Shown one piece after another: positions 1-64,000 of a stretch of 64,000 nt of DNA. How positions within the stretch are numbered: position 1 is the first letter of the stretch; every line of letters begins with the position of its first letter. This stretch comes from Mya arenaria. Taxonomy: Eukaryota > Mollusca > Bivalvia > Myida > Myidae. The position numbers and the translations under genes were made by a program. Location of the stretch: positions 18,345,715 through 18,409,714 of the forward strand of contig NC_069136.1 of assembly GCF_026914265.1 (NCBI RefSeq), given 5' to 3'. The notes beneath the pieces were generated by a model. It ran no database searches and was not told the DNA's origin. It was given only the letters and a program-made list of their open reading frames with translations.

Positions 1-7
1 TTGCTTT

Positions 8-3000
8 ATGACATCAGCCGGGGTGGACGCCCAGTCTTTCGTACCTCTACCGACTGTTCACGTGGGGACACGGAAGAAATCGAAACTTAAGATTAGTACG
101 TATGTATAATTATAGTAAATAAGAGCTCTTTCCATTGGCCATATTAATTTTATTAAGAACATTGTGTAAAATAATGAGCAAAACTCCTCTTTAACTGTTG
201 TTGTTGTTGTTGTTGTTGTTGTTGCTGCTGCTGTTGCTGTTGTTGTTGTTGTTTTTCAATTATACATAAACTTTTAAAGAGGAAGTGGTCAGTGACGGGA
301 GTTCGACACCGTGAGAAATTTTGGCTCGCCTGGGGCAAAATCTTGAACCTTTGACAATAATAAAAAATGTTTCAGATATTTTACAAGTGTTGCCAGAGAC
401 GAAACGCACATGTATATCAAGGCACATAACTCTGGATTTGATGTTTGTTTAATTTTGCCCCTTGCTCAACTAAAAAAAACAGAGGTGCGATTAAGTTCGA
501 CCTGCGACGCTCATGTTTATGATTGAGAACTAACACATAAACAGCTACAATAACATTTTGTTGTTGTTGGTGGCGGTGGTGGTGCTGCTTTTGTTGTTGT
601 TGTTGTTGTTGTTGTTTCAACGTTTACAACTTTTAGAACGGTACAAATAGTCAGTTAAGATTGTTCATTTTTTAACGTCACAGACATTGACATCGAAAAA
701 CGGCGGAGACATAAGAAGGGTGGGGCAATATTCGGCCGTAGTTTTGTGAGCATTTCCGGCGACCTCGGAAGGCAGACGATTGTCACTGACCATACCATTC
801 ATATAGCGTTTCCGGATGAAAGCGGCGTTCGGACGCTAAATCTCGTATACAACCAAGCGGGTCATCCGCCGATTCCGGTTAACCAGAGGGGCGGCGTATA
901 CAGGTAATACCATATACTAACCCTACACCTAGTTCACCTACAGATACATTATACTACTATGATACATGCGTGTTTCACATATGGTAGAACCAAGGTTTTG
1001 CGAACTTTGTTTTTTCTATTATTCAGTAGATTTCAGATGAAAAATATTGTATTATGGATCTTACATATCGTACAGTGCCATTGTTATGTTGTTTTTTTCC
1101 TATTAATTCAGGCATTTGCATCTTTAAGCAAAACTTTAATTCCGATCGGCTTTTTTCCATGCATGTCGTAACATGAACAATATATAAGTTGGGTTTGACT
1201 GCAGCCTTCTAACAGAGAAGCGGCACGACCTCGTGCACGTGGCAGATCTTCCGGCGGAAGACGCGCCGCTCCTGTTTCGGGAGCTTAAGGAGGGAAAGTT
1301 TGACCTGATCGCCACCGTGCGGCCAACCCATAGACAACCGGGCAGCCCGGTGAAGGCAGCGGACGGTAAAAGTGAGACAGTCAGTTCCACTTCCGGTCCG
1401 GAATTTCAGTTTACTAAGCCGGAACTTGAGCTGTTACGTACCTGGAGAACCGGTACAGCTTTACAATAACAAATTTATAATTTATATAATTATGATAAAT
1501 GTCTGTACCATACAGTCGAATCTCGTTGGCTCGAATTCGCATGCCTCGATTTCCTCGTTCTTGGCTGATACTGGAGTTAAAGGATCGATTTCTTTATACT
1601 AAAGGTAACCATTCACGCTGGACTAAACCCTCCGAAGCTCGAGGTATTTTCGCCGGTCCCTGGGAGTTCGAGTCAAGGGGGTTCGACTTCTTTGGTGTGG
1701 CTTCTTTCGACCAATATTACAGGAGACTCAAATGATTCGCTGAAATTCGTTTCAATGTTTTTGTTTTCGGTATAATTATTAAATGCAGGATTTAGGCGGA
1801 GCATGGCAAAACAATAGCTAGAATAAGGCATGCCTTCACCGATGGGGCATTCTCCCTCTGCCCCACCCGTTGGTGTTTCGCCAGCGCTCTTGATAATGGT
1901 TATTAGACGATGCTTGAAGGCCGCGTATATATGGAAACATATTCACAATTTCCAATGGATAAGTGTCTATTGGTAAATTTTTAGAGTGTAAGCAAAGCAA
2001 ATACCTTCCTTGGGCTATCTATGGGTGTCGTTAAAAATTATATATAGTATTGATATTGTAATGGAATAGGGCATAATGCACAGACAGGACGAAACACTGG
2101 TTAGAACTGCTATTGTTCTTAAACGTGAGCCAATACAAAGCACTGGCACGCAATTGACCCCGTCACACCCTGGGTTGACAGTGACGTATCATAATAAGTC
2201 TATATTACGGATTCTTCACTGAACTTTGATTGATGCTATATTTCTGTCTATCACAGGCGAGTTTTATACCTACAACCACCTTACTGGCCAGATCAGTCTC
2301 CTTAGAGAAAAGCGTGACGGGAAACAGCCGACACTTGCGCACGCAGTTGACCGCTTACGGGTACTTCCGGGCGCCGACGAGTGGGCATTCAAATCCGAGG
2401 AAAGCGCCGGCTTCTACCGGAAGTATCTCCTACAGGAGGAAATAGAAACAAGGCTACGACCGGAAAGGGTAAGTAGGGAACAGTCGCCGATTTCTCAAGC
2501 TTGTAAGGATATATGTAATCTGTGAAAAATAAAGTTATGACGATACTACTGATTTGTGATGCAAAACCGAAGATGAATGGCAACATAATGGTCACATTAA
2601 CCAAAAACAAATTTGAGAGTATGCTGTTGTACTTTTTTAACAAATGAATATTTTTATTTATTTTTTTATTTTATTTTTTTTTTTTTGGGGGGGGGGGTAT
2701 CAGATATTTCAGTTGAATGTATTCAAAATACGTTTCCATTATTGTAATAGCTAAGAAAAACAAACACCGAATGTGTTTCCTTAACATGACGGTAAATAAA
2801 ACGGGTATTTTGTTATAGTATGAATTCTACCTTTATACGCACTTTTTTACAAACATACATTCAGCTAAACCAAAACTGTATGCCATGTTATTCCTATCTT
2901 TCATTAAGGCAATCCGGAACCCGCAGTCACTCCCGGAAGTAACTGGTAGGCAGACGCTGAAACGTCAGTGGAGCTTCACCTCAGAAACCGGCCCCATAAA

Positions 3001-4550
3001 GGACTCGTTCGCCGTCAGGGCGCTCAACGGTGACGTAGCCCTTAGGGTAAGGAAAGAAAACAACTGTATTTGTTCTGATCCCCTCCGGTCACTGTCCCTG
3101 TCCAGGAGCCCCAAACCAACCCCAATATTTTGTATGTGATATAAAGCATCAATGAGGACGTCTAAAAATCAGGAATAAACAACTGAAAAACTAAACGTAC
3201 CAAATGTATTTTTCTCCCAAAATAAAACGTCACGCACGCCCCATCATTTAAACCCTTTTTTTATATCAAATTAATGCATTGTTTTATGATTTACTCATGT
3301 GACATAAATGATAAAAAACAGAACGTATTCTTTGTTAAAAATAGCTAAAAAAATAATAGCGATATTTTTGCGCGTTTTTAACTGGGGAATTTGTAGCCAC
3401 GTACCTATTAATTCCAAAATCCCATTCAAAAAGGCTGGTAATATTTTTTTTTATCTGAAGACAAATCCTTTGCTTTTTTGTTTTGATTATTCAACTCAAA
3501 TGAGTAAAACAAAATAATACATAATAATGCACTAAATTTATAAGAAGAAAAATGCATTAATCTGTAATATAGTGCCACTTTAAATGTGACAAGATTGGAA
3601 TCAAACGGTAATCTTAATGTGTTGTGGACGATTCTGTCTGAAACATTGATGTTTTAGTGTATTTTTTTTAGTGAGAAAAGTTCTATAAAACGAAGATGAC
3701 CAGGCTTTTAATGACTATTTTTAAAGAAAATGGGTCGATTGTTGAGAACATTTGAAGTTAACAACGTTATTGAAGTTGACGTCATATTTGTTAAAATAAA
3801 AAAACAACATAAAAAGCTGGGTTAATGTCGTCGTTGTTAACTTTCGATTCGTTACTGATCTTGAAGTTGTACTTCTAATACGATTTGAGACAACTGTTTC
3901 AGCTGTACTTATATGATCAAAACATCAAATATACTAATGGTCAAAAGTCTTGTCCGGTCTACAAAAACTACAATATCCAAAAGTCTTGTCCGGTCTACAA
4001 AAACTACAATATCCAAAAGTCTTGTCCGGTCTACAAAAACTACAATATCCAAAAGTCTTGTCCGGTCTACAAAAACTACAATATCTCTTTCGCACACTCA
4101 TAAACTCATGGTATCGATGAAAAGAGGACATTAATATGCATTCAATGAAAGAAGAATTTTGGAATTTGAGCCAGAACTGCCAGTACAGTAATGTGTTGAA
4201 GATTGGCATTGAGGATTTGCAAGGCACAAATGAAACCCATACCGGACAAGACTTTTGGCCATTAGTATAGTTCACGTTTAAAAGTTTACAACGATGTCGT
4301 TAATCACGTAGTTAACGTTAACAAAGTTATGAACAGTTGGTCAAATGTTTGAATAATGTGTTAACATGTGTTGTCTTTTTTATAGCGTAGCTGGACTGAA
4401 CGTTCCAATCGTGTCCGTCTCACGCGCTCTAACGTGTTACGTCACGAATTTCACGAGAGCCGGAAACCACTCCCGTCAATCCAGAACCTCGTGACCGGAA
4501 GTGACGTCATGGAGCGCGGAAAACCGTTCGACGCCGACGATGCTCTACAG
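8..4550 (+). CDS. N-terminal extension of the TRIM-type gene (six exons, unrecognised)
   Basis: Six exons (8-95, 684-903, 1205-1365, 2257-2468, 2909-3046, 4386-4550) encode about 328 residues before the RING. The first exon is basic near its end (TRKKSKLKI), and the second begins IDIEKRRRHKK, so the spliced join makes a Lys/Arg-rich stretch that could be a nuclear signal. The rest has no cysteine clusters, membrane segment or fold I can name. All six are richer in CpG and GC than their introns, and their phases (1, 2, 1, 0, 0, 0 at the 3' ends) let them read continuously into the RING exon. I see no stop codon or poly(A) signal separating them from it, so I treat them as one gene. Confidence 0.68.
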
Positions 4551-7500
4551 GTTTATATCTCTTACAACGTTATGATGTATGGTATAAGAGGCTGTGGGGG
4601 CTTTATTTTATAATATAAGGAACGTAAAGGGTTTTTTGTAAACGTCAACTGGATAACAGGTATTTAGGTTAATGGCATTGAAAATCGTTTGATATATTCT
4701 TACCAATACATTAACGAATATAATGCTTATTTATTCATAAATATACGAGATATTTGTATGTGTTTTGTTCTCCATTAGGAGCAAAACCTCAAGTGCCCGG
4801 TGTGTAAAAACTTCTACGATACACGTGACCGGAACCCACACGTGCTCCAATGCCTCCACAGCACGTGCCGCGCGTGCCTGCAGTCACGTGTCCGCGCCGA
4901 GATGGCGCAATGCCCTCAGTGCAGCGAGGTGAATGAGGTCCCCAACAACGACCTTCAGCAACTTCCGGTCGACCATGCGCGGCAGCATCTTGTGAAATTC
5001 TTCAAGGTGAGTTTGGATTCCTTATCAATTTCTCATTACTCTGTCTTTATAAGATTTCTTAGTAAGGGTTTAACGTTTTGTTGTTTCCTAACCAAAAGAT
5101 GTAATTGTGTTTAATTAGCTAAGAATGAGAAACATGACAAACAAGAACGCTGTATTATAAGGGGATCATTAGACATCGTCATACATTTATTTACCATATA
5201 TCATTATCATAATCATCAGCCATAGCAGCTACAGCAGCACTAGCAACATTCGTCGTCTTGCTCGTCATCTCCGTCGTTGTCGTTACAGAAGCAATTAAAT
5301 TAATTATCTCATGCTCATGATGACGACGAGAAAGTGCCATCGGCCATATATTTACGACTATGGAAAGTCTTATCTCGGCGACAAGTTGTTATCACTCAGA
5401 CCACCTCCGGTCGCACAAGACTTACTAATAAGAGTCCATAATGGCAGCATTGTATCTTTTCGTTGTATTGTGCTCCGCAATTGTACGCCTTAAAGTGAAT
5501 GCTGACGTCACTATCGAGGAACGTCTGCAGCGTCTAGAGTCACGTGACCGCATTTTGGAAGACCGGAACCGGAATTTGGAGCTTGAAATCGAGGCCGAGA
5601 GGAAGGCGAGACTGCAGCTCGAAACGAAGATAAAAGTTCAGGAGAAGATATGGGCGGATGTCATACATCAACTAAGTGAAGAAAGTGGTCCTGTAAGAGG
5701 TATACAGGTTACGCTATTTAAACGCTTATATATTATTGATTGGTTTATTTCTATATTACCGCACAGAGAAAGACCGAGATGATGAATGTATATCTATAAA
5801 CAAACATGTCTTTAAGTCGTATTGTGCATCTCTAGGTGCCCACCGGCGACAGCTCGCCGAAGGTACGGAAGTCGCGTTCTTCGCGGAGGTGAGCCACAAT
5901 GTCGACCATCTTGGTAAAGGCCAGGCGATTATCTTCGATAAGGTGATGACCAACATCGATAGTACCGGCTCCACGGGCGGCTACCATGGCGCTTCCGGTG
6001 TGTTCACGGCGCCACTCGCGGGCCTGTACGTGTTTTCCGCCACCGTCATGAGCAACTACAATCACTCGTTCCACGCCGTGATATACAAGGAGCAGACCCC
6101 GCTCTCCACTATGTGGATTCATGGTGGCGCCAAAAGTCATGACAGCTCCTCCAATACGGTGGTAGTGTCGCTGGCGCAAGGCGAGGAGGTGACCGTACGC
6201 CACATAGACACTGATCACGGTGTTGCCGGCGCTTACTACGGAGGACAGTCGATTTTCTGTGGGTTTCTGCTCATGGAACATTTCCCGGGTTCTCCTGTTG
6301 TTGGTTGACTGGTTGATTGGTTGAATTAAAGTTTAAAAAACGGTGTGAATTTTATTTCTTTTAAGTCATTACATAGGTACTTGAGCATTATGTGAAGAAA
6401 GTTAAAAAAAACAATAGCATCTTACAGATGCTTAAATGCGTACATTACGTAATTACGCTCCATTTTTCTTAGTAGTAACATATGTTTATTTTTTATAGAA
6501 GGGGTCATAACTAAGTAATCTGGAGTAAGTAAAAACAAATGAGGCCCAAAAAATGAGAAATAAAGAAAACACGTAAAGATAAGTGGTTTGAAGATCTGAG
6601 AAAAGAAGGCAAGTTTTCCGATAATTGCATTTTGGTCTTACATACACAGCTTTCGGAACACATCATTCTTTTTCCATCAAAAACAACCTTGGACGTATAT
6701 GGACGTATTACAATATCAGAAGTCTTAACATGTACCTAAGCTTAAAGCAGATCGTGTTGTTACTTCAATTTAAAAGTTAAACTTAATGGCTATACTCTTG
6801 GGAATCTAAATAATGTATGAGCGTAATAATACACTTCACTGTCAATCATTTTAAACTTAGATAAACAAATTACACGTTAAAACACTACTATTTTTATAAA
6901 TACTATAATTTAAAATTTCGAACTACTTCTACTGATGTACTGGCATATATCTGAGGTTGTGTCGGTGGAAAATGGCCGAGGAGTTCCGAATGACATCCAC
7001 AGGAATCTGCTCTTTCAATTTGCGCGCTGGATCGCTTCTGACCAAGGTGTCCTGAGTTCCCGGTCTAGATATATGTGTGTTTGGTGTTTGGTCACCAAGT
7101 GTGTGTTCATCCAGGTACTCAAGCCAGCACATTGGCCTTTTACAGAGTCGTCCCGGGTTCGATTCTCGGTCTGGGCGCATGAGAAAACACCCCGCGAAAC
7201 GTCGAGACTGATGCATTCAATGTTGTGTGGTTTTATGATTGTAAGTAATTTGCAAAATAAAGAATAAGTTTAAACTAAGGCATCTGATGGTCTCTTTCAA
7301 TTTTCATATATGTTTGGATGAGGTACCGTTACCGAAATGATGTTCATTGGTTGTCCGGCTAGCGAGCTCGGTTCTCACCAAAGCGACCCAGCTTTGATTC
7401 CCGGCTTGGGCGCATGTGAATTTGTTAGTGGTCATAAAGCCAGGCATGTTGGCGTTCTCCGGTTTCCCCCACAACACAAAAACACACTCTCGCGAAACAT

Positions 7501-10500
7501 CGTGCCAACGTTGGTCACTCAGTGAAAATTGTCATAACGTTTTTCACAATCGTTGTAAAATATAGCATGTTTAATGAATTCATATATGATGGCATTAAAA
7601 TTCGATTCGATAAAATAAATCCACCTTCTTTAAATGTCCGGTATCGTACGACGCACGGATACAAGGCGATTTAAAGTTTTTAAAATGCAACAATGATTTT
7701 GCTGTTTATTTGTTCGTGAAGGTGCGGAAACGTGTTTCCAATATCGGATGTGGCAGTTGAGACCCCCGGAACCATGTGATCTTCATAAATAAGATATAAG
7801 TGGCTTTCTACAAGTTGTGTTTTCAAAATTTACTTTATATTACGACATGATGTCAACATTTTCCTGTTTTCCTCCAGGTACGGAATCGTAGCTCCGAGAT
7901 CGGATGTGACAGCTGCGACCCCCGGAACCGCGCCACCCACAGATGCAAGGAATGTGACGAGTTCCTTTGTGGAGCATGCACGGAGGCGCACAAGAGGACC
8001 AAGGTCACCAAGGGTCATAATGTCCTAAACGTGGACTCCCTCAAGAGGTAGATTGTAGTGTTATATTAAATAAATATCATTCTAACCTTGTGTCCAATAA
8101 TAATATAAGTAACTCTATCATAGATTTCATTTCATGTTGGCGACATTTTGTTTTATTCATTGCTACAAACAAATACCAAATAATTACTGACAGAAACTTA
8201 GTTTAACTCACGCCTTTAATCTTCAATTTTTAAAATATGTTACTAGAGCTTTTCGGCAAAAAGATTTAGTATCTGTCATTTTATCATAATTAAACATATT
8301 AATAACAAAATAACTCTTATTTCAGCTTCTTACGATACACGCAGCTTCTGCATATTACACACAAAATGAAAATGTCTGATGTATTTAACAGAGTACCCTT
8401 ACAGCTGAAATTTCTTTTGTTATTCACATTAACGCTTTTGTAAACTACTTGTACAAAGGTAAGTGTTGGAACATATTAATTTCAGCTTGGCCAGGCCAAA
8501 TGTAGAACTGCAATCCCATTTGACAAAATATTGTTATCCCCTACTACAGGCTGAACTTGGACGAGTTTCACCACAAGCGGACCTGCACTGTTCCCGACCA
8601 CGAGGATCAGCACTTCAGCTTCTACTGTTACAGGTAAAAGGGTATATGTTTGTTTGTTGTTGCTTTTCTGTTGAAGGAATTCCTTTCTTGGATTTTCTTG
8701 ACCTTTTTCCATAAAAAAATTTATTGGTGATATTCGGACAGTAGAAAGTTGTTCATTTTGTAATTTTGTTTAAGGATTCCCTGACGTTATTCTTGAGTTA
8801 ATGTCCATTACTAGACTAGAACCGGACACGACAACACTCACACGGAATTAAAATGATACAGAACTCTGTGAATTTTGTTTAAACTTCCAATGACTCAGGT
8901 CGTGGATGAGGTATTATTGAATCTCAGAAAAACATGTGAAAAATAATGTTTATAACCCTTTAAAACGGTGTTGATGTTGTTTTCACAGACACAAAAACAC
9001 AATTTTCTGAATGGTTGTTTAATCATAGGATCAGTGATATGCATGTTGATAAATATTCGTATTTCGCTTTCCCTTTAGTAAGGGTTGTGACCAGCCGATC
9101 TGCTCACTATGCGCGGTCACGGAGCACAACAAGGCGGACGGCCACGACATCCGGAACATCAACGACGTCTACCTCGAGAACAAACGAGTCGTCGGTGAGT
9201 GGAATTTACAGCTTGTTATTTCCTGTTCCTTCGTGGTCTTTACTTAATGTTTCGCATACCGTAGCGTCATTGACAAAGTCTAATTTAAAACGAACAATTG
9301 TCGGATGGCTTAAGTGGTGGCAACGTATTTCTGTATTTTGTTTTTATTGAAACATCCGTTGTTTTTTACATTTTTATTAAGTCAAAAATCGCTACCTCGA
9401 ATTCGTTGGGATCTCGGGAAATATTCGAGATAACCAACATTCGATATATCCGAAATACAAAACACGTCGAACGAAACCCAAAATGTTTGAGAAATAAATC
9501 GACATAACCGGAACATCTAGATAACAGAGTTTGACATAGCGAATTTCTACTGTACTATGAACAACAACTGTCAACTAGAAATGCAGATTGTTTCTGTTCA
9601 ACTCAGAACCATATTATCACTCAGCCACACGCTGTGTCGCCTTTAACGTTAACAAATCCCATTCCTATCGCTGTGGTATGTTGCAGAGAGCCTGTTGATA
9701 GACGTGAAGCACAAGCGGGGCCAGGCGGAGGAGGCGATACAGAGTATAGAGGAAGAAATACAGAACCTCTATATCAAGGTAACTAAGTCAGGGGTCGGGG
9801 TAGAGGGTGGCGTACGGGCCATTGGGGAGGATCAGGGTGGTGGAGGTTATACTGAATATGAAGGATGAAAAACTGAAACTGTAAACAAAGGAAACTTTTG
9901 GAGGGGTCGGGGTAAAGGGTGAAGGACTGGGGCGATTCAAATTATAGAGACGGAAATACAGAACCTTTATATCAAGGTATTGTGGGAAGGGGTCGGGGTA
10001 GAGGGTGAGGGGCCGGAAGTATGGATGGTTGGAAAGGATTATGGTTGAGGAGGCGATACTGAAAATAGAGTAGGAAATACTAAACCTGTACATCAAGATA
10101 ACTTAGTCAGGGGTCGGGGTAGAGCGTGAGGGAAAGAGTTTGACTTTTGGAATAATTATTCAGCTCCGGGGATATTTATAAGCGGAGGTGGCCATATAGA
10201 CAATAAATAAACACGGATTTTGTGCTTTAAGGTATTCAGATATGTCTTTGGAATGAAGATGGGTTATGGAATAAGTGCCTTATACGTTTATCGTACCTTG
10301 TCCGTATCGTAAATTTCACCTTTTCGTCCCCCAGGAGTCATCGACGGACGAGGGAATCGACCAAGCCTGATTAATTCGTACCTTATTTGTAGGGCGGACG
10401 CGCAGATTAGTGTTCCTGGCGTACCATTACTGGCCCTCATTTTATGATCCGTTTTTGTTTCATTTTTGTTTCATACCATGTATATTTATATACAGTGTCT

Positions 10501-13500
10501 GTTTCGTACCATGTCGTTTCGTACCATCTTATATTCGTCCCACAGGAGTCGTCGACGGACGAGGAGATAGACCAGGCGTTCTTGGCGTGCCAGAAGCAGC
10601 TGGAGAAGCGTAAAAACGAGCTGAAGGAGAAGCTGGCTGCCACCTCAAAGGCAAAGAAGAAGGGCATGGAGTCCCAGCTGGACAAACTCATCGGCGAGAA
10701 AAATGCTCTCGATCACTCCGCGCGGTTTTCCAGTAACGTCCTCGGTTACAGGTGCGTACCGAATTTGTTAGTACTTTATTCTTTATTTATTATTAACTGG
10801 TACAGAGGGAGAGTAAGGCCACGCCAAATTAACGGATTTACCGGAACAAATTTTCAGAAAATGTAAACAAAATGTTTCATTTATTTTAATGACCACTCGC
10901 ATTTTTCGCCAAAAAAAATAAATCAAATGCCTAACAGCGTTGTCTTTTGAAGCCAGGATTATCATTCTTAGTCTTAAGTATAGCGAAAACAAATTGTTTC
11001 ATTATCACCCCCTCTGTTTTTAAGCAAAATGACAAACTTTTATTCTCTCGCTCTCTGTATTTGTTCTCGACCAAAATCAATAGGACAAACACTTAATTCA
11101 TGTTTCCTACAAAGAGCTAAACATATATGTGTTAGTTATGTTAATCACCTTACAGTGACGCTACAGAGTTTCTGCAGATGAAAGACGCGTTATTCTCGCG
11201 GCTTGGTGAACTTAAGGAGCTGGAGGTGGACCAGCGGCCTCACAACAAGGCGGACATCAAGTTCCACGGACACAAGATGATTGACGCCTTTCAGAAATTT
11301 TCCAACAAGATGGGTGAGGTCTGGTCCACTACGGCATTCATACCCAACACCAAGGTTAGAGTCGAACGCTTTGTTGTTTCCTCTCTTTTTTCTTATAAAA
11401 TCATAACAAATTGTTCAAGAACTTTGTTTTTGTTACATTCCCCTGGAGAGTATTTAAAAAAATAAACGAGCAGTTTTTTCAAAAATTAAAAAATGGCCCA
11501 CTTTTTTCAACAAAACACGACGCCGTTTTTCCCGCGAAAAATGACGTTATAGACAAATTTAAGATAAAAAACGTAAAACAAGAGAAAGAAAAATATATGT
11601 GCGTAAACGTTTTCACAAGACGCACTTGAGGTTGAAATTTCATAGCGGTTAACGAAGAATTGATGAAAATATCGGTTTAGCTGGAACACAAAATTAGGAC
11701 AGACGTCTCAAAATTGACGTCAGTGGCATATTTTGAAGACTCGTTGTTTCAAAGCTGTTCCGAATATTGAATAAGGAAAAACAGTCCCTAACTGGGCATA
11801 TGCTCTTCTATTCGTATACCAATTTTCAGACATTAACTCGAAAAATTGCTCATAGTCGCGTTCCACTTTAAGAGATACGTGGCCACAAATCACCCAGTCA
11901 ATAAGGTGACAAACTATCGCTTATATGTTTAATCTGTTCTCTGGCATATTTATTTACCTACAGGAAGTAAAGAACACGTAATTACACAGTGAATGAATGC
12001 AAACGATTTTAATACAAACCTGTACTGACTCCATAGCGTATGCATCACTAGTCAAACCCCATACTTCAGATCCAGACGTACGATATCGGGTTGGGGCGTG
12101 AGGAGACCGCCATGATGATTACGCTGCATGACTACGAGAGGCGCCCCCTGGCGGAACCTGGAGTGGACATTAAGGTCGATGTCACCAACCCTATGGGTAA
12201 GAAAGCCCGCGCCCACGTCATCGACCTCACTGATTCAGAGGGAGCCTACAAAGTCATATTTCAGGTAAGCTACTTTAAGTATAAAACATTATAGGTTTGT
12301 GTTTACTTCTGAGCATGTCTTTGTAGTTTTAATGTTGCAGCAGGTCATAGACCAATCAGGTGGCTGGGCTTTGAAATAATTAAAAGTATCTTTAACATGT
12401 TGACGGTCTAGTCAAAGATGGGAAGCCAAGATGAAGTTTTGTTTTATTTTCTCTGCTTTTGTAAAATTGTTCATCTTGGTCAACATGTAAATAGGTTGGA
12501 ACTCACACGGAAACTGTTGTACTTTTTGTAGATGGCTCAAAATTCATATCGTGTATGTTGTTGATTATTTCAGGGAGTAAAACTTGGCGATCATCGTGCA
12601 AGCGTCTTCATCATGGGACTTCCGGTGATCGACCCAGGGGTCACGTTCAAGGTCAGACGGCAGACGGACCTAGAGACGGATGTCCTCAGTACGTACAAAG
12701 AAAGATAACTCGTAGCAATTGTACTCGGACAAATTGTGCACACTTAATAAATCTGAGATAAAATATAACTTAAAGCTGCACTCTCAGAGATTGAACGTTT
12801 TGACAACTGTTTTTCTTTTTTTTTTTGGCTTGGAACGAGCCAAGTTTTTTGAAAATCCATGGAAACCAGTTATTTAAAACTCCTGACAAAAATTGATGTT
12901 TAATGCATTTTTCTTACACCGTTATTAACTGTTTCAGCCATAAAACATTATTTTTGGAACGGAAATATGAAAATCTAAGATCTGATTTTTGTCAGCAATC
13001 TTATATCATCTGCAGATATTTACGCCAAAAAAAATGCTCTTTCCAAGACAAAAAAAAAATAAAAAGTTGTAAAAAATGATATATCTGTGAGAATGCAGCT
13101 TTAAGCATTATTAATTCCATTAGAATGTATTGTACACAATCACTGCCGGAGAGGTTCCAGCTGTATTCACAATCGAACTACAATAAATGAATTAGTAATA
13201 AAAGAAACATAATAATAAATTTGTCTCGGGGTATTGTTCGGGAGGATTTTGATCGGGTGTTTTTGTTTAGGGAGATTTTGTCAGGGGGATTTTTTCCGGG
13301 GACACTTTGTCCTACACTCCTCACATTATGTAAAGCAAACATGTGTATTAGTCCGCCCTTTTTGTCCCACAGGAGACTACGAGCCAGCGGACAAGGAGAG
13401 CGGCCCTTTGTCCAAGGTCAAGGCCAAAATCGACTCAGGTAGGGATATAAGGATTACCGATTAGTCGTACAAACAAAAAGTCGTACAACAACGAAGTCAG

Positions 13501-16500
13501 ACCATATTTTGAGAAGTTGCCTTTTTATGTATGTTACAAAATTAACATTATCGAAGAAAAGATAGAATATTTGCCCGTGAAATTTAAAGTTTAGGACACC
13601 CATCAGAAGTCCGAATATGTTACCAATTGCCTTTTATTCCATCATATTGTTGTTCACATCTAACCAATACATCATACATGGGACGACCCCACCAAATCTG
13701 GCCTGACTATGCGTTGGTACAACTCCTGTACCCAGCGCTGTTATTGTAAAAATGATGTCGGAAAGCTTATGTTCAACCTTCAACCATCTTTTTCTCATAA
13801 TGAAGCCATGTACTATCACTCGGAGAACATTCGTAACATTCAACAGCTCTGATGTCTATGACATCTATTCATATTCATTTTATCTTCGTTCGTTGTGTCT
13901 TTCTTCTAACCATCTCGACATTCTGCAAAAACTTATCAATGATACAATAAGTGTAGACATTGTATATTGTAACGGGGGACAGTAGAAGACAACCCAAGTG
14001 TTTAACATAATAGGTTTGACTATTCAAGTGCGTTTATATGTGACGTTAAATGCTACTGGCCATTTAGAATGAAAAAGGGGTGGGGGACGGGGGGGGGGGG
14101 GGGCGCCAGGGAAATACTTCGAGATAATGAACAATGGATATAACATAAATAGACAAAGGGTATAACTAAAAACTAATAGAAATCGAAAAAGTTCGTTATA
14201 ACTAGAAGACCGAGATAACGGAGTTCGACATAGCGAGTTTCTGTTGTCTTAAGGTGAAAATTGCTAACAACAATCCATCTTTATTCATTAAACAATTTAC
14301 TCGGAAATGACAAAATGGGGGAGAGGAGAATTTTGCCATTCACCCAACTTAATGACTGTTTTCCTTTTAAACCATTATTTCCTTCTACACTGTCCAAAAG
14401 GCTATGCCAAAGGCAAGAAGTTACCGCGAAAGCCTGGCATGGAAGCAGACGCTGTTGACACTGACCTTAATCTTTCTGGTATCTGTACACTAACTTCATT
14501 TTCAGACCTGTAGATAGAGGCATTTATAGATGAGCATTGCTGTTGACATTTTTCATCACCGCGACCTAGCTGTACATTTAATGCTTTTTTAACACCGCGC
14601 TTGTAGACAAACTTTTCTCACATATGTATTTATCACTGCACCTAAAGCCCATTTTGCTAACATATGTATTTATCACTACAATTAAAGACTAGCTAATATT
14701 ACTTTTGATTCATCACCGCACTTGTAGCCCAATTTACTCACATATGTATTTATTACAACCATTGTAGCTCATTTTACTCACATATGTGTTTATCACCGAA
14801 CTTGTAGCCCGTTTAACAAATCACTGCATTTGTATCCCATTTTGTTCACATATGTATTTATCACCGCACTTGTAGCCCATTTTGTTCGTATACGTGTTTA
14901 TCACTGTACTTGTAGACCTTTTTGTTCGCATATGTGTTTATCACTGCACTTGTAGCCCATTTTGTTCGCATATGTGTTTATCACCGCACTTGGAGCCCAT
15001 TTTGTTCGCATATGTGATTATCACTGTACTTGTAGACCTTTTTGTTCGCATATGTGTTTATCACTGTACTTGTAGACCTTTTTGTTCACGTATGTGTTTA
15101 TCACTGCAATTGTAGCCCATTTTGTTCACATATGTATTTATCACCGCACGTGTAGCCCATTTTGTTCACATATGTATTTATCACCGCACGTGCTGCCCAT
15201 TTTGTTCACATATGTGTTTATCACTGCAATTGTTTCCCATTCTGTTCACACATGTATTTATCACGGCACTTGTAGCCCATTGTGTTCACATATGTATTTA
15301 TCACTGCACTCGTAGCCCATTTTGTTCACATATGTGTTTATCACTGCACTCGTAGCCCATTTTGTTCACATATGTGTTTATCACTGCACTTGTAGCCCAT
15401 TGTGTTCACATATGTGTTTATCACTGCACTCGTAGCCCATTTTGTTCAAATATGTGTTTATCACTGCACTCGTAGCCCATTTTGTTCACATATGTATTTA
15501 TCACGGCACTTGTAGTTTTTTAACACCAGTCTTGTAGACAAACTTTGCTCATGTAAGAATTGCGTGGTTACTGAACTTGTAAACTTATTTTATAATTGCA
15601 TTTTTAAGTTCGGCGTTTTAGTTCCTATTTGTATTACCATAGAGGACAATAATCTTGTTAACGTAGATTAGCTGTCATTTACGTCATAATTACATTACTG
15701 CATTTTAAAGTAATACAATAACTTCCGCTTTCGATAAAAGAATTACTGTTTGGTGTTCCCTTTGATCATCTTACTGAAGAAACGTTTATCATGTATTGAA
15801 TGTTTTCAGGTTTGAAGTTCGACGACGACGATGATGACGGAGTCAGACCGGCCAAGAACAGGAACCGCTCATACCGGGTATTCGGAGATATCATTTGTAC
15901 GTATATCACTTACATTGGGGATATCATCAGTATTTGTACCACTTAGATTTAAGATAGCAAATTAATGCAAATCACTTAGATATGGGATATTAAATGCATG
16001 TATATCACATATTGGGGATATCAATTGTATGTATATCATTTAAACTGGGGATATCATATGTATGAATATCACTTTGATATGGGATATCATATGTGTGTAT
16101 ATCCCTTATATTGGGGGTAAGCATATGTATGTATATCACTTATATTGGGGATATCACTTGTATGTATTTCACGTATATTGGGGATATTCTTATATTGGAG
16201 ATATAATATGTATGTATATCACTTATATTGGGGATATCATATGTATGTATATCACTTATATTGGAGATATCATAATTATGTAAGTAGATCACTTATATAG
16301 AGGATACCATCTTTATCACTTAGATATGGGATATCATATATATGTATATCACTTAGATTGAAGATAGCATATAAATGCATATCACTTAGATATGGGATAT
16401 CATATGCTTGAAATCACTACTGAAACTTATCACTTAGAAAGGAGATATCATCATTATGTATATCACTAAGATTAGATGTATCATATGAATGTATATTACT

Positions 16501-17272
16501 TACATTTGGGATATCATCTGGAAAGTATATGTATGCATAGCGCTAAGATTGAGGATATCATGTATATTTGACGCCTAGATACGGTTTATCATCGAAAATC
16601 GGTCCTGTGATATAAAGTACACATTCTTCAATGTTCACAGGCCCTGACTTTGCGTTCGACCCAGCCACATGTCATCCGCAGAACATGGTGACCGCAGACA
16701 GCCGAACACTGAAGAACGTGCGTGGACGCACGGCCAACATCGGCACGGCTCTTAAGAACTACCGAGGCGCCCTGGGGACGCGCGCATTCGGCCAGGCGGG
16801 GCGGTTTTATTTCGAGGTGGTGGTTTACTTTTTTATAAAGCGGCAACTCAGGAACGACCTCATATTTGAGGTGGCTATCGCCCGGAAGTCTGAGATCGAT
16901 AGGAACTACACGGTCGACGGCTCGCCTTACGCGTGGACGGTGTGCGCCCGTCGTTGCCCGCTGTGCCGTACAGTCTGTCTGATGACGTTCCACAACGGTG
17001 TGCGCCTGTACCATCTCCCGTTGACGGAGAACGCGCCGCCCGGCACCACTCTGCGGACGACCGTCGGGTTCCTCATTGACACGAAAACGAAGCAGTGGTT
17101 TATCGTGGACGCCAAGAACCGCCGCCTTTTCTACCGCTTTAAGAATATCGACACGAGCAAGCCTCTGTGGCCGGTGTTTGGCGCCTACAGCACCGAGTAC
17201 GTGAGCGTCTCCCTGGCGCTCAGGACCGGCAAGGACGTCCAGGCCGTGCCAGACATTCCCTCTGACGTGTGA
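8..17272 (+). CDS. TRIM-type protein with N-terminal extension, RING, two B-boxes, coiled coil, filamin-like and SPRY domains (18 exons)
   Basis: Likely a RING-type E3 ubiquitin ligase of the tripartite-motif class, acting in the cytoplasm with the SPRY domain as probable target binder. That role is inferred from the family. Exons: 8-95, 684-903, 1205-1365, 2257-2468, 2909-3046, 4386-4550, 4779-5006, 7878-8047, 8550-8633, 9079-9194, 9687-9778, 10546-10751, 11156-11354, 12070-12264, 12574-12688, 13373-13438, 15810-15896, 16641-17272. Every junction is GT-AG and every phase agrees, giving 1057 residues and a TGA stop. Domains by residue: unrecognised 1-328, RING 334-376, B-box 1 at 414-450, B-box 2 at 473-511, coiled coil about 528-640, filamin-like 694-797, SPRY 848-1057. 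The ATG at 8 is the first in-frame one visible, but the frame is open to the window edge, so the true start may lie upstream. RING usually sits at the N-terminus in TRIM proteins, so the extension is odd. A separate upstream gene spliced into my model is the main alternative. Confidence 0.82.
96..683. other. Intron 1 of the TRIM-type gene with two CAA/TTG microsatellites
   Basis: Two (TTG)n tracts lie at about 199-252 and 557-617. On the minus strand they read as poly-Gln, but they sit inside an intron with no other coding signal. They are therefore called simple repeats. Confidence 0.75.
1512..1690 (-). mobile_element. Pogo/Tigger-like MITE, reverse orientation
   Basis: About 180 bp bounded by inverted ends beginning cagtcgaa and ending ttcgact, with internal ctcgaggtattttcgcc. 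The same element is found at 51353-51532 and 53893-54075. CAGT-type ends next to TA fit the Tc1/mariner-pogo superfamily. It has no coding capacity. Confidence 0.65.
2469..4385. other. Introns 4 and 5 of the TRIM-type gene
   Basis: Two introns (2469-2908 and 3047-4385) flank the exon 2909-3046. The first contains a T-run followed by a G-run at 2659-2697. The second is AT-rich and holds the inverted-repeat element at 3931-4268. I see nothing else in them. Confidence 0.6.
3931..4268 (+). mobile_element. MITE with TIR-derived internal 36-bp tandem repeat
   Basis: Inverted ends of 29 bp with one mismatch (3931-3959 against 4241-4268) start tatactaatgg. A TA duplication at the borders would fit Tc1/mariner-type insertion. 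Four 36-bp direct repeats occupy 3944-4085, each containing aaaagtcttgtccggt from the terminal repeat itself. The rest (4086-4240) is unique. Confidence 0.72.
4779..5006 (+). CDS. RING-finger exon of the TRIM-type gene
   Basis: The exon lies between ttag and GTGAGT, phase 0 at both ends, and encodes residues 329-404. It contains a C3HC4 RING: C334-P-V-C337, C353-L-H355, C358-x-x-C361 and C373-P-Q-C376. These are all eight expected zinc ligands with normal spacing, so an E3 ligase function is plausible. Confidence 0.93.
5441..6308 (+). CDS. Secreted coiled-coil C1q-domain protein (two exons), nested in a TRIM-gene intron
   Basis: Exons 5441-5699 and 5836-6308 (donor GTATAC, acceptor tctctag, split Gly codon) give 243 residues. 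The first about 21 residues (MAALYLFVVLCSAIVRLKVN) look like a signal peptide, so the product is probably secreted. Residues about 25-80 form a charged coiled coil (EERLQRLESRDRILEDRN), and about 100-236 a C1q globular domain with the signature GVFTAPLAGLYVFSATV and C-terminal SIFCGFLL. C1qDC proteins form trimers and act as lectin-like pattern receptors in bivalve immunity. That role is inferred from the family. The ATG follows agtccata and is the first in frame before the signal peptide. The gene lies wholly within the 5007-7877 intron of the TRIM-type gene on the same strand. Confidence 0.9.
6651..6991 (+). mobile_element. MITE family A copy (ggccattttcca ends)
   Basis: The left end (ttccatcaaaaacaacct) and right end (ggaaaatggccgagg) are inverted. 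The interior matches the copies at 17625-18052 and 33005-33265, for example actcttgg-aatct and ttctactgatgtac. It is AT-rich and non-coding. Confidence 0.68.
7015..7265 (+). mobile_element. tRNA-derived SINE, degenerate
   Basis: It contains a B-box-like gggttcgattctcgg at about 7153-7167, followed by tctgggcgcatg, and the tail motif ccgcgaaacgtcgagactg. It matches the better copy at 7337-7530. It resembles tRNA-derived mollusc SINEs. Confidence 0.55.
7337..7530 (+). mobile_element. tRNA-derived SINE
   Basis: The A-box match tagcgagctcgg is followed by a weak B-box gctttgattcccgg, then the core gttctccggtttcccccac and the tail ctctcgcgaaacatcgtgcc. This layout fits bivalve tRNA-headed SINEs with a conserved core. 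The 3' end is probably near the aaaattgtc after 7525. Confidence 0.68.
7722..7780 (+). pseudogene. Decayed copy of the B-box 1 exon start
   Basis: The sequence from gtgcggaaac to cccccggaaccatg aligns with the start of the real exon at 7878 (gtacggaatc ... cccccggaaccgc). The copy preserves atcggatgtg but turns a zinc-ligand TGC into TGA. It includes the acceptor side and lies about 156 bases upstream, so it is a relic of local duplication. Confidence 0.72.
7878..8047 (+). CDS. B-box 1 exon of the TRIM-type gene
   Basis: Encodes residues 405-460. The ligand pattern is C414-x2-C417, H425-x-C427-x2-C430, C435-x2-C438, H442 and H450, which fits the first zinc-binding B-box of two-B-box TRIMs. 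The exon follows a cag acceptor and ends in the split codon AG|G. A decayed copy of its start lies about 156 bases upstream. Confidence 0.88.
8550..9194 (+). CDS. B-box 2, split over two exons of the TRIM-type gene
   Basis: Exons 8550-8633 and 9079-9194 together encode B-box 2. The ligands are C473-x4-H478, C487, C492, C497-x2-C500, H505 and H511. An intron cuts the domain between residues 488 and 489 at an AG|T split codon. The second exon ends at a GTGAGT donor. Confidence 0.88.
9385..9556 (-). mobile_element. Degenerate pogo/Tigger-like MITE
   Basis: Motifs ctcgaattcg, ttcgagataacc and ataacagagtttgacatagcg recall the TIR-containing elements at 51353 and 53893, but the ends are eroded. 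A similar relic lies at 14108-14255. Confidence 0.4.
9687..11354 (+). CDS. Coiled-coil exons of the TRIM-type gene
   Basis: Three exons (9687-9778, 10546-10751, 11156-11354) encode residues 528-693. The first two are rich in Glu, Lys, Gln and Leu (for example QAEEAIQSIEEEIQ and LEKRKNELKEKLA), which is typical of the antiparallel dimerising coil that follows B-boxes. The third is more mixed and ends in the linker to the filamin-like domain. The intron between the first two carries decayed copies of both neighbouring exons. Confidence 0.82.
9819..10130 (+). pseudogene. Three decayed tandem copies of the coiled-coil exon end plus intron start
   Basis: Copies at about 9839-9925, 9943-10010 and 10048-10130 each repeat the 3' part of exon 9687-9778 and the first intron bases (ggggtcggggtagagggtg). 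The middle one keeps an open frame, IQIIETEIQNLYIK, and a GT after AAG. The last has an in-frame TAG and has lost its GT. Confidence 0.75.
10334..10440 (+). pseudogene. Decayed copy of the second coiled-coil exon start
   Basis: After ccccag, the sequence gagtcatcgacggacgaggg mirrors the real exon start at 10546 (gagtcgtcgacggacgagga). A gap of about 30 bases follows, then gttcctggcgtaccattactgg, which matches the next exon part. In-frame stops make it non-functional. Confidence 0.75.
12070..12688 (+). CDS. Filamin-like Ig domain exons of the TRIM-type gene
   Basis: Exons 12070-12264 and 12574-12688 encode about residues 694-797. The pattern V-D-V-T-N-P ... D-S-E-G-A-Y-K-V-I-F ... G-D-H-R-A-S-V-F-I-M-G-L-P-V-I resembles the filamin/ABP280 repeat, whose core is G-x-Y-x-V then G-x-H-x-V then G-x-P-I. 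In known TRIMs this domain is usually paired with NHL repeats rather than SPRY. The assignment is by motif only. A different Ig-like fold is possible. Confidence 0.6.
12771..13106. mobile_element. Palindromic MITE family B copy (taaagctgcactctcac ends)
   Basis: The ends taaagctgcactctc and gagaatgcagcttta are inverted, and the two halves are near-complementary along their length (a foldback). Other copies are at 33661, 44951, 52821, 53140, 61983 and 63443. It is non-coding and lies in the intron after exon 12574-12688. Confidence 0.8.
13439..14609. other. Left part of a 2.4-kb TRIM-gene intron
   Basis: No coding signal. It contains a G-rich run at about 14075-14105 and a degraded pogo-like relic at 14108-14255 (ataacggagttcgacatagc). 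Confidence 0.5.
14610..15520 (+). repeat. 40-bp tandem array in a TRIM-gene intron
   Basis: About 20 units of 40 bp, of the form ttgttcacatatgtgtttat then cactgcacttgtagcccat. The outer units on the left are more diverged and some carry short deletions. The short open frames it creates are repeat artefacts. Confidence 0.92.
15897..16580 (+). repeat. 33-bp degenerate array starting at the 5' splice site of exon 15810-15896
   Basis: Units of about 33 bp read ggggatatcatatgtatgta then tatcacttatatt. The exon end and first intron bases (ggagatatcatttgtacgta) are themselves a unit, so the array begins at the splice junction and fills most of the intron. Confidence 0.82.
16641..17272 (+). CDS. SPRY/B30.2 terminal exon of the TRIM-type gene
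   Basis: Encodes residues 848-1057 after a cag acceptor and ends at TGA 17270-17272. Visible PRY/SPRY landmarks are FDPATCHPQNMVTADSRT near the start, GRFYFEVVV, the central VGFLIDTKTKQWFIVD and LWPVFGAYS. The cysteine-rich insert VCARRCPLCRTVC between the blocks is unusual for SPRY. The exon is GC-rich against an AT-rich intron. Confidence 0.85.
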
Positions 17273-17624
17273 AACTTGGACAGGTTGAATGTTACATAAT
17301 ATCTGCTTTGTATTACTGGTATGGAGATTATTATTTTGAACGTGTGATAATAATGTATTTACCCGTTTGGCGAAATAATTTAAATTATTTACTTGTTCTT
17401 TATGTTTGTATATGATATGTTAATTTATTTGATCTCAGACTTACCTTGGAATGTGCTATTAAGAATTCTGGCACAGTTTGTTGGTGTGCCTTATAAAACT
17501 GTGACGGAACTCGTTTACAGCAGAAATAATTCCGGGCTGTCAGGTGACATGTTTGTGCTTGAAAGGTAAAATCGTGAAATTAAACACAGTTACAATTATT
17601 TAGATTAGTCGGGCTCAAAAGCAG

Positions 17625-18052
17625 GTGGAACACCTCTGCCAATTTCCATCGAAAGCAACCTTTAATGTATATGGACGGTTTGCGATGTCAGAAATATTTA
17701 CATTTAACTACGCTGCAATAAGATCGCGTAGTAATTTCAATTTAGCAGTTAAAATTTATGACTTTACTCTTGGAAATCTTAACTATTTATGCAAAAATCA
17801 CTTCATTGGCATTGGCAATAAGATCGCGTAGTAATTTCAATTTAGCAGTTAAAGTTTATGACTTTACTCTTGGAAATCTTAACTATTTATGCAAAAATCA
17901 CTTCATTGGCAATCGATTTAAACTAAGTAAAACAAAATACACGTTACAATACTACAATTATTATTTTTATGAAGATTATACGGACTACTTCTTCTGATGT
18001 ACCGTCATACATCCGGATTGTTTACGATGGAAAATGGCCGAGGTGCTTCAAA
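17625..18052 (+). mobile_element. MITE family A copy with an internal 100-bp duplication
   Basis: The left end aggtggaacacctctgcc and the right end ggaaaatggccgaggtgctt are inverted. Two 100-bp direct repeats at 17716-17815 and 17816-17915 differ at very few bases, which suggests a recent internal duplication. It lies about 350 bases past the TRIM stop codon. Confidence 0.75.
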
Positions 18053-18479
18053 TGGCTCAAAAGATAAGTGGTGATTTTTATATGTTCGTGGTTTATTTGT
18101 TAGTAGTATATTACTTCATCGATTTGTAATTTTAGTTTAATTATATTTTATTGCTTTTTGGTGTGTATTTAAATTTCAAGACACAAATTATACACAAACA
18201 GATAATTGGTATGTATTTGACCATTGTTTTTATCATTTTACATCATAATTTAAACTTATAATAATGTGAGATTTTAACAAAACAATCAACTTCAATTTTA
18301 ACAGTATGTGTAATATACAATGTCCGAGTGGATTATGAGATTATTTTTAAAAAAAAATGTATTTTTCTGTTTTATCACCGTTTTTAGATTTGCTGTATTT
18401 AAAGTTTGATGTGATATTCGTTTTTATTATATATTTAAGTGCAAATAAATATTTTAGCCTAGTCTGCTTTGTTTCCATT

Positions 18480-20430
18480 ACCGTCGTTTGGTATCGTCTG
18501 TTCAGAAAGTTGTAAACACTTTAAGTGTTCGGTCACATGCCTCTGCGTTTAGAATCGTCCAACAGTTTCACATTTTAACAATTTAGAAGAGCTCGAAAAC
18601 AAAATAATATCATAAAATAGATAACAACCCGCCAAAAAAACACTATCGTTTGGTATTCATTGTGGGGGAAGGGAACCCGGATATAGCTCAAAAAGTGATA
18701 AATCGATAAGCGTTTGATTTTGACACATGGATAGTTTTCTATCATTTTTTGTATTTTATGGTGATATATTTATAAAAATTGAAGAGTTTTGAATAACTTG
18801 ATCCTGTGCAATATACGACTTGATGGAAATGTGTCTTCTCTTTTGTTTAATAGCCCAATCCTCGCCGAAAGTTGCATGATCGCTCACAAATGTTAATTTT
18901 TGTGGTACGATTTCAAACATAAATCAACAAATTGGACATAAGAATAAAAACTGAATCGAGCGATTTCATTGTAATTACATTATCTAGTAATGTGTAAGAT
19001 ATCAATACGATAAGTTTTTTTGTTACGGAGATATTCATACCTTTTGATGCCCTGGCGGTGTACTGGGGATAGATAAAGCAAACAAATAACTGCACAGGGG
19101 ATAGCTATCAAGTGGACTGAGAATCTGTATTTAGAATAACGATACTGTGATAATGATTACGGCCATTTACCTATATACGCGAGCTCGAGGAAAATTGTTT
19201 GATGTTATCCATATCGAGGGGTGAGAGCAAAAAAATGTTGCTGTTTTTGTATCTGTATGCACTTAAAACTGTTTCATTCATACAGATTAGTTAACCATGA
19301 TGTGTTTTTCACAAGCGGCAACGTTCGAGTCGCAAATAGCTAAATATATGAAATAAGCCGGTAATCTGATTTATCGAGGAACACAAAACATATGGCCGTA
19401 GAATTCATGTGGTCTTTTCTATTCATATATATATATTATTGCTTTGTAAAGGAAGTAGGTACGTTTTTGCACACAGAAAGTCATCACTAGGAAATGAGAT
19501 ATTATGATCAAATTTGGAACACGTGAAGCTTTTTTTTCTAAGCTTGGATCGATGTTGCTATTACATAGAACAGAATAATGGTCTCGTTCACCTCAGTGAG
19601 AAAGTGTATTGTGACCAACCCTGATATTTAAACATCTTGCATAAATACGTTCATTTAGGAAAGCATGGATCAAACTCATTGTTAACTAAAGTTTTCTCAA
19701 TAATTTCTTATCAAATTGTACTCTCACTTTTTGCAGATTATTTGAAAGTTCGAAGTAGACATACATGTATATTGTATATTAACAGTGTTACTATCAATTT
19801 TTGTCCCATTTTACATGTTATCACCAAGACACATTTCTCAACTTTTAAACTATCCCCAGTACATAATACGGCTATCCCCAGTACAGTACTGTGAACATTT
19901 CTAAGGGCATATCTTTTACAGTTTAAAAGTTGCATTGCAATTTCTTACAATAAAAATAGTTGAGCTTATGCTTGTGAAATCCGTCGATTCAGATTTTTTA
20001 TTTATTCGATATATTTCTTAAAAATAACAACACTTGTCGAAATTCTGTGAGTTTTGAGGTGATCATCTCAGATTAGAAGACACATTTTTCGAGGTCTGCT
20101 AATACCATAGGCCAAATTTAGCATTCAGCTATTAATTCAATCACTTGTTTCATTTGTGGATACGGTAGATAAGCGTTAACATAGCAATATCTTACCTCTG
20201 GTAAAGAAAAACAACTGCATTATTGTCTGTTTACTTATCACTTTTTGAGCTATATCCGGTGTCCGTTCCCACACAATGGTATCGCCTGTTCAGAAGTTGT
20301 AAACATTTTAACCGTTCAGGCACATGCTTCCGCCATTAGAATCGTCCAACAGATTCACAATAAATCGTTTTATTAGAGCTCGGAAACAAAATAGAATCAT
20401 TAAGTAGATAACAACCCTCAAAATTTATAT
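18480..20430. mobile_element. Foldback element (about 18655-20282) between two direct repeats
   Basis: The ends are inverted over about 45 bp: cattgtgggggaagggaac on the left against gttcccacacaatg on the right, both with atatagctcaaaaagtgata. Inverted matches continue inward (tgtgtcttct against agaagacaca, and actggggatag against ctatccccagt), so the arms are several hundred bases long. Direct repeats of about 150 bp, beginning ggtatcg-ctgttcagaa, lie just outside at 18496-18650 and 20278-20430. No transposase frame is present. Confidence 0.7.
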
Positions 20431-20845
20431 TGAGTAACAAGAAACACCTCCAAATTTCAATTAAGTCAATAGTTGTTAAAATTCATGTCCACCGGTTAAT
20501 AGAAAGTCATTTGCGCGGCATTTCGCACTGAGTAATAAGAAAACGAGCATTTATTTTTGATTTTCTAAATGATGATTTGGCGTCGGGCTGCGCCGGGCCT
20601 GTCGAGTTTATCGTTTAGAAGGAAAAAAAACCACTTACTTTAATGTGGTAGTTACGGTCCCTGCTCTTTGTAACTGTTTATATCATTCATTTCTATTGAA
20701 TTAAACGTATATAAATTGGTATATATAGTATTTCAGCTTTAAAAGGATACATTCTATATATCGTTCTAAAGTTATGGTTGCTTGTGTATTTGTATTTAGG
20801 GTCAGAATTGTGTCTTTTTTATGTTGCCCCTATGAAAACTATGAA

Positions 20846-21071
20846 AGAGTATACCGTACATACAGATGATGTGATCATATATTAATGCAAAACTTCTTTA
20901 ATGTCGATTCGCGAGTTATAACACAACATGTCGCAATAATTGTGTGAATTTGTCCACTTCTGTACTGAAAATGCCAATTATCGCGGCATGTTGTGGCAAA
21001 GGTCAAACGTCGACATAAAACGAGTCGCTATGATTACATAATCACATCTTCTGTATATACAATATACTCTT
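20846..21071. mobile_element. Palindromic MITE-like element
   Basis: The left arm agagtataccgtacatacag pairs with the right arm ctgtatatacaatatactct, and the inner motifs acaacatgtcgcaataatt and aattatcgcggcatgttgt also pair. It is about 226 bp and non-coding. Confidence 0.65.
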
Positions 21072-22541
21072 CCATAACAAAACAGAACCATCAATGAAAA
21101 AAATAGTTATTAGCATAGTTTTATTTAACACACAAATACATTTAGCAGAAACGTTGGGAACAGTATACATCTATTTTGACTTTGGTTTATGTACGATATA
21201 ATCTTGGCAGTATTAATTCATTTAACAGTCCAGAGAAACTTATTTCGATTAATAGAATTTGCTAAGTGAATATAAAATCACAATATTAAAGTACATCTTA
21301 TCTTAACATATTGATATTTCGAAATAAATCTTACTGAAGGAGTGTGTAATTCCTAGTAAGGGTAAAGTGGTAAAGTGGTACATTTATTTATTTAATTCTT
21401 ATATTGAAAAGAAGACATATGTTTCATTCCCACGGGCTTATCATTGTGTTATTGCTATAATTTGTCAGTTTGTTTTTCTGCCAAACATTCACTCGCGCTT
21501 TGTTCATGTTTACATTTAAAACTGGATACACTGGATAAGTCGAAGATTATGCTGTAACGACGGATTGTCTGTATGATAGTTTGGTATATACAATTGATGA
21601 ATACGGTATAATTCCATTAACCAAAACATACTACGTGATGTTTAGAAAATTGACAGCCTTCTGAGAAGAGTATTTGTGAAAAGGATTTGAAGTGTATAAG
21701 TCTAAGCTTTCAAGAACAAATAGCACGTATTTGTTAATATCATGAGGATGAAGATTGTTAAAGGCAATAACAGAATGCACGTGTATTATTAATCAAAAAT
21801 AATTATTTTTGTCAGAATCTATCACGATTTATTATGTTTAGTCGGTAATACCCGTCCCTGGCCGTTTTCTTTTCCTTTTTGCTACCGAACCAATCGTTAC
21901 TGCCTGGCTAGCTCAATAGCGGAGACACTCGGACCACCTCGGCCATTTTCCACCAGGGTATTCCGAATGTAGCCGAGAGTGAGCCGATTGCTACCTAAAG
22001 CCACTCCCTTATTTACGGAAATAACCGAGTATAGCCGATCAACAAAGGCTAATTAAAATGAGGGATTGGCACTGTACTTTAAGGCTCCGTACTCACTCTG
22101 TAAACAAATTCTTATCAGGTGTAGTTTACAAATCCTCACAATTGAAAGAGCTCTATCTTGGGTCGCCTGGCTCCCATGCACAGGGGTAATGTTCTGTTGT
22201 GTTCTCCTAATATATCTGGGCAATATAATTTATATCGGCACTGGGCAATATACGCGATATTGGCCTTGTAGATAGCCCAGGAATTCCATGAGAATGTAAA
22301 CTTATTCATCTCAGTCGTTCAAGTGACCATTAATATCAACAGTCCGTATATTTGGTCTAGATAACCCAATCTATGGTGTGAAAGAAAGGTTTGTAAATAG
22401 TCATGGATAATGGCAAAGATGAAAGACAAGTATCGTAAAATTGAGCTTTGATGGCGGGCTATGAATGCTATATGAATACAAAACAATGACTTAGTTTTGA
22501 TTTTGAATATCCGTTATACATCCATAATATCAGAAAATTGA
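21072..22541. other. Intergenic AT-rich stretch with a MITE A fragment
   Basis: At 21937-21990 there is a fragment of MITE family A (cacctcggccattttccacc), preceded by a tRNA-like string ggctagctcaatagcgg. I see no coding exon with good splice sites. Confidence 0.45.
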
Positions 22542-23055
22542 TTAAAACAATATACAGAAAAAGGTCCGCCAACTTACTATATACCGCAAAGAAACAGACA
22601 TTTTTAAAGATGCACTCTTACTCCCAAATACGTTTTACCACTATTCATACAATTGTTTTAATATACAAAAAGGGATAAACAAATGTCGAAAACAATGTTT
22701 TTTATGAACGATACCGAGTTTAATTTGAAAGAAAGGTGCAGAAAACACGGTATTTCTACCTTATGAGACACTAGTAGATCGCGGAAAATCTTTTAGCCTT
22801 CACCAATAGTTTAATATTTTTTTGCGTTTTCAGCTTTTTAATACACGGTTACAATCTTGTTATCAGTAATCAATATTTTCCATAACTGTATTATTTAGGA
22901 AGTAGTTAAAGGTTTATCACTCAATATTTGTTTGTTATACATGTGTGTGTGTATGTATTGACTTTTTATATGAGTGTCACTTTAAACAATACACAGAAAA
23001 GGGTCCGACAAGTTTACATTTTACTATATACCTCAAAGAAACAGACATTTTAAAA
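22542..23055. mobile_element. Dispersed element C copy between about 65-bp direct repeats
   Basis: The core 22606-22925 (agatgcactcttactccc ... acggttacaat) matches 36132-36430. It is flanked by direct repeats sharing ggtccg-caa and caaagaaacagacattt at 22542-22605 and 22980-23055. Confidence 0.65.
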
Positions 23056-23504
23056 AAAGAAAAAAAGAAAGTTATTGTTCATGAAACATTCGAGTGATCG
23101 GCAACTAGTCTATGGAATTCACGTATCATAATCTAATGTCATATGAAAGATCTCGTTTGAAGAGAAATAGATCAACTTTAATTTTATTAAATAAATCGGC
23201 AGGTATCTATAATATCAATAAGTCATTCAGGTAGTGATCTGTATTACCTCTTCTGATTAAAACAAGGCACCCGGGAATGCTCGCTCAAATCTGGTGCGAA
23301 AGATTACCAGTGCAAAATATTGAATATTTTATAACCACAGTTCCCTTTGAGAGATTTTCTTTAATATTTAATTACTGAACATGAAGAATTATCTGAGATA
23401 ATTAATTCTAAGGGGACAGTACATGAGCATCAGAGGAAGACCAAATGTAACAAATAGTTTGCTGGTACATGTACATTGAAATTTAAGTTTCGAGTTAGGA
23501 TATT

Positions 23505-24215
23505 CCATCCGTGGTGGGCAGTTCTAATAGCAAAGTTGCTTGTTTTGTTGATGCTGTTGGCCTTATTAGGATCATCCACCTTCATTGACAGTTCTATAAG
23601 CAAGGCTTCACAGATATGTAATCCTTCATGGGCAGTTCTATAAGCAAGGCTTCACAGATATGTAATCCTTCATGGGCAGTTCTATAAGCAAGGCTTCACA
23701 GATATGTAATCCTTCATGGGCAGTTCTATTAGCAAGGCTACACAGATATGTAATCCTTCATGGGCAGTTCTATAAGCAAGGCTTCACAGATATGTAATCC
23801 TTCATGGGCAGTTCTATAAGCAAGGCTTCACAGATATGTAATCCTTCATGGGCAGTTCTATAAGCAAGGCTACACAGATATGTAATCCTTCATGGGCAGT
23901 TCTATTAGCAAGGCTACACAGATATGTAATCCTTCATGGGCAGTTCTATTAGCAAGGCTTCACAGATATGTAATCCTTCATGGGCAGTTCTATTAGCAAG
24001 GCTTCACAGATATGTAATCCTTCATGGGCAGTTCTATTAGCAAGGCTACACAGATATGTAATCCTTCATGGGCAGTTCTATAAGCAAGGCTTCACAGATA
24101 TGTAATCCTTCATGGGCAGTTCTATTAGCAAGGCTACACAGATATGTAATCCTTCATGGGCAGTTCTATTAGCAAGGCTACACAGATATGTAATCCTTCA
24201 TGGGCAGTTCTATTA
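23505..24215 (+). repeat. 44-bp tandem array
   Basis: About 14 units of 44 bp: tgggcagttctataagcaag then gcttcacagatatgtaatccttca. The leftmost unit (23514-23585) looks like the 71-bp unit of the adjacent array. This suggests that the 44-bp type arose from the 71-bp type by a deletion and sequence change. Confidence 0.9.
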
Positions 24216-25075
24216 GCAATGCCACACGTATTGCTGATGTTGGTTGAGCTTATTAAGATATTCCATCCTTTATGTGCAGTTCTATTAGCAAACTTAACGT
24301 ATTGTTGATGCTGGCTGACCTTTTTGAGATATTCCATCCTTTATGTGCAGTTCTATTAGCAAACTTAACGTATTGTTGATGCTGGCTGACCGTTTTGAGA
24401 TATTCCATCCTGTATGTGCAGTTCTATTAGCAAAGTTAACGTATTGTTGATGCTGGCTGACCTTTTTGAGATATTCCATCCTTTATGTGCAGTTCTATTA
24501 GCAAAGTTAACGTATTGTTGATGCTGGCTGACCTTTTTGAGATATTCCATCCTTTATGGACAGTTCAATTAGCAAACTTAACGTATTGTTGATGCTGGCT
24601 GACCTTTTTGAGATATTCCATCCTTTATGGACAGTTCAATTAGCAAACTTAACGTATTGCTGATGTTGGTTGAGCTTATTAAGATATTCCATCCTTTATG
24701 GACAGTTCAATTAGCAAACTTAACGTAGTGTTGATGCTGGCTGACCTTTTTGAGATATTCCATCCTTTATGGACAGTTCAATTAGCAAACTTAACGTATT
24801 GTTGATGCTGGCTGACCTTTTTGAGATATTCCATCCTTTATGGACAGTTCAATTAGCAAACTTAACGTATTGTTGATGCTGGCTGACCTTTTTGAGATAT
24901 TCCATCCTTTATGGACAGTTCAATTAGCAAACTTAACGTATTGTTGATGCTGGCTGACCTTTTTGAGATATTCCATCCTTTATGGACAGTTCTATTAGCA
25001 AACTTAAAGTATTGTTGATGCTGGCTGACCTTTTTGAGATATTCCATCCTTTATGGACAGTTCAATTAGCATCTA
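24216..25075 (+). repeat. 71-bp tandem array
   Basis: About 12 units of 71 bp share atcctttatg-acagttc-attagcaa with the 44-bp units but continue with cttaacgtattgttgatgct and gagatattcc. Minus-strand open frames repeating every 71 bases are artefacts. Confidence 0.9.
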
Positions 25076-26126
25076 ATGTTGAGTCTGGGTAACAATATCT
25101 AGGTAATAATGGGTTGTCGTCTGCTGGCGAATTATTTTAATCGGTTATGCAAAAAATGCTGTTTTACCTATACAATAATGCATACCAAAATTGCATTTTC
25201 TTGATTCAAAGACACAGTGAACCTGTCCAAAGAACATCAATGAATTTGGGATTTCTAATCCAGATTCAAAGAAGTTCGATTTTTTGAAAGAATAAATACC
25301 AGAGTTTGAAAAATAACAGGGAATAGAGGAGGTACAACTATGTTACGGTTTTGGACAGAATCATAAACAGTGGCCACATCTTGTACGGGACTTTCAAAAT
25401 ACCGTTCAAAAGTGGACCAAAACCCATAAATATTTACTGCTAACAAATCATAAAACAATACCTATTCAGTAAGTACGTTCTATCTTACCCTGTTATCAGA
25501 GGTAAACTTCTCAAATGTATTGATTCAAAATGCGGCAAATATCGGGATAAAAGCGAGGATTTAGTTTATGCATTTTATCTCCTACCAACTGTTGGTTTAG
25601 GGTTTTTCATGGCGGACTGTTAAGGCTTTAGTAGAACTTGAATTGCGCACCGATACGTGGTGACATGAAATAGAAACGGGAATCTGTGAAATTGAAACAA
25701 CTAGGCTGGGATGGCAGCTCGAGTGTTTGAAGAAATGGATATATGAAGTTTGATTTCCTCTTAGCTTGGAGACAGTATAAGCTCAGATCTTTGGGTATCT
25801 TAAGAGATAAATCCGATCTTGGTGATTTCAGTGTTTTAACAATGTAAGCAGTTTTCAAAAAACGCATATACATATATATTCAGAGAGTGCGTCGACAAGC
25901 TATAAACACAAATTACTGTGATTTACGATAGTGTTCAACATTTACGGAAACACTTGTAAAACAGTTAATCTTAAATCACCGAGTAAACTTCCTTTTTTAC
26001 CGATTAGTGAACGATTAAAATTCCAGGTTGAAGGCGTTTGATAATAAATCTGTACAAGGAGTGTTTTGAGGGATTATTAAATAGTGTTTGGAATAATAAA
26101 ACTAATATATAAAAACCTTAAAAAAC

Positions 26127-26873
26127 ATGTACAACAAATTAAAAGATCGAGCCAAAATCACCGATCAAGATCCATGTTTTAAGGCGCGCTATATTGGAAG
26201 CGCAGCGACGTTTACAGCTTCCGGTCGAGGCTGCACAACGCCGCTTGTGCAGAAACTCTGGGACAACTCGGAGGAAGAACACTTCCTGCCTCGTGTCGTG
26301 CTAAAAATAACCGCTTCCGGTATACAAATGAAATATTTGGACAAGAAAAAAGCGCCATCACAAGAATTCCCCATTGAAAATATTTCATTTTGTAACGTGG
26401 ACCTTGAAGTAAACGACAGGATATTTTCCTGGATATTCCGCCCGTCGGACGATCAAATGTGGACATGTCACGCTGTCGTCTGCTCCGGCACGGAAAAGGC
26501 GCGAGCGATGGCGCTCGTGTTGACACGCGCTTTTCACGTGGCTTACAAGGAATGGAAAGCAGAGCAGACGAAAGGAGTCCGAGAACTGGAGAAGATAAAC
26601 AGGACTCAGTCACTTCCCGCTATCTCTTTGATGAAAAAGTCCAAAACGAGGACAACGGTTGCTAAGCGACAGAGTTTGAACACTCAAACAGTAGAAACCA
26701 TGGATATACCAATGAAGGACTTTAAGTCTGAAACCCTGAGCACAAATAATCACGACAAATTCAAACCCGAAAGTGACGCAGACATTAAACCAGGAACGTC
26801 ACGCGATTACGTCACGAGTGATGTCACGAACGCTGATAATGAAGAACCGGAAATATGTGATCTGAGATTGTAA
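26127..26873 (+). CDS. PTB-domain protein resembling FAM43 (intronless)
   Basis: A single open frame of 248 residues. Residues about 15-150 look like a phosphotyrosine-binding (PID/PTB) domain: the start DPCFKARYIGSAATFTASGR matches the usual [PY]-x-[FV]-x-[VA]-RY-[IL]-G opening. The middle FPIENISFCNVDLEVNDRIF and the closing helix KARAMALVLTRAFHVAYKEW also fit. The arrangement of a short leader, a GRGCTTPLVQKLW segment and a PTB recalls FAM43A/B, which are intracellular adaptors of unclear role, also encoded without coding introns. The C-terminal 90 residues are basic (KKSKTRTTVAKR), then acidic and Ser/Thr-rich, and look disordered. The ATG has an A-rich upstream context. AATAAA overlaps the stop codon at 26873-26878, so the true poly(A) site is probably further on. 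Other PTB adaptors (for example ARH-like) are possible. Confidence 0.85.
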   Translation: MYNKLKDRAKITDQDPCFKARYIGSAATFTASGRGCTTPLVQKLWDNSEEEHFLPRVVLKITASGIQMKYLDKKKAPSQEFPIENISFCNVDLEVNDRIFSWIFRPSDDQMWTCHAVVCSGTEKARAMALVLTRAFHVAYKEWKAEQTKGVRELEKINRTQSLPAISLMKKSKTRTTVAKRQSLNTQTVETMDIPMKDFKSETLSTNNHDKFKPESDADIKPGTSRDYVTSDVTNADNEEPEICDLRL

Positions 26874-26994
26874 ATAAAGACCAATTTGGTATCGGAGAAG
26901 TCAAGTTGAATGTGGTTAAGAAAAATACAATTTTTATTGAGTCATTATTCATCTATATGTTATATATATATATAAGTAGCTAGTACACATTTAT

Positions 26995-27580
26995 TTGATA
27001 AAATATTATTTTTATCTAAATACATCTGGCTTATTGTATTCCTACTACATGGGATCGTATGTCATATATTCTGACGATAATATCATGAAGTCTAGTTTAA
27101 CGCCGACTATATCACGACAAGACGTCAAAATTGGGTCTACTTGTTCACTTATTAAATGGACACTCCGATGTCGGTATACCGCGTTTAACCAAATTTGTCG
27201 ACACACACTTTCTGGCTTATTGTATCACACCAATATGGAAGCGTATATCGTATATGCTGATGATATTATCATGTCATTTTGTTGACTAGTTCACTTTTTT
27301 CTATGGAATCGTATATCGTATATGCTGATGATATTATCATGTCATTTTGTTGACTTATTCTATTGAAGCGTATATCGTATATACTGATGGTGTGCCCATG
27401 TAATACTGTCGATTTGCGTTATGCCGACTTATGTCGACTTCTTCACTCATTAACAAGATATGCCGACGTGTTTTTATGTCGTCTTGTTAAGACAAAATTT
27501 AATTTAAGAAGTGAAGATGTCGACAAATTTAATACACCACGCAATACTTTAGCTAGTCAAGTCGACATCCATTAAAGTTA
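26995..27580 (+). repeat. Short tandem repeat and TCGAC-rich segment
   Basis: At about 27225-27400, three units of about 62-67 bp carry cgtatatcgtatatgctgat. From 27420 to 27545 there are inverted motifs (tgtcgacttcttcact and gaagtgaagatgtcgaca). This suggests a decayed inverted-repeat element. No gene is seen. Confidence 0.5.
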
Positions 27581-27925
27581 CCAACCGGCACTGGTATAAA
27601 TTGTCGACAGATTATCTTTTATCAAGTTTACACAATTATTTGATTGATTAATAGTTATAACCACCAGGGATCAATCAATAAACATTTTGACTTACATTAA
27701 CCAAACAGAAGAACTACGCAATGAAAGTTAGAATGGTCGACGGTTGTGTATCACACGATCTTAACGATATGTTGTGACTTAATAAGGCGGGGTGGGGGCT
27801 TATAAAATGTCAGTGACAACATTGGTGCTTACGACATCCTGTGTAATACGTGGCATTATATGTTCCTACGTCATCAAAACTGTATATGAAATGATATACA
27901 AATATATTACATTCTCTCCTGCTGT

Positions 27926-27948
27926 GCGTGTGCGTGTGCGTGTGCGTG

Positions 27949-28004
<56 letters not shown>

Positions 28005-28010
28005 TGTGTA
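27926..28010 (+). repeat. (TGCG)n / (TG)n microsatellite
   Basis: Uninterrupted tgcg repeats at about 27950-28008, preceded by mixed gtgcgtgtgcg. The Arg/Ala/Cys-rich frames across it are not genes. Confidence 0.95.
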
Positions 28011-28639
28011 CTAACCCCCGCCCCCGCCCTCACCTCCGAGGGGAAAACATCCGTATGTGCATAAGTGGGAGGCATGATATTTACGATTCGTTATTCAATT
28101 GTCACAGATTTGATATAGAGTTAGTTGTAAATCCGGTAACAGGTTCGCGTTGATCGGGCCACAGATCTAATGACAAATCATATGCAACCGCCTGACGTTG
28201 CATTATAGTAAGTGTTTCCATGTTATTTATGACATCGTTTAAAATGTATTATGCTCAAGGCCAACAGCTTAACTCTGAATGGTTAAACTTTATTATTCAA
28301 AAACAGTTGTTATAAACAAATAAAAAACTTTCTATTAGCTAAACAATAAAAGAAATTAATGAAAACAGTCTTTAAAACATCAGGAAGTATGTTACAATAA
28401 CTTCATACTAGTTGTTTTGTTTGATAAGGGTCGATCCACCCTTGAAACTGTTCAAGTTGAAGTTTACAAAAAAGTGTCCTGTCTGGAGATAAGAGTTGAT
28501 AAATTGATATTTTGAAGTATTTGAAACATTTGAAAAGAGCAGTTGACCTATGAATATTTTATAAAATATGAATGAGTATATGTCAGTAATGGAGAGAGCA
28601 CGCATTGATAATGATGATGTTGATGATGATGCCGTTGCC

Positions 28640-28874
<235 letters not shown>

Positions 28875-29084
28875 GGCATATGAGTATATAAAAGACATGA
28901 TTATCGAAAAAACATCGTTTATTTGAATGATAAGAAAAAGAGTATAGAATTGAATTATTAACTAAAATACCAAAGGAAATGAAAACCGTGTTTTTTGTAC
29001 AAACATACAAAGCCAGTAACTTTTATAAAGAGAGCTTTCTCTCGACATCCACTTTACATTGAAAGTGTTGCAAGCATGATAAAG

Positions 29085-29590
29085 AGTACGCAGCAGACGA
29101 GCTTACATGATAAAGTTCAAATAGTTAATAGAACGCTGCAGACGTGTATACATGATTTAGTTCAAAAAGTAAATAGTACGCTGCAGATGAGCAAATATGA
29201 TGAAGTTCAAATAGTCAATAGTACGCTGCAGACGTGTCAACATGATGATGTTCAAATAGTTAATAGTACGCTGCAGGCGTGCATACATGATGAAGTTCAA
29301 ATAGTTATTAGTACGCTTCAGACGAGCAAACATGAAGTTCAAAAAGTTAATAGTATGCTGCAGACGAGCAATCATGAAGTTGAAACAGTTAATCGTACGC
29401 TGGAGACAAGCATACATGATGAAGTTGAAATAGTAATAGTACGCTGCAGACGTGCATACATGATGAAGTTCAAATAGTTAATAGTACGCTGCAGACAAGC
29501 ATACATGATGAAGTTGAAATAGTAATAGTACGCTGCAGACGTGCAAACATGATGAAGTTCAAATAGTTAATAGTACTTCAGGCGAACAAA
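29085..29590 (+). repeat. About 60-bp minisatellite (gctgcagacg units)
   Basis: Nine or ten units of 54-60 bp, each with catgatgaagttcaaatagt then taatagtacgctgcagacg. It stays open for 160 codons on the plus strand because most length changes are multiples of three, but it frame-shifts near 29430 and lacks promoter or splice context. Confidence 0.88.
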
Positions 29591-29799
29591 CATGATATTG
29601 TTCCAATTTTTAAGAGCAAGCACACGTTTATAATTCAGTTTATAATTTTGTATTTTTAAAGTTTTTAAACATTTTCTTTTCTGCAAGTTTGGAAACTTCC
29701 AGGTCTCATATATAAACATTTAAAATAACGTATATATATAGTTATGTAGATATAATTCTAAACTATATCTAACTTTTGAAGCAAAATAAAAGGTCTGGG

Positions 29800-29805
29800 T
29801 TTATT
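29800..29805 (-). promoter_or_regulatory. Candidate poly(A) signal of the 8-exon minus-strand gene
   Basis: AATAAA on the minus strand, about 46 bases past the stop codon, inside an AT-rich stretch. This is the nearest canonical hexamer in the expected place. Confidence 0.5.
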
Positions 29806-29850
29806 TTTCTTTGCGTTAAACATTATTCGATGTTAGATGTAGATATATCT

Positions 29851-32800
29851 CTATAATGTCCAGAATATCAGAAGGGAAGCCATGATGACGTAAGCGGACG
29901 CCATGATGTTCGCACATGCGTCGCAGTACAAGTCGAACACGTGACCATTACGTATGTTTGCAGCCAACATATAGATCCTGGATACGTTCTCCTTACTTTC
30001 GTTCACGTTGCATTCGGTGATAAACTCGTCGGCACAGCTATTTCGTCTGGAAAACATTCAAAATCAAAAGTCAAGCTGACAAATACGCATTAGCGTAATA
30101 ATATTTTGACAGGTCAAAGTTTTTGTCATACCAAAGAAACCCGAAATTGAAATGAAAACCAAAGAGGGGTAGGGGGTGAAGGGGTTAGGCATTGATCTGC
30201 ATAATCCCAAATTGACCATAGCTACGCGCCTGAAAGTACTGATCAATAATTTGTATTATGCATTTTTCCTCTTTTGAATATTTGATGGACGTTCTGTAAA
30301 TAAAATGCTGAGTCCTATATTTATGGAAAACTATTGGACTAATATATATTCGTAGTTCAGAACCAGATCTGAGACCATATATACAACCTCTAACAGGTTG
30401 ACTTTCAATAATAAGATTTTTAGTAGATTGTACCATAGGCGGAAGTATAAGTCATTGATCAGTGATTGTATACCACGTGATAAATTACGACACAAATGAT
30501 AAGTCGGAATGAGATAATTTGCTTCGAATGAAGACTTTAAACAAAGATAACTTTACAATTTATCACCATATTAAATTATATAACTTTTCTTGAACACTTT
30601 GACAAACATTTCCACACCACTGCTACCTGAATGTCAACAATATTTTTGAAACAGGTTTGTCGAAGTGTTTGAGAAAACATAGAAACATAGAAAGCATAAA
30701 GCCTTTGTTTTATTTCAAATGGTGAAGAAAAAGAAAATTTATCTTTGTTTTAAGTCATCATTTGAAATAAAATGTTGCTTTACGACCTAGCATTTATGAC
30801 GTAATTTTATTGGGATGAAGAACTTCACCTTTCCTGACTGATACTGCTACCTATATGGATTGTACGGAATGTCGTTAGTGTCATCGCCTATGAATGTGTT
30901 GATCTGAAACGCCATACTCGATAGTACGATGATGAAAACGCGAAATCATGAAACTACGATGGTGAAAACGCGACATTTGACATAGGCGATGGCCCTAACG
31001 GCATTCCGTAGAATTGTACAGGACAAGCTAAATTGCCAGGTGTAACTGACACTAGACTAACGGTGTTTGGATACAGTCAGCAACAGTAAACATGTGGTCG
31101 ACCGAGGTTATAATTTTCGTCAAGAATCCTAGTAGTGTGTTGGTACCTAGGAGCTATTTAAAGGGACCTGTTCTTGCTTTTGGGCCAAAATTGTTTTCAC
31201 AGTAATGCATCTGAAAACACAAATATTATAATTGCTGCAGTCTTTGAAACCGAGATTGTAGATAAAAATACAAGGAATATGTAAACGAATGACCCAAATA
31301 CCTTAAACGGGAATTCTCACGATTTTGTCATAACAACAGGGCCCATATGCAGTCAAACCTTCAGTCTGAGTTTGAGACTTAGACTCAAAAACATGAAATT
31401 TAATAATAAAAAAAGTCATAAATATCACTCCTGTTGCCAAAAGGCGAATATATTGAAGTAAAACTAGTCATACATAAATATATATAACATACACCGCAGT
31501 TTTTAACACCAATGCTTTTTTTTACATCATTATTTTACTGGAAAATCAAGATGTGCAGTTTTGAGGGTCAAACTCACACTTAAGGCGTTAGTGAATATAG
31601 ATCCAGGAACTCTAGCAACTTTAATTAGGAAACTGTTAATTAATTGCTAGATTTTCATCCCCGCCCGACGTCTCTTTATATTCCGCCGCCCTTAAACTTT
31701 ATTGACTCAAATAAAAATGTTGAACTAGGGTCTGTATTTGCGTATCGGTCCGGTACTGTCCGGGAATGTTCGGTACTGTCCGGGAACGTCCGGTACTGTC
31801 CGGGAACGCCCGGTACTGTCCGGGAACGCCCGGTACTGTCCGGGAACGCCCGGTACTGTCCGGGAACGCCCGGTACTGTCCGGGAACGGGGTTTATTTAT
31901 ACCTACGGTGTGTATGTATAACATTCACATGTGAAAAAGGATAATTGTTACGAATATGTTCGTGGTTCGTCTAGAAACAAATGTATATGGTCCATAGTGC
32001 AATAAGAAAGAGCGTGAACACGGTGAAACAGTCATCTTAGGTAATTAAAAAATGTATTACCTCGCCCCTATTTAAAAGGATAATGGATGGAAATCTAGCA
32101 AATTATTGATATTGGCCTAACAACCACGTACCTGCATCTCAGATCCGCCATGTCCTTGTCACTGTCGCTGATGGCGGTGTAGTCACGCTGGGCGTTACTC
32201 ATACACAGCTTGAACTCCGGACTGCTGGACTGGAGGAACTTGCAAGACAACCCATCTAAAAACAGGGAGGAGAAGACAACGAGTATCTTTGTGAACATGT
32301 CCATCAAATGCTACGCTTATGATTCAAGGTAAACATATCCAATCGAGTTTAAAATAATGCAATAATCTTGTAGGCGTTTTCAGGATAAGGGGTGCATTTA
32401 GTGGTTGATGCAATATAAGACGTTCGACGCTTCCTCCATGAACCGAAACAACAAGGTCTTAACGTGATATGGGGAGTTTTGGGGACCTCCGTAAAGAACA
32501 TTTTGACTACATTTTGTCTTTGCTTGATCATTTAAGTAAAGTATTTGAATACTTTTCTCCATATCAGTTTGAAAGCCGAATTAAGACAATTTTACGAGTA
32601 CTCCAAACCGCTTGACTCGCTAGTGAATCAATAACTCGATCGATTGATCGATCAATTAATTGATTAATCGAATAGTTATACTTAGTTTTATTCTTATACC
32701 TAAAATGTTTGTATGAATAACAATGCAAGCTACTCAAAACACGACTGAAGAAAAACATCGTTATGAAATTCCGTTTTGAGTTTTAACAAATAATCGTTCA

Positions 32801-35800
32801 TATTGTACCTGTGCGTATTTTGTTACAACTGTCCATCTTTAAGGCGAGCAGGCTAGTCAATGTGAAACGGTCATAGTCCACAGCATCTCCGAAAGGCTTA
32901 TCAGTTACGTTTGCCTTACACTTGACCCAGCCTGATATCACCTCCGTGGCCATATCGAAACTGAAAAAGGGGATGCTACTCTGTTTAGCCTTAAAATATG
33001 GCATTTGGAACACCTCGGCCATTTTCCATAAAAAACGACCTCGGATGTATGCCGGTACATCAGTAGAAGTAGTTCGTATAATTTTCAGTATGGTAGTGTA
33101 GTGTTTTAACGTGTTTGATGTATTACTTAGTAAATTGAATGCCAATGAAGTGTATTATTGCATAAGTAATTAAAATTTCCAAGATTTCAGTCATTGTGTT
33201 TAACCACGCGATCTACTTGAAGTGCAGTTAAATGTAAATATTTCTGACATTGTAAACCGTCCGGAAACACATGATGGATACTTATATTCCAGCAGGGGTC
33301 ACATGACCGGAAACACACGTCCGGTATGCAAGAAAAAGTGCACTGTTATTTGTCTGCTTGTACATCAGATTCGAATCGTATGTAACTAGCTTCATAATGT
33401 ATTTTTGCAATTGAGAAGACAGGTATTGAAACTGAAAAACAGTTATACTCATAGTAGTCTAAACCAAGTTGTCGTAAAAATACAATAAACACTTCAGACC
33501 CCGATTTCTCGAAACTTCTAAAGCTTAACAGGCTTAAGTTTAATTTTGAAGAAAACTAACGATGTTTTAGCACAAAAAATATTAAAATATGCAAGAAGAA
33601 AATTGCATATCAATAATAATAATAATTTGATAGAAATATATGGTATTTCAAAATTCATTGTTAAAGCTGCACTCTCACATATATACCATTTTTACAACTT
33701 TTTTATTTTTTTTTTGTCTTGGAAAAAGCATTTTTTTTGCGTAAATATCTGCAAACCAGTGATACAAGACTGCTGAAAAAAAGAGAGTAGATTTTCATAT
33801 TTCTGGTCGAATATTAATGTTTTATGGCTTACTAAAGGTTTAAGAAAAATGCATAAAACATCAATTTTTGAATTTAAATATAAAAATCTGCGATCTGCTT
33901 TTTTCTTAGCAGTCTTATATAACTGGTTTTCGCCAAAAATGGCTCGTTCCAAGACAAAAAAAATAAAAAAAGTTGTCAAAACGTTCAATCTGTTAGAGTG
34001 CAGCTTTAAATATTTTGAAATTTTCAAAAATGGCTCGTTCCAAGACAAAAAAATAAAAAAAGTTGTCAAAACGTTCAATATGTTAGAGTGCAGCTTTAAA
34101 TATTTTGAAATTTTCACTAAGTTATAATAACTACATACGAAGGCTGATTTCTGCGGGAGAGAGAGAGACTGGCTTTCAACTAGTTGTACTTACAACGTGT
34201 CGGGGAGATGACATATGTACGAGATGTTGCGCGAGAGAGTGGTTTTCTACTAGCTATACTTACAACGTGTCGGGGAGATGACATATGTACGAGATGTTGC
34301 GCGAGAGAGTGGTATTCTACTAGCTATACTTACAACGTGTCGGGGAGATGACATATGTACGAGATGTTGCGCGAGAGTGTGGTTTTCTACCAGCTATACT
34401 TACAACGTGTCGGGGAGATGACATATGTACGAGATGTTGCGCGAGAGAGTGGTATTCTACTAGCTATACTTACAACGTGTCGGGGAGATGACATATGTAC
34501 GAGATGTTGCGCGAGAGAGTGGTATTCTACTAGCTATACTTACAACGTGTCGGGGAGATGACATATGTACGAGATGTTGCGCGAGAGAGTGGTATTCTAC
34601 TAGCTGTACTTACAACGTGTCGGGGAGATGACATATGTACGAGATGTTGCGCGAGAGAGTGGTATTCTACTAGCTATACTTACAACGTGTCGGGGAGATG
34701 ACATATGTACGAGATGTTGCGCGAGAGAGTGGTTTTCTACTAGCTGTACTTACAACGTGTCGGGGAGATGACATATGTACGAGATGTTGCGCGAGAGAGT
34801 GGTATTCTACTAGCTGTACTTACAACGTGTCGGGGAGATGACATATGTACGAGATGTTGCGCGAGAGAGTGGTATTCTACTAGCTGTACTTACAACGTGT
34901 CGGGGAGATGACATATGTACGAGATGTTGCGCGAGAGAGTGGTATTCTACTAGCTGTACTTACAACGTGTCGGGGAGATGACATATGTACGAGATGTTGC
35001 GCGAGAGAGTGGTATTCTACTAGCTGTACTTACAACGTGTCGGGGAGATGACATATGTACGAGATGTTGCGCGAGAGAGTGGTTTTCTACCAGCTATACT
35101 TACAACGTGTCGGGAAGATGACATATGTACGAGATGTTGCGCGAGAGAGTGGTTTTCTACTAGCTATACTTACAACGTGTCGGGGAGATGACATATGTAC
35201 GAGATGTTGCGCGAGAGAGTGGTATTCTACTAGCTATACTTACAACGTGTCGTGGAGATGACCTATGTATCAGATGTTGCGCGAGAGAGTGGTATTCTAC
35301 TAGCTATACTTACAACGTGTCGGGGAGATGACATATGTACGAGATGTTGCGCGAGAGAGTGGTATTCTACTAGTTGTACTTACAACGTGTCGGGGAGATG
35401 ACATATGTACGAGATGTTGCGCGAGAGAGTGGTATTCTACCAGCTATACTTACAACGTGTCGGGGAGATGACATATGTACGAGATGTTGCGCGAGAGTGT
35501 GGTTTTCTACTAGCTATACTTACAACGTGTCGGGGAGATGACATATGTGCGAGATGTTGCGCGAGAGAGTGGTTTTCTACTAGCTATACTTACAACGTGT
35601 CGGGACGATGACATATGTGCGAGATGTTGCGCGAGAGAGTGGTATTCTACTAGTTGTACTTACAACGTGTCGGGGAGATGATATATGTACGAGATGTTGC
35701 GCGAGAGAGTGGTTTTCTACTAGTTGTACTTACAACGTGTCGGGGAGATGACATATGTACGAGATGTTTGCAACCTCCCGGTACAGCCCGTCGGCGAACG

Positions 35801-38800
35801 TGCAGTTTTTAACGGCGGTCGTCTTGTAGCAGGGCGGTGTCATTCCCTGGGGGTTAACAGTTAATAAGACCGTTAGTTTAAATAGGTAAATATTCTACGA
35901 TGTAAAATCACTAAATGAACGTCTTCTAGCACGGTGGCACGGCTCCCAGTGGGAGGGGGTGGGGGGTAAGATGCGTAACGTGGCGTCAAATATATTGAAT
36001 TCTACATTTTTTGTACATCTTCCACAGGGTCGGTATGCGTAGGACGTCTTAATCCATATCCTAACATTAGTCATTTTCTTAAGTAAATCATCTCACTGGT
36101 CATGTGGTAAAATAACTTAATATCATCTGAAAAAACTTAAAGATGCACTCTTACTCCCACATTTGATTTACCACAGTTCATAAAATTGTTTATAATTACC
36201 AGAAAGGATGAACAAATGTCATAAACAATGATTCTCATGAAGGATACTGAGTTTAATTTGAAAGAAAGTTGCAGAAAACACGGTATTTCTAACTTATGAG
36301 ACTATAGTTGACCAAAATAAATCGTTTAGCATTCACCTATCATTTGATATTTTTGCGCTTTCTGTTATTAAATACACGGTTACAATATCAGTAATCAATA
36401 TTTTTCATAAATGCATAATTTAGTAATGTAACCAGGCAAGATCACTGAGTTTGAGTTAAACCTTACCTGAACACACGGAATTGTCTCCCTTATTTCTACG
36501 GTACTGCATGACTGATACCCTGTTCCCGCGCGTACGGTCAGGTAGAAGTTTGCGTTGTTTATATGGGGCTTGATGGTCATAGCCCCTAGCCAAGGGCGGT
36601 AGCAGTTGTCAACTGTGGGGATAGTGTTTAAGGTATATCCCTTCAGATAGTTCAGATAAAAATAAACTACTCAATTTTTCAAAATTAACATAGTATTTAA
36701 ACTGTGAAATTTATATCATTACTGGTGCTGTAAACACACTGACACAGATTTCTCGAAGATTTGAGTCGCATTTTTAAGAATTTATATTTTTAATTCTCAT
36801 TTGTGAGTTGTTCTGTCGTGGTTCAAGGTTCAAATCGGAAAGAAACGTTGAACTGATTTAAATCAGTTGTTGTTACTTACGATGTTGAGTAGGGGTTCGG
36901 ATAAGTTTCCTACGACATTGAGTATTGGAAGATATCGGGGTTATGTTTTGTAATCTAAAAAATATTAGGGGGGGGGGGAGATTTTCTTACCTTCAATATT
37001 TACAAATTGAAGGAAGTGGGGCTATGTTGTGTCACCAATAACACATAGTAATAAAGAAACTGGAGGCGTTGTTTTGTTACCAACAACATGAAGTAATAAA
37101 AGAAAGTGGGGGCTATGTTGTGTTACCAACAACACATAGTAAAGAAAGAAAGTGGGGGCTATGTTGTGTTACCAACAACACATAGTAATGAAAGAAAGCG
37201 GGGGCTATGTTGTGTTACCAACAACACATTACTGAATTTGATGTTGAGTAGGGGTTCGGATAAGTTTCCTACGACATTGAGTATTGGAAGATATCGGGGT
37301 TATGTTTTGTAATCTAAAAAATATTAGGGGGGGGGGGGAGATTTTCTTACCTTCAATATTTACAAATTGAAGGAAGTGGGGCTATGTTGTGTCACCAATA
37401 ACACATAGTAATAAAGAAACTGGAGGCGTTGTTTTGTTACCAACAACATGAAGTAATAAAAGAAAGTGGGGGCTATGTTGTGTTACCAACAACACATAGT
37501 AAAGAAAGAAAGTGGGGGTTATGTTGTGTTACCAACAACACATAGTAATGAAAGAAAGTGGGGGCTATGTTGTGTTACCAACAACACATAGTAAAGAAAG
37601 AAAGTGGGGGTTATGTTGTGTTACCAACAACACATAGTAAAGAAAGAAAGTGGGGGTTATGTTGTGTTACCAACAACACATAGTAATGAAAGAAAGTGGG
37701 GGTTATGTTGTGTTACCAACAACACATAGTAATGAAAGAAAGTGGGGGTTATGTTGTGTTACCAACAACACATAGTAATGAAAGAAAGTGGGGGATATGT
37801 TGTGTTACCAACAACACATAGTAATGAAAGAAAGTGGGGGTTATGTTGTGTTACCAACAACACATAGTAATGAAAGAAAGTGGGGGTTATGTTGTGTTAC
37901 CAACAACACATAGTAATGAAAGAAAGTGGGGGGTTATGTTGTGTTACCAACAACACATAGTAATGAAAGAAAGTGGGGGTTATGTTGTGTTACCAACAAC
38001 ACATAGTAATGAAAGAAAGTGGGGGTTATGTTGTGTTACCAACAACACATAGTAATGAAAGAAAGTGGGGGTTATGTTGTGTTACCAACAACACATAGTA
38101 ATGAAAGAAAGTGGGGGGTTATGTTGTGTTACCAACAACACATAGTAATGAAAGAAAGTGGGGGTTATGTTGTGTTACCAACAACACATAGTAATGAAAG
38201 AAAGTGGGGGATATGTTGTGTTACCAACAACACATAGTAATGAAAGAAAGTGGGGGTTATGTTGTGTTACCAACAACACATAGTAATGAAAGAAAGTGGG
38301 GGTTATGTTGTGTTACCAACATCACATACATGTAGTAATAAAAGAAAGTTGGGGGGGGGGGTATGTTGTGTTACCAACAACACATACATGTAGTAATAAA
38401 AGAAAGTGGGGGGTTATGTTGTGTTACCAACAACACAAAGTAATGAAAGAAAGTGGGGGCTATGTTGTGTTACCAACAACACATAGTAATGAAAGAAAGT
38501 GGGGGCTATGTTGTGTTACCAACAACACATAGTAATGAAAGAAAGTGGGGGTTATGTTGTGTTACCAACAACACATAGTAATGAAAGAAAGTGGGGGCGT
38601 TGTTATGTTACCAACAACACATAGTAATGAAAGAAAGTGGGGGTTATGTTGTGTTACCAACAACACATAGTAATGAAAGAAAGTGGGGGTTATGTTGTGT
38701 TACCAACATCACATACATGTAGTAATAAAAGAAAGTTGGGGGGGGGGGGGTATGTTGTGTTACCAACAACACATACATGTAGTAATAAAAGAAAGTGGGG

Positions 38801-41800
38801 GGTTATGTTGTGTTACCAACAACACATAGTAATGAAAGAAAGTGGGGGCTATGTTGTGTTACCAACAACACATAGTAATGAAAGAAAGTGGGGGCTATGT
38901 TGTGTTACCAACAACACATAGTAATGAAAGAAAGTGGGGGTTATGTTGTGTTACCAACAACACATAGTAATGAAAGAAAGTGGGGGTTATGTTGTGTTAC
39001 CAACATCACATACATGTAGTAATAAAAGAAAGTTGGGGGGGGTATGTTGTGTTACCAACAACACATACATGTAGTAATAAAAGAAAGTGGGGGGTTATAT
39101 TGTGTTACCAACAACACATAGTAATGAAAGAAAGTGGGGGCTATGTTATGTTACCAACATCACATACATGTAGTAATAAAAGAAAGTTGGGGGGGGGGGT
39201 ATGTTGTGTTACCAACATCACATACATGTAGTAATAAAAGAAAGTGGGGGGTTATGTTGTGTTACCAACAACACATAGTAATGAAAGAAAGTGGGGGCTA
39301 TGTTATGTTACCAACATCACATACATGTAGTAATAAAAGAAAGTTGGGGGGGGCGGGGGGGGGGCTATGTTGTGTTACCAACAACACATACATGTAGTAA
39401 AGAAAGAAAGTGGGGGTTATGTTGTGTTACCAACAACACATAGTAAAGAAAGAAAGTGGGGGCTATGTTGTGTTACCAACAACACATAGTAAAGAAAGAA
39501 AGTGGGGGCTATGTTGTGTTACCAACATCACATACATGTAGTAATAAAAGAAAGTGGGGGTTATGTTGTGTTACCAACAACACATAGTAAAGAAAGAAAG
39601 TGGGGGCTATGTTGTGTTACCAACAACACATAGTAAAGAAAGAAAGTGGGGGCTATGTTGTGTTACCAACAACACATAGTAAAGAAAGAAAGTGGGGGCT
39701 ATGTTGTGTTACCAACAACACATTAAAGAAAGAAAGTGGGGGGTTATGTTGTGTTTCCAACAACAAAAAGTAATGAAAGAAAGTGGGGTCTATGTTGTGT
39801 TACCAACAACACCTAGTACTGAAAGAAAGTGGAGGTTATGTTGTGTTTCCAACAACACCTAGTAATGAAAGAAACTTGGGGGGTTATGTTGTGTTTCCAA
39901 CAACACAAAGTAATGAAAGGAAGTGGGGGCTATGTTGTGTTACCAACAACACCTAGTACTGAAAGAAAGTGGGGGTTATGTTGTGTTTCCAACAACACCT
40001 AGTAATGAAAGAAAGTGGTGGCTATGTTGTGTTACCAACAACACCTAGCAATGAAAGAAAGTGGGGGCTATGTTGTGTTACCAACAGCACCTAGTACTGA
40101 AAGAAAGTGGGGGTTATGTTGTGTTACCAACAACACATAGTAATGAAAGAAAGTGGGGGGGGGGCTATGTTGTGTTACCAACAACACCTAGTACTGAAAG
40201 AAAGTGGGGGCTATGTTGTGTTACCAACAACACATAGTAAAGAAAGAAAGTGGGGGTTATGTTGTGTTACCAACAACACATAGTAAAGAAAGAAAGTGGG
40301 GGCTATGTTGTGTTACCAACAACACATAGTAATGAAAGAAAGTGGGGGGTTATGTTGTGTTACCAACAACACATAGTAATGAAAGAAAGTGGGGGCTATG
40401 TTGTGTTACCAACAACACATAGTAATGAAAGAAAGTGGGGGGTTATGTTGTGTTACCAACAACACATAGTAATGAAAGAAAGTGGGGGCTATGTTGTGTT
40501 ACCAACAACACATAGTAATGAAAGAAAGTGGGGGCTATGTTGTGTTACCAACAACACATAGTAAAGAAAGAAAGTGGGGGGTTATGTTGTGTTACCAACA
40601 ACACATAGTAAAGAAAGAAAGTGGGGGCTATGTTGTGTTACCAACAACACATAGTAAAGAAAGAAAGTGGGGGCTATGTTGTGTTACCAACAACACATAG
40701 TAAAGAAAGAAAGTGGGGGCTATGTTGTGTTACCAACAACACATAGTAAAGAAAGAAAGTGGGGGCTATGTTGTGTTACCAACAACACATAGTAAAGAAA
40801 GAAAGTGGGGGCTATGTTGTGTTACCAACAACACATAGTAAAGAAAGTGGGGGCTATGTTGTGTTACCAACAACACATAGTAATGAAAGAAAGTGGGGGC
40901 TATGTTGTGTTACCAACAACACATACATGTAGCAATGAAAGAAAGTGGGGGTTATGTTGTGTTACCAACAACACATAGTAATGAAAGAAAGTGGGGGCTG
41001 TGTTGTGTTGCCAACAACACATAGTAATGAAAGAAAGTGGGGATTATGTTGTGATACCAACAACACATAGTAATGAAAGAAAGTGGGGGCTATGTTGTGT
41101 TACCAACAACACATAGTAAAGAAAGAAAGCGGGGGCTATGTTGTGTCACCAACAACACATAGTAAAGAAAGAAAGTTGGGGTTATGTTGTGTCACCAACA
41201 ACACATAGTAAAGAAACAAAGTGGGGATTATGTTGTGATATCAACAACACATAGTAATGAAAGAAAGTGGGGGCTATGTTGTGTTACCAACAACACATAG
41301 TAAAGAAAGAAAGTGGGGGCTATGTTGTGTTACCAACAACACATAGTAATGAAAGAAAGTGGGGGCTATGTTGTGTTACCAACAACACATAGTAAAGAAA
41401 GAAAGTTGGGGTTATGTTGTGTTACCAACAACACATAGTAATGGAAGAAAGTGCGGGTTATGTTGTGTTACCAACAACACATAGTTATGTAAGAAAGTGG
41501 GGGGCTATGTTGTGTTACCAACAACACATAGTAAAGAAAGAAAGTGGGGGCTATGTTGTGTTACCAACAACACATAGTAAAGAAAGAAAGTGGGGGCTAT
41601 GTTGTGTTACCAACAACACATAGTAAAGAAAGAAAGTGGGGGTTATGTTGTGTTACCAACAACACATAGTAAAGAAAGAAAGTGGGGGCTATGTTGTGTT
41701 ACCAACAACACATAGTAAAGAAAGAAAGTGGGGGCTATGTTGTGTTACCAACAACACATAGTAAATAAGAAAGTGGGGGGCTATGTTGTGTTACCAACAA

Positions 41801-44800
41801 CATATATTAATAAAAAAGTGGGGGGGTTATGTTGTGTTACCAACAGCACATAGTAAAGAAAGAAAGTGGGGGGCTATGTTGTGTTACCAACAACACATAG
41901 TAATGAAAAAAGTGGGGGTTATGTTTTGATACAAACAACATAGTAATGAAAGAAAGTGGGGGGGCTATGTTGTGTTACCAACGACATATAGTAAAGAAAG
42001 AAAGTGGGGGCTATGTTGTGTTACCAACAACACATAGTAATGAAAGAAAGTGGGGGGCTATGTTGTGTTACCAACAATACATGGTAAAGAAAGAAAGTGG
42101 GGGCTATGTTGTGTTACCGACAACACATAGTAAAGAAAAAAGTGGGGGCTATGTTGTGTCACCAACAACACATAGTAATGAAAGAAAGTGGGGGCTATGT
42201 TGTGTTACCAACAACACATAGTAAAGAAAGAAAGTGGGAGGCGTTATTGTGTTACCAACAACACATAGTAAAGAAAGAAAGTGGGGGCTATGTTGTGTTA
42301 CCATCAACACATAGTAATGAAAGAAAAAGGGGCTATGTTGTGTTACCAACAACACATAGTAAAGAAAGAAAGTGGGGGCTGTGTTGTGTTGCCAACAACA
42401 TCTAGTAATGAAAGAAAGTGGGGGCTGTGTTGTGTTACCAACAACACATAGTAAAGAAAGAAAGTGGGGGCTATGTTGTGTTACCAACAACACATAGTAA
42501 AGAAAGAAAGTGGGGGCTATGTTGTGTTACCAACAACACATAGTAATGAAAGAAAGTGGGTGCCATGTTGTGTTACCAACAACACATTACTGAAGAAAGT
42601 GGGGGGTTATGTTGTGTTTCCAACAACAAAAAGTAATGAAAGAAAGTGGGGTCTATGTTGTGTTACCAACAACACCTAGTACTGAAAGAAAGTGGAGGTT
42701 ATGTTGTGTTTCCAACAACACCTAGTAATGAAAGAAACTTGGGGCTATGTTGTGTTACCAACAACACCTAGTACTGAAAGAAAGTGGGGGTTATGTTGTG
42801 TTACCAACAACACATAGTAATGAAAGAAAGTGGGGGGTTATGTTGTGTTTCCAACAACACAAAGTAATGAAAGGAAGTGGGGGCTATGTTGTGTTACCAA
42901 CAACACCTAGTACTGAAAGAAAGTGGGGGTTATGTTGTGTTTCCAACAACACCTAGTAATGAAAGAAAGTGGTGGCTATGTTGTGTTACCAAAAACACCT
43001 AGCAATGAATGAAAGTGGGGGCTATGTTGTGTTACCAACAGCACCTAGTACTGAAAGAAAGTGGGGGTTATGTTGTGTTACCAACAACACATAGTAATGA
43101 AAGAAAGTGGGGGGGGGGCTATGTTGTGTTACCAACAACACCTAGTACTGAAAGAAAGTGGGGGTTATGTTGTGTTACCAACAACACATAGTAATGAAAG
43201 AAAGTGGGGGTTATGTTGTGTTACCAACAACACATAGTAATGAAAGAAAGTGGGGGTTATGTTGTGTTACCAACAACACATAGTAATGAAAGAAAGTGGG
43301 GGGTTATGTTGTGTTACCAACAACACATAGTACTGAAAGAAAGTGGGGGTTATGTTGTGTTACCAACAACACATAGTAATGAAAGAAAGTTGGGGGTTAT
43401 GTTGTGTTACCAACAACACATAGTAATGAAATAAAGTGGGGGGCTATGTTGTGTTACCAACAACACCTAGTAATGAAAGAAAGTGGGGGTTATGTTGTGT
43501 TACCAACAACACATAGTAATGAAAGAAAGTTGGGGGTTATGTTGTGTTTCCAACAACACAAAGTAATAAAAGAAAGTGTGGGCTATGTTGTGTTACCAAC
43601 AACACATAGTAATGAAAGAAAGTGGGGGTTATATTGTGTTACCAACAACACATAGTAATGAAAGAAAGTGGGGGTTATATTGTGTTACCAACAACACAAA
43701 GTAATGAAAGAAAGTGGGGGCTATGTTGTGTTACCAACATCACATAGTAATGAAAGGAAGTGGGGGCTATGTTGTGTTACCAACAATACCTAGTAATAAA
43801 AGAAAGTGGGGGGCTATGTTGTGTTACCAACAACACAAAGTTATGAAAGTAAGTGGGGGCTATGTTGTGTTACCAACAACAGATAGTAATGAAAGAAAGA
43901 GGGGGATATGTTATGTTACCAACAACACCTAGTAATGAAAGAATGTGGGGGTTATGTTGTGTTACCAACAACACATAGTAATGAAAGAAAGTGGGGGTTA
44001 TGCTGTGTTACCAACAACACAAAGTAATGAAAGGAAGTGGGGGTTATGTTGTGTTACCAACAACACCTAGTAATGAAAGAAAGTGGGGGCTATGTTGTGT
44101 TACCAACAACACATAGTAATGAAAGAAAGTGGTGGCTATGTTGTGTTACCAAAAACACATAGTAATGAAGAGTGTGGGGGCTATGTTGTGTTACCAACAA
44201 CACCTAGTAATGAAAGAAAGTGGGGGTTATGTTGTGTTTTTACAACACATTGTAATAAAAGAAAGTAGGGGCTATGTTTTTTACCTGCATCATAGGGCAA
44301 TGGAAATAAGTCGGTGGTTTGTTCGTTGCTTACCACAGAGAGTACGTAAATTCCGGAAGGCCGGTGCAAAGACCTGCAACTCCGGGCGGGCTGTCAGGAG
44401 GTGAATCCTTATGTCGATGAGGGCGTCCAACTCTTCCCATGTGCAGTCCGAGGAGTTACGCTTTTTGTTCAAGCTAAAATGTGCATAACTAAATCGACTA
44501 TCCTTGGGAGTGATTGTTATTATATCAATTCTTAAAAACATTATTTGACCGGTGACATGAAGGTGAAATGTGTGATTTTATTTGTATCGTGTGGCTTAGT
44601 TATGTCGTGGCCACGACGTACAAACTTTTCCCCACGACTTTGTGTGTCGTGGCAAGGACTAAACCATTTCGTTTCTACAACTAAGTATGTCGTAGCTAAG
44701 AGATACACATGTAACCTATATAAGCCTTACTTTAACGTTTTTAGAAGTATGAATAAGATTAAAGCTAAATAAAAATTTACGGTTTTTTTTTCTGAATTGA

Positions 44801-47800
44801 AACGGATATTTGTTATGGTACATTGTCCACAAAATACATTTAAACTCAATTGAAAAACATATAATTCGTCCGATATGCAGACGAATGCTGTTGACTGTTT
44901 TGTTCGCATGGTTCGATTTTTCAATAGATAGCATTTGTTTGCCAATTCACTTCAAGCTGTACTCTCACAGACCGACCGTTTTGACAACTCGTTTTTGTTG
45001 TTTTTTTGTCTCGATATTAACCCATTTTTGCGTAAATGTCCCCAAACCAGTGATATAAGATTTTTGAGTAAAGATCAGATTGCAGGTTATCATATTTACG
45101 TTAAAAAAAAAATAAGTTTTATGCAGAACAACTCATTTTTCGTAAAGCGTTAGTGACGCTTTTAGTCATGAAACAATAAACGTTAATATGAAGAAGAAAA
45201 ACTGATCTGATCTTTTGTCAGCAGTATTATATCACTGGTTTTCAAACATTAATGTAAAATTTGGCTCATTCCAAGACATCAAATAAATAATAAAAAGTTG
45301 CTCAAGGGGGTCAATCTGTGAGAGTGCAGCTTGAAGGCAAGAATCCGAATTTGGCAAGTGGCATTTGTATTTTTATTTCAGAATTTTCTCTTTACAAATA
45401 AGATTTGTTATTGGAAATAATAAATACCTGGAGCACGTTTGGTTTAACCCATCGTATGCCGCAGTTGGGTCTGCTGTGCTGATGTTGGCCAGTGATGCTA
45501 GTTCCGCAGTGACATCACCTAACGTTGCGGAGCATGCGCTGTGAGCTTGATTGACCAGCACAGCTGAAAACCAATTGATACCTTCCTTATATACAATACG
45601 CAAGTGGTTTGGTAGTATCAGTCACTGTGCCTCAGTGAAAATTGCTAGTATATTTGCTTTAAAACATATACAACTATTATACGTCTTAAAAAATGTGCAT
45701 CAATGTGCCAATGGGCGATGCAAATCCTGACGCAAGATCAATGTTACAAAACAAACTTGGCTAAAGGACCTAAAACTGGTTCTACATGCACAATATTTGA
45801 GCTCTGTGCCCTGTAAGACCGCGTAAAGCCCTTTCCGCATTAAGCTTTTCTATAAGTGTAAGCTATATAAGTGTAAGCTATATACGCGTGAGCTATGTTT
45901 GTGTGAGTTATATACGTGTAAGTTACATACCTGTGAGCTATATACGTGTGAGCTATATACGTGTGAATTATATATGTGTGAGCTTTAGACGTGTGAGCTA
46001 TATATGTGAGCTAAAAACGTGTGAGCTAAAAACGTGTGAGCTATCGGCGTAACGCATATGGCTCTTGACGTAAGAAGCTATATGATAACAAAAGGCATGC
46101 TAATTCCGCATATCGCTATGGTTTGTTTTGTCGGATAGTTCGTTATATCCAAGTTGTTGTGTTATATCCTACTGTAATTGTGTGTTTGGTGTAACAGCTA
46201 ACGTTAGCAATATACGGGGATACCGTATAAAGCTTCCGTGAGCTATATGCGCTGCAGTTTCATAGAAACAGTTGACATAGAGACATTGAACTCTAGGACG
46301 GATCCCTTTTATGACATCATGTTTTAAATCAAATTAACGGTACATTGCCGCAAGCTCTACTGCATGTTTTTAAATAAAAATTACGTTACATTGCCGCAAG
46401 CTCGACTGCATGTTTTAAATAATTTTACGGTACATTGTCGCAAGCTCTACTGCATGTATTAATTAAAATTTACTGTATATTGCCACAAGCTCTACTGCAT
46501 GTTTTAAATAAAATTCACGGTATATTGAAGAGACATGGTTTATTTCAACATTGATCTGTCAATAAGCTTCGTTATAATTATTTGCATACGTATGGTGGCA
46601 TACTTCTGCCACCAGATAACCATATAACTAACTAGTTAATTAAGTGGTTAACTAGTTACGTAACTAGTTAACCACTTAATTAACTAGTTAGTTATGTGTT
46701 TAACTAGTTACGTAACTAGTTATTTTTTTCAATAAATAAAAGATCATAACGGGAAATAAATTCATGTTAGTGCCTACAACTGCCATTCTTGTATCATTTT
46801 ACCAGCTTAATGTTAAGTGGTTAACTAGTTACGTAACTAGTTGACCAGTTATCACTTATCTATAAATATATATTGCGTAATATTTGGAATACCTGTACTG
46901 TACCATAATCCTTCTTCCGCATCTGCGCGGGAAGTATATCATACATGACATATAGGCTATAGATCGAAGATTCTTGCTGTCTGCACTCGCTCGTGCATTT
47001 ACATACGAAAGGGCTTTTTATATGCACACGGGAGAGCGAGAGGTCAAATGGGACCTACAATGTGAAACCTTCTATGTACCTACTTGTATTATAGTCAAAG
47101 ACCCTACAGATAGGCTTATCCAAATTTAACAAATATTTTCTCTCTTCATCGTGAAATTGTTTAGAAAGCCGCCCCCTGATGAGTGTGTTTTCTCATCATA
47201 TTCAACGTAAAAAGCCAACGGGGGCTTTGTCCGCCATACTCCTGACAAAGTGGCAACCGCCTCTTGGGACCCCTATTTGCCGAAAATCGCACCCCCACAT
47301 TTTCACATCCTGCGAACGGCCATGCATTACGTTAAGGATAGCATACATCAAAGGACCGCTCATTAATCTTCAATTATAATGTGCAAAGAATATCCAGGTG
47401 TGTCGGTAGTTGTCGACCAGGTGAGGCAATTATTGACCGGGTCGTTTGTTTGAACACAAAACTTCATTTATATAAATTTCCTCTTGTTTTTGTGAATTAA
47501 TTTTAGAATACTATTGCAGATGGAATCACACCCATCAACTGAAGATGGTGGTTAATTCCCCCAAAGACTTCGTCTAATGTCTGCGATGACTATTGTATTA
47601 TTGCACCTTTCCGCGTCATTGCACACTGAGCCGGTAGAGAGCGTAGTAAACGAATTCTCTGATCTATTGTTTACTACCGCGGACACGATATTTGGCAAGA
47701 CCGTGGGAAAATCTAAAAGTACATATAAACAATCAAACAAAGGTTGGTTTAATAAGGAATGTTTTGATGACAAACGAGAATTTAAGCGTCGGAGGAATAT

Positions 47801-50800
47801 ATATAATAGAAATAAGACTGACGATAATAGAACAAACTTTATTGCAGCGCGCTCTAGATATAATAAAACCAAAAAGAAGGCATTTATGAAATTTCGAAGA
47901 GAAGAAGGTATAAAGATAAATAACTTGGCATCAAAAAATCCAAGACAGTTCTGGAAAAAAATAAAAGTGAGATCTCGCAAAACGAATGTACTTGCGGATA
48001 CTTTAACATTGGATGACCTGTATACTCATTTCAAAAACTTGGCCGGCGACGGCGTTTCACATCCAAATAATACTCCGAGATACGCAGACCCTAACAGTTC
48101 TAACACGGCTCGAGATGTATTACTCGACACGGAAATAAATGAAACGGAAATAAGAAACGCCATTATGTCCCAAAATAATAATAAATGTGCAGGCATTGAT
48201 CAGATACCAGCCGAAATCTTTAAAGCGTCAATAGATATAATTCTTCCATTTATGAAATCATTGTATAATCATATATTTCTTAATCATGAATACCCTGCAT
48301 CGTGGGGTAGGGGTATAATTGCACCCGTTTTCAAAAAAAGAGATGCAAACGAGGCTAAAAACTATAGAGATATCACCCTTATTAGCATAATAGCTAAGAT
48401 TTACTCGCAAATCCTACTTAACAGGTTAACCAAGTGGTCTGTACAAAATGAAAAACTTACAGAAAATCAATTTGGTTTCCAAAAGGGCAAATCAATCTCA
48501 GACTGTATATTTATCCTACATTCGATCATTATGAAGACTCTGAGTGAGAAGGAAAAATTATACTGTGTGTTTATTGATTATCAGCAATTTTTTGACCGAA
48601 TTGACCACACCTTTCTATGGCAGAAGTTGTTAACTGAAAATGTAAGCGACCACTTTGTTAAAGCTCTTCAAGCGATGTATAACTGTGTCAAATCGTGCGT
48701 CAGATACCAATCGTCGTTGTCCCCCTTCTTTGAAACGACCGGACTTGGTGTTAAACAGGGGGATCCCAGTTCGCCTCTTTTGGCAATGTTTTTCATTAAT
48801 GACCTAATTAACAATATTAACTCAGATTTACCCGGAATAATTACTTTGGAAGATATCAAACTTTTTCTTCTATTCTATGCCGACGATATGGTGCTCTTTG
48901 CTAAATCTCCTGAAAGTCTTAGAAAAATGTTACACGACGTTGAAACCTACTGCAACGCTTGGGGACTAAAAATAAATGTATCAAAAACTAAAGCTATGAT
49001 ATTCGAAAACGGGAGGGCCACGCATGTGAACTTGTATATCTACAATGAACCTATAGAAGTCGTTAATTCATTTAAATATTTGGGAATAAACCTTTTTAAG
49101 AACGGCAATTTCAACAGGTCTCAAAAAATGATTGCAGAGCACGCATCGTTTTCTCTTATTAAGCTATACCAGATATTTAATACCGTTGAATTACCTATTC
49201 ATCAAAAAGTAAAATTGTTTGATGTTTTAGTAGGCTCTATTCTGAATTTTTGCTCGGAAATATGGGGAATGAATCCCGCAACGGATATAGAAATGATTCA
49301 TGTGAGGTTTTTGCGTTATATTTTGGGAGCTAAAAAATCGACGAATCTCAGTGCTTTGTACGGTGAATTAGGAAGGGTTCCTCTTTCTATTTACAGAAAA
49401 GTTAATTTAATTAAATATTGGAATAAGGTTATTTCACTTAAGGACAACAGTCTCGTTAAACGCACATATAAGCTTCTACGAAGGGACGATTTCGACAATA
49501 AGACATACAAAAATAAAAATTGGGCTTCTCAAGTTAAAACTATTTTGAACGAGTACGGCTTCTCCGATATTTGGATAAATGAGTCTATAGATATTTACAC
49601 ACTAGAAGTAATTAAGAGGAGAATAATGGATAAGTATTGCCAAAGCTGGTATTCTGAGATAAATAAGTCGCCTAGACTAAGAACGTATGCTATTTTTAAG
49701 CACACTTTTATACGAGAAAAATATTTAGATGTAATTCATGAATACAAATTCCGACATGCTTTAGCAAGATTTAGAATTTCCTCTCACAGATTGGGTATTG
49801 AGATTGGCAGGTATACCAACACTATGCAACATGAATCAGATAGAATCAGAATATCATTTTCTACTTGTCTGCCCAAAATATAGAGACCTAAGAGTTAAAT
49901 TTTTTAAACCATACTACTGTCACTGGCCTAATATTAACACATTTGAAAATATTATGAATAGTAATCATAGAACAACAATATACAATTTGTCAAAATTTAT
50001 TTTCTTTGCTACTCAGCGTAGACACTCTTTATTAAATTAAACGTCTTTTTTTATATTTATGATAATGCCTACAAATGTTTACTGTTAATGTTACTAACAT
50101 TTATTCAATTGTCGCAGGATGTTACATCTTTCCTGTTTGTTTATACTCTTGAAAATTTTCAATGTACATGTACATGTACTTTTCTCCATTCACTGTTTGT
50201 TTTTGCTAAAAACGTTGTATAATGTTTTCATGCAATAAACATATACATACATACAATACACGAAAATACACACGACTAAAGTGTGACTGTGTATCAATGC
50301 CATGGAGCAAAACAATGCTATTTATAGATAAGTGATAACTGGTTAACTAGTTACGTAACTAGTTAATCACTTAAATAACTAGTTAGTTATGTAGTTAATT
50401 AGTTAAGTAACTAGTTAATCACTTAAATAACTAGTTAGTTATGTAGTTAACTAGTAACGTAACTAGTTAACCACCTACCACTTATCATAAATATATCGCT
50501 AACTGGTAAGTGATTAACTAGTTACGTAACTAGTTAATCACTTAACTAACTAGTTAATTATTTGGTTAGCTAGTTACGTTACTAGTTAATTAACTAGTTA
50601 GTTATATGGTTATCTGGTGGCAGAAGTATGCCACCATACATACGGAATGCTATTATTGGGGATAGTTGTAATTTGAGAGCCCTTAAAAATGTGACTTGAA
50701 AAGCAGTGTTATAATTACGAGGTATACATAATGAAGTTTATAAATTGCTTTTGAAAATTTTGCGCTGCGATAATATTTCCTTGTTAAAGGCGCACAATAA

Positions 50801-52592
50801 AGTTTGGGGTAAAAAAAATCATAGTTTTAATGCATAATCATGTTTAAATCATTTGACTTTATTAGTAGAAACAAGAAAAAATCACAAAATGTCATATGAT
50901 TTGTCTACAAACCAAACAAAAATAGCCTGTATAAATGTGTTTTGTTTTAATTAATAGTTAGTGGCCAAAAATTCCAAAGTTATAAAAGCACCAAAATATT
51001 GATAACAGTTATTAATCCTTACACAAATCATGTGCTTTTATTTGTTTTGATCCTGCATGTCAAATGAATTAATAATTAAAATGCATGACCCTATATTATG
51101 TACCTTTAACATTCGGCATAGAACGTGATTCATGTTTTATTGGCATGCCTCTCGACTTAACAATGGCCCTTGAAGTTGATTGCGCTTGCAAGTTTGTTTT
51201 TCTCGAAATCGACTAAACGGGGAAAGGCAGCCTTTGGTTTTATTTTAAATTAAGGAGTTTTGTTTACTGATTGCAGATCTTTGACTTGCCATACCTCATG
51301 TTATTTTTGTGTTGATGTTAGACGTTGATAAACACCAAAAATAAGGCTACATACCGTCGAACCCCGTTGGATCGAGCTCCTAGGGATCGGCGAAAATACC
51401 TCGAGCCTTGGGGATTTTCGAGCCAAGCGTGAATGCTTACATTCAGTAGACAAAATTCGGTCCTTTACATGCAGTTCGAGCCAACGACGAAATCGAGCGA
51501 AAGGAGTTTGAACGAACGGGCTTCAACTGTATATGTTTAAGAAGAAGAGCGGCAAAGTTGATGATGATCGAACAGAAGCTCCTTGAGATACATCGCGGAC
51601 AGCAACGTGTGTGGAAGGCCAATATGGATTAATTGCTGGATTTTCATCCCATTTTTAAATGGGTTGGGGGGGGGGGGGGGTAACATTTTATTTACTTTAT
51701 TTTTTATTTTTCAAGTTTATATAGATGACTGTTTCACAGTTAAATATATGTTCATGCTCTTTCTGATTGCATAAGGGACCATATACATGTGTTTCTAGAC
51801 GAACCACGAACATGATCGTAATATTTCATTTTTGCATGTGAATGTTTACATCGACACCGACGCGAATGAATAACGCCGTTCCCGTACAGTGTCGGACAGT
51901 ACCGGACAGTACCGGACAAAATCGCGAATACAGACCCGAATTCAACACTTTTATATTTGAATCAATTAAGTCTAAGAGGCGGCGGTAAAATGAGGTGGTG
52001 GGCGGGGATGATATTCTAGCAACTAATTTATAGTCGCCTAATGTAATCAGTTCAATACATATCACTCTCAGGTAACTTATACGACATGGCTTGTCATTGA
52101 ACCTGGTCGATATGTTCTGTCTAGATACGCATATTGTCCAAGTACTGTGGTGATCGGACGAAAGCTCCTCATGGCACAGCGCGGGAAAAGATGCTTGTAT
52201 AATTTAACGAGTTCAATGCATATAATTTTAAAATGAGCGTTTTTTTCGCACATTGTCGATATAATCTGTATATTCAAATATCCTTTTTCTTAGTTTTGTG
52301 GTGATCGGACAAAAGCTCATCGAATCACAGCGCGGACTTAACAAACGCCCCCCCCCCCTCCCCGTCCATAAGGTCGAATCTATATTTCTATAATACTCCC
52401 GTCTTACACCCGTTAACAATGTGACATTATTTTCCATAGCGTTTTGTGTTTTTTTTGCGATATCTTTTACAAATGTTCAGAAAACTTGGATTGAAACACT
52501 TTGTTCACCAATTAGAGAAAAAGTAAAATGTAATTTTCAAATAATTTATAACATTTCTTACCAAGAATAAAACACGTCAGTAGTTCCTTCAT
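29851..52592 (-). CDS. Cysteine-rich, probably GPI-anchored surface protein (8 exons), family unrecognised
   Basis: Exons in transcript order: 52592-52562, 45563-45428, 44473-44334, 36612-36467, 35846-35761, 32960-32809, 32255-32132, 30046-29851. All junctions are GT-AG with matching phases, giving 336 residues. The signal peptide MKELLTCFILAVLVNQAHSA is split by intron 1. By my count the mature part has 18 cysteines (even, so probably paired) and eight N-glycosylation sequons (for example NIST, NQTC, NSSD, NVTD). The last 17 residues (MASAYVIMASLLIFWTL) are hydrophobic and run straight to the stop, as in GPI-anchor signals. An outer-membrane-leaflet location is therefore inferred. The molecular role is unknown. 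Introns total about 21.7 kb and hold two large arrays and a retroelement. A head-to-tail paralogue lies upstream at 60970-62582 and beyond. A single C-terminal transmembrane helix without a cytoplasmic tail is the alternative to GPI. Confidence 0.82.
30465..30830. mobile_element. Inverted-repeat element D copy (ccacgtgataaattacg end)
   Basis: The left part (cacgtgataaattacga, then gcttcgaatgaagac) and the right part (gtcatcatttgaaataaaat, then gacgtaatttta) are inverted. A related but diverged copy occupies about 58680-58930, and an end fragment lies at 57573-57600. It sits in the last intron of the minus-strand gene. Confidence 0.6.
30855..31016. mobile_element. Palindromic MITE-like element
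   Basis: The arms gtacggaatgtcgttagtgt and ggccctaacggcattccgta pair, and so do atcgcctatg and cataggcgat. The short loop repeats acgatg-tgaaaacgcga twice. About 160 bp. Confidence 0.72.
31640..31990 (+). mobile_element. Dispersed element E copy with expanded 20-bp repeat
   Basis: It matches the reverse complement of 51770-52030: attttcatccccgccc, gggtctgtatt-gcg, aacattcacatg and tgttcgtggttcgtctagaa. Between these landmarks, 31752-31890 holds about seven units of 20 bp (cggtactgtccgggaacgcc), whereas the other copy has only two or three. Confidence 0.75.
33005..33265 (-). mobile_element. MITE family A copy, reverse
   Basis: It begins ggaacacctcggccattttc only about 45 bases upstream of the 3' splice site of exon 32960-32809 on the minus strand. 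The interior matches 17625-18052 in reverse (agaaatatttacatttaact on the minus strand). Confidence 0.72.
33661..34110. mobile_element. Palindromic MITE family B copy with duplicated right end
   Basis: A full foldback copy (33661-34009) is followed by a tandem repeat of its last about 95 bases (34010-34108), beginning atggctcgttccaagacaaa. Confidence 0.78.
34165..35767 (-). repeat. 70-bp tandem array abutting a 5' splice site
   Basis: About 23 near-identical units of 70 bp. On the minus strand each holds gcaacatctcgtacatatgt, which is the exon/intron junction of exon 35846-35761 (gcaaacatctc|gtacatatg). Each unit also has a consensus donor-like gttgtaagtatag. The array is directly downstream of that exon and fills more than half of the intron. 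Confidence 0.95.
36132..36430 (+). mobile_element. Dispersed element C copy
   Basis: Matches 22606-22925 over its whole length: agatgcactcttactccc, gagtttaatttgaaagaaag, acacggtatttcta and atacacggttacaat. It lies in the intron between exons 36612-36467 and 35846-35761, next to exon 36467. Confidence 0.78.
36881..37598 (+). repeat. 359-bp segmental duplication at the edge of the 46-bp array
   Basis: 36881-37239 and 37240-37598 are almost identical. Each begins gatgttgagtaggggttcgg, has a G-run, then tttacaaattgaaggaagtg, then several 46-bp units. The array therefore grows by block duplication as well as by single units. Confidence 0.88.
37010..44280 (+). repeat. 7.3-kb satellite of 46-bp units in an intron
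   Basis: About 155 units of 46 bp: gtaatgaaagaaagtggggg then ttatgttgtgttaccaacaa, ending cacata. Each unit has a G-run of five or more and an imperfect inverted repeat (tgttgtgt-tacc-aacaaca). Higher-order units of about 342 bp, marked by acatcacatacatgtagt, repeat at 38296, 38637 and 38980. A block of about 500 bp at 39722-40240 recurs at 42590-43090. Frames such as those containing CYQQHIV are artefacts: 46 is not a multiple of three, so they run through the repeat and end at its TAG/TAA. Confidence 0.97.
44951..45337. mobile_element. Palindromic MITE family B copy
   Basis: The ends ttcaagctgtactctcac and gagagtgcagcttgaa are inverted. The inner halves pair around the centre near 45140. 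It lies between two exons of the minus-strand gene. Confidence 0.75.
45850..46045 (+). repeat. About 16-bp degenerate tandem repeat
   Basis: Repeated gtgtgagctatatac with base changes (about 12 units), in intron 1 of the minus-strand gene. Confidence 0.8.
46320..46530 (+). repeat. About 56-bp tandem repeat
   Basis: Four units share acattgccgcaagctctact then gcatgttttaaataaaattac, with small length differences. Confidence 0.82.
46590..50639. mobile_element. 4-kb element with long inverted ends and terminal hairpins, containing a reverse transcriptase
   Basis: The ends are inverted over about 280-320 bp (46590-46868 against 50322-50639). Each extreme end carries a perfect 8-bp-stem hairpin (TGGTGGCA-TACTTC-TGCCACCA), followed by many copies of the palindrome aactagttacgtaactagtt. 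The inner edges also match (accagttatcacttatc). A possible ATAC target duplication lies outside both ends. The interior holds a non-LTR RT frame (47577-50040) with a (cata)n-like tail at about 50240. I read this as a LINE inserted into a non-autonomous foldback element. The alternative, an RT that is native to the element, is not excluded. Confidence 0.72.
47577..50040 (+). pseudogene. Non-LTR retrotransposon reverse transcriptase, 5'-truncated and frameshifted
   Basis: A frame of 768 codons (47577-49883) encodes an RT: the block KCAGIDQIPAEIFK, the LTENQFGFQKGKSISDCIF block, GVKQGDPSSPLLAMFFIND, and the catalytic YADD at residues 434-437 with FKYLGI after it. The C-terminal part (YKFRHALARFRISSHRLGIE) and, after a frameshift near 49800, the cysteine motif IESEYHFLLVCPKYRDLR match the 3' end of LINE ORFs common in aquatic invertebrates. 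The apurinic endonuclease that should precede the RT is missing, so the copy is dead for retrotransposition by its own protein. The catalytic core looks intact, which implies a fairly recent insertion. The clade (RTE, CR1/Rex1 and others) is not assignable by eye. Confidence 0.88.
51353..51532 (+). mobile_element. Pogo/Tigger-like MITE
   Basis: The ends taccgtcgaaccccgttgg and gggcttcaactgtata are inverted, with cggcgaaaatacctcgagcc next to the left end. About 180 bp, flanked by TA. Confidence 0.75.
51600..52050 (-). mobile_element. Dispersed element E copy
   Basis: The reverse complement matches 31640-31990. It has gtccggtactgtccggtact, only two or three short units where the other copy has a 20-bp array. 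Confidence 0.7.
52562..52592 (-). CDS. First coding exon (signal peptide start) of the cysteine-rich gene
   Basis: ATG AAG GAA then CTACTGACGTGTTTTATTCTT and a split G before GTAAGA. Phase 1 matches exon 45563-45428, and the join gives MKELLTCFILAVLVNQAHSA. This is the only short ATG exon I found upstream that supplies a signal peptide in the needed phase. Confidence 0.72.
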
Positions 52593-52820
52593 AATTATAT
52601 CCAAGCAGTGTTATCTTTAAATAAGTCTTAACATATGACAAATATCAAAGCAAAACTTAATCTTTCAGCTCCGAAGCTGAATCATGTAATATAATGCTTA
52701 CAAGTCGGAAGTTTGAAACTCGATTTTGTTTTTCAATTCAAGCTAGTTAAGGCAATTATTTGCTGGTGCATTTTAATTCATGACAACCATGCATTTTAAG
52801 AGCTGAAATATAGAATAAAC

Positions 52821-53494
52821 CTTTAAGCTGCTCCCTCACAGATCGACCGTTTTTATCATTTTATTGTTTGTCTCAGGGTCAGCTTATTTTGGCATCAATG
52901 CCTTCAATTCAGTCAAATAAGATTACTCACAATAGAACATATCTAATTTGTTTGGTAAATTGCTAATTATTTCAATTTTCTTAAAGTGTTAATATCGCTA
53001 TTAGCCATAAATGATCAATTTTCGAACGGAATTATGAAATCCGCGATCTGATCTCTTGTAAGCAGCCTTTGTGTCACTAGATTCCAAACATTTACGAAAC
53101 ACATGGCTCATTCAAAGACACCAAAAAGAATTTAAAAAAAAAAAGCTTCACTCTCGCAGATTTACCGGTTTGTCAACCTTTTGTCTAAGAACGAGCCAAT
53201 TTATGCGAAAATGCATGGAAACCACTGATTTAAGACTGCTGACATAAAATCAGAATGCAGATTTACATATTTAAGTTTAAAAAATGATGTTTTATGCATT
53301 TTTCTTAAATTGTTAGTAACGCTTTAAGCCATAAAACATTGATTTTCGAATGGAAATATGAAACTCTTCGATCTGATCTTTTGTCAGCAGTTTTATATCA
53401 CTGGTTTGCATATATTTACGCAAAAATTGGCTCATTTTAAGACAAAAATAGAGAAGTTGTCAAAACGGTAAATCTGTGAGAGTGCAGCTTTAAG
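52821..53494. mobile_element. Two adjacent palindromic MITE family B copies
   Basis: The first copy (52821-53139) is diverged and lacks a clean right end. The second (53140-53494) is intact, with agcttcactctcgcag and gagagtgcagctttaa ends. They lie just upstream of the start of the minus-strand gene. Confidence 0.72.
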
Positions 53495-53892
53495 GTAGCA
53501 TTGATAACAAGATTGTAAACAACCATTGTTTTAACCTTGAAAGATTGAAAGATCTGTTATTTCACTTCAGTTTTCATTTGAAATACAGATAAATAAACAT
53601 CCAAACTTCCAAAGCGTTATCTGTAATGTATTTTCAGTCATCTATATTACAAAATAGTATTCAGTAAGCAAAATACCCTTTCAACCGATGTCAACTTTAG
53701 ATTGGGTCACGAGGCATGGAAATTTAATATCACGGCCAGTGGCATGATAAAATGGAAGTAAGGGTTGGTATTCTATATTGCTCTCAGCTGAATCTAAGAA
53801 CGATGTAGCTTATCGGATTACTTGTAATCTATTACTGACAAACAGAGTGAATGAAGTCAATCATGTATGACCATATGATTGACTCAAGTTAC

Positions 53893-54075
53893 ATACAGTC
53901 GAACCCCGTTAGCTCGAACTCCCAGGGAACGGCGAAAATACCTCGAGCCCCGAAGAATTCGAGCCAAGCGGGAATGTTTCACTTTAGTATGAATAAATTA
54001 TTCCTTTACATTTTGTTCAAGCCAACGATGAATTCGAGCCTAGCGAGTTCGAGCCAGCGGGTTTCGACTGTATTG
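53893..54075 (+). mobile_element. Pogo/Tigger-like MITE
   Basis: The ends tacagtcgaaccccgttag and gcgggtttcgactgta are a clear inverted pair flanked by TA. It is the best-preserved of the three copies. Confidence 0.8.
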
Positions 54076-54504
54076 AATGCCACCCCTTATTTGTACATCG
54101 GATAGCTTAGTTGAAGTATAATTTATCACATGACGGTCGTTGTTTCGAGTGTTAGACTTCTAGTATAACATATAACTTTACATTGACGTCATTAAACTCT
54201 AAATCTTATTTTTTTTTAAGTTTCTTACAAACTTTGTCACTTGATACAAACTTTAGTGAAAAAAATCGTTACGGAAAAGTTTTATAAAGCACGTGTTATA
54301 CATTTTCATTATTCCGAATTAAATGGCAACTCATTTAAAGTCCTAAACACTAGGTACGATTTAAAAACAAGAACTGCCACAGAGACAGCGCGCTCGACTA
54401 TTCCGCTGCTTCTAATTTTAAGGATTGCAATGTCTTGGTAAAACATGCATGGGTCAATGTTACATTACAATACATGCAAAACCTAAATCATTTAAAACTT
54501 AAGG

Positions 54505-54530
54505 TGTGTGTGTGTGTGGGGGGGGGGGGG
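54505..54530 (+). repeat. (GT)n followed by a G-run
   Basis: gtgtgtgtgtgtg followed by 12-13 G. A simple repeat. Confidence 0.9.
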
Positions 54531-54544
54531 ATTGGATGATATGC

Positions 54545-55750
54545 ACGATATATTTATCATCTAAACAAGAATATCTCAGTCAAATAATTAAGGGGCAAAA
54601 TTCATATCGTGTGCAAGCTAGAATTACCAAACTTTATCAATTAACAAGGTTGAATGGTTGGGAGCACTTGTATAAAGTTTGAATGCAAAACACTCTGTTT
54701 TTACTGAGATATTGACTTAAATGTGTTACAAACAAAACCTTAATATTTCAAAGTCAAAAAACAAAGGGCCATCTTTTGCATAATATACTGGTAGTTATCA
54801 AACTTGGTTATCGAAGTCGGTTGGATGGTTGGGGTACATTTGTATAAAGTCTCAATGCAATACATTAAGTATTTGCTAAGATTTTAACATACATACGCAG
54901 CATTAACCAAAATGTCAAAGTCCAAAAAAAATGGGAAATATTTTTCATTGTATGCAGTGTAAATTATCTTTCTTGATTCATCAAGTAGGCTGGAAAATTT
55001 GGAACACATGCCTGAATTATAAATGAAACGCATCATGTATTTGCTAAGATATTGACTTAAATGTGGTTACATGCAACACATTTACCAGATTTCAAAGTCA
55101 AGTCATACAGGGTTATTATTAGCATTATATGTAACTTGGTTATTTAAGTAGGTCAAATAGTTGAATACCGTCGAATAAAGTCTTACTTTAATATTTAAAG
55201 TAGTTGCTGATATATCATATATATAGTGTGCTTACATTCAAAACCTTAACCAGATTTTCAAAGTCCAAAAATAAAGGGCAATAATTTGCATTAAGGGCAA
55301 GATAAATGTATCTTACATGATTTATTAAGTAGATTGGATAGTTGGAACACATGTTATAAGTTTCAATACAAGTCAAGTCAAGTCAACAGTTTATTGGGTA
55401 ATTAGAGGCCACTGGCCCAAAATACATAACATACATGAAAGGCATGAGTTGTGTCAGGGTAATTAATCGATACAAGCAAAGAGTAAATAAAATTCATGAT
55501 TACTTCCCCTTAACAATTAATGCATGATGTATTAGCTGAGATATTGACTTAAAAGTTATAACATGCTAATCCTTAACCTGAATTTTAAGTCGAATAACTA
55601 AGGGTCATAATTTGCATTTTTGTTTTAAAAAGGTGTATAATATCTTACTTAATTAAGTAGGTTGACTAGAAAGGAAAACGTCTTTAGTTTGAATGAAATA
55701 CCTAATGACTTGAAGGTGCTTATATGCAAAACCTTAACCAAGGTTTAACG
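54545..55750 (+). repeat. Degenerate long tandem repeat (about 170-190 bp units)
   Basis: Six or so diverged units share tgctgagatattgacttaaa, then acatgcaaaaccttaacca, then tcaaagtc-aa-aa-aagggc, then aagtaggttggatggttgg. A foreign segment, caagtcaagtcaagtcaaca to gattacttcccctt, interrupts it at 55370-55510. Confidence 0.75.
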
Positions 55751-56198
55751 CCGATGCTAGGATGTGTAGTATTATTCTCCTTATCCTTCGAATACTCGAG
55801 CTAAAAATGCCGCATCAACCCTTTAAAATGCATTTTGATTAATTTTGCGCAAAAATATGCATGGGGCAAACAAGTACTGTGTCGCCCCTTAAAGCATGAT
55901 AATGACATCAATGCAAATCAATTTTAGGATCATAGCTTGAATGTGGCTGGAGCGACATGGCTGGTAATCGGCTCTAGTCGCGATATTCTGTCCATACAAA
56001 ATGTCCAAGTTTGGTGATGAACGGACATCGAGTTATAGCGCGGACAACTCAGTTGTGCAATTTAAACAATTCAAGGGCGACAACTCTGACGTATCTGATT
56101 CAACTTAGATCTGTAACAAAAACATAGAAAAGCGAAGCTCATTGGTGCCATCTAGTATATGGACGATCGATTATCGATTATTTGAAACCTATATTTAT

Positions 56199-56350
56199 GT
56201 TTTTCAGATATTGTCGATTTTGAGTTATTCTTGTATTTCGGATATTGTCGATTTTGAGTTATTCTTGTATTTCGGATATTGTCGATTTTGAGTTATTCAG
56301 ATATTATTCTCCATTTTAAGTTATTCATGTTTTTCAGATATTATCTTTTT
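56199..56350 (+). repeat. About 44-bp tandem repeat
   Basis: Four units carry cagatattgtcgattttgag then ttattcttgtatttcgg, with the last ones shortened. Confidence 0.75.
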
Positions 56351-56504
56351 GAGATATTTTTTTGTATTGAGATATATGTTTTTGATATGGGCTTTTTTTT
56401 TCGAAATAAAATTTTGACTAGTAAAATGGTTGTGGTGTGTTTTATCTAATTCATCAAGTTCCTGAATTATCGAATCATTCGATATTTTGTCGCACGATTG
56501 TTAA

Positions 56505-57385
56505 CAAGTTTTCTCCCACCTCATATAAGTAGAACCACATATTTGGCCCTGCTGGAAATTCTTATCCTGCCCACGGGTAAAGGTAAACAAGTAACCGTAT
56601 GGAACTGTTTTTTTATTATCCTCATGCAACTATCTTCCTTGTTGAAGACCGTTGTCTGTAGAACCATGCAAACCTTGTCTTGTGGCAATATATAAAATTC
56701 GAATCAATCATTTCTCGCTTAAAATGGCTCAAAAAATGTGTTCGCGCTGCACTTAGGAAATAATGCTACACTCTGATCAGAACTATCTAAAGAACGATTA
56801 GACTATTTATATATCTGCGCGCTTATCTATAACAACATGAAATAAGCACACATCTATACGCGGGTTATTTTCACTACTCACAGAAGAGTTCCAGCGAAAA
56901 CGTACATTTTGACTTTATTTTGCGCAGGGTGTTCTGCGAAAACCTTGTTTCGACAAAACTTCCTACGCTCGGGTTTGGATGAACCTTTCTTCCCCCTCAG
57001 ACAAGTAGATCCAAAATCTAGAAAGTCTTATCTTGCCCACGGGCAAAGATAAAACAAGAACCTTTTTTTGGCATAACACAATTATCCCCCTTGTTAAAGA
57101 ACGTCGTCTGTAGCATCATGGACACCTGGTCTTGTTGAAGTATTTAAAATCCAAGTTAATTATTTCTCTCTTCAAATGGCATGATAAAATCATTTTCACA
57201 CACCATTCAAGAAATAATGCTGCCCACTCCTCAGAATAATTTAAAGAACGATTGGATTATATACATAATCTGAATCACTGCGCGCATATCCATGACAACC
57301 ACACACATTTATACGCACGTTATTTTTACTACGCACGAAAGAGTTTCAGAGAAAACATACATTTTAACTTAATTTTGTTTGACTA
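56505..57385 (+). repeat. Old direct duplication of about 430 bp
   Basis: 56505-56945 and 56988-57385 align throughout: cttatcctgcccacgggtaa against cttatcttgcccacgggcaa, aggaaataatgct against aagaaataatgct, and gagttcca-cgaaaac against gagtttca-gaaaac. Identity is perhaps 75% by eye. No open frame is conserved. Confidence 0.75.
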
Positions 57386-57410
57386 AGGTGAGAGAAAAAT
57401 ATCTACCATT

Positions 57411-57538
57411 GCCGCTCGTGTAAGGTTAATACCAACCCTGGTGCAGGGTGTTGTGCGGAAACTTGGGAAAGCTCGTTTCCGCAAAACACCCTTCGCTCGG
57501 GTTCGGATGAACCTATGTTACACTCTTACACGAGCGGC
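57411..57538. mobile_element. Short palindromic MITE
   Basis: The arms gccgctcgtgtaaggtta and gttacactcttacacgagcg, with ccctggtgcagggtgtt against acacccttcgctcggg, form a foldback of about 128 bp. A fragment of the same sequence is at 56930-56995. Confidence 0.7.
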
Positions 57539-57814
57539 CACGAAAGATACTTGTAGTCCCATTGAAACAGTGCGTGTATACCACGTGATAAATTACGCCA
57601 TAGATTCCAGTTGCGGATCAAGGACTTTCTAAATGGGGTGGGGGCACAACTAATAATAAACATATCAAATTTTTTTTTGAATGCATTATTTTAATCCTAA
57701 AATGACATAGAATTAACATTTGTCTTCACTGTCAATGATGTTTGGCAGATCAATTGAATTAAAACGACTGGATTTACTGATCTGAGATCAAGCTTTCATA
57801 AACAACGACGATAA

Positions 57815-57881
57815 CTTGCCGGGGAATCGAACCAGGGTCGACGGATAAACAGGCTAAGTCGTTAACCACTCGTCCACCATA
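57815..57881 (-). ncRNA. tRNA-like sequence, probably a SINE head
   Basis: On the minus strand, tggacgagtggttaac is followed 25-30 bases later by a perfect B-box, ggttcgattcc. I cannot fold a convincing acceptor stem or assign an anticodon, so a tRNA-derived SINE relic is likelier than a tRNA gene. Confidence 0.45.
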
Positions 57882-58934
57882 TGTATGCCGTAGAATAAAT
57901 GCTATATAAACCTACAGTATATTAATTGCACTCAACGAAACTGTAGGTACTTCGGATGTCATTGTCATTTAAGTTAACTGAAGTAAAAACAACTTGACAA
58001 CAAATTCCAAAAAGGGTTTCAAATAAATTATTATGTATTAATTTACAAAGGCCCTAGCATAATTCCGAGAACTAGACGATAATAAAGGCCGAAATGGAAA
58101 GTTTCAAGGCGGCAACGTTTTGAATTTAAACTTTTGTTAAATGCACGTCATGCACACACATATCTTGTTGACACACGATGACATTATTAAAAGCAATGAC
58201 GAACATATAATGTGCACATGTTAACAGTTTAAAACAACTTATATTTCTTGTATATGGAATATTCTGAAAACAGTAAACTTAACGTATAACTGCCGCCATA
58301 TTCGTCTACCTTTGATCAGTTGTCTGTGAACTTAAATGCGGCGCCGATTTTTCAGGCCCCGATGTCATTTTCAACAGTCATGTTCGTGTCGTATACTATA
58401 TTATACGCGATAATCAGGTTCAATTTATTTGCTAAAATGCTTATTTAAAATTTAAATTGTGAAAAAACAACTGATTTGTTCAGTTAAATCAATAAAGATG
58501 TGCCCCAAAAAACAGTACTTGCAGGGCCACTGGGTGTGCACAATCCCTTTGTGCCCCCCGGTTTTACCGCCACTGGATGCTATGTCTGAAGGCAACATTT
58601 GCCTTCGTTTTATTACCGGGGTTTGATAAAGTGATTTGTTTCATCAAATACTTCGACGAACCTGTTTCCAAATTAATGTTTTGATAGTGCTCCGTCAGAC
58701 GGCCGTATTGTGAAAAGGTTTGTCGTAGTGTTTTAAGAAACTAAACTCTCAATCAAACTGGTAAAAGATCGAAGGCGGGGCCCCGTAAGCGGCTTAGACT
58801 GCGCTATGTTTCATTTTAAATGGTGAAGAAGAAGTGATGTTATCTTTGTTTAATTCCTTCATTCGAAGCAAAATGTTGCCTACGACAAGGTATTTATGAC
58901 GTAATTTATCACGAGGTTTACATGTACGTGAAGT
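57882..58934. other. Intergenic stretch with element D relic
   Basis: AT-rich without exons. 58680-58930 is a diverged copy of element D (aaatggtgaagaagaag, then tatttatgacgtaattta). Confidence 0.5.
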
Positions 58935-60200
58935 TAGCGGCCTAGCGGCCTAGCGGCCTAACGGCGTGAAGTTAGCGGCCAAGCGGCCTAGCGGCCTAGC
59001 GGCGTGAAGTTAGCGGCCTGGCGGCCTAGCGGCCTAGCGGCGTGAAGTTGGCGGCCTAGCGGCCTAGCGGCCTAGCGGCCTAATTATTTTTTCTATGTCC
59101 AAGCAATTGTTAATGCGTTTTTTTTTTAAAAAACAATGATAAATCAAGGTTTTTTATTCATATAGTTACATAGCGGCCTTAAATTGTTATCTATTCAGAA
59201 TATCTTTCTTTATCTTTTATTCTAAAACAATTTTAAATTAACTGTTTTATGCACATAATATCACTCTGAAGCGTTTTTCAACTTTTTTTCAAAAAAGTCG
59301 ATCGAGCACTTCAGCGGCCTAGCGGCCTAGCGGCGTGAAGTTAGCGGCCTGGCGGCCTAGCGGCCTAGCGGCCTAAAATGGTATCCTATTTCAAAGCATG
59401 AATACATGCATTTTCTTCTAAAACAATGACATCTTAGCTATTTTTATGCACAAATTAACACTTTGAAGCTATTAGCGATTATCAACATTTTTTTTTTAAA
59501 AGCGTCAATTAAGCAGTCAGCTATTTCAAATCATTAAACATGCCTGATCTTCTAAAACAATGATATATTTACTGTTTTTATGCACAAATTATCACTCTAA
59601 AGCGTTTTTTATTTTATTTTTTTAAAAGTTGATCGAGCACTTCAGCGGCCTAGCGGCCTAGCGGCGTGAAGTTAGCGGCCTGGCGGCCTAGCGGCCTAGC
59701 GGCCTAAAAACTTTTCCTATTTCAAACCATGTATACATGCATTTTCTTCTAAAACAATGACATATTAACTGTTTTTATGCACAAATTAACACTTTGAAGC
59801 TATTAGCGATTATCAACAGTTTTTTTTTTCAAAAGTGTCGATAAAGCCGTCAGCTATTTCAAAGCATTAAACATGCCTATTCTTCTAAAACAATGATGTA
59901 TTTACTGTTTTTATGCACAAATTATCACTCTGAAGCGTTTTTCAATTCTTTTCCAAAAAAGTCGATCGAGCACTTCAGCGGCCTAGCGGCCTAGCGGCGT
60001 GAAGTTAGCGGCCTGGCGGCCTAGCGGCCTAGCGGCCTAAAATGGTTTCCTATTTCAAAGCATGTTTACATGCATTTTCTTCTTAAACAATGACATATTA
60101 ACTGTTTGAATGCACAAATTAACACTTTGAAGCTATTAGCGATAATCAACATATTTTTTTTCTTTCAAAAAAGTCGATTGAGCAGTCATCTATTTCAAAG
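58935..60200 (+). repeat. GCGGCCTAG short repeats inside about 332-bp higher-order units
   Basis: GC-rich 9-mers (gcggcctag) form clusters at 58935-59080, 59310-59375, 59640-59706 and 59975-60040. From 59280 on, the cluster together with its AT-rich surroundings (gtcgatcgagcacttcagcg ... ttcttctaaaacaatgacat) repeats with a period of about 332. Confidence 0.9.
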
Positions 60201-60639
60201 CATTAAACATGGCTGATCTTCTGAAAACAGCGTGCTACAAAATATCGTAAGCTCGTACATTGTGGTTAAAATGCGTTCAAATCGCTTTCTAAATTAAAAA
60301 CGTTATTTGCAACTTATTTTTGTAGTATGTGACTAATAAAACAATTTGTCATAAATACGTATAATAAAATTTTGGATTCACAAATTTAAAAACGTGAATT
60401 TGTTCTCGTATGATACGATCGTCGAAAATCGAGTCCTTTGGTATTAAATATTCATAGCCTTACGATAATATATCACTGGCTTCATTCATTCTATTGGTCA
60501 ATTATTTATAACAAGTAAACCGATTAGCTACATCGTTCCAATAAAGACAAATATTGAATACAAGCTCTTATGTTAAACAATATGTACAAGTAAAGAAGAG
60601 GTTAATTTTATTTATATAACTTTATACATGTACATGTAA

Positions 60640-60735
60640 GGCACATATTGAGATATGTAAAGTTGGGTGAACAGCAAGTCTTCATATGAAAAATGGGGCA
60701 CACAATATGTACAACATATATATGTAATCTGTGAT
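60640..60735 (+). repeat. Dispersed repeat pair with 63225-63320
   Basis: Both carry gagatatgtaaagttg, then cttcatatgaaaa, then gggcacacaatatgtacaa. The nature of the repeat is unknown. The first copy lies just downstream of the second minus-strand gene. Confidence 0.65.
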
Positions 60736-60899
60736 AAAATATAGATTCAGGCAGTCTTTTTCGTTAATATCAAATCCAAATTCAAAGAAAAGTATGGAAA
60801 AACCAATTTTAAAGGAACATTGCATATTTTTAATTTAAACAAGTTCAGTTGTGATGAAATTTAGCAAATGTCTTTATCTTGTTCAGTGCAAGATAACTA

Positions 60900-60905
60900 T
60901 TTATT
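60900..60905 (-). promoter_or_regulatory. Candidate poly(A) signal of the partial minus-strand gene
   Basis: AATAAA on the minus strand, about 65 bases beyond the TAG stop at 60970. Confidence 0.5.
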
Positions 60906-60969
60906 TCATTTTGTGTCCTAAGAACTATTTTAACTATTTCTTTCCAATTTGCATAATAAATCTCATCTT

Positions 60970-62582
60970 CTAGAACATTCGGGTGACAAGCAGGGCAGCA
61001 AAGAGAAGGACAGCTGATATGAAGAGGCCGGACGCCCCACACACGCTGTCGGAGACCTCGATAGCGCCCCCGGCCATGATGACGGACCACCGGTACTGGA
61101 TGCTAGCGTTGAGACCACACTGTGGCGACTCCTTATTCCCCTCAATATACGTGTCCACACACTTTTTACGTCTAAAAAAATATAAAATGACTGGATGAAA
61201 TTGCTCGATTGATCTGTATGTTGCTGTTACTAATTCATACATAATTTTTTGTCAATTTGAAATACATACTATGTTTATGAAATAGTTCAATTTTGGCGAT
61301 CACCCGAAACTAGAGCGAAAATACCTGGGCCGCTGGCCAAGATAGCCCTCTATATTTTTGGCATACCGCCAATATTAGACTCCAGCTTATTTGGTTTTTG
61401 TTGGTGCAATTATAGCATCTACCGAAAATAGAGCGGGCGTTAGTTGACCGCTTGCCAAAGTAGCCCGCAATATTTTCGATAGACTGCCAGAATTAGACAC
61501 AAACTTATTTGGTGCATTTGTAGGCCCGTGGTAGAATAAGGGAGCAGAATATTTGAAAAATCCTCAATTGCGATTGCCCAACACAAAAAGCAAACATCAA
61601 TTATATGCGATCTATCACTTCTGACACCAGATTAATAATTTAACTTTGATGGAAACTAGACCGACTGAAATAAACTCCATGAAACATTGTCGGTGCATTC
61701 GTTATAATCAATCTACGAAATATTTTGAGCAGAAAAAAAAACCCTTTTCAATGGCACGCCAAAAAATGCAAATACCGATGTTAATGTACCAAAACATGCT
61801 GTTTCATTGCTTCAGACGACCGCTGCTCAGCGAAAGCCAACGCTAGTCTGATCTTGTTGTCTTAAGTCGAATAAGGGGAACAACTCAATAACGATTTCCG
61901 CAAGAGTTATGCACCTTGTTATCCATTTGCGTATTGTGTCTGTATGTGCTAAGATTCAGCTGAGTAACTTGAAATATTTGTTTTAAAGCTGCACTCTCAC
62001 AGACTGAACGTTTTTAAAACATTTTTTTCTCTTGAAACAAGCCAATTTTTGCGAAAATCCACGAAAACCAGTTACACAAGACTGCTGACAAAAATTAGAT
62101 CGCAGATTTTAATATTTAATTTCAAAAATTGATGTTTTCTGCATTTTACTAATGCTTTAAGCCTTAAAACATTATTTTTCGAACGGAAATATGAAAATCT
62201 GCGATCTGATTTTTGTCAGCAATCTTTTATCATTTGTTTTCAGATATTTACGCAAAAAATGCCCTTTCCAAGACAAAAACTAAAAAAGTTGTTAAAATGG
62301 TATATCTGTGAGAGTGCAGCTTCAAACCTTCTGTACGACATCGACGGCAACACCAAGGGCATCCCAATATCAATTGAAATCAATAAATAATTATGTTACA
62401 AAAATCACAAATTCTTGATAATATCATATTTTATTTTATTAATAAAGCACATTTTGAAGAGGCCACTTACTCGCATTTTATCTCCTTTTCTGAAGCGTCG
62501 TCCCCCGTGTTGCTCGTGACTATGTCGATGCAGAATTTGAATTCCTGGGTCGAGGCCTTCTGTAGGGCGCAGTCGAACGGGG
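60970..62582 (-). CDS. 3' end of a second cysteine-rich, probably GPI-anchored protein (paralogue; partial)
   Basis: Two exons are visible: 62582-62471 and 61171-60970. The rest lies beyond the right edge. They encode PFDCALQKASTQEFKFCIDI ... EIKC and then RKKCVDTYIEGNKESPQCGL, ending in the hydrophobic tail SGLFISAVLLFAALLVTRMF and a TAG. Exon phases (2 leading and 2 trailing bases, then 1 leading base) are the same as in the last two exons of the gene at 29851-52592. The spacing of D/S-C ... EFK-x-C ... C-x-R-x-x-C is shared, so the two are tandem paralogues in the same orientation. The cysteine-light C-terminus and the tail without basic anchor residues again suggest a GPI signal. The function is unknown. 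Confidence 0.8.
61983..62325. mobile_element. Palindromic MITE family B copy
   Basis: The ends ttaaagctgcactctcac and gagagtgcagcttcaa are inverted, and the full foldback is retained. It lies in the intron of the partial minus-strand gene. Confidence 0.8.
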
Positions 62583-63074
62583 CTACAAAAACATATAAAT
62601 TTGGTTTGTTTTTTATATCTTCCGATTTCTGTTTTTTATTGCCAAAATATATATATATATATATTTATATATATACGAGTATTTCTAGCACAGCGGTTAG
62701 GCATTTCCGTTGAATTCAGCCGTGCTGGAAAACTCCAGCTGGCATCCCCCCATGCCAGATGAGTTACGCGCTGTGACGTAATACTTTCAATTTCTTGTAT
62801 TAAACACTTAATGTAACCATAGTTATGAAATTTCAATAGATGAGTTCCATTAACATTAACTTTACAAAAATATTCCTTTAAAACAAAAGAAAATAAAGCT
62901 GAAAGGACGTGATATCGAACGAACTTATTGACATATGCAGTGAATAGAAATTACTGCGCGTTATGACGTCAGTAAACATAATCGCACGCGCTTTTTGGTG
63001 AAATGTATAAAAACGCGTATTTTTTATGTATTTTCTTCACAAAAAAATGTAATTTAAGGTATGCTAGAAAAAAT

Positions 63075-63220
63075 ATCTATCATGTGTGTCCGTTCCGGAT
63101 AGAAAAATTCGACCCTCGGGTACGCTACGTAGACGGTAACTCGGCAATCCTCGTTATCTGGCAACGCAGGTGCCCTCGGGTCAGATTTTTCTATCCGGAA
63201 CGGGAACACATGACAGATAT
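63075..63220. mobile_element. Palindromic MITE-like element
   Basis: The arms catgtgtgtccgttccggat and atccggaacgggaacacatg pair, and the inner gaaaaattcgaccctcggg pairs with ccctcgggtcagatttttc. The loop is about 45 bp. Confidence 0.75.
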
Positions 63221-63320
63221 TATTAATATAGACTGAGATATGTAAAGTTGTACATCGAGTCTTCATATGAAAATTAGGGCACACAATATGTACAATAAAT
63301 ACATACATGTACATGTATGT

Positions 63321-63322
<2 letters not shown>

Positions 63323-63401
<79 letters not shown>
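63323..63401. repeat. (TA)n microsatellite
   Basis: About 39 uninterrupted TA dinucleotides. Confidence 0.97.
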
Positions 63402-63403
<2 letters not shown>

Positions 63404-63442
63404 CTGTTCACACTTAATAAAAATCGAATCCAAACAAATGTT

Positions 63443-63677
63443 TTAAAGCTGCCCTCTCATGGATATACCGTTTTTACCAAAAAAAAACTGTCTTGGAAAG
63501 TGCAAACTTTTGCGTAAATACCTGTAAACCAATAATAAAAAAAATAATTTGCAATCTAATTTTTTGTAAGCAGTCTTATATAACTGGTTTCCATGCATAT
63601 TCGCAAAAATTGGCTCGTTCCAAGACAATTTTTTTTTAAGTTGTCAAAACGTTCCATCTGTGAAAGTGCAGCTTTAA
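63443..63677. mobile_element. Palindromic MITE family B copy, internally deleted
   Basis: The ends ttaaagctgccctctcatgg and gaaagtgcagctttaa are present, but the centre is about 110 bp shorter than in the other copies. Confidence 0.75.
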
Positions 63678-63790
63678 GTGGTTCCTAACTGAAATCGATA
63701 AAGAACCTTTAATAACCTAAGACTAGGTAATATGATTTTTTAAATATGATTTGCCAGTTCATAACATTATCTGATAAGGCGTTACTAACG

Positions 63791-63791
<1 letters not shown>

Positions 63792-63880
<89 letters not shown>
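63792..63880. repeat. (TA)n microsatellite
   Basis: About 44 uninterrupted TA dinucleotides. Confidence 0.97.
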
Positions 63881-63884
<4 letters not shown>

Positions 63885-64000
63885 TTATTTAAATTGATTT
63901 AATTTAGACTTGGAAATAAATACATAGTTATCAGTTAGTTATAATATCCTTAAATGATTATCGACGAGTTAGTGTTTGGTAATTGTTTTTAAAAGATATT

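Follow-up and report, generated by a model that had tools for sequence, protein, structure and literature searches.

The window, a 64,000-nt stretch of the genome of the softshell clam Mya arenaria, carries two annotated genes: gene A (LOC128220080, TRIM45-like; protein P0001) on the forward strand and gene B (LOC128219554; protein P0008) on the reverse strand. Three of their introns contain tandem arrays copied from the end of the adjoining coding exon together with its splice site, the unit in each running from the coding-exon tail across the 5' splice site into the intron. Three arrays at donors in two genes had been reported in the first-pass annotation, and all of them exist, with every unit crossing a real donor. 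Junction 60-mers were scored against 60 dinucleotide shuffles of the flank. Arrays 1, 2 and 3 scored 65, 44 and 100, the best shuffles reaching 25, 25 and 27, respectively, which places the similarity to the exon ends far beyond chance.

Array 1 (9733..10128, forward strand) consists of four 77-nt copies of the tail and donor of the gene A exon 9687..9778, an open frame matching P0001. Where this exon tail reads SIEEEIQNLYIK, Mercenaria, Ruditapes and Potamilus have SIEDEIQNLYIK and Saccostrea has HIEDEIQNLYLK. The copies lie at 9733-9809 (the real exon end), 9845-9921, 9931-10007 and 10052-10128, spaced by 112, 86 and 121 nt, and the extra copies share 73, 82 and 84% identity with the exon copy. 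The donor GT is present in the exon copy and in copy 3 and is gone from copies 2 and 4. The sense strand is G-rich (GC skew +0.55).

Array 2 (15879..16592, forward strand) is built of 33-bp units and occupies most of a 744-nt intron, although Tandem Repeats Finder reports it as separate pieces rather than as one run. Its first, coding copy is formed by the last 18 bases of the gene A exon 15810..15896 (P0001), and these are its whole overlap with that exon. At the tail of the exon, Mercenaria, Ruditapes and Potamilus have YRVFGDI(I or V)C and Saccostrea has GDIIC; the exon ends 9778 and 15896 are both backed by P0001 and by bivalve relatives. Among the six GTAYGTA donor-like sites of the array, the real donor has the lowest score (2.1 vs 3.0-3.9), all splice scores here and below being derived from approximate weight matrices. 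Array 2 is AT-rich, with a sense-strand GC skew of +0.21, and a genome DNA search with it matched its own locus only.

Array 3 (34163..35768, reverse strand) was reported by Tandem Repeats Finder as 22.9 copies of a 70-bp unit with 96% matches. The gene B exon bordering it had been placed at 35846-35761. Its true end is 35734, followed by the donor GTAAGT at 35733: joining through this donor yields ...HLPDTFFDMATEV..., and the 334-residue query matches Mya P0008 at 100% identity over 100% of its length. With the exon at 35734..35846, the array includes 35 coding bases (35768-35734), more than previously supposed. Each copy comprises the 35-nt coding tail, the donor and about 35 nt of intron. 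Counting the exon, there are 23 donor-bearing copies at a spacing of exactly 70 nt, and the donor 9-mer GTT|GTAAGT is invariant in 23/23. The state 'acaact' is found in units 0, 1 and 22, and also in unit 5, the remaining units carrying 'atagct' or 'acagct'. The sense strand is C-rich (GC skew -0.32), and a genome search with a 700-nt piece retrieved only its own locus. A short last exon of gene B considered at 34150 was dropped, as P0008 puts the next exon at about 32960.

In all three cases P0001 and P0008, as annotated in Mya, rely on the outer donor. Translation continued past the real donor runs into a stop immediately in array 3 and within some 16 and 29 codons in the other two, so the annotated protein would be obtained from the outer copy only. 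From the annotated proteins and from protein conservation, we infer that the outer copy is the one spliced.

Copying takes place at both ends of introns. A shuffle scan of 33 window edges (17 donors and 16 acceptors) additionally flagged acceptors 7878 and 10546, both missing from the first-pass annotation; donor 36467 (23, shuffle maximum 22) and acceptor 35846 (21 vs 18) showed a marginal excess and were not flagged. Upstream of the exon 10546-10751, the sequence 10323..10366 (forward strand) is identical at 38/44 positions to the real acceptor junction at 10534..10577, which is its source. The decoy AG of this copy, ending at 10334, scores 13.2 against 8.3 for the real acceptor and is followed by an in-frame stop 11 codons on. 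Upstream of the B-box exon 7878-8047, the sequence 7713..7773 (forward strand) copies the junction at 7869..7929 with 79% identity over 61 nt at a spacing of 156, the likeness being chiefly on the exon side. Both window acceptor cases have two copies each, with no long arrays. Intron 9779-10545 has both of its ends copied inwards. Among neighbouring predicted exons, acceptor copies were detected at L013:3249 and L014:2516.

Other arrays in the same genes contain no junction. A 40-bp array (14618..15515, forward strand) is entirely intronic, and the edges of its intron, donor 14478 and acceptor 15810, show no match to it. A 7.3-kb array of 46-bp units in a gene B intron (37010..44285, reverse strand) likewise excludes the junction, as it starts 48 nt past donor 44333 and the donor itself lies outside. 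A local repeat apparently reaching the exon 44334-44473 is a gapped extension of this array and not a junction copy. The region is rich in repeats, with 30 local direct-repeat clusters in the 58.6 kb of noncoding window sequence, compared with 42 in 234 kb of noncoding sequence around it. None of 60 exon middles showed local duplication, as expected if duplications within exons are removed.

Across the window, 24 neighbouring loci and five myosin loci, duplicated edges numbered 3/102 for donors and 4/102 for acceptors. In the 117 edges of the window and the 24 loci, donors and acceptors did not differ (Fisher p = 0.72), and beyond the window 2/145 edges were duplicated. No duplicated donor was found in the neighbouring loci (0/29) or in the myosin loci (0/43), and no myosin edge of either kind was duplicated (0/87). 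A stricter edge test retained 2/30 donors and 1/29 acceptors in the window, and 0/29 donors and 1/28 acceptors in the neighbouring loci. An acceptor match at L026:4382 (score 30) fell under the cut-off of 36 and was left out of the count. Exons other than those of the two annotated genes are ab initio predictions, made with a finder trained on window exons, which makes its success within the window partly circular; its codon table includes some wrong-frame gene B codons, owing to one misplaced exon start. For the 117-edge count, 9778 and 15896 replaced two predicted exon ends, and the exons 14401-14478 (missing from P0001) and 29870-30046 were entered by hand. The weak window predictions starting at 1514, 27870 and 51475 were marked for removal and lay below the exon cut-off anyway, and at least 17266 and 29870 among the window 'donors' are last-exon ends and no real donors. 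In the myosin count, the repeat-ORF prediction L027:3463 was removed, an exon cut-off of 26 was applied rather than 28, and copies were sought in the adjacent intron only. Edges with too little flank were omitted from both counts.

We consider it probable, on the present sequence evidence, that the arrays are local tandem duplications across splice junctions, tolerated since the outer copy still splices. The strongest competing reading mildly favours exon edges, donor and acceptor alike, as birthplaces, so that growth seeded at junctions would be a separate way for introns to lengthen in this genome. Of the 16 clusters listed for the two window genes, 5 touch an edge (gene A 4/6, gene B 1/10), against 0.7-0.8 expected in a placement simulation (P about 3e-4), which used a window chosen post hoc and a hand-made cluster list, is open to survival bias, and did not include the small gene A arrays at 10496 and 13244 or the microsatellite cluster 195-620. 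In the window and 24 loci together, 7 edges were observed where about 4 are expected from founder lengths, but this excess is slight (Poisson p = 0.12), with an expectation that is itself raised, because founder lengths overstate short periods. The myosin edges, with no duplication, also speak against a preference. Moreover, slow decay of the coding copy would keep old edge duplications visible for longer than intronic ones, and survival of coding copies could explain the window excess. A local preference for edges of both kinds within the window is possible; as a property of the genome, we regard mild favouring as unlikely.

A narrower proposal, made in the first-pass annotation, is that satellites arise preferentially at donors, R-loops or slippage linked to transcription being possible causes. 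Part of this holds, since the arrays do originate at true exon borders and extend into the introns; a special role of 5' junctions is not supported, as acceptors are copied as often. The three arrays in two genes and the excess of edge-touching clusters within the window (P about 3e-4) would suit such a preference, but the acceptor rate is equal, and the 0/29 neighbouring and 0/43 myosin donors provide no instance of it outside the window. Seeding at donors only is ruled out by the donor and acceptor counts (3/102 vs 4/102). R-loop seeding calls for a G-rich non-template strand at the junction. This is clear in array 1, where the G-rich sense strand favours the proposal, weak in the AT-rich array 2 and opposite in array 3, which is C-rich on the sense strand. 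The arrays thus have no common composition, and skews of differing sign rule out R-loop composition as a shared cause. We find a donor birthplace very improbable.

It is still less probable that the satellites came first and that exons were later extended into them. The end of the array 2 exon does resemble the unit, and no donor-like site of that array scores lower than the exon's own, but Mercenaria, Ruditapes and Potamilus share the conserved VFGDI(I or V), Saccostrea has GDII, and the array 1 exon tail is likewise conserved. For arrays 1 and 2 this order of events is refuted by the ortholog proteins. Chance or assembly artefact is hardly credible: tandem arrays are a challenge for assembly and their copy numbers could be wrong, but scores far exceed the shuffles, copies carry point differences, arrays 1 and 2 are diverged, and units differ among the five junctions.

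On the favoured reading, an ordinary tandem duplication in a repeat-rich region would by chance take in an exon-intron junction. With its exon intact, the outermost copy, which is the 5'-most one at a donor and the 3'-most one at an acceptor, would stay spliced, so that the stretch between copies is turned into intron and the duplication can be tolerated. By unequal exchange or slippage the unit may then multiply ever deeper into the intron, with selection holding the coding copy fixed, interior copies homogenising and the far-end copy retaining the old state. We infer both the exchange mechanism and the selective neutrality. The earlier claim of an origin at real exon edges is borne out in this respect: comparison with other bivalves shows an ancestral exon tail for two of the three arrays (1 and 2), which thus grew out of the exons, and genome searches show the two arrays searched (2 and 3) to be private to their own loci. 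No homologue of gene B outside Mya was found in the protein search, so the direction of array 3 growth rests on the anatomy of the array.

The clam arrays resemble the mirages of amphioxus, for which the founding paper is reportedly that of Canestro in 2002. As described in PMC3087553 and PMC3902484, mirages are exonic and intronic units of 10 to about 160 bp repeated across the boundary, both 5' and 3', with examples in Adh3, globin and TnC and a comparison made for PGBD5. Splice signals are kept in many, not all, copies, and concerted evolution acts inside the arrays with end units excluded. Further marks of amphioxus mirages are that the authentic site is spliced normally although decoys are present, and that copy number is unstable from one haplotype to another and within somatic tissue. 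Judged by those descriptions, the clam arrays share the minisatellite-like tandem copies across the exon-intron boundary, the copying of both boundaries (donors 9778, 15896 and 35734; acceptors 7878 and 10546), the partial retention of splice signals (GT in 2/4 copies of array 1, and in 23/23 of array 3) and, in one array only, the escape of end units from homogenisation (array 3 units 0, 1 and 22). They differ in that the host is a bivalve and no cephalochordate, and in one array with 23 donor-identical copies. The clam cases are known from the sequence of one assembly, whereas the traits described for amphioxus include length polymorphism, somatic instability and splicing by RT-PCR. No mirages in molluscs were found among the literature matches listed.

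Intron gain by tandem genomic duplication (the Rogers model), as outlined in reports on potato RdRp (PMC4974935) and Drosophila (PMC2891723), shares with our cases a tandem duplication taking in a splice signal. However, in that model the duplication makes a new intron, whereas in the clam existing introns would grow and the protein stay unchanged. Ordinary intronic minisatellites share the size range and are abundant in the same region; unlike them, the clam unit holds coding sequence, and this settles which copy was the founder and which way the array grew.

A bolder reading, which we hold to be unlikely, is that in this bivalve exon edges of both kinds are real duplication hot spots, that introns lengthen largely through copies of their own junctions, and that mirages are general in animals. 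If so, selection would tolerate only decoys with an early stop or a lost splice site, and a genome-wide survey would reveal mirages as a general animal phenomenon and no amphioxus oddity. In the clam itself, these are junction-spanning minisatellites of a mollusc with datable anatomy, as the unchangeable coding copy shows which unit came first and which way the array grew, information that ordinary satellites lack. The 23 identical tandem donors in one intron and the decoy acceptor outscoring the real one offer natural tests of splicing. Together, the arrays suggest a cheap route by which introns may lengthen without harm to the protein.

The arrays lie in two genes of the window (C15:18345715-18409714 of the 1.216-Gb, 18-contig genome). 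The products of these genes match Mya arenaria sequences at 97% and 100%, which marks the genome as that of the softshell clam. Gene A (LOC128220080; forward strand, exons from about 8 to 17272) corresponds to the 1086-residue Mya arenaria protein P0001 and may be called TRIM45-like, a label borrowed from its Saccostrea relative P0006. Its product matches P0001 at 97%, mainly because we included a predicted 26-residue exon (14401-14478, forward strand) absent from P0001; in Mercenaria protein P0003 this position holds a different insert. A gene A intron also hosts a nested C1q-domain gene (5432-6305), likewise on the forward strand, with a coiled-coil-like exon and a C1q exon (Pfam C1q, E 1.3e-19). 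Gene B (LOC128219554; reverse strand, exons from 45563 to 29854) corresponds to the 345-residue Mya protein P0008, and a weak 11-residue match at 52592 marks a possible first exon. If that match is correct, the first intron contains an open reading frame of 775 residues (47556-49880, forward strand) that includes a reverse transcriptase domain (RVT_1, E 1.4e-39). As read from its sequence, the gene B protein is cysteine-rich, begins with a signal-like segment, ends in hydrophobic residues and looks secreted or surface-borne; the protein search returned no homologue outside Mya. A single gene B intron holds an array of 7.3 kb (37010-44285), built of 46-bp units and with a 138-bp period as well; it begins 48 nt from the donor and leaves the donor itself outside. 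Local direct-repeat clusters occur at 5.1 per 10 kb of noncoding sequence in the window versus 1.8 per 10 kb in 24 neighbouring 10-kb loci (L002-L025).

For the 33 exon edges known at that stage in genes A and B, 17 at donors and 16 at acceptors, a 60-mer across the edge (45 exonic and 15 intronic bases) was aligned to the adjoining intron sequence, with 60 dinucleotide shuffles as the control. The test flagged five edges: donors 9778 (+; score 65, shuffle maximum 25), 15896 (+; 44, maximum 25) and 35734 (-; 100, maximum 27), and acceptors 7878 (+; 44, maximum 24) and 10546 (+; 58, maximum 22). Donor 36467 (23 versus 22) and acceptor 35846 (21 versus 18) lay slightly above the shuffle maximum. 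The three donor-spanning arrays described in the first-pass annotation are thus real, their junctions beating all shuffles, and chance similarity to the exon ends is very improbable on the same scores. The two acceptors are mirror-image cases beyond those three. Array 1 consists of four copies (9733-10128), and the 33-bp and 70-bp arrays (array 2, 15879-16592; array 3, 34163-35768, reverse strand) were both reported by Tandem Repeats Finder.

The array 3 exon, previously ended at 35761, ends instead at 35734, with a strong GTAAGT donor at 35733 that keeps the frame open and gives a join 100% identical to P0008. Each unit therefore combines a 35-nt coding tail with the donor and some 35 nt of intron; the 23 copies are spaced exactly 70 nt apart and share an identical donor 9-mer. 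In arrays 1 and 2, growth from the real exon edge into the intron is borne out by other bivalves. The tails of exons 9687-9778 (SIEEEIQNLYIK) and 15810-15896 (YRVFGDII, then the junction cysteine) are kept with at most one substitution in Mercenaria, Ruditapes and Potamilus; Saccostrea conserves them more loosely. Both arrays are thus younger than the exon sequence. Since gene B had no homologue outside Mya in the search, the direction of array 3 was judged by anatomy. Searched genome-wide with very common words omitted, array 2 and a 700-nt stretch of array 3 matched only their own loci, so neither was imported as a dispersed satellite.

Relative to the exon copy, the extra copies of array 1 show 73-84% identity, and the donor GT has been lost from two of these three. 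In array 3, 'acaact' is found in units 0, 1 and 22, at the two ends, and elsewhere in unit 5 alone; sharing between end units is the pattern expected if array ends escape homogenisation. Scored with approximate weight matrices, the real donor of array 2 is the lowest of six GTAYGTA sites (2.1 versus 3.0-3.9), and a decoy acceptor ending at 10334 outscores the real one (13.2 versus 8.3), with an in-frame stop 11 codons after it. Read-through of each of the three donors meets a stop, immediately in array 3. Intron 9779-10545 (767 nt) contains inward copies from both ends, and the 744-nt intron 15897-16640 is mostly array 2.

A local or general preference for exon edges is the less probable reading. 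Edges were counted on exons predicted by a home-made finder trained on the window genes; it regained most exons of genes A and B (a partly circular result) and yielded plausible myosin exons in myosin loci. With edge duplication defined as a score of 36 or more within 1.5 kb, the window had 3/30 donors (at least two of these 30 'donors' being last-exon ends) and 2/29 acceptors, the 24 neighbouring loci 0/29 donors and 2/29 acceptors (predicted exons at L013:3249, score 41, and L014:2516, score 38), and five myosin-family loci 0/43 donors and 0/44 acceptors. Of random noncoding 60-mers, 31-32% found matches in the window, against about 10% for the neighbouring loci, figures that count array coverage; with each cluster counted once by unit length, the rates are 5.2% and 1.7%. 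About four edges are thus expected in the window and neighbouring loci versus seven observed (p = 0.12), an expectation inflated by the overstatement of short periods. Random placement of the 16 listed clusters in genes A and B predicts 0.7-0.8 edge contacts versus five (P 0.0002-0.0003), and in gene A alone four of six clusters touch edges (P 0.0003-0.0011), yet the window was chosen for its arrays. Exon copies should also decay more slowly than intronic ones, leaving old edge duplications recognisable for longer. Donors as the favoured birthplace fare worse, the totals being 3/102 donors versus 4/102 acceptors. R-loops, suggested earlier as an example of a cause, are not a shared factor: array 3 has a sense-strand skew opposite in sign to that of the other two arrays.

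In structure, the clam cases match mirages, the amphioxus minisatellite-like tandem copies across exon-intron boundaries; on the clam side the likeness is known from genomic sequence. A passage in PMC3902484 likens PGBD5 repeats to mirages, and our literature searches, some aimed at molluscs or bivalves and others wider, over largely open literature, gave no molluscan or bivalve mirage-like case among the matches listed. We propose that a tandem duplication across a donor would leave the first copy intact, the remainder becoming intron, and that one across an acceptor would leave the last copy intact. None of 60 exon middles had a local duplicate, as expected if duplications within coding sequence are removed. 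Duplications crossing a junction would be of low cost, and could then expand.
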